Part shown: positions 1 to 64,000 of the stretch, piece after piece | How the letters are laid out: each line of letters starts with the position of its first letter | Position numbering within the stretch: the first letter of the stretch is position 1 | Origin: Crambe crambe | Taxonomy: Eukaryota; Porifera; Demospongiae; Poecilosclerida; Crambeidae | Assembly (NCBI GenBank): GCA_963924555.1 | Contig: OZ004591.1 | Location: forward strand, 4,278,001 to 4,342,000 | Direction: 5' to 3' | Length of the DNA: 64,000 nt | The notes under the pieces: generated by a model | The model's database searches: none | What the model was told of the DNA's origin: nothing | Seen by the model: the letters and a program-made list of their open reading frames with translations, nothing else | Translations under genes and position numbers: made by a program

Positions 1-2230
1 AGTAAAAGTGCACTTTTTCATGATTTCTTATTTTCTTGTTCTTAATCATAATCATATTCATCATAATAATGGCACGATCTGGAGAAAAACTGGGCCGCGC
101 TTGGGCCATGTTCTATATATGAATCTGTTCCATTTTACTCGGACCAGGTCCACGTCCCATCGGTTTAGCTTCTAGTGTACTCAGAAAAAAGCCGCTTTCT
201 TAGCCTGTCGACTATTGAGCAGCCGGCCATTAAGCACGAACGCGCATGTGTGCGTAGTTGCCATGACACAATGTCATCTCTCAGCTGTTTCTTGAAACTT
301 CACAATTTTGAGATAAGCTAGCTAGCTATCTAGCTTGCTATATTATAAATTCTAGCTAGCTCGCAAGCCGGCTAACTAGCTAGTTAGCTATCTGTGAAAT
401 ACACAGGAAGCTACACTTCTATAACCTTACTAAAGTCTATTTGCGTTCACCTTGACCTTCTTATATCCGCGATAACTTGTTCAATTCTTGACCAATTTCA
501 AAATTTCAAATACCAGCAGCTAGCTAATTATCTGAGATTTATGATGATGCTTTTTATAAGGACTCATTCCTTACCAGTAAGAAGTTAGCTGTATGTCCCA
601 TAAGCAAAGTATGGAGCTGCCATTCACCACAAGGAATGTAGTGCGCGCGCATTGCGCGCGATAGAGCAACAACAATGGCCGGCTGCCAGGTGCTACTGAT
701 TCTCGAGTAAGTTAGCTAGCTTACGCGAGTAACTGCTGGTTAAAACTAAGAAATATGAATTATAGAATAGTTTAGCTAACTAGAAAACTGAATCACAGAA
801 TCTTTTAGCTAACTAGATCGATAGAATCGATGAGAAGTCACATTATCAAGTTTAACTACATATTCGAATCACTGCTAAACTTCCCGGCAGTTTAGCTTAT
901 ACAGAACATACAGAATAATCATTGCTAAACCCTCCAGGAGTTGCTGGGATCAGGAAAGGAAGGAGCAGGCTTGAGATGTCAGCTAAACCACCCTACCTCT
1001 CTGGGGATCGTCCAGTAGAAGACAGGGCAGAAGTCCAGGGAGAGTCATGGCAGGCATGAGAGAAAGTCACGCAAAAACGAGAAAAGAACTTGATCTAAAC
1101 TGATAACACGTGGCTTGCCTCCAATTACCCGCGCATACCTCTAGCCATAACTATGTGGCTAATTGGATTAACACGCGTTCTTACGTAAGCTTACTATACC
1201 ACAGCTACTTCCGGGGCCAAGGTGAACGCGAATAGACTTTAGCTGGCTAGTTGCTAGCTCTGTACTTAGCAAGGCCTACCAGTATACAGCCTGTATTTAC
1301 ATTATTTATTTTAAAAAACATATAGCTATAATAATAATTATCTATCTTATACATTGTATAGCTATTATATATTAGGCCTATACATGCAGCCTGTATTTAC
1401 ACTATATTTAAATCAACAACAACAATTCATTATTTTTATAGCTATATTATCTGTCTATCCTTATATGTTATAATAATTAATAATTATGGCGTTGGCAAAG
1501 AAAAAGAGGGCTCAGTGAAAAAAAGAGGTTGCGGAAAGGTCTGCAATGAAACAATACCGGTATGATAGGCACAAAAAATGATATGAAAACCAAATTTAAA
1601 CTATTATGAAAAGAACAAAGAAGACATGAGATCAAAGTTCAAAGAGTAAAAATGCCACGAAATCAAAATTTAAACAAAATTATGAAAAGAGAAAAGATGC
1701 TGCAAAATACAAATCTAGGCTAAAGAATGCCATGAAGTGTAAATTTAAACAGAACTATGAGATACCAAAAAATCAAAATGCAAGACATTATCATATCAGA
1801 TACAAGTTGTTCTACCATTTGTAATGTGCAAACTTTAAATGAACTACTTTGACAGTGATTACAAGAGTACTGAGACAATTTTGCAAACCTGAATGTGTTC
1901 TAAGTACTTGGTTGCACCATGCTGAAGAGCTCCAAATAGAGTGAAACAGTCTAATTGCCACTTTTCTCTTTAAAGAGGGGCAATCAATCACACCATGCTT
2001 ATGATGCATGCCGTGTGGTCAATTGCCCATGCATGGTTACCAAGTACAAAATTATATTTCATACCTCACATGCACCACATGTGATGGGATGTGGGAGAGG
2101 AGCAATTTGTCATAATAATAGCTATGTCTCCTCAAAGTTTCATGATCTTATTTATGTAGCTAGCCCACCCTTGACATGTAGCTACCAAGGACTTAGCAGG
2201 GGAACTAGTTGATTTTTAAAAAAGAGAGAA
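1..2230. other. non-coding leader region, no gene recognised
   Basis: No convincing gene is visible. The stretch is AT-rich and dotted with short GCTA/TAGC palindromic runs (for example around 315-390 and 705-725). Two diverged copies of a roughly 100-bp AT-rich segment beginning with CCTGTATTTACA sit near 1290 and 1390. Small open frames of 60-85 codons occur, but none shows a recognisable motif or splice context. Confidence 0.5.
1490..1800 (+). pseudogene. degenerate Lys/Tyr-rich repeat-protein remnant
   Basis: When the frame is allowed to shift, this stretch reads as imperfect repeats rich in Lys, Tyr/Phe, Asn and Glu, of the type SKFKQNYEKRKDAAKYKSR, broken by stops. Similar K/Y/N-rich arrays occur in proteins associated with invertebrate transposons, but no specific family is claimed. 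There is no intact reading frame and no identified partner domain. It could also be chance in an A-rich sequence. Confidence 0.25.
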
Positions 2231-2499
2231 AACAAGTAAGGGAAAAACATTTTTTTTAAATGAAAGCTGATGTAGGGATGACAAAAAACAGTGTACAAAG
2301 AAACAAGGAAAGAAATTGTGAAAAGAGTGATTTATTATCATCCCTACATCAAGCCAAGGAATTATTGTAGCTAGATATTATACTTTGACTATTCAGCTAA
2401 GTAGCTATCATAAGATGTTCGATAATTACAATATATATAATGGTAGCTACAGTGTTACATCAACTTTCATTTAAAAAAAATGTTTTTCCCTTACTTGTT
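2231..2499. repeat. 269-bp fold-back (MITE-like) repeat
   Basis: The first 42 bases (2231-2272, starting AACAAGTAAGGGAAAAAC) return as the inverse complement at 2458-2499 with one mismatch, so the segment can fold into a long hairpin. It has no coding capacity. This is the structure of a miniature inverted-repeat element. No clear target-site duplication was found in the A-rich flanks. Confidence 0.7.
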
Positions 2500-2739
2500 A
2501 TAAAGAAAAAGAACGAAAGGTCAATTTTAGAACTTGTTTTTTTCTTATGTTAGCGAATGAATTTTTGGCTTTTGAACATTCTCCTCTCTTCTTTGTAGAT
2601 ATAATAATTCACTGTAGCCTTCTGAGAACCTGTAGAGTAAGGGTAGAAGAGAAAGAAGAGTTTTTAGTTTATACTGTCCTATGGACTTTGACCTGCCATC
2701 CCTACTTAGAGAGTGCTACCGCACTCTCTGATATATATA

Positions 2740-2849
2740 GATTATTACATTGATACCGTGAAATATCACGAGTCTGTTGGCTAGTATTCACACGAGTGCC
2801 GCAGGCACGAGTGAGAAGAGTGATATTTCACGGTATCTACGTAATAATC
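2740..2849. repeat. 110-bp inverted repeat (hairpin element)
   Basis: Arms at 2740-2769 and 2820-2849 are inverse complements with about three mismatches in 30 bases and share the core GATACCGTGAAATATCAC. The 50-base spacer is non-coding. A smaller hairpin (GAGAGTGC...GCACTCTC) lies just before it at 2709-2728. This is probably a short fold-back element; transcription or a terminator role is not indicated. Confidence 0.6.
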
Positions 2850-2859
2850 AATTTATTAT

Positions 2860-3060
2860 GTAACTACTGAGCATGCGTGGTGCCTTCAGGCCGTTGGATT
2901 CGTTTTGTTTATCCGGTGAGTGCTTGACTTGTAAGTTGTAATTGATTTCTACAGCGTTTCTGATTGTAGACACTAGGCTTATAAGTGTCTATTGTAAGCG
3001 CTAAGTGCTTTGTGGCTAGCATTACAGGTTCCTCTGTATGCAGCTAGTCTCGTGGGCCAG
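2860..3060 (+). repeat. dispersed repeat, copy 1
   Basis: A segment with the landmarks TTTCTACAGC, CTAAGTGCTT and CTCTGTATGCAGCT recurs in the same orientation and order, but diverged, at about 15800-15980, to the right of the Mutator-like element. The retrotransposon and the Mutator-like element therefore lie between two related repeat copies. Identity was judged by eye only. Confidence 0.4.
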
Positions 3061-3416
3061 ACCCTTTACCAACTGCGCTGCCAGGCTGAACTGCCACTTA
3101 CTACAGCAGCTAGTTAAGGAGTTTAGGCACATCTAAAAGGTATAGCTGTACTTGCTTCACTTGCTGTCAAATGTTTTTACTACTTGTCAAATGTTGCACA
3201 TTGCCATAGTATAATTAGCTACTGGATTATTTTTTTTTGCTAGGAGTTCAGCATAATTATTTTTTAGACTCTTGAAAAGGAAGTATAGTCTAGTTTTTCA
3301 CTTTTATTATCATGGCTATAAAATAAATCATTATGCAAAGATTGCCTAGGGGGACGTAATATGACTACGCGATATGACTACGCGATATGGTAAAATATCA
3401 CCCTAGTTGTGATACT

Positions 3417-6400
3417 ACTATTCTCTATGGTAATACGTGCAGTTGAGTTGAGACTGTTGAGTTTATGTTGAGACTGTTGAGAAGCTACTGCGGTGGTTAC
3501 AGTCTAGCTTTTGCACCACTGTGCAAGAGCCTGAGGCTTGAAAACCCCCCACCTTAGTGGCTCCTAATCTCCTGCTCGGCTGGTGGCTTTCGGGAGTGTG
3601 CTTTATTTGGATTCTGCTCCTGGTCTAGGTGACTGCACTCACTGTTTGGATGACCTGCTGCAGATGCAACCGCACAGGCCGATGCCTGAACTGCCACTGT
3701 GTCAAGCAGGGGATACCCTGCTCCACCTGCCTCCCCCTGCGTTTAGGCAATTGTGCCAATATTGCTCTACCAAGCCAAAACCAGTCCAACCCTGCTGCTG
3801 ATCCTGCTACCAGTGCTATCAAGACTCAGAATGCCGCCTGTCCCACTGTCAATGCTCACCCACAGCCCACACCTACTACTCCAAGCACAATAGGCTCCTC
3901 CCAGGCCTGCTCCACCTCCCTTCCAATTTTTCAAACAATTGCTGCACCTGTGTTTACATGGGGTGAGCTAGAAGCCAGCAGTTTCAGTTCACAGCTGGAT
4001 AAGTGCTACAAGACCGTGGTGTACTGGACACGAAATGTGTTCACTGTACCCTCAGGGAACCAAGGTAAAGGTTTTATCAATGAGCTGTCACGGCTATTTC
4101 GTGCTTATGGAGAGGGTTCGGCTCTAGAGAGTGTAGCCTTGAAAGCAGTCATGACAATGTGCGCACTGCTTCTTCAGAAACCACATCGCACATCCAAGAC
4201 AAGAGATCACATAGCGTGCCTTGAGCGAAGATTGACTCTGTGGAAAGCTGGAAACCTGGAAGAATTATTACTGGAGGGCAAAACAATACAGAAGCGAATT
4301 CCCAACAGGAGACGGAAAGATGATACGAACTCTATCAAAAGAAACTTTACACAAGAAATGCTAAAAGGCAACACTAAAGCAGCTCTCCGTCTAATCAACG
4401 AGGAGAAACGAGGCTCCACCCTCCAACTATCTGACAATGTTCCATGTACCGATGGAGGCTCAATGTCGGTGCTAGATGCCCTCAAATTAAAGCATCCCAT
4501 TGGAGCTGACCCGCAAGATGATGCCTTAGTGGATGAGGCTGCATCTCCACCAGATACACACCCAGTAGTATTTGATTCCATTCAAGGAAAGACCATCCGT
4601 GCAGCAGCTTTGCGGACTGAAGGTGCCGCTGGTCCATCTGGAATTGATGCTCATGGATGGAGGAGATTATTCACCTCATTTGGCTCAGCCTCCACAGATC
4701 TCTGCAACTCCCTGGCACTACTCACTCAGCGTATCTGCACTGTGTTGGTTGACCCAGAGGGCCTAGCCCCTCTGATGGCCTGCCGATTAATTGCCCTCAA
4801 CAAGAACCCAGGTGTGCGTCCTATTGGGGTTTGTGAGACTATTCGGAGAATTATAGCAAAGGCTGTCCTTTCAGTCACTGGTGCTGACATTCAAGATGCC
4901 GCAGGCACAGTCCAACTTTGTGCAGGTCAAAAGAGCGGCACTGAGGCAGCAGTACACGCCATGAACCTCGCTTTCAAAGAGGAGAACAGCGAGGCTGTTC
5001 TATTGGTAGATGCAAGTAATGCTTTCAACTCCCTGAATCGTCAAATTGCCCTAAGAAACATCAGAACTTTATGCCCTTCCATCTCCACCATGTTGATCAA
5101 CTCTTACCGGAAAGACCCAGAACTATTCGTTAGAGGCACAACCATACACTCCAAAGAAGGGACTACGCAAGGGGATCCGCTAGCTATGCCAATGTATGCC
5201 ATAGCCCTACTACCATTGATCAAGAAAGTAAACCCTCACTGTTCTGTCACTCAAGCCTGGTATGCAGATGATGCCTCAGCCACTGGTCACCTATCAGATC
5301 TCCGCTCATGGTGGGATGCCCTCGTCTTTCACGGCCCTGCTTATGGATATCATGTCAATGCTTCCAAAACATACCTGATAACAAAGGAATCCTCTTTCGC
5401 AAATGCCACTACCATCTTTGGTGATACACAGATCAAGATTACTTCAGATGGTCACTCTTACCTAGGATCCCCCCTGGGCACCTCCTCCTTCCGAGAAAGC
5501 TATGTGCAGGAGAAAGTGGCCCGATGGTGTCATGAATTGAAGTTGTTGTGTTCAATCGCTGAGACCAGCCCTCAAGCTGCATATGCAGCCTTCACACATG
5601 GACTCGTCAACAAATGGTCATACTTATCAAGAACTACCGAGAACATTGGTCCTCTCCTACAACCCCTTGAGGACATTATCCGGACAGAATTAATTCCAAC
5701 GTTATCGAGTCGCCCTGCCCCAAATGATAAGGAGAGGGACTTACTAGCTCTCCCATGCCGACTGGGTGGGTTAGGACTCACCAATCCCTCCACCACAGCC
5801 AGCGAGGAATTCTCAGCTTCAAAGAATGTAACCAAGCCACTAGTTGACCTCATCCTAGCACAGGAGAGCTCCTATCCCTACGAAGCCCATGCAGAGCAGC
5901 TTTCTGCTGTCTCTGGTGTGAAGAAAAGAAAGCGCACCATTCAGAACACTCAGGCCAGTTCAGTTAGAGCTAATCTACCTATCGAGCTGCAAAGAGCTAT
6001 GGATCTTTCTCAAGAAAAAGGAGCCTCAAATTGGCTTACCGTACTGCCCGTGGAAGAGTTTAGATTCTCACTCCACAAGAGTGCTTTCAGGGACGCTTTG
6101 GCCCTGAGGTATGGTTGGCAGCTGATCAAAACTCCATCCTCCTGCTCATGTGGCCACAACTTCTCAGTGGAACATGCCTTCTCCTGCCCCACTGGAGGTT
6201 ATCCATCCATCAGACATAATGAGATTCGGGACTTCACTGCACATCTCCTTTCAGAAGTTTGCCACAATGTGGCAATAGAGCCACATCTCCAGCCACTACA
6301 AGGTGAAGCCCTCCACAATCAATCATCAAATCGTCAGAATGGAGCCCGCTTAGACATCGCTGCTGATGGCTTCTGGGGAAGTAGGCACGAGAGAGCTTTC

Positions 6401-6929
6401 TTTGATGTAAGGGTTTTCAACCCATATGCTCCCTCAAACCGAAACTCCCAACTAACAACTAGCTACAGATCTCATGAAAATGCAAAGAAAAGGTCCTATG
6501 ATCAACGAATCAGAGAAGTTGAACATGGCTCTTTCACTCCCCTCGTTCTGTCTTGCACTGGTGGCATGGGACGTGCTGCTATAAACACATACAAGAGACT
6601 GGCCACTCTTATCTCAACAAAAAGAGATGATATCTACAGCAACACCATGGGCTGGATCCGATGTCGTCTCTCATTCTCTCTGCTACGTGCAGCTATCATG
6701 AGCATCAGGGGCGCCCGTTCCACCATTGGCCATGCAACCAGGGAACCGGAGGCCCCAACAGATCTTATCACCCGGGTCTGCCACATCCCAGCATTGGACT
6801 AATCACACGTCACCCTAACCTTTTGTCTCACTTTTCTTATTATTTACTTCTCCTCTCTACATCTTTATATTTCAGTTGCTGAGCAACGTTAAAAAAAAAA
6901 AACAACAAAAAAAAAACTATTCTCTATGG
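3417..6929 (+). mobile_element. non-LTR retrotransposon with 14-bp target-site duplication
   Basis: The element body runs about 3431-6915. It has a short 5' leader, one long ORF and an A-rich tail (6891-6915, interrupted AAC units). The identical 14-mer ACTATTCTCTATGG flanks it at 3417-3430 and 6916-6929, the expected target-site duplication of target-primed insertion. An intact ORF, exact duplication and intact tail suggest a recent insertion. The downstream duplication ends only 16 bases before the left end of the Mutator-like element. Confidence 0.88.
3650..6802 (+). CDS. retrotransposon polyprotein: CXC-like Cys cluster, reverse transcriptase, restriction-like endonuclease
   Basis: The uninterrupted frame encodes 1050 residues from the first ATG; an in-frame TAG at 3626 excludes a longer start. 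A Cys-rich N-terminus (residues about 3-36, CRCNRTGRCLNCHC and following cysteines) resembles a CXC/tesmin-type DNA-binding cluster. Reverse transcriptase follows (about 390-600): LLVDASNAFNSL holds the first catalytic Asp near 453, GTTQGDPLAMPMY the middle motif, and YADD the catalytic pair at 538. Near 832 is CSCGHNFSVEHAFSC, a CCHC knuckle, followed by RLDIAADGFW (Asp near 902) and FFDVRV (Asp near 919), the pattern of a PD-(D/E)XK restriction-like endonuclease. Known elements with this late-endonuclease layout (R2/CRE-type) nick DNA and copy their RNA at the nick. The exact clade is not assigned. There is no internal stop, so it may be functional. Confidence 0.9.
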   Translation: MTCCRCNRTGRCLNCHCVKQGIPCSTCLPLRLGNCANIALPSQNQSNPAADPATSAIKTQNAACPTVNAHPQPTPTTPSTIGSSQACSTSLPIFQTIAAPVFTWGELEASSFSSQLDKCYKTVVYWTRNVFTVPSGNQGKGFINELSRLFRAYGEGSALESVALKAVMTMCALLLQKPHRTSKTRDHIACLERRLTLWKAGNLEELLLEGKTIQKRIPNRRRKDDTNSIKRNFTQEMLKGNTKAALRLINEEKRGSTLQLSDNVPCTDGGSMSVLDALKLKHPIGADPQDDALVDEAASPPDTHPVVFDSIQGKTIRAAALRTEGAAGPSGIDAHGWRRLFTSFGSASTDLCNSLALLTQRICTVLVDPEGLAPLMACRLIALNKNPGVRPIGVCETIRRIIAKAVLSVTGADIQDAAGTVQLCAGQKSGTEAAVHAMNLAFKEENSEAVLLVDASNAFNSLNRQIALRNIRTLCPSISTMLINSYRKDPELFVRGTTIHSKEGTTQGDPLAMPMYAIALLPLIKKVNPHCSVTQAWYADDASATGHLSDLRSWWDALVFHGPAYGYHVNASKTYLITKESSFANATTIFGDTQIKITSDGHSYLGSPLGTSSFRESYVQEKVARWCHELKLLCSIAETSPQAAYAAFTHGLVNKWSYLSRTTENIGPLLQPLEDIIRTELIPTLSSRPAPNDKERDLLALPCRLGGLGLTNPSTTASEEFSASKNVTKPLVDLILAQESSYPYEAHAEQLSAVSGVKKRKRTIQNTQASSVRANLPIELQRAMDLSQEKGASNWLTVLPVEEFRFSLHKSAFRDALALRYGWQLIKTPSSCSCGHNFSVEHAFSCPTGGYPSIRHNEIRDFTAHLLSEVCHNVAIEPHLQPLQGEALHNQSSNRQNGARLDIAADGFWGSRHERAFFDVRVFNPYAPSNRNSQLTTSYRSHENAKKRSYDQRIREVEHGSFTPLVLSCTGGMGRAAINTYKRLATLISTKRDDIYSNTMGWIRCRLSFSLLRAAIMSIRGARSTIGHATREPEAPTDLITRVCHIPALD

Positions 6930-6945
6930 GACATGCTCAGTAATA

Positions 6946-6970
6946 TACCGTATTTCCTTGAATAATAGCC
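6946..6970 (+). repeat. left terminal inverted repeat of the MULE
   Basis: Perfect inverse complement of 15732-15756. Outer sequence TACCGTATTTCCTTGAATAA. Flank to the left: CTCAGTAATA. Confidence 0.85.
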
Positions 6971-7385
6971 CTCCTTGAATAAACGCCTGTCTCATATAAT
7001 CGCCGGGAGACTTCAAGCAACATAAGAAATACACGCCGGCCTCGAATTAACGCCTCGTCAAAGTTCAAAGTTTAATAGCTGCAAACCGCGCGCGCATGCC
7101 AGTTCGCCACGTGCATGAAGCAGCTGCTAAGTTTGTGTCGAAAGATCTTGCTACAGTAGCATAACCAAAATCAAAGCTGTAGAAACGACAGATAAAAGTC
7201 TAAGAAGCAGGTAAGTAATGAACCTACTTTCAGCTACGTATGATGCAGCAATACTAACTATATATCCTCGGATAACGCTCGACTCGCCATTAATAATGGA
7301 AAGCGACTAATAACGGGAATCATTGCCGTCGACCTTTGACCTTTTACATTGTACTTTGACCTTTTGGCCACGTGGTTGTGCTACT

Positions 7386-9970
7386 ATGGATGTCCCTGCT
7401 GGTCTAGTGAATCTGGGAAATACATGCTTCATGAATTCAGTGTTGCAGTGTCTAATGGGAACAAAGTTACTGTCAAAGCTCAAGATTTTTAAAATTCTTC
7501 CTAGTTGTAAGCCACATTAGTGTTTTTGTAAAAAAAAAATTTTTATTCTGTACTTTTTTCTATTTGTGCCTGTGTATTGTGTATGATTGATTTGTAGGTA
7601 AATTCAGTGTTATTAATTTTATTATTCGTCTCAAAGATAGAAAAGGGGAGGTGGTAGCGTAAGCCGCCAATTATCGACCAGCACCTATTATCGACCGTGG
7701 CAGCACCAATTATCGACCACTTAGTATACGGACAGTCTACGGTAGTAAACAAACGTAAACGGAGTTTAAGAAAATGGCTGCATTGAAAAATATATGGGAA
7801 AAACTTACAAGCTCTAGAGAGAAAACAGGACTTCAACAGCACTTATTTATCAACTGCAGTATGAAAGTAAGTTACTAGCTCACGTTACCTATCGCCATGG
7901 CCCTGGAAGATCGCTTATAAGGTACGAAAGCTATCGACTTAAAGTCGAATTTGGTGATTGTTTAGTGAGGACTGTATGGATAGATTATGACTGGATTCTG
8001 TAGGAATATGAAACACAGACCAATGAAGACTGTCTCCAAAAAGTATCACCAGAATCCAACAAAAAGGAGAGCTTCTGCAGCAGTTCCATTCCACCGTTAA
8101 ATTGTGAAGCAGTTTATGGTAGAAATTCTTCGTTCATTTTTTATAAAATTTATTATGATGATGTATTTTATAGCATAAAATAGTATAAAAGTATCTTTTT
8201 AAGGGCCCTAACATGTAGTGGAGCAAAACTGAAAGAAAGAATGGAACGGACGATGATTGATATTATGATTTTCAACGGGTGGTCGAAAATTGGTGTCGGT
8301 GGTCGATACATGATTTTTTAGTTGACGTAGTAGATTCAGCATAGCAAAATCTCTATCCAATTGTGAGAAAAATAATTTATATGACGTTATAGAGGATGAA
8401 ATTATCTTTCCTATGGTTGTTGTTTGAGACTTTGACGACCGTCGGTTAGGGAGATATGGTGCGAGGGGCAAAGTATGGTCGATAATCGGTGGCTTACGCT
8501 ATCACCTAATGAAATCCACGATAATTTGAAAGGTTATACTGTTAAGTAGCTAGCACATTGCATGCACATGGGGTACTTCTCAAGAATATGGAAAGTATCA
8601 GCACTTACCATACAATAGGTATTTATAAGGTCTTTGTAGCTACTAGATATGAAACCATTTCACTGTGTGACCTGTGAATAGTATTGTAACAGCATTTCTT
8701 TGTTATATATTCTCAGTAATTTTTCCACAATGGATAAGAGGAGCTCAACATGATGCCCATGAATTTTTGACTTCTCTCCTTAGTAGACTTGATGATGAAA
8801 TTGAGAGGTATAGCTTATTGCTTATGTATTTGCCTGCAAGTACTATTGATAGGAGAATCACTATCTTTTCTTCAGTAATCCCCAAAGTTGTTCAATGGCA
8901 GATACTTTTGGTATTTCTCTTCAGAGTGGAGGTATAAAATCCAATCAGTCCTGTGGTGGTTGTATGCGTATAGCTAGCTGAGTGAGAAATATATTGTCTG
9001 TATGGTCTGTTATATATTTTGTCATGCAATTCCACCATGCAGTTGGTCATCCATATACACTAGCTATAGCTCTCACAATTTTTTCTCTTTGTATAGTTAT
9101 ATGTAATGCATGCAAGTGTGAATATCCTCCAATAATAGCTCAGGAAATGCATTTACAAGTTCCTTTGCAAGTAAGTTTAATCTTAAATAGATGTTTGTAG
9201 CAAGCTATAATGCTCATTTTAAAAGATGGAAGATCTGGAGATGTGTGTTCAGTCAAGATTAGTTCCAGAACATCTGGATGGGGATAATAAGTACTTTTGT
9301 ACAGTGTACGTATGCTTACTATGTGAAGAACTATATAAAATTAGCATGTATGTACATTATAGATGCAAAAGTCACCAAGTAGCAACTATGATAACAAGAA
9401 TCATCCATACTGATCATTCATATGCTTAGGTAATGATAATAATTATAATCAACAAGTACAGCTATAAGTATGAATATCAACATTGCAGGTTTAACTATTG
9501 TGTATCAACTCGCAAAGTCGAAAAAAACAACAAATTTGTTAGCTACCCAATGGAATTTATTTTGAAGACGAGTCAGACGGAGATAGCTATTATAAATGCA
9601 TGGAATAAGTTTCAGACTATGAAAATGACTGTCCCTATACTACTCCCTAGATTTCATATACACTGTTAAAAATGGTGTGTTCATTTGCACTTTAAATTTA
9701 ACACAGTGTGTTGCTAAACATCAAAGGTTGCTATAGCAAGACATCAAAGATTGTCATGGCAACAGCTGTATTACACTCTAGTGTGTTTTAATAAGTGCAG
9801 TAGAACACACCACTTAGTCTTTACTATGTATGAACCTTTTGTAGCATCCCAAGTATATTTTGAAGTCCTTTGTATGCCATGAAGGATCATCTGCTGATAG
9901 TGGTTATTACATCGCTTTTGCTTTGGTGTCCAACAAGACAAATGAACTTACAGGGCTAGACTCATAAAAC
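7386..9970 (+). pseudogene. ubiquitin-specific-protease-like region in the MULE (spliced, possibly inactive)
   Basis: Starts at ATG 7386 with GLVNLGNTCFMNSVLQCL, the USP Cys box including the nucleophile Cys. After an intron holding a nested element, GAQHDAHEFLTSLLSRLDDE (about 8740-8805) matches the USP QDAHEFL box. Next come a possible CxC segment (VICNACKCEYPP, about 9095), LDGDNKYFC (about 9277), RKVEKNNKFVSYPMEF (about 9512) and YILKSFVCHEGSSADSGYYIAFA (about 9850-9920), the His box. The usual catalytic His of GHY is replaced by Tyr (GYY). USPs remove ubiquitin through a Cys-His-Asp/Asn triad, so this copy may be catalytically dead. Exon joints were not all resolved. It may be a separate gene or the 5' part of one long element protein. 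Confidence 0.68.
7650..8506. mobile_element. 857-bp inverted-repeat element nested in a USP-like intron
   Basis: Bases 7650-7680 and 8476-8506 are inverse complements over 31 bp with three mismatches (core TAGCGTAAGCC and ATTATCGACCA). The motif TATCGACCA is repeated inside both ends. No transposase ORF is present, so this is a non-autonomous element. It separates the Cys-box exon from the QDAHEFL-type exon and is a second-level insertion within the MULE. No target duplication was recognised. Confidence 0.7.
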
Positions 9971-10135
9971 AAAATATATGGTTTCTGTTTCATTGCTATT
10001 TTGTGAGATACTTGAGTCACCTGTTATTATAACAATAATTATTAACAATTATAGCTACTGCTGTGTATTCTAGCATGCATGCTTACTATGGAATCATTAA
10101 TTTTATCATGAACCACGCATGCAGCAAGTATAGCT

Positions 10136-11700
10136 AAGTACCACCACAATGTACTTCAGTCAATCTGTGGTGACGATGACAAGGTTGCACACTTTGAACT
10201 TGTGGAAGGAGTGGTAGCTTTATCATCACAGGTACCAGTTGCTGATAGGGCTACAAAGGTGGAAGATGCCATCAAAAAATTGATCACACTCAGTGCATCC
10301 GAGCCAACACTTGTCTCTACACTGACTAATAAGTGCACAGACATGTTTTCTGCCAAAATACCTACAATAGAAGGTAAAAATCAATGATAAATAGACTAAC
10401 AGCAATCTACATATTATTGTGTACAGATATGAAGATTTGTTTGGAGTCCCTAGCAGGAAAGGAAGAGGATACTTTGGTTACACTCACCATTGAACCAACA
10501 GAGTTTAATGGTACAATTTCATGTTCAGTTACAAGGGGAAATCTCCGAAGACTAAGGGTAGAATGGATGTATCACTCAAATGCTTTTGGATTTTTATGGT
10601 TGGATGATGAGGTTGGTTAAGAGTTTAAAGTAATGATAAAAAAAAAATAATTATATTAATTATATTTATAACCCTTAGGTTATCAATACTTACTGTATAT
10701 TGATTTCAATGCATTTAAAAAAGGTTTATGTAAGTTCAATACATAATATTATGCATGTATGACTTGTAGATATGCTAATGCCATGCTTATTATTGCATAG
10801 AACATCAAAGTATATCCTCTGTCATCATTTTTTGTTGCAACCTTGAAAAAAAATGGAACTCAGAAAACTTGCATCAAGTTCAGCAAAAGGGTAATAGCTA
10901 GCTATATGAATGTTGTTATATGTATCCTATAGCTAACAACTCTAAAATTACAGAATAAACTTCATTTTTTTCAAGCATGGATGATACCTATTCACCTGTC
11001 AAGTCACTGGGCAATGATGGTAGCTATGCATAATGTACTTGTTCATAATTAGCTAGATTTACAATAGGTTGTCAATTTTGTGGATAAAACTATCTACTAT
11101 CAAGATTCGATAAGTCCAATGAGCAGTACACAGACCTTGCCATGGATAATGTGAGATTTAAAAAAAACTATACTGAAATAATTTGCAGCTGACTTTCCAC
11201 ACAGTTCTTTTATTGAAGAAAGCTATTGCAAAGAAACTGGGGAAAAATTCAATTGGAAATACTGGCACATACATTTCTGTTCAGTATGCATGACCAATTC
11301 CCAATTCTAAAAATAAAATGTATGTACATTATTCAATTAAACATAGGAATTCCCTAAGCAACAGAATTCACACGATTGTGGTGTTTTCGCCTTGAAGGTA
11401 TTATAGCTAGCTGTAGCTATAGTTAGTAAACTATAGCTTGGTCATTACTGTTTTGCATTAGGCAGCATACTACATCTTGTGTGGAAAATCACCAGACTAC
11501 TCACAGGTAGCTATAATAATGGTCACTATTTTTCTGCAGCTATCACAGTGCAATTTTTTTTTATAGAATGATATCCCCCGTATGAGGTTGGAAATGATGT
11601 ATGAGATCATGCATAAGGAAATTCTGTAAGTAGCTATTAGTTTTGAATACTGTTATAGCCATCCAATATATTTTAACAGGCCATTCACGATTAAAAGATT
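10136..11700 (+). CDS. Ulp1/SENP-like (C48) SUMO-protease domain of the MULE
   Basis: Several short exons can be read. The region at 10165-10375 and the part around LESLAGKEEDTLVTLTIEP have no recognised fold. Then NIKVYPLSSFFVATL (10801) leads to FQAWMIPIHLSSHWAMM (about 10970-11020), the C48 His box. TIYYQDSIS (about 11090) supplies the Asp, and FPKQQNSHDCGVFALK (11349-11396) supplies the Gln and the nucleophile Cys. The order His-Asp-Gln-Cys and spacing fit Ulp1-type proteases, which cleave SUMO from proteins. All four key residues are present. The tail exons (AAYYILCG..., MRLEMMYEIMHKEIL) continue directly into the Pro-rich segment, so this may be the N-terminal half of a larger transposon protein. 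Splice joints are inferred from GT/AG. Confidence 0.75.
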
Positions 11701-12760
11701 GGACATAGGTTACAATGGTGCATTACATTTCGTCAAACCTCCCAGCAGCGCTCCAGTTACAGTAACTGATACCTTTCAGCCACTGCTTGCTTCCACTCAG
11801 CTGCCACCTCTTCAGACTTCATTTACTCAGCTGCCACCTCCATCTACTCAGCTGCCACCTCCATCTACTCAGCCGCCACCACCTCTTCAGCCTTCATCTA
11901 CTCAGCTGCCACCTCTTCAGCCTTCATTTACTCAGCTGCCACCTCTTCAGCCTTCATCTACTCAGCTGCCACCTCTTCAGCCTTCATTTACTCAGCCGCC
12001 ACCTCTTCAGCCTTCATCTACTCAGCTGCCACCTCTTCAGCCTTCCACTCTGCCGCCACCTCTTCAGCCTTCATCTACTCAGCTGCCACCACAGCATTCC
12101 ACTCAGCCACAGCCTTCCACTCTGCCGCCACCTCTTCTACTCAGCTGCCACCTCTTTAACATTCCACTCAGCCACCACCTCTTCAGCCCTCCATTCAGCC
12201 GCCACTTCTTCAGCCTTCCACTCACCAGCCACTTCTTCTGCCTTCATCTACTCAGCCACCACCTCTTCAGCCTTCACCAACTCATTTGCAACTTCATCGG
12301 CGTCATCGGCCTTTATCAACATATTTGCAACAATCACCACCTGTTCAGCCATCATCACAGCCTCCTCATGATGGGAAAGAAAATATTCCGCCAGATACCA
12401 CACTTCAAGAACCATCATCCCCTCAGGTTCAGCCCTCATCATCTCATCTGCAAGTATCCAAATCTCAACTGCCACCACACACAAAAAAGAAATCAAAAAA
12501 GCAGGCCACAAAGAGTGATATCTTCTCCTGTTCTGATTGTGGTAAAGTATACAAAAATTATTCTAGTTTATATAAACACAAAAAAAGTTCTCATGAAAGC
12601 TCTATCATTAAACCTGGTTCAATTGAGTGTTTGGAGAAAGGGTGTCATTTTTCCTGCACGAGGATCAGGAACATCTATGCAATGTGCACAAGATGGATTT
12701 TGAACAAGAAAAAAAGGCTTTCTCTAGCATTAAAGGTGAGCATCAAAGTAGTGTGGGTGT
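11700..12760 (+). pseudogene. Pro-rich repeat linker and C2H2 zinc finger of the MULE protein (frame-shifted)
   Basis: An exon beginning with FTIKRLDIGYNG runs into about 15 degenerate repeats of the type STQLPPLQPS (11800-12280), a low-complexity linker. In this copy the frame shifts near 12140 and an in-frame TAA occurs near 12157. The intended frame resumes as LQQSPPVQPSSQPPHDGKEN and KKKSKKQATK. DIFSCSDCGKVYKNYSSLYKHKKSSH (12521-12597) is a C2H2 finger (C-x2-C-x12-H-x4-H). A second Cys/His set follows with another one-base slip (CLEKGCHFSC, then EHLCNVHKM). These fingers probably bind DNA or mediate contacts for the transposase. Confidence 0.65.
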
Positions 12761-12939
12761 ATTTATTTGCTGATGTGTTGTACATTTACATTCATAAATA
12801 GACAGATAACAGCCTGATTTTGTGGTAATTAAGCTTTAACTTGTCTCAAGTACCACCCTCACATTATACATAGCTAACCTCCATTCACAAAGTGGAAGGT
12901 AATTCAGGTTACAGTAGATATTAATAATTTATTGATGCA

Positions 12940-14683
12940 GAATTTGAAACCTGGAAGTCAGATTTAGAGCGTAGCACAAACACCAGATATATCAAATCCA
13001 GTGGAGTGAAAGTAGTGGGCGGAGAAAGAACTGAATACTATTACTGCAATAGGAGTGGGTATTATCAGTCTTTATCAAAAGGAATGCGTGCTATGAAATC
13101 CCAAGGTACCTCCAAAATTGACTCATATTGTACAGCTAAAGTTTGTGTACATTACTTCAATAATGGCCGTCTTGAAGCAGACATAACCAAAACTCATTAT
13201 GGACACAAAATCTCCCTTGGTCATCTAAGATTGTTAAAACAGGATAAATTGAGTGTTGCAGGTCAGTTATTACAGGGAGTAAAGTTTGAAAGTATATTGG
13301 ACAGAGTTCGAGACAGTGTTGGGACTAAATTACAAAGAATTCACCTTATTGTAAAAAAAGATTTATACAACATAGAAAGGTCATTTGCCATACGAGGATG
13401 TCGAAGACATTCCATTGACTCCGTTAGTGTGGAAATATGGGTGAAAGAAATGGAAGGGAAGAAAGACGATAATCCTGTTCTCTTTTACAAGAAGCAAGGT
13501 CAAACAAAGGCAGAGGTAGGCACTAACAATGGGCTTGGTGAAGATGACTTTGCCTTAGTTATTCAGACACCACTACAGTCAGAAATGTTACAGAGTTGTG
13601 GTGACAATAAAGTGATATGTGTTGATGCAACACATGGGACAAATGCTTATAATTTCTTACTGATTAGTCTTATTGTAGTGGATGAATTTGGTGAGGGATT
13701 CCCAGCAGGGTGGTGTTTTTTCTAATAAAGAGGACAAGACCTTATTAGTCAACTTCTTCACTCATTTAAAAAGCAGATCAGGAAATATTGGTCCACGTGG
13801 TTTATGTCGGACGATGCCGATCAATATTTTTCTGCATGGGTAAATACTTATGATCAAAAACCAAAGAAACTGTTGTGCAATTGGCATGTTGATAGGTCCT
13901 GGCGACGAGCAATTGCCAGTTTTATTAAGGACGAGGATGAACAAGTTTCTATGTATCACACACTACGTGTTTTAATGGAAGAAGTTGACCAAACAAAGTT
14001 TCATGCATTGCTAAAAAGTACTCTTTTAAAAATGGAATCAAGTAATAGCCGTTTTTCAGATTATTTTAAGCAGGAAAAAAGCTGGGATTAATACAAACAT
14101 GTATGCAGAATCCTTTCATCGTGTGCTCAAATATGTATATATGAAAGGAAATGTAAACAAACGTTTGGACTCCATCATTCACTTATTGATGAAGTATGCA
14201 AGAGATAAATCTTTTGACAGACTAACAAAAATTGAGAAAGGGAAGTCAACAAAACGTACTAAATCAATACATGACAGGCACTTGAAAAGTTTGTTTATCA
14301 GTGAAAACGGCAAAGATAGCTGGCTAATAAGATCACAGTCCTCAGAACTAATTTACAGTATAACCAAGGAGCATGACAAATGCCCATACAATTGTCATGT
14401 AGAATGTCAGAAGTGTTCAATATGTATACATATATTCACTTGTACTTGTGCCGATTCAATACAACTTGGAACAATTTGTAAGCACATTCATCTCATCGTG
14501 CGGTGTATTGGAGAAAAGCAGCACAGAAATGAAACACAGCTTAAAATTACACCATCTCTACTAACTAGTGTTACCAACTCTCCAAACATTAAAGATCGGA
14601 TATTGCAAAAATTGAACCAAATTGCAACATATATACATCAGACTTCTGATATTGAAGCTATTATGGGCATTGAGAAGCGGTAG
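12940..14683 (+). pseudogene. MULE transposase with FLYWCH/FAR1-like N-terminus and SWIM finger (frame breaks)
   Basis: After the intron at about 12735-12939 the protein reads FETWKSDLE..., then GGERTEYYYCNRSGYYQS and KIDSYCTAKVCV, a Cys/His-type DNA-binding head similar in style to FLYWCH/FAR1 domains. The MULE catalytic core shows VICVDATHGTN (first Asp, about 13620), FMSDDADQYFSAW (second Asp, about 13804), NWHVDRSWRR, and MYAESFHRVLKY (Glu, about 14100). A SWIM finger, CTCADSIQLGTICKHIH, ends it (14430-14490). The frame breaks at a T6 run (about 13716), an A5 run (about 13770) and an A6 run (about 14078); each break is cured by one base in or out. These may be mutations or consensus errors. 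The DDE enzyme would excise and reinsert the element through its terminal repeats. Confidence 0.8.
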
Positions 14684-15430
14684 CTATATAAACCCTGGTT
14701 TGCATTGCATAGAGTTGTACCAGAATCAGAAAAGTGCAACACCTGCTAACAAGCACATTGAAAAACAAAACCTCTTTTCCACCAAGAGAAAACGCCAGTC
14801 ATCAAAGATTAGATTGGGAAAACCAAGCACTAAGGAAAAGGAGGAAATTGAGCATGCATTGCTACACACCAGTAAGTGTGCATCAGGTACTACTGAGTCA
14901 GTACTAGCTACTTATTATTTTTTACTACTGCAGATATTCTTTTAGCAGTGGTGGTTAAAAACAAAGCACACAATGGATCTCTAATTAACCCAGAAGAAAT
15001 CATTGATGTAGAGGAACTGCCATTAGAAGTTTTGGATTTTATTGAGGCGGATATCACTAGAGTGAAACCATACTTCACAGATCAAGGTTTCATTTGCTTA
15101 CAACAATCAGGTATTCATGTAGCTAATTGATTGATAATCACTCTAGAAAAGTAGCTATAGCTATTGATATTAGCACTCTCATATATACCCCGACCGACAG
15201 TGAAAACTAAACAGAGTTCTTGGCGATGCATACTATGCAAGAAGTGCAATTCCCATCAGGATATGATTGGGTGTGATTTGTGTGACAAGTGGTTTCATTG
15301 GTAAGCTATTAATGTTTTCATCCAGCTATTGTGAATGTATACATACAGGGCCTGTGTCAAAGTTAATGCAACCCAAGCAAGTCAAGAAGTATGGTACTGC
15401 CCCCACAGTGTGTTTCAGAGAAAAGGACTA
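14684..15430 (+). CDS. C-terminal MULE exons with PHD-like finger
   Basis: Downstream of the SWIM finger, short open exons read EEIIDVEELPLEVLDFIEAD (about 15000) and then, after an intron, SWRCILCKKCNSHQDMIGCD continuing LCDKWFHW (15210-15300), joined to ACVKVNATQASQEVWYCPHS (15350-15412). This is the C4-H-C3 order of a PHD finger, a module that usually reads histone tails. The final Cys of the pattern is replaced (WYCPHS), so zinc binding may be incomplete. It may be the C-terminus of the transposase protein or a separate small gene; the end and polyadenylation site are unclear. Confidence 0.55.
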
Positions 15431-15731
15431 AAAGCAACTAACCCACTAACCCACTATATACATTTATAGCTAATTATAAGCAGAGCTTAGCTCACATGGC
15501 ATCTTGGATTCAGTACGCATACATGAAGTCAGGGTCCAAAGGTCAACCGCGGCAACGATTCCTGGGGCAACGTTTCCTGTGGCAATGATTCCTGTTATTA
15601 GCCGCTTTCTTAATAATGCACACGCCACCTTGTGCCCGCAGTACATTAATTTAATAGACGCCGGCCTTATATAGAAGCCTGCCTCGTTTTGTAGCCGGGT
15701 ATGAGAATTCTCTCTAAGAAATAAACGCCCG

Positions 15732-15756
15732 GGCTATTATTCAAGGAAATACGGTA
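15732..15756 (-). repeat. right terminal inverted repeat of the MULE
   Basis: Perfect inverse complement of 6946-6970. Flank to the right: CGTACGTCAA, which does not repeat the left flank. Confidence 0.85.
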
Positions 15757-15799
15757 CGTACGTCAATAGCTAACGGGCATAATTAATAATACGCATGCG

Positions 15800-15980
15800 C
15801 ACGTTCATTTGACCTTTGACCCCACAAATGAAACATGCCCATAGCACTTAGAACAAACAGCTTGAGCTTATTGTTTTCTACAGCATTTTGTCGTAGAGGT
15901 GCTAGGTGGATTGTAGGCACTTGACTTTCTAAGTGCTTGTGGTAAGCATTATACAGCCTCCTATGTATGCAGCTGCAATA
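15800..15980 (+). repeat. dispersed repeat, copy 2
   Basis: Diverged second copy of the repeat seen at 2860-3060 (TTTCTACAGC, CTAAGTGCTT, TATGTATGCAGCT landmarks in the same order). It lies between the MULE and the first unit of the tandem array. Confidence 0.4.
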
Positions 15981-16204
15981 TCTTAGTAAGTCAAAGTACA
16001 AATGACTTTCACCAATTGCTTCGCTCGCTGATTGAATATGTTACACGAACATACCCTAGTAAAGGCCATGTATAGGGTTAGTCAATATAGCAGTTTCTGT
16101 GAACATCAAATTATGCTGCCTTCAATGAAATCCCTACATGTCATCACTGCCTCCCACCAAGCTGTCATGCCAGCGTAAGAGTGTTCTGCTTGGTTTAGGC
16201 AGAC

Positions 16205-16830
16205 TGACTACATTGCTGCCTGCAAGAAGAAATAGCCGATCATTCCTGAAGGTTTGACTGACTACATAGTGGGTCAGTATGTGGAGATGAGGGACAGTTC
16301 CAGGAACAAGGGAGGGATGAACCAGACCTTCACCTCTGCCAGGACTCTCTTGGCCTTGCTCAGGCTCTCCACAGCACTGGTGAGAGTATTAAAATATATT
16401 TTGGCTAAAGTACACTATAAGAGCCCAAAGTGGTATATGGTTATTATATTTTCAGGCTCGACTCTGCTTAGGCTCGACTCCGCTTGGCCTCTGTGGTGGA
16501 AAAGGAGGATGTGAATGAGGCCATGAGGCTAATGGAGATGTCCAAGCAATCTCTCTATGATGATGAGCAAGGCACCAGGTCAGACATTGTGCAGGAATGG
16601 AGGTGCAGATGTTATCTTTTTTCTTTATGTATATAGGAGTTCCAAGCCCATTGATGCCATTTATAGCATCCTTAGAGAAATGGCTGACCCTGACACTGTT
16701 CGGTTTGATGATGCACGTCAACGCATCCTTGCCAAGGGGTACACACCAGACCAGTTTGACGAGTGTCTTGATGAGTATGAGTGTGGCAGGTCAACCAATC
16801 ACGAACCAGGATCACTTTTATATAGCACAT
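16205..16830 (+). pseudogene. MCM7: MCM7 3'-end remnant, unit 1
   Basis: Only the last exons remain: YIAACKKK, then a TAG stop where other units have CAG (about 16231), then [20 protein letters not shown], the [20 protein letters not shown] exon and the final winged-helix-type exon IDAIYSILREMADPDTVRFD. In the last exon ten bases (AGACTGAATG in units 2 and 4) are missing after GATGAGTATGAG (about 16782), which shifts the natural ending LNVWQVNQSRTRITFI out of frame. Unit 3 shares this deletion. The AAA+ ATPase core is absent, so no helicase subunit can be made. Confidence 0.85.
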
Positions 16831-16936
16831 GGATAGGCAGACATTGTGAATGTTATAAAGCTTCAACTTTTTAAAAGAAATATTTTGAAATAAAAAAAAC
16901 AACTAAACTAACTTTTTGTGTGTATGTGTTCAGAGT

Positions 16937-19900
16937 TCACTGGAATGTTTGGATATTGTCCAGGAGTTCAGCAGCTGAGAGTCTGTTGTCTTTGTCTTGC
17001 TGAATGCATCGTTGGATCAAGTCCACCCAGTGCTGGTCTTGGATGGATGCTATCAACCGCTCACGAGCTGAGACTTCAGGGAATCGACAAGTGCACATCT
17101 CGACAAGGAGCACCCCAAAACTGAAGATGTCCATCTTGGGGGACTGGAGGGAAGGGTTGTGTGCCTCTGGGGCGGCATACACAGGAGAGCCAGGTCCCAC
17201 GGTCTGCAGTTGCTGCTGGAAGTTGACTGAACCATAATCGGTGACTTTAGCTCTCCAACGATCAGAAGGCAGAGGCTCAAGGAGGACATTGGCACTGCTG
17301 ATGTCGCGATGAACGATTGGATCTGGCTGTATCAGGTGGAGGTAGTTGAGGGCTCTGGCCACATCTAAACTGATGGAAGTCAGTTGATGTGCTGACATGT
17401 AGAAATCTTCCTTCTCCATTTCTTTCCTCAAACTAGTTGGCATTAGCTCCATCAATATCACCATGCCTTCATCCATGCAGGCTCCAATAAACAGCACCAA
17501 GTTAGGATGTCGGATTCTGGAAGCCATGTCCATCTCTCGCATGAAGAGATCTTGGTAGTAGCCAGTCCTGATGGACTTGTAAAGCATCTTGGCAGCAACT
17601 TTGACTCCTCTGAATCTTGCAACCTTCACTTCTCCCCAGCCTCCTCCTCCCAAACTCTCTTCTGTGATGTCTATTTCTCTCCTCTGCACCAGCCAATGCC
17701 TCTCATTAGTACCTCTGCTTTCTGCCTCCCTCGTATGCTGCTGCTCAGTTTGTGCCCTTCTCTCTGCTTGAGTAGCTCGCTCCTTAACTTCTTGCACTCT
17801 TCTTTCAGCTTCATGCATTCTTCTCTCTGTTTCAGTAGCTCGCTCTTCAACCACGTGCACTCTCCTTTCAGCTTCATGTGTTCTCATCTCAGCTTCTGTA
17901 ACCCTCTGCTCTGCTTCTCTTACGTGTTGTTCAGATGCTTGTGCTTCCTTGGCTCGTTGATCAGACTCTATAAATGCGATTAAAAAGCTACATTCTTATG
18001 ATTTTGAAAATGCAATGTGCAGCCATTTTTTTTCTGCTTTCTATTTATCTTAGCTGCTGTATAATTGCTTGTTAAACTAAATGTAAATAGTGACATTGCA
18101 TGTCCTCAAGTTCATCCTCTAAATTTTGAAGGCTAATTTTTCCCCTCCTCGACAGAAATATATGTACCTGCGGATATTCTTTTTTCAGCTTCTGTTGCTC
18201 TTTCCTCGGCTATGTGCACTCTTTTTTCAGCTTCTCTGACTCGTTCAGCTGCTTGTACTTCCCTTGCTTGTTGATCAGACTCTGAGAGAAAATTGGCAAT
18301 TTTAAAGCTAACAACTGATCTATCGAAGTCAAGAAAGGGAAGGAGAGAGTATCTAGAATAATAAACTGCAATGAAAATTGAGTAGCTATGTTGCTTCTAC
18401 AGGTACAAATGATCAGCATAAGGACTTTCAATATGGACCCTTCAAAATATTTGAGATATCCACTATAGGGTTATACCTGCTGATATTCTCCTCTCCACTT
18501 CTACAGCAGCCCTCTTCTCTGCTTCTGTAGCTCTCTCCTCAGCTGTGTGCATTCTTCTTTCAGCTTCACGTCCTCTTCTCTCTGCCTCTGTGACTCGTTC
18601 TTCAGCTAAGCGTGCTCTTGCTTCCATTTCCGTAATCATATTCTCTGCTTCTCTAGCTTGTTGTTCAGCTGTTCGTGCTCTTTCTGTTTCCCTGGCTATT
18701 TGTTCTATAGGAGAACATCAAAGGAAAGTCAATGTCAATAGTAAATCCACATTTCTACCAGTTTGGCACCCTCTCTCATTGACAGGAGAATTATTAATTG
18801 AAGCTATAGATATACAGAGAAACAATTCTTCTACATATAGATGGCTAATCTTACCTGCTGATATTCTCTCTGCTTCTGTAGCTCTCTCCTCAGCTGTGTG
18901 CAGTCTTCTTTCAGTATCCCCAGACCTCCTCTCTGCTTCTCTTGCTCGTTGTTCAGCTTCACGTGCTCTTCTCTCTGCTTCTGTGACTCGATTGGACTCT
19001 ACAAAGGAAGATGATGATTAGCTACAACAATGATGTCTAGGATATTAAGTCCAGCTACCTGTTGATAATCTCCTCTCTGCTTCTGTAGCTCTCTCCTCAG
19101 CTATGTGCACTCTCCTTTCAGCTTCACACACATGATTGGATTCTATTAGGAGAAATGCAGTAATGAGTTATTAGAGTTATTTAGCTACACCTAACCATAC
19201 CTGCTGACATTCTCCTCTCAGCTTTCCTGACTCTTTCTTCAAGATCCCTCACTACTTTATCCCTTCCAACCACATCCACTGGTCTTGCTGCTGCTGCACT
19301 CTGAGCCATTTGACTCATCTTCACCATTTTCTCCCTGATCCTCTCACTTGTCCCTCGCTGGCTGTTGTCAGCTACATCTGTCAGCACCCACTCTCCAGTG
19401 AGAGACTGCAACTCTGCAAAACAACAAGCGTTGTGAAAGTGGAATTGCCTCCTATTAGGAGATATTGAAATTTTTGACCATTGAATGATTAATCAGCATG
19501 ACATGTTGTGTATCATTACATCATTATTTAACAATGAGCAATTGAATAGTACTATGAGATACTTTCCTTCAATGTTGCTAAAGGAATGCAGATATTCTTC
19601 ATTCTAGTGATCTGATCTACAGACAACATTAATTAGCGGTTCAGCAAGTGAGCTGATCATGACTCATTGTGTATTCAGTCAGTGGAAAAGCTGACTCTCA
19701 GGTGATATGAATCCAGTTACATAACTATGTACATGTAGGGAACTGTAATTTTTACCACAAAGCACTTACACTTACTGACAAAATGCTGTACAGTCCATCA
19801 TTAATGCACATGCTGGACACTACTAATCATGACAGACCACCTGGTGAATTTAGAGTGTAGACCTAGATGAGTCATGAGCTATAAATAACTAGAACTAGCT

Positions 19901-22052
19901 ATAAAGAGTTAAATAAGTACATGTCAAAATTAACATTGCACTTTGTCCTAGTAGTATAATAAAAGGAGCCTCACCAAATCGTAGCACAGTGGTCATGGAC
20001 AACTTCTTGAAGTCATTGTCAGTCTTATACTTCTTTGGCCATTCAGGACAACCACCAAACATGACAACCTCTGTCACTCCTGGACTGATAGTAGAAGCAG
20101 CAGCACAATGGTAATATCTTGACTGGAGACTTGGAACTTGGACCTGCATAATTATCATGCATGTGTATACAATATTTGTACAGGATAGCTGAGCTGAGTG
20201 GATATCAGCTACAGCAAAGTATGGACACATGTCTATTGTTGGATGGAGCACGTTTGGAATACTCTCATCGTTATGACACAGTTCAGGTGAGGTATCGAGC
20301 TTGTCACTCACATTCACTTACCTCTTTCCACTTCCTTGAGTCTAGATCCAATATCCACACATCACTTAGTGCCACACTATTAGCATCAACTCCCCCAGTC
20401 ACTAAAAGTTTAGGGTTGTCCCCACCATAGCCCAAACAGACTGCAACATGAGAACTTCTTTCCACTGGACGAGGTACTCCTTCAAGTTTACTCCAAATCT
20501 GTATAAAGGTACACAATAGGGAGAAAAACAAACAATTGTATGGAGGATAGCTATGATACTTATTATTAACGAAAAAGGCACGTTTTAATTCTTATTATTC
20601 ATCCATACATCTCACCATAGTGCTCAAGTCTATGATAAATGCATCATTGCTCCTTTTACCACATTGTCTACCTCCAAACAACACTGCACGGTGGCCATCA
20701 ATCATGGTAAAGGAGAAAGCATTACAGGGAGGTGGCCTTGTCCCACTGACAGTATGGGAGGACCATGTACCTGCAATGGATTCATAGAAATATCTGTTAC
20801 GTAGTAACTGAGTCTTAAATGGAGTACAGTATGTACAGATCATGAAATGAAGTATTACTTCATCATGTGTAATTGTTACAGAACTATGACACTGATGACT
20901 GCATCTTTATAGTGAGATCTTCCAGAACTAACAGGTATAGAGGGAAGGAGGTGTCTGGTCAAACTCTTATAATGGACTTGTTAATTTTTTTTTTTTTTTT
21001 TGGTATCATGTGATATCATGGAAGGGTTATAGCCTCGTACCCAGGCCTATTTTTTAGGCCTGGGTACAAGGCTAGGAAGGGCTATGGAATTTTGCATGAG
21101 GATTGTACTGTTAGTACTATGTCATAGTCAGTGAGGTATAGATAAGATGCAATGGAATGCGATACATTGCAATAGCTAACTAGTTATAAACTGCAATGGA
21201 TTTGCCATCTATAAAGACAGTCTCCTATAGATAAACAGATTCCTGTCTCAAACAACCTATCACTACATGATATGATATGCCTCTTGTTTATATGAGATGA
21301 TTAGCTGAGGTTCTTGAAGTGGCTGGTGTGACTTAGAACAAGCTGGTAACATGTATATCCCAGTTAAGAAGTGAATGTGTGATATTAATGATTATGTGGG
21401 CACACTCAAGTGATGTCTGCTCCCTGCCTTAAATAGGTCCCATCATGTTTTAAACTTTTCCCCAGTACCTAAAACCTTCAGATTTTTCAGTGAATATTTC
21501 CATGCACTTGTGTGAAAAAAATGATGCTCCCTCACCTTTTTTGAGGTCAAAGGTGTGCATCTCATTAGTCCACCCACTTCCATCGGTACAACTATTATCT
21601 CTTACAAAGTCTGCTCCTGACTGGGTGGGGCCTGATGGAATGCCATGTCCACCAAACAATACGCATTTCTCTCCACACACAACCATACTACAGAACAGTT
21701 TCTTCATGGGACTGTCAGCACTGTGTGGTGCCAATTCCCTCCATGATGACGTCCTAGTGTTGAACTCATATAGAGATCCATAATATGACTGTCCATCAAT
21801 CCCTCCATACGCGTAGATAATATGTCCTGAAGATGCACAGGCACCATAGTAGAACCAAGGGGGAGGGTCTCCTTTAGTTGTCTTTCTTGTCCAAGTCTCA
21901 AGGTAGGAATCGAAACTCTCAATAGACACTATCTTTTTCCCTCTACTCGTAGAAAAATCTTCAGTACATCCTCCCCACATATAAATCTGTCCATCGACGG
22001 AAGAAAAGGAGGGAGATAATCGAGGAGAGGGCTGGTAGAGAGGCACTGCCAT
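16937..22052 (-). CDS. Kelch propeller - coiled coil - TKL-type protein kinase, unit 1
   Basis: Spliced gene with about ten exons. It starts at ATG 22052 (MAVPLYQPSPRLSP) and ends at TGA 16937 after NIQTFQ. Exons 1-4 (to about 19980) encode six Kelch blades, recognised by YMWGG, YAYGG, VLFGG, VLFGG, LLVTGG and VVMFGG. Exon 5 (19201-19413) begins ELQSLTGEWVLTDVADNS; exons near 19130, 18850-19000, 18478-18705 and 18170-18280 encode Ala/Glu/Arg heptad coils. The last exon holds the kinase: GGGGWGEV loop, VAAK lysine, IVHRDISSANVLL loop, VTDYG (Tyr replaces Phe of DFG) and AAPE. No signal peptide or membrane segment, so probably a cytosolic sensor kinase. The 5' end abuts SEC24 remnants; an open frame even runs through from SEC24. 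The fold is clear; the biological role is unknown. Confidence 0.87.
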
Positions 22053-22831
22053 TTTGCTCGAGCCCCACCCACTATCAAGAAAGTCACGCCCACCGCATTT
22101 TATACAATGTATTTCATCTCCTAAAAAACTATCAAGGATCTCTTTGATTTCAGGCACAGAAAGTCTATATAAGTGACTCCTTCCTACTGCCCTGCCCCCC
22201 TTGTCCTCCTTTAGGAGTCTTCTGAAGAATATCTCACTCTTATCCTTTTGCTTGCACACAACCAACTAGAAAAGGAGATAGATAGAAAATTGCTGAGTCA
22301 AATACATCAATCATACCATTATCAAGGGGAAATTTGCTGCCAATAATTTGACATAAACTTTTTAGCTTTGTTATGTACATCAAACCATACACTTCTGACT
22401 TGCTCACCTTCAGGAAGTGTTGCCTTGAGGCCTGGAGCTGGTCCAAAACACCCCTCACCCGAAAGGACAAAGGATTGTCCAGTGCAGGGAGAGCATGCTA
22501 AACAACAAAGAATTCCACAATCCACATGACCTGATAAGACACAAGATGTGGGTACTCACAATTTCAGTATTGATCTGAGCTAGTGAGGGTACACCAAACA
22601 CCTTCTGGACAGAGTCGGTTGGAAATTGCTGTCCTATCCACATCACCATCACCAGACCATTCTCTATACGAATATACAACCATACATAATTCAAATTATA
22701 AGTCACGCCACCAAACAAGGTAAATACAGTGGAAGCTCCATAAACCTCTCAAATTCAACAAAGGACAATCTAAAAGTACCTCTGTATATGAAATAACTTC
22801 CAAAAGAGGACAACCTCATCCATTAATCCAC

Positions 22832-22864
22832 ATGTATGTATGTATGTATGTATGTATGTATGTC
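22832..22864. repeat. (TATG)n microsatellite, unit 1
   Basis: About eight TATG units in a SEC24 intron. The same site is longer in unit 2 (about 36968-37025, split by a retroposon) and unit 3 (about 46246-46290). Confidence 0.9.
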
Positions 22865-25628
22865 TAGAACTTACCAATGATGTAAAAACCTTGCCCTGTA
22901 CATCTCATTAGAGGAGGAAGACCCTTCTCATTGGTATCTAGATCAGAGGGGAACTTGTAAGCATGGAAACCCCTTACCAAAGCAAACATCCTTGGATAAA
23001 TGAAAGGACCCACTAAGTTAGTGGACATGTTCAAAAGACAGTGCATCATCCAACACTTCTCGTCAATACTCACAATAGGAGCTGAGGAAACAGGAAAACT
23101 AAAATAATCACTGATCATAAAACATCGGCAAAATGGAGTCAATTATACTTCTAATGCTTGACATTCAGCCAGCATTTTTTAATGGCAGAGTCCTCAAATT
23201 GGAATGTAAGGACAAGGGTGCATTAATTAGATTGTCTCCCACACTCATAATATTTTTAAAGAGCTTATATGTAAAAGGGCCACTTCTGTATAGCAGCCAC
23301 TTAGTTTAATTCCAAGTATGACTGATCTTACTAGCCTGTGGACTCACATGATAAGGGGGCATCTGACTTGGGGAGACAGTTGGCGTACATGGGGAGGAGT
23401 TTGAGGCTCTCGGTGTAGGAGACTGACTGGAGCAGTGCTTACGGTAGCAGGAGAGGATGACTGCACATTGGTGAGTGAAACTCCCACGGATGCTCTTGTA
23501 TGTCATGCCCAAGGAAGCATTCATGACTGCAAGTTGGGAAGGAAAGACCGTCACACTGAACTGCTACATTAAAGACTACACCCACTATCTGGGAAGACTG
23601 GATGTTGAGAATTGACAGTAAATTGCTATAGGCTATATCAATGTCAAACCATGATTAACAACTTTATGCAGAAATGGTCACTACTTTTAAATTTGTTCAA
23701 TGTTGAAAGCACTTAGAAAAAGGACGACAGATCACTTCGTAATCACCAAGCCACTGTCTCTGTGACTTTACTTCCTCTAAATGAAAGAATAACTTACTGC
23801 TCTTGGAGAGGAAATTAATGAGAGTGTCAATCTCACAGCTCCTGTAGATATCTGGAAACTTGAAGGAGCAGTTGAGGCACACACAACCTTCGCCAACCGT
23901 ACACATCAGTATACAAGCAGAGCAGTCTGGTAAAGGGTAGAATAATCATAAACAGTGACACAATGGTCTAAATAATGCCCATCTCACTGCTGCATTGGTC
24001 CAACAAAAAAATTGTACTGTAGTACACTGAGCTGTGCATTATTTAGACCTCTTAATCAATATGGTCCATTCTGCATTCACGCTGAGGACTATATGGGAGC
24101 ATGGGAAAACACAGTACCTGGAAGAAAGCCATCTCATCATCTCTGAGTTTGTCATCATGTTTGATCTCCACAGCAACAGCTTTGTCACAGTCGATATTGC
24201 CCATTTCTATGTCTGTAGTGTTGCTCATGTAGAAAGCACCGTAGAACCCTGTCGGTCTGAGTCCAGTACTGGAACGGACCCTCATCACACAGTCAAAGCC
24301 AGTTGGACGACTAAGGCTATGTTTCAAATCATCCATCAAACAGTCTCCAGCTCTATTTGACTGCACAGCACAAAAGTACAAACATAGTGAATTAAAAATT
24401 GAAACTTCAGTAAAATCTTACCTTAAAGATACTTACAGGTACAAAATGTATAACTTTAGCATCTACAAAGATAGTTTTTTCCAATAGTATACTAGACCCA
24501 TGCCTTCAACGTTCAAGGTATTATGTAAAGTCACATGGCCAACTGAGAGAGACTGACCAGAAAGTTGTTGTAGTAATGAATTTCCCCTCCAGTGGAGGCA
24601 GCAAAGGACCCCAATGTGGCCACGTCACAGTAGGAGCTTGGGAATAGGAACAGCATCACTCCCATTCCATACCTGACACACTCCTCTGCCAGTTTCTGGT
24701 AGGGGGAACTGGCTGGGTTCAACAGGGTCTAAAGTCAGTGAGTGTCAGAATAATGATCACATACCTATGGTATTTGTAAAGTTTTAACTCTATTAGAAGA
24801 GTCTGAGTGTGTGTATAAGTTGTGGTATGACTCCTATGGTCTGGATGACAGTTTAGGTGACAGGGCAATATGATTGATACAAGTTGGTTGGCAGTATCAG
24901 TCTATCTATCACCCTTGCTTGCTTCAGTGATGAATAGTGGTCATGCTATACTAGATTTATAAGGGCAGTGCTTTGATTGTCAGTCTACTTACTTACCTTC
25001 TCTTTGTCAGTGCTTTGTGTCCAGTCGATTCTTGAGCATACCTGTGGCCTGGGCAGAGGGGAGAGAGGAATGGAACACAAAGAAACGTCCATTTTTCCCT
25101 GCAGCTTTCAGGGCCTCCATTCCAGAGCGAACCACTGGCTCAAGGGCCTCGTTGAATGAAAAGATATCAGGAAGCTGAGACAGCAAACTGAATCAAGAAA
25201 AAGAGCGAGTTAGCGTAGTGCCCTCTGACCTTATTCTGAGGGAACAGTAATGGATCAACATAATAAAGGAGGGGATGGAACAGTCAAACTGATTGATTCA
25301 TGAGACAAAACAAAACAAAACATACACAAAAAGAATAGGCACTTCCAAAGTGAAAATGACCCCCTCAATCAAGTTATCCCTTGACTCAATACCTGAGGCT
25401 AATTCCCGATTAGTCCAGCCAAATTTTTCCTTTGTTTGGTCCAAATCCTTATTTGATTATTGATAATACTGCCTTATTTCAGGTATTGCTGAACTCACCT
25501 CATTTTGAGGGTCATTGGCAAAGGCCTGGATGACAAAACCCATGGGGATCCTGCAGCCATTGAGCAGGTCCTTGGAGCAGGGAACTGTGTACATGGTGGA
25601 ACGCATGTAGCGAGGGCTTACATTCCCT

Positions 25629-25738
25629 GCACAAAGAGAGGGAAAGGGGGAGGGGGAGATAGAGGAGGGGAGGGGAGGGGGAGGGGGAGATAGAGGAGGG
25701 GAGGGGAGGGGGAGATAGAGGAGGGGAGGGGAGTTAAG
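25629..25738. repeat. purine-rich minisatellite before a SEC24 splice acceptor
   Basis: G/A-only tract on the plus strand with about three copies of GGGGGAGATAGAGGAGGGG and several runs of four or five G. On the minus (coding) strand it is a C/T tract immediately before the acceptor TTTGTGCAG of the NVSPRYMRS exon, so it is an expanded polypyrimidine tract. The G runs could form a quadruplex. Other units lack this exon in this form. Confidence 0.8.
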
Positions 25739-26469
25739 ATAAAAGACAGCTGAGTAATCCCAGCTGTTTGATAGGACAAGGGGCCATTCTAAATTGACCT
25801 GGTCATGTCCTTCTGGCAACTCATGAGGAGAGAATTGTCCCATGGGATCAGGTGGCATAACAGGACCTGGGGATCCGTGCTGTCCTGGCACCCCCAGATC
25901 TGGGGGTCACTTGTTATTGTCCTGGCATAGGACCAGGTTGACCAGGCATACTTGTAGTATACATCACTACAGAGAGAAATTCCTGAGTCAATAATAATTA
26001 TAGATGGCACCAAACTTAATGAACTATGTTAACATGCATTCAATGTTACAGTGAAACTCAATAGTCTAATCAGACCACCTCTATTATGACACACTACTCA
26101 ATCCACAGTGAAGCACACTACCCTGCACATACTTGCTCCCAACCCACACCACATGGTCACAATTGTAAACACTATACCAGGAACCCTTACAAGGAAGAAT
26201 CAGGATTTTAAAAATCATTAAAACCATGAAAAGTAGACTCCACGAAGATTTCCAGCTCTAAAATTACTGTTCACTTATGTGAAAGGTGTCTGTATTCTTA
26301 CCATGGGAGTCAGTGAAGGTATCTTGATATGATATTTAGAGAGTCCACAATGGTTGCACTACAATACACTCTAGTCTTTATGATAATTTGTGGATATAAT
26401 AATTATCTCTATAAAACATTGGCTGAAATGTCAAGTACAACAGTACAATAGAGAATGGTTTTTGATATT

Positions 26470-27010
26470 GACTCACATGATAAGAGCAAAGGGCATCTGA
26501 CTTGAAGAGACAGTTGGGTTCACACGGGGAGGAGTCGGGGGGAATGAATTGTCTTGCAGGAGACTGACTGGAGCAGTGCTTACGATAGCAGGAGAGGATG
26601 ACTGCACATTGGTGAGTGAAACTCTCATGGATGTTCTTGCACATCATGTCAAGGGAAGCATTCATGACTGTGTGAAAGAGAACCATACATAATATTTCAT
26701 CATCACACCACTGAAAAAAAGGGAATGTTATGGTACGTCCATTCAATGCTAGTGCAATTAAGACAACCAATGGTCTGAGGTAAACTCAAATAACAATTCT
26801 GATCACTTTTCATGATGTGACCATGATCACTCCTTGATTTGTTGTAAACCATTGAGAAAGGAAATATTTAGACATCAGAGGCTTCAAAGCACACGAGGGT
26901 AGCTCCATGAAAGGTCTTACCATTTGAAAATTCTCATCCATGTATGGGGGGACGTCCTTGACTTGGAGGAACAGTTGATGGCAAGGTTGTGCACATACAG
27001 CCTTCACTGA
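26470..27010 (-). pseudogene. SEC24: second SEC24 fragment at the unit 1 / unit 2 boundary
   Basis: A repeat of exons already present at 23.3-23.9 kb: RLYVHNLAINCSSK-like sequence near 26950-27005 and ESFTHQCAVILSCYRKHCSSQ near 26570-26660. The exon sense and order match SEC24, but neighbours are absent and the frame changes after CSSQSPAR. This block begins the type of SEC24 remnant seen at 39.1-39.6 and 47.9-48.4 kb, so it marks a duplication breakpoint. Confidence 0.75.
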
Positions 27011-27059
27011 CAGTATACATAGCCAACCCTATGGTAAGAAGTAGACCATGCTAGACTAG

Positions 27060-27980
27060 GACTGTATCAATGGGAGCACGGGAATACATAGTGGGTCCTG
27101 ACACTGTATGACATAACTCTCACGTACACTAGGGATGGAAGTGTTACACATAATGTACCTGAAAGAAAGACAACTCATCACTTCTGAGTGCATGCTCAAT
27201 CCAGGTCAGACATTTTCATTTTCGACCAGTGTTAAGACAGTTCTAGCATGTTGGATGGTACTATCAGACTCACAGAGATAGGACAGGAAGACTTTTCAAC
27301 CAACTAAAGAGCTGGCTTCATAGCGACCCTTTACCAACAAAATTTCCTGTACGGGGTCGTCACGACACCAGACTCGACTGCATCTAGCTAGCTAGCTAGC
27401 TAGCTAGCTAGCTAGCTATACTATGGCGCGGCGGATACTCTCTTAGTGTAAACGCCTTACCAAACAGAACATGATCTGACTCAAGAGTTTTAGTGCCACC
27501 GAAAGTAATCTGCATAATTGTCTCCATGAATACCTGAGGACACCCACCAATTTTCCATTAGAACCTGTTGGCTGAAGTGACAGAGCATAATACTCAACAG
27601 TTCAAGATCCAAGAGTGCAATCATATGATATGATGACGACTGGAGTCATCTGCCAATGGCATGATGTAGCTGAGGTGAGCAATTATAGGGCTTGCTCCTG
27701 GCAGTTGTACACCAGTATATGGGGTTCACAATAACAGGTTTGTCATAGGACATTAATTTTATTTATTTATTCTGTCCTTCTCTGGCCAAAATTGCTCTAA
27801 TCAGATCCAGACAATAATTATAGTGCATGCCTTGATAGGAGTAGCACTGGGTGAAACTTCAAAGTTACTGATTACCTCATGTGCTTAATATCACCACCCC
27901 TTTAGATGAAAACATTCCCTTACTTTTTTTAGCATTGTATCACTGATTTAGACTGATTGTGAGTTGTATGAAGCAATCAT
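27060..27980. other. inter-unit linker with decayed MCM7-like scraps
   Basis: No gene. The linker recurs before each later MCM7 copy (39.6-40.3, 48.4-49.3 and 61.1-61.7 kb) with many indels. Around 27600-27670 the bases TTCAAGATCCAAGAGTGCAA and a following GACTGGAGTCATCTGCCAAT resemble fragments of MCM7 exons (ELKIQEHND and VTGVYLPMA), suggesting an older decayed copy. Small open frames in this linker change frame from copy to copy and are not genes. Confidence 0.5.
27384..27418. repeat. (GCTA)n microsatellite
   Basis: About eight and a half CTAG/GCTA tetranucleotide units, absent from the equivalent position of the other three linkers. Self-complementary, so it can fold. Confidence 0.9.
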
Positions 27981-27982
27981 AG

Positions 27983-30856
<2,874 letters not shown>

Positions 30857-31018
30857 CATGGATAGGCAGACATTATGAACGTTATAAAGCTTCCAGTTAC
30901 ACCAACTTTTTAAAAGAAACATTTTGAAATAACTTTGTTGATAAAAATACTGTTAACTTTCAAAACCTATACATAAAAACAACTAAACTAACTTTTTTTG
31001 TGTGTATGTGTTCAGAGT

Positions 31019-34000
31019 TCACTCGAATGTTTGGATATTGACCAGGAGTTCAGCAGCTGAGGGTCTGTTGTCTTTGTCTTGCTGAATGCATCGTCGGATC
31101 AAGTCCACCCAGTGCTGGTCTTGGATGAATGCTATCAACCGCTCGCGAGCTGAGACTTCAGGGAATCGACAAGTGCACATCTCGACAAGGAGCACCCCAA
31201 AACTGAAGATGTCCATCTTGGGGGACTGGAGGGAAGGGTTGTGTGCCTCTGGGGCGGCATACACAGGAGAACCTGGTCCCACAGTCTGCAGTTGCTGCTG
31301 GAAGTTGACTGAACCATAATCGGTGACTTTAGCTCTCCAGTGATTGGAAGGCAGAGGCTCAAGGAGGACATTGGCACTGCTGATGTCGCGATGAACGATT
31401 GGGTCTGGCTGTATCAGGTGGAGATAGTTGAGGGCTCTGGCCACATCTAAACTGATGGAAGTCAGTTGATGTGCTGACATGTGGAAATCTTCCTTCTCCA
31501 TTTCTCTCCTCAAACTAGTTGGCATTAGCTCCATCAATATCACCATGCCTTCATCCATGCAGGCTCCAATAAACAGCACCAAATTAGGATGTCGGATTCT
31601 GGAAGCCATGTCCATCTCTCGCATGAAGAGATCTTGATAGTAGCCAGTCCTGATGGACTTGTAAAGCATCTTGGCAGCAACTTTGACTCCTCTGAATCTT
31701 GCAACCTTCACTTCTCCCCAGCCTCCTCCTCCCAAACTCTCTTCTGTGATGTCTATTTCTCTCCTCTGCACCACCCAATGCCTCTCATTACCTCTGCTTT
31801 CTGCCTCCCTCGTATGCTGCTGCTCAGTTTGTTGAGTAGCTCGCTCATCAACTTCATGTGCTCTTCTTTCTGCTTCATGCATTCTTCTCTCTGCTTCAGT
31901 AGCTCGCTCTTCAACCATGTGCACTCTCCTTTCAGCTTCACGTGTTCTCATCTCAGCTTCTATAACCCTCTGCTCTGCTTCTTTTATATGTTGTTCAGAT
32001 GCTTGTGCTTCCTTGGCTCGATCAGACTCTATAAATGCACCATGAAGATTAAAATGAAGAAAAAAGCTACATCCTTATACCCAGAAATAAGAAATGGAGG
32101 GGAGGAAGGGTTTGTCTAAAGTGATTTGCAGCCAGCCTCATTCCCAGGCGCTTTACCTCCAATTCTGTTATGTATAGGGGACGAAGCTAATTTACAGCCA
32201 TTCTTTTCTACTTTCTATTCCTTAAAAAGTAACTTCTTATACCAAAAATAATCAGAGGATATAATTCATAATGACGCTTTCTAAATTGTAATTTGTTGAA
32301 AATTCTAATTATTTAGCTAGAAGCCTTAATTTTCCACTTCCCTGACGTCAGACATACCTGCCAATACTCTTTCCTCGGCTATGTGCAGTCTTTTTTCAGC
32401 TTCTCTGACTCGTTCAGCTGCTTGTACCTCCCTTGCTAGTTGATCAGACTCTGAAAGCAAATTTAAGAATAATTAAGTATGTTGCCTCTTTGAATACTGA
32501 TTCAAATATTTGACCAATGAGATATTAGTTTCATTCTTATATGGGGTAAGGGTTATACCTGCAGATCTTCTCCTCTCTGCTTCTATAGCAGCCCTCTTCT
32601 CTGCTTCTGCAGATCTCTCCTCAGCTGTGTGCATTCTTCTTTCAGCTTCACGTCCTCTCCTCTCTGCTTCTGTGACTCGTTCTTCAGCTAACCGTGCTCT
32701 TTCTTCCATTTCCGCAATCATATTCTCTGCTTCTTTAGCTCGTTGCTCAGCTGTTTGTGCTCTTTCTGTTTCCCTGGCTATTTGTTCTATAGGTTAACCA
32801 TATAACAAGTGAATAATATAGCATCAATGTCAATAGTAAATCTACAAATATTGGTCAATGAGTATATAACTACTCTCTCTCATTGATAGGAGAAATTAAT
32901 TGGCCAGCATGAAGCTACATAATTATACAGAAAAATGATTCTACATACAAAGTACTTACCATTTGATATTCTCTCTGCTTCTGTAGCTCTTTCCTCAGCT
33001 GTGTGCAGCCTCCTTTCAGTATCACCAGACCTCCTCTCTGCTTCCCTTGCTCGTTGTTCAGCTTCACGTGCTCTTCTCTCTGCCTCTGTGACTCGATTTA
33101 ACTCTACAGAGGAAGATGATAATTAGCTACAACAATGATGTCTAGGATACTGAGTCCATGCAGCTACCTGTTGATAATCTCCTCTCTGCTTCTGTAGCTC
33201 TCTCTTCAGCTATGTGCACTCTCCTTTCAGCTTCACGCACATGATTGGATTCTATTAGGAGAAATGCAGTAATGAGTTATTAGAGTTATTTAGCTACACC
33301 TAACCATACCTGCTGACATTCTCCTCTCAGCGACTCTTTCTTCAAGATCCCTCACTATTTTATCCCTTCCAACCACATCCACTGGTCTTGCTGCTGCTGC
33401 ACTCTGAGCCATTTGACTCATCTTCACCATTTTCTCCCTGATCCTCTCACTTGTCCCTCGCTGGCTATTGTCAGCTACATCTGTCAGCACCCACTCTCCA
33501 GTGAGGGACTGCAACTCTGCAAAACAACAAGCATTGTGAAAGTGAAACTGCCTCCTATTAGGAGATATTGAAATTTTTGACCATTGAATGATTAATCAGC
33601 ATGACATGTAGTGTATCATTACATCATTATTTAACAATGAGCAATTGAATAGTACTATGAGATACTTTCCTTCAATGTTGCTAAAGGAATGCAGATATTC
33701 TTCATTCTAGTGATCTGATCTACAGACAACATTAATTAGCGGTTCAGCAAGTGAGCTGATCATGACTCATTGTGTATTCAGTCAGTGGAAAAGCTGACTC
33801 TCAGGTGATATGAATCCATCCAGACAGTTACATAACTATGTACATGTAGGAAACTGTAATTTTTACCACAAAGCACTTACACTTACTGACAAAATGCTGT
33901 ACAGTCAATCATGTTTGCCTATTGCATTAATGCACATGCTGGACACTACTAATCATGACAGACCACCTGGTGAATTTAGAGTGTAGACCTAGATGAGTCA

Positions 34001-36114
34001 TGAGCTATAAATAACTAGAACTAGTTATAAAGAGTTAAATAAGTACATGTCAAAATTAACATTGCACTTTGTCCTAGTAGTATAATAAAAGGAGCCTCAC
34101 CAAATCGTAGCACAGTGGTCATGGACAACTTCTTGAAGTCATCATATGTCTTATAACTCTCTGGCCACTCAGGACTACCACCAAACATGACAACCTCTGT
34201 CATTCCTGGACTGATAGTAGAGGCAGCAGCACAATGCCCAAATCTAGACTGGAGACTTGGAACTTGGACCTGCACATCATGCATGTATTTAAATATACAC
34301 CTGTACACAACACTTGAACAGGACAGCTGAGCTGAGTGGATATCAGCTACAGCAAAGTATGGACACATGTCTATTGTTTGATGGAGCACGTTTGGAATAC
34401 TCTCATCATTATGACACAGTTCAGGTGAGGTATTGAGCTTGTCACTCAGTAAATCACATTCCCTTACCTCTTTCCACTTCCTTGAGTCTAGATCCAATAT
34501 CCACACATCACTTAGTGCCACACTATTAGCATCACGTCCCCCAGTCACTAAAAGTTTAGGGTTGTCCCCACCATAGCCCAAACAGACTGCAACATGAAAA
34601 CTTCTTTTCACTGGACGAGGTACTCCTTCCTGATGGTCAAGTTTACTCCAGTGCTGCATAAAGGTACACAATAGGGAGAAAATCTATCAATCAAACAATT
34701 GTATGGAGGATAGCTATGGCACTTATTATTACCAAAAATGGCACATTTTAATCCTTATTATTCATCCATACATCTCACCATAGTGGTCAAGTCTAAGATA
34801 AATGCATCATTACTCTTCCCTATACCAGGCTGGTAACCCCCAAACAACACTGCATGGTGGCCATCAATCATGGTAAAGGAGAAAGAAGCACAGGGAGGTG
34901 GCCTTGTCCCACTGACATTTGGGGAGGACCATGTACCTGCAATGGATTCATAGAAATATCTGTTACGTAGTAACTGAGTCTTAAATGGAGTACAGTATAT
35001 GTACAGATCGTGAAATGAAGTATTACTTCATCAGAACGATGACACTGATGACTGCATCTTTATAGTGAGATCTTCCAGAACTAACAGGTATAGAGGGAAG
35101 GAGGTGTCTGGTCGAACTCTTACAATTGAATTGTTCTGGCCTGGGTACGAGGCTAGGAAGGGCTATGGAATTTTGCATGAGGATTGTACTGTTAGTACCA
35201 TGTCATAGTCAGTGAGGTATAGATAAGATGCAATGGAATGTGATACATTGCAATAGTTAACTAGTTATAAACTGCAATGGATTTGTCATCCATAAAGACA
35301 GTCTCCTATAGATAAACAGATCCCTGTCTCAAACAACCTATCACTACATGATATGATACGCCTTATGCTTAGCTGAAGTTCTTGAAGTGGCTGGTGCAAC
35401 TTAGAACAAGCCGGTAACATGTATATCCCAGTTAAGAAGTGAATGTGTGATATTATTAATCATACTCAAGTGATGTCTGCTCCCTGCCTTGAATAGGTCC
35501 CATCATGTTTTAAACTTTTCCCCAGTACCTAAACCTTCAGATTTTTCAGATAATGTATTTATTGTGTGAGATCACAATAATAATGATGCTCTCTCACCTT
35601 TTTGGGGGTCAAAGGTGTGCATCTCATTAGTCCACCCTTGTCCATCAGTATAACTATTATTCCTTACAAAGTCTGCTCCTGACTGGGTGGGGCCTGATGG
35701 GATGCCATACCCACCAAACAATACACATTTCTCTCCCCACACAACCATACCACAGTTCACCTTCTTCATTGGACTGTCAGCACTGTGTGGTGCCAATTCC
35801 CTCCATGATGACGTCCTAGTGTTGAACTCATATAGAGATCCATAATATGACTGTCCATCAGTCCCTCCATACATGTATATGTTATGTCCTGAAGATGCAC
35901 AGGCACCACTGTAGAGCCAAGGGGGAGGGTCTCCTTTAGTTGTCTTTCTAGTCCAAGTCTCAAGGTAGGGATCGAAACTCTCAATGGACACTATCTTTTT
36001 CTCTTTACTGGTAGAAAAATCTTCAGTACGTCCTCCCCACATATAGATCTGTCCATCGACGGAAGAAAAGTAGGGATTGAATCGAGGAAAGGGCTCGTAG
36101 AGAGGCACTGCCAT
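31019..36114 (-). CDS. Kelch propeller - coiled coil - TKL-type protein kinase, unit 2 (reference copy)
   Basis: Exons on the minus strand: 36114-35598, 34936-34779, 34653-34468, 34269-34101, 33516-33310, 33251-33168, 33103-32960, 32786-32559, 32450-32358 and 32028-31019. All have GT-AG borders and sum to 2796 bp, that is 931 residues plus stop. Residues 1-343 form six Kelch blades (MWGG, MYGG, LFGG, LFGG, VTGG, MFGG). Residues about 344-690 are charged heptads such as REAERRVHIAEERATEAERR. The kinase covers about 690-931: GGGGWGEV near 695, VAAK lysine near 715, helix-C Glu (REMDM) near 733, HRDISSAN Asp near 810, TDYG Asp near 832 and APE near 855. All catalytic residues are present, with DYG in place of DFG. 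TKL assignment rests on HPNLVLFIGAC and HRDISSANVLL. Partner, substrate and role are unknown. Confidence 0.92.
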
Positions 36115-36211
36115 TTTGCACGAGCCCCACCCACCTATCTAGAATGTCACGCCCACAGCATTTATACAATGTAGCTATAATAACTAAAAATTGATAAAAA
36201 GACTGTCAAGA
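36115..36211 (-). promoter_or_regulatory. 97-bp gap between SEC24 stop and Kelch-kinase start
   Basis: In unit 2 the SEC24 frame ends naturally (TDFLCQIHHEIKQILS, TGA at 36212) only 97 bases before the Kelch ATG at 36114, on the same strand. Any dedicated promoter must lie in this gap or inside SEC24 3' sequence. No TATA or initiator match was convincing; the assignment is positional only. Confidence 0.3.
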
Positions 36212-36967
36212 TCAAGACAGGATCTGTTTGATTTCATGATGGATCTGGCACAGAAAGTCTGTATAAGTGACTCCTTCCCACTGCCCTGCCCCCTTGTCCT
36301 CCTTTAGGAGTCTTCTGAAGAATATCTCACTCTTATCCTTTTGTTTGCACACAACCAACTAGAAAAGGAGATAGATAGAAAATTGCTAAGTCAAATACAT
36401 GAATCATACATTATCAAGGGAAAATTTGCTGCCAATAATTTGACATAAACTTTTTAGCTTTGTTATGTACATCAAACCATACACTTCTGACTTGCTCACC
36501 TTCAGGCAGTGTTGCCTTGAGGCCTGGAGCTGGTCCAAAACACCCCTCACCCGAAAGGACAAAGGATTGTCCAGTGCAGGGAGAGCATGCTAAACAACAA
36601 AGAATTCCACAATCCACATGACCTGATAAGACACAAGATGTGGGTACTCACAATTTCAGTATTGATCTGAGCTAGTGAGGGTACACCAAACACCTTCTGG
36701 ACAGAGTCGGTTGGAAATTGCTGTCCTATCCACATCACCATCACCAGACCATTCTCTATATGAATATACAACCATACATAATTCACATTATAAGTCACAC
36801 CACCAAACAAGGTAAATACAGTGGAAGCTCCATAAAGGACACTCCAAATTAGGACAAACCTCTCAAACTCAAGAAAGGACAATCTAAAAGTACCTCTGTA
36901 TATGAAATAACTTCCAAAAGAGGACAACCTCTCTACAAAGGGGTCCTAAGTGTGTCCATTAGTCCAC

Positions 36968-36998
<31 letters not shown>

Positions 36999-37025
36999 TG
37001 TATGTATGTATGTATGTATGTATGT
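36968..37025. repeat. (TATG)n microsatellite, unit 2 left part
   Basis: About 14 tetranucleotide units. The repeat resumes at about 37467-37498 after the retroposon, so it was the insertion site. Confidence 0.92.
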
Positions 37026-37466
37026 GGGGGTCAGTACTTGTAAGTACTATAGATCAGTGCCTCCCCGTGGTGACCCCTGGGCAGTTGTTACTTGTGACAG
37101 CTGGCTGAAGCTGATAAAAAGCACTTTTGGTTGTACTTGTTTGAGCACTGGATGCCGAATGATGGCATCACTCAATTCTCGTCAAGAATGCTCTCCTGTG
37201 GAGGCTTTGCACACCTCTCAGGGTGGGAGGTCTTTTGGTGCACGTAGAGCAGGTCAAGTGCAGAATTCTGATGTGTGGGTTCTAGCTTCATGGAATGTGA
37301 GAACATTGTTAGATGTGGAAGGGGCAATTGAGACTGCTAGGCAGAGGTGGTTTGGCTCTCCATACATGTCATGGGAGCTAGAGAGGTGGAAAAATGCTTT
37401 GACCTTGCTGCCCTAAGGGCTTGCATGACTGAGAAATGGCAGTAATACAGAAGAAGAAGAAGAAGA
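37026..37466 (+). mobile_element. short non-LTR retroposon with LINE 5' and 3' ends fused
   Basis: An open frame includes SDVWVLASWNVRTLLDVEGA, the start of an APE-type endonuclease domain as found in several LINE families. Within 100 bases it passes to ERWKNALTLLP and a 3' end TGAGAAATGGCAGTAATACA with a (GAA)n tail. The whole reverse transcriptase and most of the endonuclease are missing, so this is an internally deleted, non-autonomous derivative. It lies inside the TATG microsatellite and is absent from the same site in units 1 and 3, so it inserted after the duplication. Confidence 0.72.
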
Positions 37467-39599
37467 TGTATGTATGTATGTATGTATGTATGTATGTGCA
37501 TGCATGTCTAGAGCTTACCAATGATGTAAAAACCAGTTTTTGCCCTGTACATCTCATTAGAGGAGGAAGACCCTTCTCATTAGTATCTAGATCATGCTAT
37601 ACATAGTCATAGCAATAATGATCAGAGAGGAACTTGTAAGCATGGAAACCCCTTACCAAAGCAAACATCCTTGGATAAATGAAAGGACCCACTAAGTTAG
37701 TGGACATGTTCAAAAGACAGTGCATCATCCAACACTTCTCGTCAATACTCACAATGGGAGCTGAAGAAATATAATAACCACTGATCACAAAATATCAGCA
37801 AAATGGAGTCTATCATTAGGTGTGAGCCTAATATGCTAGCATAATTTTGAGCATAATAGCATCGCTAGCATATTTGGCAAAATAGCAAGTAGAGTTCCTA
37901 TGCATGCAGTGCAGGCAATTCTTCAAAGGTCAAGATAACTATTAATGCTCCAAAACTTCCTTTTGGGGCTCAATCAGCTCTGGAAAGTACTACTTGTACA
38001 ACTGTCTCGTATCAATCATCAATCCATAAAGTTATCACATGTACTCACTGACTCATTAATCTGCAACTATATTGGACTTTTTGGCTTTGTTTAATGAACC
38101 AAAATTGTGGGAGTAGTAATCAATCATAGTTTTATGGTTGACAAGGGTGCATTAATTAGATTGTCTCTCAGATATGCCCACACTCACAGATAGCTACAGA
38201 TATTAAAGAGATTATTATGTAAAAGGGCCACTTCTGTATAGCAGTCATTTCTCCCCGCAGCTCCATTCCAGAGCGAACCACTGGCTCCAACACTGCCTAA
38301 GGGGCCTTGTTGGATGAAAAGATATCAGGAAGCTGAGACAGCAAACTGAACCAAAAAATAGAGTGAGTTAGCTTGAGAGAGAGAAAGAAAAATGATAAAA
38401 AAAATTTTGGCATGAATTGGCAAAATAGGTAATCAACTTTACAAGGTTCAGGCAGAGCTTGTAAGTCCAGGATTAAACTCTATTTCATAACCAGCATTCT
38501 CACAGCATACTAGATATAGAGCCCAACAAATCAACCATTCAGTATTAATTTTAGACACCAAATATCAATACATGTAGGTAGAAAAACATGGCCCCACTGG
38601 CTACTGACTACTCTCACCTCTGCCAATACTCCCTTTCACATTGTAGAACTGGATCACTCGGTCGTACGTCACAAACCCTACTTGAATGGGGGACCCCCCT
38701 TCATCAGTGGCACTGCATCAGTTAAATAATATGTTTTACTATCAATATCAACATAGTTTCCCTTCCTATTAGCACAAAGCAACAAAGGAATGTTTACTAA
38801 AAAAAATTTTTCTGTAGTTTGCTAAAATTGAAGTGTGTGGACCATAAAATTTATGACCCTGGTGGTCAAGGTGGCAGAAATACTCTGAAGGAACTGAAGG
38901 AGGGAGCAATGGAATCAAAAACAAACATAACAGAAGAGGAGGAGAGAAAGAGATCATTATAAATCATTAAACAATGGAAGAATCAAGATTTTTAAAATCA
39001 TTAAAACCATGCCATAAAACATTATTGGCTGAAATGTTAAGTACAACAGTACAATAGAGAATGATTTGGATTGACTGACTGAATGGTTCAACTAGACTGT
39101 TGACTCACATGATAAAAGGGAAGCTGACTTGAGGAGACAGTTGGCGTAGGAGTTTGAGGCTCTCGGGGAGAATGAGTTGTCCTGCAGGAGACTGACTGGA
39201 GCAGTGCTTACGGTAGCGGGAGAGGATGACTGCACATTGGTGAGTGAAACTCTCATGGTGTCCAGGGAAGCATTCATGACTGTGTGAAAGACGATTAAAG
39301 AAAACCATACATATTTCATCATCACACCACTGAAAAACTAGGGAATGTTATGGTACGTCCATTCAATGCTAGTGCAATTAAGACAACCAATGGTCTGAGG
39401 TAAACTAACAATTCTGATCACTTTTCATGATGCGCTCTTTGATGTGTTGTACACCATTAAGAAAGGTCAAGTATTTTGGACATCAGAGGCTTCAAAGCAC
39501 ATGAGGGTAGCTCCATTAAAGGTCTTACCATGAGAATCCTCACCTCCCTGGCCCATGTATGGGGACCTTGAACAGTTGATGGCCTTCACTGACAGTATA

Positions 39600-40313
39600 C
39601 ATAGCCAACCCTATGGTAAGAAGTAGACTATGCTGGACTAGGGATCCACTGAAATACATAGTGGTGTATAACATAACTCTCACGTACACTACTAGGGATG
39701 GAAGTGTCACACATAATGTACCTGAAAGAAAGACAACTCATCACTTCTGAGTGCATGTTCAATCCAGGTCAGACATTTTCATTTTCGACCAGTGTCGAGA
39801 CGGTTCTAGCTTTAAAACCTCGCATGTTGGATGGTACTATCAGACTTTACAGAGACAGGTTTTCATGAAAGAGCTGGCTTCATATCCGACCCTTTACAAA
39901 CCAAATTTCCTGTACGGGGTCGTCACGACACCAGACTCGATTGGATGCACTTATAATGCATACTCGTTTAGTGTAGACGCCTTACCAAACAGAATATTGA
40001 TCTGACTACTGACATGTCATCTCAGTTTTAGTGGAAACTCAGCCACCGAAGGTAGTCAGCATAATTGTCTCCATGAATACCTGAGGATACCCACGAACTT
40101 TCCATAAGAACCTGTTGGCTGAAGTGACAGAGCATAATGGTCAACAGTTCAAGATCCAAGAGTGCAATCATATGATGATGACTGGAATTTATCAGCCAAT
40201 GGCATGATGTAGCTGAGGTGAGCAGCTCGCTCCTGGCAGTAGTACACCATTATATGTGGTTCACAATAACAGTTTTTTTCTGTTTCTGCCCAAAATTCCT
40301 CGGTCTTAACAAC
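39600..40313. other. inter-unit linker before unit 3
   Basis: Same linker as at 27.1-28.0 kb, with an MCM7-like scrap near 40148-40205 (TTCAAGATCCAAGAGTGCAA, GACTGGAATTTATCAGCCAA). It ends abruptly at about 40313, where the sequence jumps into the MCM7 intron that normally follows the [11 protein letters not shown] exon. That junction is a unit-3-specific deletion breakpoint. Confidence 0.5.
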
Positions 40314-40790
40314 AGTGGGTGTGGTCCATAGTATTAGGATATTATTTTGGCTATTGAATAGTTAAAGTACACTATAAGAGCCAAAAGTGGTACATGGTTA
40401 TTATATTTTCAGGCAAGATGTGAATGAAGCCATGAGGTTAATGGAAATGTCCAAGCAATCTCTCTACGATGATGAGCAAGGCACCAGGTCAGACATTGGA
40501 TGAGTAGCTGCAGGAATGGAGGTGCAGATATGTTATCTTTCTCTTTGTAGGAGTTCCAAGCCCAATGATGCCATTTATAGCATCCTTAGAGAAATGGCTG
40601 ACCCTGACACTGTTCGGTTTGATGATGCACGTCAATGCATCCTTGCCAAGGGGTACACACCAGACCAGTTTGACGAGTGTCTTGATGAGTATGAGTGTGG
40701 CAGGTCAACCAATCACGAACCAGGATCACTTTCATATAGCACATGGATAGGCAGACATTGTGAACGTTATAAAGCTTCCTGTTACACCAA
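40314..40790 (+). pseudogene. MCM7: MCM7 3'-end remnant, unit 3
   Basis: Only part of one intron and two last exons remain. The exon [20 protein letters not shown] has lost its first ~40 bases (about 40413) and the last exon reads DAIYSILREMADPDTVRFDD. The same 10-bp deletion as in unit 1 (after GATGAGTATGAG, about 40697) moves the end out of frame. No ATPase part is present. Confidence 0.85.
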
Positions 40791-40895
40791 CTTTTTTAAA
40801 AGAAACATTTTTGAAACAACTTTGTCGATAAAAATAATATCCTATACATAAAAACAACTAAACGAACTTTTTGTGTGTGTGTGTGTGTTCAGAGT

Positions 40896-43800
40896 TCACT
40901 GGAATGTTTGGATATTGTCCAGGAGTTCAGCAGCTGAGGGTCTGTTGTCTTTGTCTTGCTGAATGCATCGTCGGATCAAGTCCACCCAGTGCTGGTCTTG
41001 GATGGATGCTATCAACCTCTCACGAGCTGAGACTTCAGGGAATCGACAAGTGCACATCTCGACAAGGAGCACCCCAAAACTGAAGATGTCCATCTTGGGG
41101 GACTGGAGGGAAGGGTTGTGTGCCTCTGGGGCAGCATACACAGGAGAACCTGGTCCCACAGTCTGCAGTTGCTGCTGGAAGTTGACTGAGCCATAATCGG
41201 TGACTTTTGCTCTCCAGCAATCAGAAGGCAGAGGCTCAAGGAGGACGTTGGCACTGCTGATGTCGCGATGGACGATCGGGTCTGGCTGTATCAGGTGGAG
41301 GTAGTTGAGGGCTTTGGCCACATCTAGAGAGACAGTGATGATGAAATTGGCTGGCAAATTCTTCTGCTTCAGCTGTTGTCGTAGATTGGTGGGCATCAAT
41401 TCAGTGAGAATCACCATCTCTTCTTGCAGTGAAGCTCCAATGAACTGCACTAGATTGGGGTGGCGAAGTTTTGCTGCCATGTTCATCTCTCGTATGAAGA
41501 GATCATGGTAATACTCGTACTGCAGTTCCTTGTAAAGGAGTTTTGCAGCTACTCTGGTCCCTCTGAACTTTGCAACCATCACCTCTCCCCAACCTCCTCC
41601 ACCCAGATTCTTTCTCGTGATGATGATTTCATCTCTCTGCACTACCCAATGCCTCTCCTCCTCAGCTCTCCTCTCTGGCTGTCTGGTCTGCTGTAAGGAT
41701 ATTCTCAATCTTCTCTCTGCTTCAACTTGCTCCTCGGATATTCGAGCTCTTCTCTCAGCTTCTGTAGCTCGTCTCTCAGCTTCTGCAGCTCGTCTCTCAG
41801 CTTCCCTTGCTCGTTGTTCAGCTGTTTGTCTTCTTTCTGCTTCCCTAGCTCGTTGATTGGACTCTACAGGGGAAGGCAACTAATTTTAATCTAGCTCTCT
41901 CCTTAGCTATGTGCACTATCCCTTCAGGTTTATAGAAATTTTGAAGATAGGGGGTCATGGAAGCTATGTTCTCTATTGTAGCCCTGCTATTAGAGATTAT
42001 TATACCTGCTGACACTCTCCTCTCAGCTTCCCTTGCTTGTTGTTCAGCTGCTTGTCTTCTTTCTGCCTCTAGAGGAGGAAGACATGAATGTAACTCTCTC
42101 TTTAGCTATGTGCACTATCCCTTCAGCTATTAGATATTATCATACCTGCTGACACTCTCTTCTCAGCTTCCCTTGCTTGTTGTTCAGCTGTTTGTCTTCT
42201 TTCTGCTTCCCTGGCTCGTTGACTGGACTCTACAGGGGAAGGCATGAATTTTATATTGGATCTCTAGAATGTAGCTCTCTCTTCAGCTATGTGCACTATC
42301 CCTTCAGCTATTAGAGATTATTATACCTGCTGACACTCTCCTCTCAGCTTCCCTTGCTTGTTGTTCAGCTGTTTGTCTTCTTTCTGCTTCCCTGGCTCGT
42401 TGACTGGACTCTACAGGGGAAGGCATGAATTTTATATTGGATCTCTAGAATGTAGCTCTCTCTTCAGCTATGTGCACTATCCCTTCAGCTATTAGATATT
42501 ATTATACCTGCTGACACTCTCCTCTCGGCTTCCCTCACCACTTGGCTCATCTTCACCATTTTCTCCCTGATCCTCTCACTTGTCCCTCGCTGGCTGTTGT
42601 CAGCTACATCTGTCAGCACCCACTCTCCAATGGGAGATTGCAACTCTACAAGACAACAAAATAATAGCATTGTGAAACTGAGACTGCCTCTCTGACCATT
42701 TTTTGAAAATATGAACATGACCTTTGATGTTACAGTATCATCAAAACTCCGTATATAATCTCTATCTGAGCAATTGAATAGTACTATGAACTACTTTCCT
42801 TCAATATTGCTAAAGGAATGCAGATATAGTGATCTGATCAATATAGGCAACATTGATTAGCCGTTCAATCAGTGGATGCAGTGAGTAAAGGTGCATGACT
42901 CTCAGTTGACAGTTACATAAATGTACATATAAATTTTACCACAAGCATTTACGCTTACTGAAAAAAATGTTGTACTGACTCTCAGGTGATATGAATCCAT
43001 CCAGACAGTTACATAACCATGTACATGTTGGGAACTGTAATTTTTACCACAAAGCACTTACACTTACTGACAAATGCTGTACAGTCAATCATGTTTGCCT
43101 ATTGCATTAATGCACATGCTGGACACTACTAATCATGACAGACCACCTGGTGAATTTAGAGTGTAGACCTAGATGAGTCATGAGCTATAAATAACTAGAA
43201 CTAGTTATAAAGAGTTAAATAAGTACATGTCAAAATTAACATTGCACTTTGTCCTAGTAGTATAATAAAAGGAGCCTCACCAAATCGTAGCACAGTGGTC
43301 ATGGACAACTTCTTGTAGTCATCACCAGTCTTGGGATTCTTTGGCACCTCAGGACAACCACCAAACATGACAACCTCTATCACTCCTGGACTGATAGTAG
43401 AGGCAGCAGCACAATGCCTAAATCTAGACTGGAGACTTGGAACTTGGACCTGCACATCATGCATGTGTTTAAATATACACCTGTACACAACATCTGAACA
43501 GGACAGCTGAGCTGAGTGGATATCAGCTACAGCAAAGTATGGACACATGTCTATTGTTGGATGGAGCACGTTTGGAATACTCTCATCATTATGACACAGT
43601 TCAGGTGAGGTATTGAGCTTGTCACTCAGTAAATCACATTCACTTACCTCTTTCCACTTCCTTGAGTCTAGATCCAATATCCACACATCACTTAGTGTCA
43701 CTTTATTAGCATCATATCCCCCAGTCACTAAAAGTTTAGGATTGTCCCCACCATAGCCCAAACAGACTGCAACATGAGAATTTCTTGCCACTGGATGAGG

Positions 43801-45309
43801 TACTCCTTCCTGATGGTCAAGTTTACTCCAGTGCTGCATAAAGGTACACAATAGGGAGAAAAATCTATCAATCAAACAATTGTATGGAGGATAGCTATGG
43901 CACTTATTATTACAAAAAATGGCACATTTTAATCCTTATTATTCATCCATACATCTCACCATAGTGGTCAAGTCTAAGATAAATGCATCATTACTCCTCC
44001 CTATACCAGGCTGGTAACCCCCAAACAACACTGCATGGTGGCCATCAATCATGGTAAAGGAGAAAGCAGCACAGGGAGGTGGCCTTGTCCCACTGACAGT
44101 AGGGGAGGACCATGTACCTGCAATGGATTCATAGAAATATCTGTTACGTAGTAACTGAGTCTTAAATGGAGTACAGTATGTATAGATCATGAAATGAAGT
44201 ATTACTTCATCATGTGTAATTGTTACAGAAGTATGACACTGATGACTGCATCTTTATAGTGAGATCTTCCAGAACTAACAGGTATAGAGGGAAGGAGGTG
44301 TCTGGTCGAACTCTTACAAAAGACTTGTTCTGGCCTGCTGGGTACGAGGCTAGGAAGGGCTATGGAATTTTGCATGAGGATTGTACTGTTAGCATTATGT
44401 CATAGTCAGTGAGGTATAGATAAGATGCAATGGAATGTGATACATTGCAATAGCTAACTAGTTATAAACTGCAATGGATTTGTCATCCATAAAGACAGTC
44501 TCCTATAGATAAACAGATCCCTGTCTCAAACAACCTCACTACATGATATGATACGCCTTATGTTTAGCTGAAGTTCTTGAAGTGGCTGGTGCGACTTAGA
44601 ACAAGCCGGTAACATGTATATCCCAGTTAAGAAGTGAATGTGTGATATTATTAATCATACTCAAGTGATGTCTGCTCCCTGCCTTGAATAGGTCTCATCA
44701 TGTTTTAAACTTTTCCCCAGTAGCTAAAACCTTCACATTTTTCAGTGAATATTTCTATGCATTTATTGTTTGAGAACACAATAATAATGATGCTCCCTCA
44801 CCTTTTTTGAGGTCAAAGGTGTGCATCTCATTAGTCCACCCACATTCTTTAGTATCTCTTACAAAGTCTGCTCCTGACTGGGTGGGACCTGATGGGATGC
44901 CATACCCACCAAACAATACACATTTCTCTCCCCACACAACCATACCACAGTTCACCTTCTTCATTGGACTGTCAGCACTGTGTGGTGCCAATTCCCTCCA
45001 TGATGACGTCCTAGTGTTGAACTCATATAGAGATCCATAATATGACTGTCCATCAATCCCTCCATACATGTGTATGTTATATCCTGAAGATGCACAGGCA
45101 CCATGGTAGAGCCAAGGAGGAGGATCTCCTTTAGTTGTCTTTCTAGTCCAAGTCTCAAGGTAGGGATCGAAACTCTCAATGGACACTATCTTTTTCCCTT
45201 TACTGGTAGAAAAATCGTCAGTACGTCCTCCCCACATATAGATCTGTCCATCGACGGAAGAAAAGTAGGGATTGAATCGAGGAGAGGGCTCGTAGAGAGG
45301 CACTGCCAT
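40896..45309 (-). CDS. Kelch propeller - coiled coil - TKL-type protein kinase, unit 3 (divergent N-lobe)
   Basis: Starts at ATG 45309 (MAVPLYEPSPRFNPYF) and ends after NIQTFQ at 40896. Six Kelch blades as in the other units; exon 1 lacks a few residues in the loop after GADFVRD. The coil part differs: exon 5 reads ELQSPIGEWVLTDVADNS and is followed by tandemly copied 84-bp exons of the type SQRAREAERRQTAEQQAREA (about 42331-42414, 42149-42232 and a shortened one near 42007-42070). The kinase N-lobe is distinct (KNLGGGGWGEVMVAKFRGT, LRHPNLVQFIGASLQEEM) while the C-lobe from ALNYLHLIQPDPIVHRD onward is almost identical to units 1, 2 and 4. Catalytic Lys, Glu, HRD Asp and DYG Asp are all present. 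Likely a chimera made by recombination or conversion; expected to be functional. Confidence 0.87.
41985..42510. repeat. tandem exon-plus-intron repeats in the unit 3 coiled-coil region
   Basis: Copies begin near 41988, 42127, 42308 and 42490, with landmarks TATTAGA, ATACCTGCTGACACTCTC and GCTATGTGCACTATCCCTTC. The spacing is about 181-182 bp for the well-preserved units and 139 bp for the first. Each full unit holds one 84-bp phase-1 exon and its intron, so copy number changes lengthen or shorten the coiled coil without breaking the frame. Confidence 0.85.
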
Positions 45310-45324
45310 TTTGCACGAGCCCAC

Positions 45325-45438
45325 CCACCTATCTAGTCTGGCGTCGCCAGCCCAGCTTTTCTTCTTTTTTTTTTTGGGAAAAAAAAGAAAAAAAAAGAAA
45401 AAAAGCTGGGCTGGCGACGCCAGACTACCACCTATCTA
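45325..45438. mobile_element. 93-bp hairpin insertion with 12-bp target duplication
   Basis: Between Kelch start and SEC24 end of unit 3 sits a segment (45334-45426) whose ends, TAGTCTGGCGTCGCCAGCCC and its inverse complement, pair through a poly(T)/poly(A) stem. The 12-mer CCACCTATCTAG occurs on both sides (45325-45336 and 45427-45438) but only once in unit 2 (near 36130-36141). This marks a private insertion of a tiny fold-back element after duplication. Confidence 0.85.
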
Positions 45439-45498
45439 GAATGTCACGCCCACAGCATTTATACAATGTAGCTAAAATTAATAAAAAGACTGTCAAGA

Positions 45499-46244
45499 TC
45501 AAGACAGGATCTCTTTGATTTCATGATGGATCTGGCACAGAAAGTCTATATAAGTGACTCCTTCCCACTGCCCTGCCCCCTTGTCCTCCTTTTATAGGAG
45601 TCTTCTGAAGAATATCTCACTCTTATCCTTTTGTTTGCACACTACCAACTAGAAAAAGAGATAGACATAAAATTGCTAAGTCAAAATTAATACATGAATC
45701 ATACATTATCAAGGGAAAATTTGCTGCCAATAATTTGACATAAACTTTTTAGCTTTGTTATGTACATCAAACCATACACTTCTGACTTGCTCACCTTCAG
45801 GCAGTGTTGCCTTGAGGCCTGGAGCTGGTCCAAAACACCCCTCACCCGAAAGGACAAAGGATTGTTCAGTGCAGGGAGAGCATGCTAAACAACAAAGAAT
45901 TCCACAATCCACATGACCTGATAAGACACAAGATGTGGGTACTCACAATTTCAGTATTGATCTGAGCTAGTGAGGGTACACCAAACACCTTCTGGACAGA
46001 GTCGGCTGTCCTATCCACATCGCCATCACCAGACCATTCTCTATATGAATATACAACCATCACATTATAAGTCACACCACCAAACAAGGTAAATACAGTG
46101 GAAGCTCCATAAAGGACACTCCAAATTAGGACAAACCTCTCAAACTCAAGAAAGGACAATCTAAAAGTACCTCTGTATATGAGATAACTTCCAAAAGAGG
46201 ACAACCTCTCTACAAAGGGGTCCTAAGTGTGTCTATTAGTCCAC

Positions 46245-46275
<31 letters not shown>

Positions 46276-48350
46276 TGTATGTATGTACGTACGTACCAAT
46301 GATATAAAAACCAGAGTCTTGAAGTTTTTGCCCTATACATCTCATTAGAGGAGGAAGACCCTTCTCATTAGTATCTAGATCATGCTATACACATAGTCAT
46401 AGCAATAATGATCAGAGAGGAACTTGTAAGCATGGAAACACCTTACCAAAGCAAACATCCTTGGAAGGACCAGTGGACATGTTCAAAAGACAGTGCATCA
46501 TCCAACACTTCTCGTCAATACTCACAATGGGAGCTGAGGAAACAAAATAACCACTGATCACAAAGCATCAGCAAAATGGAGTCTATGATTAGGTGTGAGC
46601 CTAATATGCTAGCATAATTGAGCATAATAGCATCAGGCATAATGCTAGCATATTTGGTAAAAAAGTAAGTAGAGTTCCTATGCATGCAGTGCAGGTAATC
46701 CCTCAAAGGTCAAGATAACTATTAATGCTCCAAAACTTCCTTTTGGGGCTCAATCAGCTCTGGAAAGTACTACTTGTACAACTGTCTCGTATCAATCATT
46801 AATCCATAGTTATCACTCCTACTCCAATAACTGCCATTGACTAGTCACATGTACTCACTGACTCAAAAAAATTAATCTGCAACTATATTGGACTTTTTGG
46901 CTTTGTTTAAAGAACCAAAATTGTGGGCATAACTTGAGCATAATGGGAGTAGTAGTCAATCATAGTTTTATGGTTGACAAGGGTGCATTAATTAGATTGT
47001 CTCTCAGATATGCCCACACTCACAGATACCTACAGATATTAAAGATGTAAAAGGGCCACTTCTGTATAGCAGTCATTTCTCCCCGCAGCTCCATTCCAGA
47101 GCGAACCACTGGCTCCAACACTCTTGTTGGATGAAAAGAGCTGAGACAGCAAACTGAACCAAAAAATAGAGCGAGTTAGCTTGAGAGAGAGAGAGAAATG
47201 ATAAAAATTTTTTGGCATGAATTGGCAATAGGTAATCAACTTTACAAGGTTCAGGCAGAGCTTGTAAGTCCAGGATTAAACTCTATTTCATAACCAGCAT
47301 TCTCACAGCATACTAGATATAGAGCCCAACAAATCAACCATTCAGTATTAATTTTAGACACCAAATATCAATACATGTAGGTAGAAAAACATGGCCCCAC
47401 TGGCTACTGACTACTCTCACCTCTGCCAATACTCCCTTTCACATTGTAGAACTGGATCACTCGGTCGTACGTCACAAACCCTACTTGAATGGGGGAGCCC
47501 CCTTCATCAGTGGCACTGCATCAGTTAAATAATATGTTTTACTATCAATATCAACATAGTTTCCCTTCCTATTAGCACAAAGCAACAAAGGAATGTTTAC
47601 TAAAAATTTTTTTTCTGTAGTTTGCCAAAATTGAAGTGTGTGGACCTTAAAATTTATGACCCTGGTGGTCAAGGTGGCAGAAATACTCTGAAGGAACTGA
47701 AGGAGGGAGCAATGGAATCAAAAACAAACATAACAGAAGAGGAGGAGAGAAAGAGATCATTATAAATCATTAAACAATGGAAGAATCAAGATTTTTAAAA
47801 TCATTAAAACCATGCCATAAAACATTATTGGCTGAAATGTTAAGTATAACAGTACAATAGAGAATGATTTGGATTGACTGACTGAATGGTTCAACTAGAC
47901 TGTTGACTCACATGATAAAAGGGAAGCTGACTTGAGGAGACAGTTGGCGTACATGGGGAGGAGTTTGAGGCTCTCGGGGAGAATGAGTTGTCCTGCAGGA
48001 GACTGACTGGAGCAGTGCTTAGGGTAGCGGGAGAGGATGACTGCATATTGGTGAGTGAAACTCTCATGGTGTCCAGGGAAGCATTCATGACTGTGTGAAA
48101 GACGATTAAAGAAAACCATACATATTTCATCATCACACCACTGAAAAATTAGGGAATGCTATGGTACGTCCATTCAATGCTAGTGCAATTAAGACAACCA
48201 ATGGTCTGAGGTAAACTAACAATTCTGATCACTTTTCATGATGCGCTCTTTGATGTGTTGTACACCATTAAGAAAGGTCAAGTATTTTGGACATCAGAGG
48301 CTTCAAAGCACATGAGGGTAGCTCCATTAAAGGTCTTACCATGAGAATCC
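45499..48350 (-). pseudogene. SEC24: SEC24-like mosaic pseudogene, unit 3
   Basis: Same scrambled exon order as unit 2: SFTHQYAVILSRYPKHCSS (47940-48080), EYFCHLDHQGH-like sequence near 47660, IQVGFVTYDRVIQFYNVKGS (about 47430-47515), a shortened LLSQ/RSGMEL piece (47080-47160), the MFALVRG segment with a deletion (46390-46530), SVQKVFGVPSLAQINTEI (about 45955-46010) and the natural 3' end with TGA near 45499. Seven bases are lost from the GQQFPTDS exon, shifting its frame. The close likeness to unit 2 shows that these two SEC24 blocks were copied together or homogenised. Confidence 0.82.
46246..46296. repeat. (TATG)n microsatellite, unit 3
   Basis: About 11 tetranucleotide units ending in TACGTACG; equivalent of the unit 2 site, without the retroposon. 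Confidence 0.9.
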
Positions 48351-48399
48351 TCACCTCCCTGGCCCATGTATGGGGACCTTGAACAGTTGATGGCCTTCA

Positions 48400-49288
48400 C
48401 TGACAGTATACATAGCCAACCCTATGGTAAGAAGTAGACTATGCTGGACTAGGGATCCACTGAAATACATAGTGGTGTATAACATAACTCTCACGTACAC
48501 TACTAGGGATGGAAGTGTCACACATGTACCTGAAAGAAAGACAACTCATCACTTCTGAGTGCATGTTCAATCCAGGTCAGACATTTTCATTTTCGACCAG
48601 TGTCAAGACGGTTCTAGCTTTAAAATCTCTAAACCTCGCATGTTGGATGGTACTATCAGACTTTACAGAGACAGTTTTTCATGAAAGAGCTGGCTTCATA
48701 TCGACCCTTTACAAACCAAATTTCCTGTACGGGGTCGTCACGACACCAGACTCGATTGGATGCACTTACTCCTTTAGTGTAGACGCCTTACCAAACAGAA
48801 CATTGATCTGACTACTGACATGTCATCTCAGTTTTAGTGGAAACTCAGCCACCAAAGGTAATCAGCATAATTGTCTCCATGAATACCTGAGGATACCCAC
48901 GAACTTTCCATAAGAACCTGTTAGCTGAAGTGACAGAGCATAATGGTCAAGAGTGCAATCATATGATGATGACTGGAATTTATCAGCCAATGGCATGATG
49001 TAGCTGAGGTGAGCAGTTATAGGGCTCGCTCCTGGCAGTAGTATACCATTATATGTGGTTCACAATAACAGTTTTAAAAAAATTAATTTCTGTTTCTGCC
49101 CAAAATTCCTCTAATAAAATCCAGACAATAGCAGAGTGTTCTTTATGATTGCTTCAGCCAACTCACGATCAGTCTAAATCAGTGATACAATTACTATAAT
49201 GCTGAAAAGGTACCAAACTTCTAGAAGAAATAAAAATGTTTTCATCTAAAGGGTGGTGGTATTAAGGCACATGAGGTAATCAGTAACT
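48400..49288. other. inter-unit linker before unit 4
   Basis: Linker sequence shared with 27.1-28.0 and 39.6-40.3 kb. It includes a decayed MCM7-like scrap near 48950-49000 and no intact gene. The part at 49100-49290 corresponds in inverted sense in places to the sequence before unit 2 MCM7 (TCTAAATCAGTGATACAAT versus ATTGTATCACTGATTTAGA near 27934), so a local inversion is likely. Confidence 0.45.
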
Positions 49289-52458
<3,170 letters not shown>

Positions 52459-52614
52459 CACATGGATAGGCAGACATTGTGAACGTTATAAAGCTTCCTG
52501 TTACACCAATTTAAAAAAAAAAAAAACATTTTTGAAATAACTTTGTCGATAAAAATAATATCCTATACATAAAAACAACTAAACTAACTTTTTTTTTGTG
52601 TGTGTGTTCAGAGT

Positions 52615-55600
52615 TCACTCGAATGTTTGGATATTGACCAGGAGTTCAGCAGCTGAGGGTCTGTTGTCTTTGTCTTGCTGAATGCATCGTCGGATCAAGT
52701 CCACCCAGTGCTGGTCTTGGATGGATGCTATCAACCTCTCACGAGCTGAGACTTCAGGGAATCGACAAGTGCACATCTCGACAAGGAGCACCCCAAAACT
52801 GAAGATGTCCATCTTAGGGGACTGGAGGGAAGGGTTGTGTGCCTCTGGGGCAGCATACGCAGGAGAACCTGGTCCCACAGTCTTCAGTTGCTGCTGGAAG
52901 TTGACTGAGCCATAATCGGTGACTTTTGCTCTCCAGCAATCAGAAGGCAGAGGCTCAAGGAGGACGTTGGCACTGCTGATGTCGCGATGGACAATTGGGT
53001 CTGGCTGTATCAGGTGGAGGTAGTTGAGGGCTCTGGCCACATCTAAGCTGATGGAAGTCAGTTGATGTGCTGACATGTGGAAATCTACCTTCTCCATTTC
53101 TCTCCTCAAACTAGTTGGCATTAGCTCCATCAATATCACCATGCCTTCATCCATGCAGGCTCCAATAAACAGCACCAAGTTAGGATGTCGAATTCTGGAA
53201 GCCATGTTCATTTCTCGTACGAATAGAGATTGGTAGTAGCCAGTCCTGATGGACTTGTAAAGCATCTTGGCAGCAACTTTGACTCCTCTGAATCTTGCAA
53301 CATTCACTTCTCCCCAGCCTCCTCCTCCCAAATTCTCTTCTGTTAAGTCAATTTCTCTTCTTTGCACCACCCAATGCCTCTCATCACCTCTTCTCTCTGC
53401 CTCCCTTGCACACTGTTCAGCTTGTTGTGCTCTACTTTCTGCTTCAGTAGCTCGCTCTTCAGATGTGTGCAGTCTTCTTTCAGCTTCACGTGCTCTTCTC
53501 TCTGCTTCTGTGACTCTCCCCTCGGCTGTGTGTGCTCTTCCTTCAATTTCTGCTGCCCTCCTCTCTGCTTCTCTAGCTCGTTGTTCAGCTGTTTGTCTTC
53601 CTTCTGCTTCCCATGCTCGTTGATTGGATTCTACAAGGGAAGACAATTTTAATGATTGCCACAATTGATATTGTTGAAGCAATCCAATTACCTGCTGTTA
53701 ATCTCCTCTCTGCTTCTGTAGCTCTCTCCTCAGCTGTGAGCAGCCTTCTTTCAGTATCACCAAACCTCCTCTCTACTTCCCTTGCTCGTTGTTCAGCTTC
53801 ACGTGCTCTTCTCTCTGCCTCTGTGACTCGATTGGACTCTACAGAGGAAGATGATAATTACAACAATGATAATTACAACTAGCCATACCTGCTGACACTC
53901 TCCTCTCAGCTTCCCTGACTCTTTCTTCCAGATCCCTCACCACTTGGCTTATCTTCACCATTTTCTCCCTGATCCTCTCACTCGTCCCTCGCTGGCTGTT
54001 GTCAGCTACATCTGTCAGCACCCACTCTCCAGTGAGAGACTCCAACTCTGCAAGACAAAAAAAAGCATTAAGCTGGGACTGCCTCTTAGGAGAAATTTCT
54101 GACAAATCATTGAAAATATGAACATGACCTTCTGATCAACATGACAGGTTGATGTTACAGTATCATCATAACTTTGTATATAATCTGCTATCATTCACTA
54201 TCTGAGCAATTGAATAGTACTACGAGCTACTTTCCTTCAATGTTGCTAAAGGAATGCAGATATTCTTCATTCTAGTGATCTGATCTACAGGCAACATTGA
54301 TTAGCTGTTCAGTGAGTGAGCTGATCATGACTCATTGTATATTCAGTCAGTGGATGCAGTGAGTAAAGCTGACTCTCAGATGATATGAATCCATCCAGAC
54401 AGTTACATAACTATGTACATGTTGGGAACTGTAATTTTTACCACAAAGCACTTACACTTACTGACAAAATGCTGTACAGTCCATCATGTTTGCCTATTGC
54501 ATTAATGCACATGCTGGACACTACTAATCATGACAGACCACCTGGTGAATTTAGAGTGTAGACCTAGATGAGTCATGAGCTATAAATAACTAGAACTAGT
54601 TATAAAGAGTTAAATAAGTACATGTCAAAATTAACATTGCACTTTGTCCTAGTAGTATAATAAAAGGAGCCTCACCAAATCGTAGCACAGTGGTCATGGA
54701 CAGCTTCTTGTACTCATCGCCAGTCTTGAGATTCATTGGTACCTCAGGACAACCACCAAACATGACAACCTCTGTCACTCCTGGACTGATAGTAGAAGCA
54801 GCAGCACAATGCCCAAATCTAGACTGGAGACTTGGAACTTGGACCTGCACATCATGCACGTGTTTAAATATACACCTGTACACAACATTTGAACAGGACA
54901 GCTGAGCTGAGTGGATATCAGCTACAGCAAAGTATGGACACATGTCTATTGTTTGATGGAGCACGTTTGGAATACTCTCATCATTATGACACAGTTCAGG
55001 TGAGGTATGATCACTCAGTAAATCACATTCCCTTACCTCTTTCCACTTCCTTGAGTCTAGATCCAATATCCACACATCACTTAGTGCCACATTATTAGCA
55101 TCAACTCCCCCAGTCACTAAAAGTTTAGGGTTGTCCCCACCATAGCCCAAACAGACTGCAACATGAGAACTTCTTCCCACTGGACGAGGTACTCCTTCCT
55201 GATGGTCAAGTTTACTCCAGTGCTGCATAAAGGTACACAATAGGGAGAAAACCTATCCATGGCACTTATTATTAAAGAAGCAGTTTAATACCCTTATCAC
55301 TCATCCATACATCTCACCATAGTGGTCAAGTCTATGATAAATGCATCATTACTCCTCCTTAGGCCAGATTGTTTACCCCCAAACAACACTGTATGGTGGC
55401 CATCGATCATGGTAAAGGAGAAACCAGCACAGGGAGGTGGCCTTGTCCCACTGACAGTAGGGGAGGACCATGTACCTGCAATGGATTCATAGAAATATCT
55501 GTTACATAGTAACTGAGTCTTAAATGGAGTACAGTATGTACAGATCATGAAATGAATTCATGAGGATTGTACTGTTACTATGTCATAGTCAGTGAGGTAT

Positions 55601-56510
55601 AGATAAGATGCAATGGAATGTGATACATTGCAATAGCTAACTAGTTATAAACTGCAATGGATTTGTCATCTATAAAGACAGTCTCTTATAGATAAACAGA
55701 TTCGTGTCTCAAGCAACCTACATAAGTAAAATATCACCACATGATATGATATGCCTCTTGTTTATATGAGAAGATTAGCTGAGGTTCTTGAAGTGGCTGG
55801 TGTGACTTAGAACAAGCTGGTAACGTAATACATCCCAGTTAAGAAGTGAATGTGTGATATTAATGATTATGTGGGCATACTAAAGTGATGTTTGCTCCCT
55901 GCCTTCATCATGTTTTAAACTTTTCCCCAGTACCTAAACCTTCAGATTTTTCAGATAATGTACTTGTTGTGTGAGATCACAATAATAATGATGTTCTCTC
56001 ACCTTTTTGGGGGTCAAAGGTGTGCATCTCATTAGTCCACCCAGTATGACTATTATTCCTTATAAAGTCTGCTCCTGACTGGGTGGGGCCTGATGGGATG
56101 CCATGCCCACCAAACAATACACATTTCTCTCCCCACACAACCATACCACTACTATTCTTCTTCATTGGACTGTCAGCACTGTGTGGTGCCAATTCCCTCC
56201 ATGATGACGTCCTAGTGTTGAACTCATATAGAGATCCATAATATGACTGCCTATCAACCCCTCCATACGCGTAGATGATATGTCCTGAAGATGCACAGGC
56301 ACCATAGTAGCACCAAGGGGGAGGGTCTCCTTTAGTTGTCTTTCTTGTCCAAGTCTCAAGGTAGGAATCGAAACTCTCAATAGACACTATCTTTTTCCTT
56401 CTACTCGTAGAAAAATCTTCAGTACGTCCTCCCCACATATAGATCTGTCCATCGACTGAAGAAAAGAAGGGACCGTATCGAGAAGAGGGCTCGTGGAGAG
56501 GCACTGCCAT
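52615..56510 (-). CDS. Kelch propeller - coiled coil - TKL-type protein kinase, unit 4
   Basis: Starts at ATG 56510 (MAVPLHEPSSRYGPFF) and ends after NIQTFE at 52615, 157 bases from the convergent MCM7 stop. Kelch exons lie at about 55995-56510, 55319-55476, about 55040-55225 and about 54677-54846. The coil exons number fewer than in unit 2: about 53881-54050, 53691-53842 and the long final exon from about 53633. The kinase has GGGGWGEV, VAAK, HRDISSANVLL, VTDYG and AAPE, so all catalytic residues are kept. Propeller loop residues differ from all other units (for example PPPWCYYGA, LFGGKQSGLRRSND). The frame stays open upstream of the ATG for 14 codons, but homology between units starts at MAVPL, which favours this start. 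Confidence 0.88.
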
Positions 56511-56552
56511 TTTGCTCGAGCCCCACCCACACACAGCACCTGTAAACCACAC

Positions 56553-57375
56553 CTGTGGTAACTGGTAAAGTATCGTTAAACAATTAGTATATTTTGTGGT
56601 TATTTTATGTTGTAATTATCATGAGTGTGACTACCGGTATAATTTTTATATAATATCGCGTTTTAGTCATTTTTGTAGGTTGTCAGTTCTATCAATAACT
56701 TTGAGACATATTACTTGAGATATTACAGTTGATTGAGATATTACAACACCTATTGCTAAAAGCACTGCCCCACCCCTTGTCCAGACTTTATAGTCCATAG
56801 GTGGTGGAACAGGTCAGGCCAGTCAGGCCCAGGCCTGACCAATATTTTTGGGGAAATACAAGTTAATTATGTTAAATTTAGTGGCTATCACATAAGAACG
56901 TGTCTATAATGATGCTCCAATATAACAATTGTAGAGCTTCAGTGATCTGGAGGATTACATTTAATTTCAGGCCTGATCAATCGAATCTTTTGCACATAAA
57001 CAACTAGAAAGGAGACAATTGCCAAACAATCTGTTGCAGACACATGTCCACACATCAAAGGCCACTATCTCTGCTGCAAAGAATAGACCCAAAGCATTAC
57101 ATGGCTATGATTATCTTACGTACCAAACTGAGAGGGTCCATTGGACTGATAATTATGAAACATAGTATTCAGCACTATGAATAATACAAAACAAACTGTG
57201 GATGGATATCATGCTACCTAGGTGCAGAGAGAGTTAGAGTTAGAGGGAGGTGTCAGTATAGACAACAATCACTGTTGCATACAGTATACTTCAGTGATAC
57301 ATGTTCAATTTGGTGAGTGTGCAAGTGCCAGATTTTTTCCTTCAGTGTTCTGTGAGACTAGAAGTGGCAGTATCA
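56553..57375. other. unit-4-specific sequence, no gene recognised
   Basis: Where other units have the SEC24 3' end, this stretch holds unrelated AT-rich DNA. A short inverted GGCCTGA/TCAGGCC cluster lies near 56813-56850. No open frame, splice pattern or RNA gene could be supported. Confidence 0.5.
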
Positions 57376-57379
57376 GTAA

Positions 57380-58297
57380 TATTCTGATCACTTTATGAGG
57401 GTACACCTTCTGGACGGAGTCAGTTGGTCTCATCCACATCACCATCACCAAACCATTCTCTATACAATGTCATACAACAATGATCAATATTACAAGTCAA
57501 CACCATCAAGTACTCCAGACAGCCAAATATGTGTCCTATTCACTCACATTACTCACACCACAAAATAGATAGCCAAACAAGTTAGAAATGTGTCTGTATT
57601 AGTACAATGGGTGTCAGTGAAGGTATCTCGATATATTTAGAGAGTCCACAATGGTTGCACTACAATACACTCTAGTCTGGACTGAAATGTCAAGTACAAC
57701 AGTACAATAGAGAATGGTTCAACTAGACTATTGACTCACATGATAAAAGGGCAGCTGACTTGGGCATACATGGGAAGGAGTTTGAGGCTCTCAGGGAGAA
57801 TGAGTTGTCTTGCAGGAGACTGACTGGAGCAGTGCTTACGATAGCAGGAGAGGATGACTGCACATTGGCGAGTGAAACTCTCATGGATGTTCTTGCACAT
57901 CGTGTCAAGGGAAGCATTCATGACTGTGTGAAAAATGACAAAGAGAACCACAAATATTATTTCATCACACCACTGAAAAACTAGGTATGGTATTTGTCCT
58001 TTCTCCTCTCTTTCTAGAATATTTTATATAGGTACTTGATGCTGCCATGCCAAGAAAATTAGAGGTAATGTCACACAAGTTGGATAGAAACTTCTCCCCG
58101 GCCCCTCCCATTTATATGATATGACTCACGATCACTCCTTGATGTGTTGTAAACCATTGAGAAAAGTTAAGCATATTAGACATCAGAGGCTTCAAAGCAC
58201 ATGAGGGTAGCTCCATTAAAGGTCTTACCATTGAGAATCTTCACCTCCATGGCCCATGTATGGGGACTTTGACTTAGTAGAGGAACAGTTGATGGCA
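57380..58297 (-). pseudogene. SEC24: SEC24 remnant, unit 4
   Basis: Only scraps survive: an ENGLVMVMW-like exon with deletions at 57395-57470, then SFTRQCAVILSCYRKHCSSQ with ARQLILPESLKLLPMYA (57740-57900). Everything between and downstream of these is lost. The remnant is cut on its upstream side by the nested transposons at 58299-60940; its other edge continues at about 61075. Confidence 0.75.
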
Positions 58298-58556
58298 AGG
58301 GGAGGTCACCCCCATTCACTCTGTACGTACATACGTTCGCGACCGGGGTCAAAGTGAGGTCAAGGGGTCAAGATCGATTTTCTGTTCCGGTCAGATGGTC
58401 AACGGCTCTTCGGAGTTTCGGTCAAGGGTCAAGATATGATTCAGGACTGAAGACTCCCCAATGCTGTTACCGAACAATTAAACAATTAAAGTAGCTAGAT
58501 ACATTTGCTTACATTTAGTCGTCTCTATAATACTAATAGCTTATTATAATAGCTTA

Positions 58557-60357
58557 CAGTGGTGGATCCAGGATTTTCAGAAAGGGGGGGCACATAGATG
58601 CAGGCTTATGGCCAAAATATCCGCACGCTTGCGCGCAAAAAAATTTTTTACTCGGGTTTGGCTAACCACACCCTTTTTAGGGAAACTGCGCCCACTTGAT
58701 GATTATAGCCAGTCTATATCTATATCATATCTAGCTTGCAAACTAGTCTCGCGGGCCCGACCCTTTACCAACCGCGAGGGAAGGAAAGAGTCTGGTCAAA
58801 TCCAATACATAATAGTTAGACAACGAGACCAAGGTATCTACGGTCTATTTAGAAACCTGAGAGCCCTGGGCTGTAGCGTCCCGAGCGCAGCGAGGGCGCT
58901 ACTAAGGGCCCGAAGGTTTCTAAACAGACCGTAGATCCCGTTGGTCGAGGTGTCTAACTTATTTAGACTATAGCCAATCACTGGAGTTGTTTAACTTACC
59001 TCAACACGCACTTGGAAACAATAACCATGGTTTTTAAATGCAACAAACATGAATCAGCGCGCACCTAGAAACAATAACCGTGGCCACCGCGATGCGTTGC
59101 TAGAATTGGACCAATTGGAATGACCATCTTTATCGGATTTACCTAGGGCAAGTGAATTCTAAGTGCTGTAAGGCGTGATTCTAAGTGCCATAAGGCGTGA
59201 TTCTAAGTGAATAGAATTCACCAAATGGACCAATGAGATTCCTTGATTGTGACTAGCTATAGTCTAAATGATCTTAGACTATAGCTAGTCACAATCAAGG
59301 AATCTCATTGGTCCATTTGGTGAATTCTATTCACTTAGAATCACGCCTTATGGCACTTAGAATCACGCCTTACAGCACTTAGAATTCACTTGCCCTAGGT
59401 AAATCCGGTAAAGATGGTCATTCCAATTGGTCCAATTCTAGCAACGCATCGCGGTGGCCACGGTTATTGTTTCTAGGTGCGCTCTGATTCATGTTTGTTG
59501 CATTTAAAAACCATGGTTATTGTTTCCAAGTGCGTGTTGAGGTAAGTCAAACGACTCCAGCGATTGGCTATAGTCTAAATAAGTTAGACACCTCGACCAA
59601 CGGGATCTACGGTCTGTTTAGAAACCTTCGGGCCCTTAGTAGCGCCCTCGCTGCGCTCGGGACGCTACAGCCCAGGGCTCTCAGGTTTCTAAATAGACCG
59701 TAGATACCTTGGTCTCGTTGTCTAACTATTATTTGTTTCAATTGCCCAAAGATTTGGTGGGGGGCATGCGCAAAACGTCACGATACGTCACGGCTCTCAA
59801 ACAGATTTTTTCGCGCGTGCACTTACAGAGTAGTCCTAGAGTTTAGTCATGTCATAGATATATCTATGGTCATGTTAATGAGCTGCTTGCTTGTATGCAG
59901 AGATCTCATTGGTGATCATAGGAAAAAGAAAAGGCTGCATGGTCCAGGGTGTGCATCAGCCAAAGAACTGCTCCAGGTACTTGCAGGAGTTGCACTGGAA
60001 AAATTTCCGACACTTTCTGACCAGAAAGCTGTTTCCAAGCCTCCTCCCACTCTCTTGAATAGCCGCCTCCAGTCTGTAATCATATTCCTGCTCAGCCATG
60101 TAGCGCTAAGAAATCCAGAGCGCAGATTTTTCCTAAATTCGTGATGTATAATAACGTCATAGTCGTGCCCCTCCTTCCGAAGATTGCTGACTGTGCACAA
60201 CAAGATGGTGTATTCTCTTTCCTTCCCTCGCGGTTGGTAAAGGGTCTGGCCCGCGAGACTACTTGCAAACTGTCATGCACCACTGTAATTCTTATAAGTG
60301 GCCACACCAAAAAGGGGGGGCATGTGCCTGAAATGCCCACTCCTAGATCCACCACTG
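58557..60357. mobile_element. hAT-like non-autonomous element nested in the outer element
   Basis: Ends are CAGTGGTGGATCCAGG (58557-58572) and the inverse of CAGTGGTGGATCTAGG (60342-60357), the CAGTG-type terminus common in hAT transposons. Sub-terminal inverted similarity includes a G-run near 58583-58590 and 60314-60320, and TAGTCTCGCGGGCC...CCCTTTACCAACCGCGAGG at 58746-58790 versus 60216-60272. GCTTA flanks both ends directly, a 5-bp duplication, whereas hAT usually makes 8 bp. No intact transposase is seen. The interior 59750-60215 has short open frames without recognised domains. Confidence 0.65.
58811..59730. repeat. 920-bp near-perfect palindrome
   Basis: Arms of about 457 bases (58811-59267 and 59274-59730) are inverse complements around a 6-base loop ATGATC centred at 59270.5. 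The arms are equal in length end to end, and only scattered mismatches were seen. Each arm contains a GC-rich inner segment (AGCGTCCCGAGCGCAGCGAG) and ends in TTAGACAACGAGACCAAGG. It is inside the hAT-like element, making it the third level of nesting. It has the structure of a fold-back element. Confidence 0.9.
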
Positions 60358-60948
60358 GCTTAGCAATAACCAAACTGCTGATCGATCGATATATAATAGT
60401 ATGACGTCATGATAATAATGACGTAATCATAATAAGTTCTGCTCTGCGCGCGCGCATGCTTGTAGAAGTTCTGTGAACTGCTGCTATATGTATTGTGTAG
60501 CTAGCTACATCTTGGTAGTCTTACATGAGATTCATGACTGATGATATCCTGTTGAATTATGGTGCTACTCACTTGAATGATGGTCTGTTAAATAATTACA
60601 AGAGCAAATTGAATTTGGTGATTAGCTAGCTACACCTCCTCAGGAACCTCCCATGATAAAGGGATACCAAGGAGAAGACAAAATGGCTACAAAACTGGCC
60701 CCTTTCTTATGCATGCTTGCAGTTTCCGGAAATCCCGAATAAAATCAATAATATATATATATTTTTTCTCAATAATTGCGCATGCGTAATACGTAAGGTA
60801 CCGGTCAAGAAAAGGTACAGTCAACAGGTCAAGGAACATTTCTGTGCACGGTCAAGAGGTCAACATAGATTTTTGGGTGGTCAAAAACCTTCACCCCAGT
60901 CGCGAACGTATGTACAGAGTGAATGGGAGTGACCTCCCCCTGCATACA

Positions 60949-60956
60949 GCCTTCAC

Positions 60957-60998
<42 letters not shown>

Positions 60999-61074
60999 TT
61001 TTTTTAATTTTTTGGAATTAGATTATACACAGACAAACAAACAAGTCCAAGTCATGGCACTCCGCCTTCACTGA
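60949..61074 (-). mobile_element. short poly(A)-tailed retroposon on the minus strand, with target duplication
   Basis: The 11-mer GCCTTCACTGA occurs at 60949-60959 and again at 61064-61074; unit 1 has it once (about 26999-27009). Between lies a run of about 35 T, more T-rich sequence and about 50 unique bases ending TCATGGCACTCC. A tail plus a flanking duplication is the mark of a reverse-transcribed insertion, here inserted in reverse. Source RNA not recognised. Confidence 0.72.
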
Positions 61075-61730
61075 CAGTATACGTAGCCAACCCTATGGTA
61101 AGAAGTAGACTATTCTGGACTAGGGATCCACTGTATCAATGGGAGTATGGGAATACATAGTGGGTCCTGACACTGTATGACATAACTCTCGCGTACACTG
61201 TACTAGAGGGATGGAAGTGTCACACTTAATGTACCTGAGAGAAAGCCATTTTACCATTTCTGAGTGCATATTCAATCCATTTTCATTTTCGACCAGTGTC
61301 AAGACAGTTCTAGCTCTAAAACCTTGCATGTTGGATGGTACTATCAGACTTACAGAGACAGGATAGGAAGATTTTCAAACTAAAGTACTGGATTCATAGA
61401 GATCCTTTACCAACTAAATTTCCTGTACGGGGTCGTCACGGCACCAGACTCGATTATATTAATGCATACTCTTTTTGTGTAAACGCCTTTCCAACAGAGC
61501 AGAATAAGCCACCGAGGTATTAAATCAGCATAATTGTCTCCATGAATACCTGAGGATACCCACCAATTTTCCATAAGAACCAGTATCAGAGTGTAATGCT
61601 CAATAGTTCAAGATCCATGAGTGCAATCATATGATGATGACTGGAGTTTATTTCCAATGGCATAATGTAGCTGAAGTGAGCAGGACATTGATTAATTTAT
61701 TCATTATTCTGTCACTTTCTGCCCTTCTCA
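61075..61730. other. inter-unit linker before unit 5
   Basis: Same linker as before the other units (GACAGTATACGTAGCCAACC onward; TTCCTGTACGGGGTCGTCAC near 61420) with a decayed MCM7-like scrap near 61605-61665. No intact gene. Confidence 0.5.

Positions 61731-64000
<2,270 letters not shown>

Follow-up and report, generated by a model that had tools for sequence, protein, structure and literature searches.

Diversifying selection concentrated on one propeller face in a tandem array of Kelch-kinase genes of the sponge Crambe crambe

Four Kelch-kinase genes (units 1 to 4) lie in a 64-kb stretch of the genome of the demosponge Crambe crambe, hereafter the window; all copies analysed, within it and beyond, belong to one haplotype. 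An earlier note described them as paralogues that vary at matched loop positions in every blade of the propeller: the residue right after Gly-Gly (site one, or Gly-Gly+1) and the residues before the next core strand (site two). The locus raises the question of whether selection changes one face of the propeller while the scaffold is kept, and what such a face may recognise. The description was borne out well beyond the window, which covers part of a tandem Kelch-kinase array of 24 propeller loci, 23 of them intact, running far outside the interval in which the genes were first noticed. Three more paralogue arrays are present in the genome. Exon 1 has 90 matches genome-wide, some of them fragments or distant, and 73 fall on one chromosome; the exon-1 loci L051, L052, and L053 were placed in alignment A1 and excluded from the group tests. 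Kelch-only relatives, for which no kinase was detected, are located at 2.0–2.6 Mb. In that array, the 12 kb following one propeller (L069, L071) contain an exon-4-like piece only, and no kinase. Among the matches listed in our literature searches, no account of this Kelch-kinase family was found; Kelch genes receive a passing mention in two sponge papers (PMC6208332; PMC11000336).

The coordinates of the four units are given in the table. The Kelch propeller is recognised by the Kelch_KLHDC2_KLHL20_DRC7 model (9.4e-47) together with several Kelch models over their cut-offs, and six Gly-Gly blades align in the 23 intact copies, with a Gly changed in a few. The segment separating blades 5 and 6 is open in the window, but a coding reading was rejected. 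It is an intron, with GT-AG borders in all 23 intact copies and a length of 171–202 bp in the 21 copies measured, which is not a multiple of three in 10 of them. The putative coiled coil coincides with a tropomyosin Pfam match at residues 364–520 of unit 4 (5.8e-07, under its curated cut-off). The TKL-like kinase finds its best solved matches in CTR1 and TAK1. Reading by eye, we notice the Lys, HRD, and APE motifs in this domain, and DYG replaces DFG in the predicted kinase. Hydropathy, computed for the unit 4 protein only, gives neither a signal peptide nor a membrane helix: the top 19-residue mean (1.79) lies within the kinase, and the N-terminus scores 0.03.

Table. Exons and domains of the four Kelch-kinase units in the window
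Feature	Position	Strand	Remarks
Unit 4 exon 1: start codon and Kelch blades 1-3	56003..56510	-	open frame with GT donor; 24 array loci match
Unit 4 exon 2: blade 4	55318..55475	-	AG/GT borders kept in 23/23 intact copies
Unit 4 exon 3a: blade 5	55037..55222	-	AG/GT borders, 23/23 intact copies
Unit 4 intron between blades 5 and 6	54845..55036	-	192 bp, open reading here
Unit 4 exon 3b: blade 6	54676..54844	-	AG/GT borders, 23/23 intact copies
Unit 4 exons 4 (54047-53889) and 5 (53838-53692): putative coiled coil	53692..54047	-	
Unit 4 exon 6: coiled coil end, TKL-like kinase, stop codon	52615..53630	-	Pkinase 4.6e-32, PK_Tyr_Ser-Thr 1.1e-30
Unit 3 exon 1: blades 1-3	44802..45309	-	
Unit 3 exons 2, 3a, 3b	44117-43960; 43833-43648; 43449-43281	-	
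Unit 3 kinase exon, type B	40896..41863	-	5' border approximate
Unit 2 exon 1: blades 1-3	35598..36114	-	
Unit 2 exons 2, 3a, 3b	34936-34779; 34653-34468; 34269-34101	-	
Unit 2 kinase exon, type A	31019..32019	-	5' border approximate
Unit 1 exon 1: blades 1-3	21536..22052	-	
Unit 1 exons 2, 3a, 3b	20770-20616; 20498-20322; 20143-19975	-	
Unit 1 kinase exon, type A	16937..17977	-	5' border approximate

All residues that had been listed for sites one and two are present in the four units. Among the four window copies, 19 of the 24 columns defined by the two sites vary, compared with 49 of the 322 others (Fisher 7.6e-11). This test is circular because the sites had been picked from those same copies, and it was therefore repeated on 17 other copies of the array. 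That set omits the four window copies, a near-identical sister of unit 1, a copy sharing the propeller protein of that sister, and a frameshifted copy. Variability again peaks at both sites: Gly-Gly+1 has a mean of 4.50 amino acids per column (permutation p 0.00035) and the three residues before strand a have 3.94 (permutation 0/100,000), against 1.93 overall. Anchored on Gly-Gly, the profile of the 17 copies is a one-residue spike, with 1.0 at the G, 4.5 at +1, and 2.17 at +2. The same 12 exon-1 sites vary more in the three other arrays as well (p 0.0018, 0.0020, and 0.0003). The two-site picture holds in that both sites are peaks, but it is incomplete, since variation extends to positions farther along the b-c loops (e.g., columns 154–161, 209–216, 272–274, and 325–335). 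The two sites are therefore peaks within one loop face.

Diversifying selection in the main array is concentrated on this face of a conserved scaffold, as had been proposed. The d-a and b-c loops contain 34 of the 37 positive-called sites in 160 of 346 columns (Fisher 1.5e-9), for loop and strand classes and faces drawn from the Kelch consensus and an alignment with KLHDC2 when the variable columns were already known; these classes rest on no model of the sponge proteins, and the ligand face is assigned by homology only. When the class borders were shifted by one to two residues, the enrichment became weaker but was kept (p 6.6e-06 to 0.0027). The opposite-face loops are quiet, with 1 of 41 columns called, and three of the positive calls (columns 49, 81, and 202) fall outside the face. 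Among the 17 copies outside the window, positive calls fall at 15 of the 24 columns of the two sites versus 23 of 322 others (p 1.6e-10).

Allowing beta>alpha in the main array propellers raised the likelihood by 2dlnL = 144. This value exceeds all 26 simulated nulls, namely 14 simple nulls (0.2–8.1) and 12 recombination-aware nulls (11.9–47.7), the latter being a sample of 12 only. Each recombination-aware null yields 3–27 false positive sites, and single-site calls are unreliable because recombination inflates them. The gains in the other three arrays (11.6, 35.7, and 2.7) are none of them above the largest recombination-aware null of the main array.

Minimum changes can be counted without a tree. 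In the 17 copies, 23 nonsynonymous changes and no synonymous one are counted at Gly-Gly+1 (p 0.002), and both sites together give p 0.024. Site two alone (57 to 15, p 0.24) and the whole face (285 to 86, p 0.073) show no significant nonsynonymous excess. Over 210 pairs, mean dN is 0.518 at Gly-Gly+1, 0.376 at site two, and 0.027 outside the face; the pairwise dN/dS ratio is above 1 at both sites, and dN there is about 7–10 times the intron divergence of the same number of pairs (0.052–0.057). Meanwhile, dS is 0.198 at site two, 0.127 in the remaining face, and 0.080 elsewhere. Because dS, too, is elevated at site two, part of the divergence there comes from older local ancestry or a higher mutation rate. 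We rejected chance and simple relaxation on the Gly-Gly+1 counts, on dN against intron divergence, and on the gain above all nulls.

The kinase part is conserved. Its omega is 0.39; of 258 sites, 74 were called conserved and 3 positive. These values support the earlier suggestion that the proteins signal through a conserved kinase, although the kinase, too, shows a small likelihood gain (8.8). Judged from sequence, the family resembles a diversifying multigene recognition receptor, with dN above dS on the putative ligand face and a conserved signalling part. Recombination among the propellers is strong, and the type of kinase shows no association with the propeller tree (6 changes versus a random mean of 6.66, 21 genes). 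A divergent array bears the same kinase tail, and kinase types are shuffled. The DNA of locus L070 is 68–75% identical to that of the window in the propeller exons only; its exons 4 and 6 are 87–90% identical to those of units 1, 2, and 4. Its identity with unit 3 is 78.7% over a 2166-column stretch that includes introns and continues past the stop.

Based on these observations, we consider it fairly probable that the genes encode Kelch-coiled-coil-TKL kinases that reside inside the cell, with a ligand face that diversifies through conflict with ligands that themselves change and are probably microbial. Each gene would produce an intracellular receptor kinase of ~780 residues, in which a six-bladed Kelch propeller resembling that of KLHDC2 is followed by a coiled coil and, at the C-terminus, a TKL-like kinase. 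We speculate that the face which the d-a and b-c loops form recognises a ligand differing from copy to copy. Binding would let the coiled coil draw the kinases together, and the largely common kinase may then relay one signal. Tandem duplication, propeller recombination, and kinase-tail swapping would supply the variants, which diversifying selection on the face would keep different. The likeliest driver would be a conflict with foreign proteins that keep changing, for instance molecules of microbes or viruses in sponge cells.

The unit 4 protein matches 14 Pfam families, and BTB, BACK, F-box, NACHT/NB-ARC, and LRR are not among them, which distinguishes it from several known systems. The BTB-Kelch proteins KEAP1 and KLHL have BTB and BACK. 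Nematode F-box and MATH-BTB families and plant F-box-Kelch families are large and fast-evolving, with selection on the substrate-binding part, and act via ubiquitin ligation; the F-box or BTB of such substrate adaptors has no match in unit 4. The TKL kinases of animals and plants (CTR1, TAK1, IRAK4, TNNI3K) are related to the sponge kinase, which matches CTR1 at 5.7e-25, TAK1 at 7.8e-23, and IRAK4 at 1.1e-16; unlike them, the sponge proteins have DYG for DFG, and a coiled coil joins the kinase to a Kelch propeller. NLR immune receptors, which are reported to be expanded in some sponges (PMC6208332), likewise combine a diversified recognition part with a conserved signalling part in many copies, and the sponge proteins are like them apparently intracellular; they differ in their NACHT and LRR. 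In brown algae, ROCO candidate immune receptors are reported to be a signalling family with exon shuffling and a proposed receptor repertoire (PMC11378527), and differ from the sponge Kelch-kinases in domains and lineage.

The nearest solved structure of the propeller is KLHDC2 (8uxs, E 3.5e-25, residues 8–317 of 340), which is closer than the best KEAP1 chain (3.3e-5) and so a better comparison than KEAP1, whose binding-face residues the earlier note had cited. KLHDC2 is a substrate receptor of an E3 ligase that reads C-degrons for ubiquitin ligation, whereas the sponge propeller precedes a coiled coil and a kinase. That the closest solved fold is a degron receptor, and that new paralogues often specialise, would fit copies that are specialised adaptors reading clients or degrons, each phosphorylating another internal target and diverging after duplication with no arms race. 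We regard this as unlikely. The residues R236, R241, and S269 of KLHDC2, which contact the acid group of a pocket ligand, align to columns 209, 216, and 246, fall in loops that vary in the sponge copies, and are not conserved there: column 209 has Y, R, K, D, or N, column 246 has S, N, Y, or G, and column 216 has R, K, or M. (A literature search found no KLHDC2 pocket residues beyond these three.) The position of these contacts in the varying loops speaks for the putative ligand face, while their lack of conservation, with columns 209 and 246 varying widely, argues against client reading. Moreover, change at the same sites recurs across four arrays and among copies that recombine, which suggests continuing rather than one-off specialisation.

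C. crambe is an encrusting sponge, and the face could read tissue-specific ligands where a sponge meets, and maybe fuses with, its neighbours. Linked copies that are highly diverse, with a conserved signalling part, are compatible with such allorecognition, which we nevertheless hold to be quite improbable. By its hydropathy the unit 4 protein looks intracellular, which speaks against an allorecognition receptor at the cell surface; paralogue diversity in one genome is not allelic polymorphism; and C. crambe is named in none of the listed literature matches on chimerism, fusion, or allorecognition. Cell-surface allorecognition is less likely than intracellular recognition of changing ligands. 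Least of all do we expect that exposed loops evolve under relaxed constraint or mutate faster locally, with everything else homogenised by gene conversion: the raised dS of the face, the strong recombination, and the non-significant whole-face excess favour it, but the absence of synonymous changes at Gly-Gly+1, a dN at both sites above every dS class and intron divergence, a likelihood gain above 12 of 12 recombination-aware nulls, and the quiet opposite-face loops make it highly improbable.

To our knowledge, sponges have no antibodies, their friend-or-foe molecules are largely unknown, and the Kelch fold is not known as an immune repertoire. A family with measurable diversifying selection on its putative binding face offers direct candidates for such recognition in sponges; its variable residues point to likely ligand-binding spots, and the kinase offers a read-out. 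Our findings suggest that the Kelch propeller, usually seen as a reader of degrons or partners, can be a variable recognition scaffold, which exchangeable signalling tails would accompany. It is possible, if still somewhat doubtful, that this sponge lineage runs a germline-diversified intracellular Kelch repertoire, with one variable face and interchangeable coiled-coil-kinase tails, as a counterpart of NLRs. If so, selection and recombination would keep one propeller face variable, and the interchangeable tails would connect very different propellers to one and the same signal.

In a Kelch propeller, the d-a and b-c loops sit on one face. An earlier note had listed the residues of units 1–4, the four Kelch-kinase copies in the window, at two loop positions matched in every blade: the residue after Gly-Gly, and a second site of two to three residues before the next core strand (strand a). 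Every residue it gave is correct, and the variability at both sites recurs in a non-circular set of 17 array copies outside the window. Excluded from this set are units 1–4 themselves, the sister copy nearly identical to unit 1, the copy sharing a propeller protein with that sister, and a frameshifted copy. Columns counted from the Gly-Gly anchor hold on average 1.0 different amino acids at Gly, 4.5 at +1 and 2.17 at +2; those counted from the first residue of strand a hold 3.83 at -3, 3.33 at -2, 4.67 at -1 and 1.83 at position 0.

A purpose-written, FUBAR-like codon site test (MG94 model, 20x20 grid) was run on 22 unique propellers. Omega is 1.09 globally, and allowing beta above alpha raises 2lnL by 144. 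With posterior above 0.9, 37 sites are called positive, and 45 are called conserved. The d-a and b-c loops (160 of 346 columns) hold 34 of the 37 positive sites; of the remaining three, one lies among the 41 columns of opposite-face loops and two lie in strands. Separate tests of the exons gave gains of 82 and 65; the face holds 17 of the 19 sites called in the first case and 15 of the 16 in the second. Null simulations lacking positive selection (n=14) gave gains of 0.2–8.1. Local incompatibility among the propellers is 0.301 versus 0.401 when shuffled, and none of 500 shuffles was as low. Because the copies recombine, we also simulated nulls on eight separate segment trees (n=12), which gave gains of 11.9–47.7 and 3–27 false sites. 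The overall result therefore stands, while lists of single sites must be taken with care.

A tree-free count of minimum changes in the 17 copies outside the window gave 23 nonsynonymous and 0 synonymous changes at Gly-Gly+1 (p 0.002); the second site has 57 and 15 (p 0.24), the remaining face columns 184 and 61 (ratio 1.11), and columns off the face 77 and 67 (ratio 0.42). For the whole face, 22 copies yield 285 and 86 changes (p 0.073). Divergence was measured over 210 pairs from 21 copies, omitting the frameshifted copy, a divergent copy at 4414650 and one duplicate. Here, dN reaches 0.518 at Gly-Gly+1 and 0.376 at the second site; it is 0.114 over the remaining face columns and 0.027 in all other columns, and introns average 0.052–0.057. 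Relaxation cannot raise dN above intron divergence. Overall dS is 0.102, with values of 0.198 at the second site, 0.127 over the remaining face columns and 0.080 for columns off the face. This rise close to the sites is what older local ancestry would give if selection preserved it and conversion homogenized everything else; some mutational bias could also explain it. The kinase has an omega of 0.39 and a likelihood gain of 8.8 (21 of 22 array copies, the one with a stop being dropped).

The closest solved match to the propeller is KLHDC2 (8uxs; E 3.5e-25, residues 8–317 of 340). R236, S269 and R241 of KLHDC2 are named as canonical contacts to the acid of a ligand in the substrate pocket (PMC11470957). 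A single numbering offset (chain position +21) gives the correct residue type for all three in the alignment. R236 aligns to Gly-Gly+1 of blade 4, S269 to two residues before strand a of blade 5, and R241 to the b-c loop of blade 4. The sponge copies vary at these acid-contact positions, suggesting a pocket in the same place whose content is not kept.

Unit 4 is read as a minus-strand gene whose seven coding exons specify 780 residues. The stretch separating blade 5 from blade 6 looks open but was rejected as coding; it is an intron of 171–202 bp with GT-AG in 23 of 23 intact copies, and in 10 of the 21 copies measured its length is not divisible by three. In unit 4 it is open in frame and its retention could give a longer linker; the lengths in other copies disfavor a coding role. 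Hydropathy of the unit 4 protein revealed no signal peptide-like or membrane segment, so an intracellular site of action appears most likely.

Location of features in the window and on contigs C14 and C13
Feature	Location	Strand	Remark
Propeller	unit 4 exons 1, 2, 3a, 3b	minus	
Coiled coil (predicted)	unit 4 exons 4, 5 and start of exon 6	minus	
Kinase	unit 4 exon 6	minus	
Blade 5/6 intron of unit 4	window 54845-55036		
MCM helicase gene pieces	window 28094-30807, 50625-51746, 62280-63382	plus	between Kelch-kinase units
Retroelement-like gene (predicted)	window 3629-6802		left side of window; open frame of 1057 residues, RVT_1 4.1e-11
Possible transposon remnant	window 12928-14945		several consecutive open frames
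Window array	C14 4.124-4.449 Mb		24 loci
More distant propeller groups	C14 2.0-2.6, 4.64-4.66, 5.3-5.7, 5.9-6.4 Mb, plus elsewhere		
Propellers including loci L069 and L071	C14 2.02-2.60 Mb		fifteen related propellers, ~31-50 kb apart; no kinase among candidates scored
Kinase matches	C13 2674449-2834453		six, 49-58% identical, same kinase type

Searching the whole genome (143,139,886 bases, 119 contigs) with blades 1–3 at E <= 0.001 gave 90 matches, 73 of them on C14, the contig on which the window covers bases 4278001-4342000; some of the matches are pieces of a single locus, and the weakest could be conventional Kelch proteins. Propellers of the window array are intact in 23 of 24 loci and frameshifted in one. 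Judged by position, a kinase match follows the propeller in at least 21 of the 23 intact copies, with 148 of 361 candidates scored; one of these kinase matches has a stop. The kinase matches on C13 lie within extended open frames, including one that spans 8104 residues, and thus the array-type kinase is also joined to other, giant proteins.

Among the Kelch-kinase units, the three MCM open frames tested match the MCM P-loop domain, and these pieces apparently duplicated together with the array. In the possible transposon remnant, one frame weakly matches the ZSWIM1-3 RNaseH-like domain, at 1.6e-05, which falls short of the cut-off; another frame tested has no domain match.

Two kinase types, 78–82% alike, occur in the array. 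Mapped over the propeller tree, kinase type changes 6 times versus a random mean of 6.66 (21 genes), as if random. At L070, a locus of the 5.3 Mb array, the propeller exons are 68–75% identical to those of the window and the match hardly extends beyond them, whereas the match begins to climb a few dozen bases ahead of exon 4. Compared with units 1, 2 and 4, it reaches ~90% in exon 4 and 87–88% in exon 6 and past the stop; against unit 3, it is 78.7% over 2166 aligned columns including introns. This contrast shows that a signaling tail has moved between very different propellers.

We further compared exon 1 in three groups (5.3–5.7 Mb, 11 copies, 10 unique; 2.0–2.6 Mb, 15; 6.0–6.4 Mb, 6), about 38–49% identical to unit 4. 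The 12 sites of exon 1 taken from the earlier note average 2.75 amino acids versus 1.47 elsewhere (p 0.0018), 2.83 versus 1.61 (p 0.0020) and 2.75 versus 1.57 (p 0.0003), respectively. The likelihood gains are 11.6, 35.7 and 2.7, none above 47.7, the top recombination-aware null, which was built for the window array.

In the simplest reading, the loop face of the propeller would hold a ligand, the coiled coil would cluster the proteins, and the kinase would then signal; selection, architecture and shuffling are the only established parts of this mechanism. A role in allorecognition is possible but less likely, since the unit 4 protein has no surface anchor by hydropathy. Bacteria are ingested by sponge cells. 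The likeliest driver is an arms race with microbial proteins. Large NLR sets are described for some sponges (PMC6208332).

The Kelch propeller, coiled coil and kinase are each already known, and we found no account of their fusion as a diversifying repertoire among the matches listed from open-licence papers. Membership in the KLHDC2, KEAP1 or NLR families was rejected because the tested defining features are absent. We place the family among the diversifying recognition receptors, an established class of which it may represent a new form.
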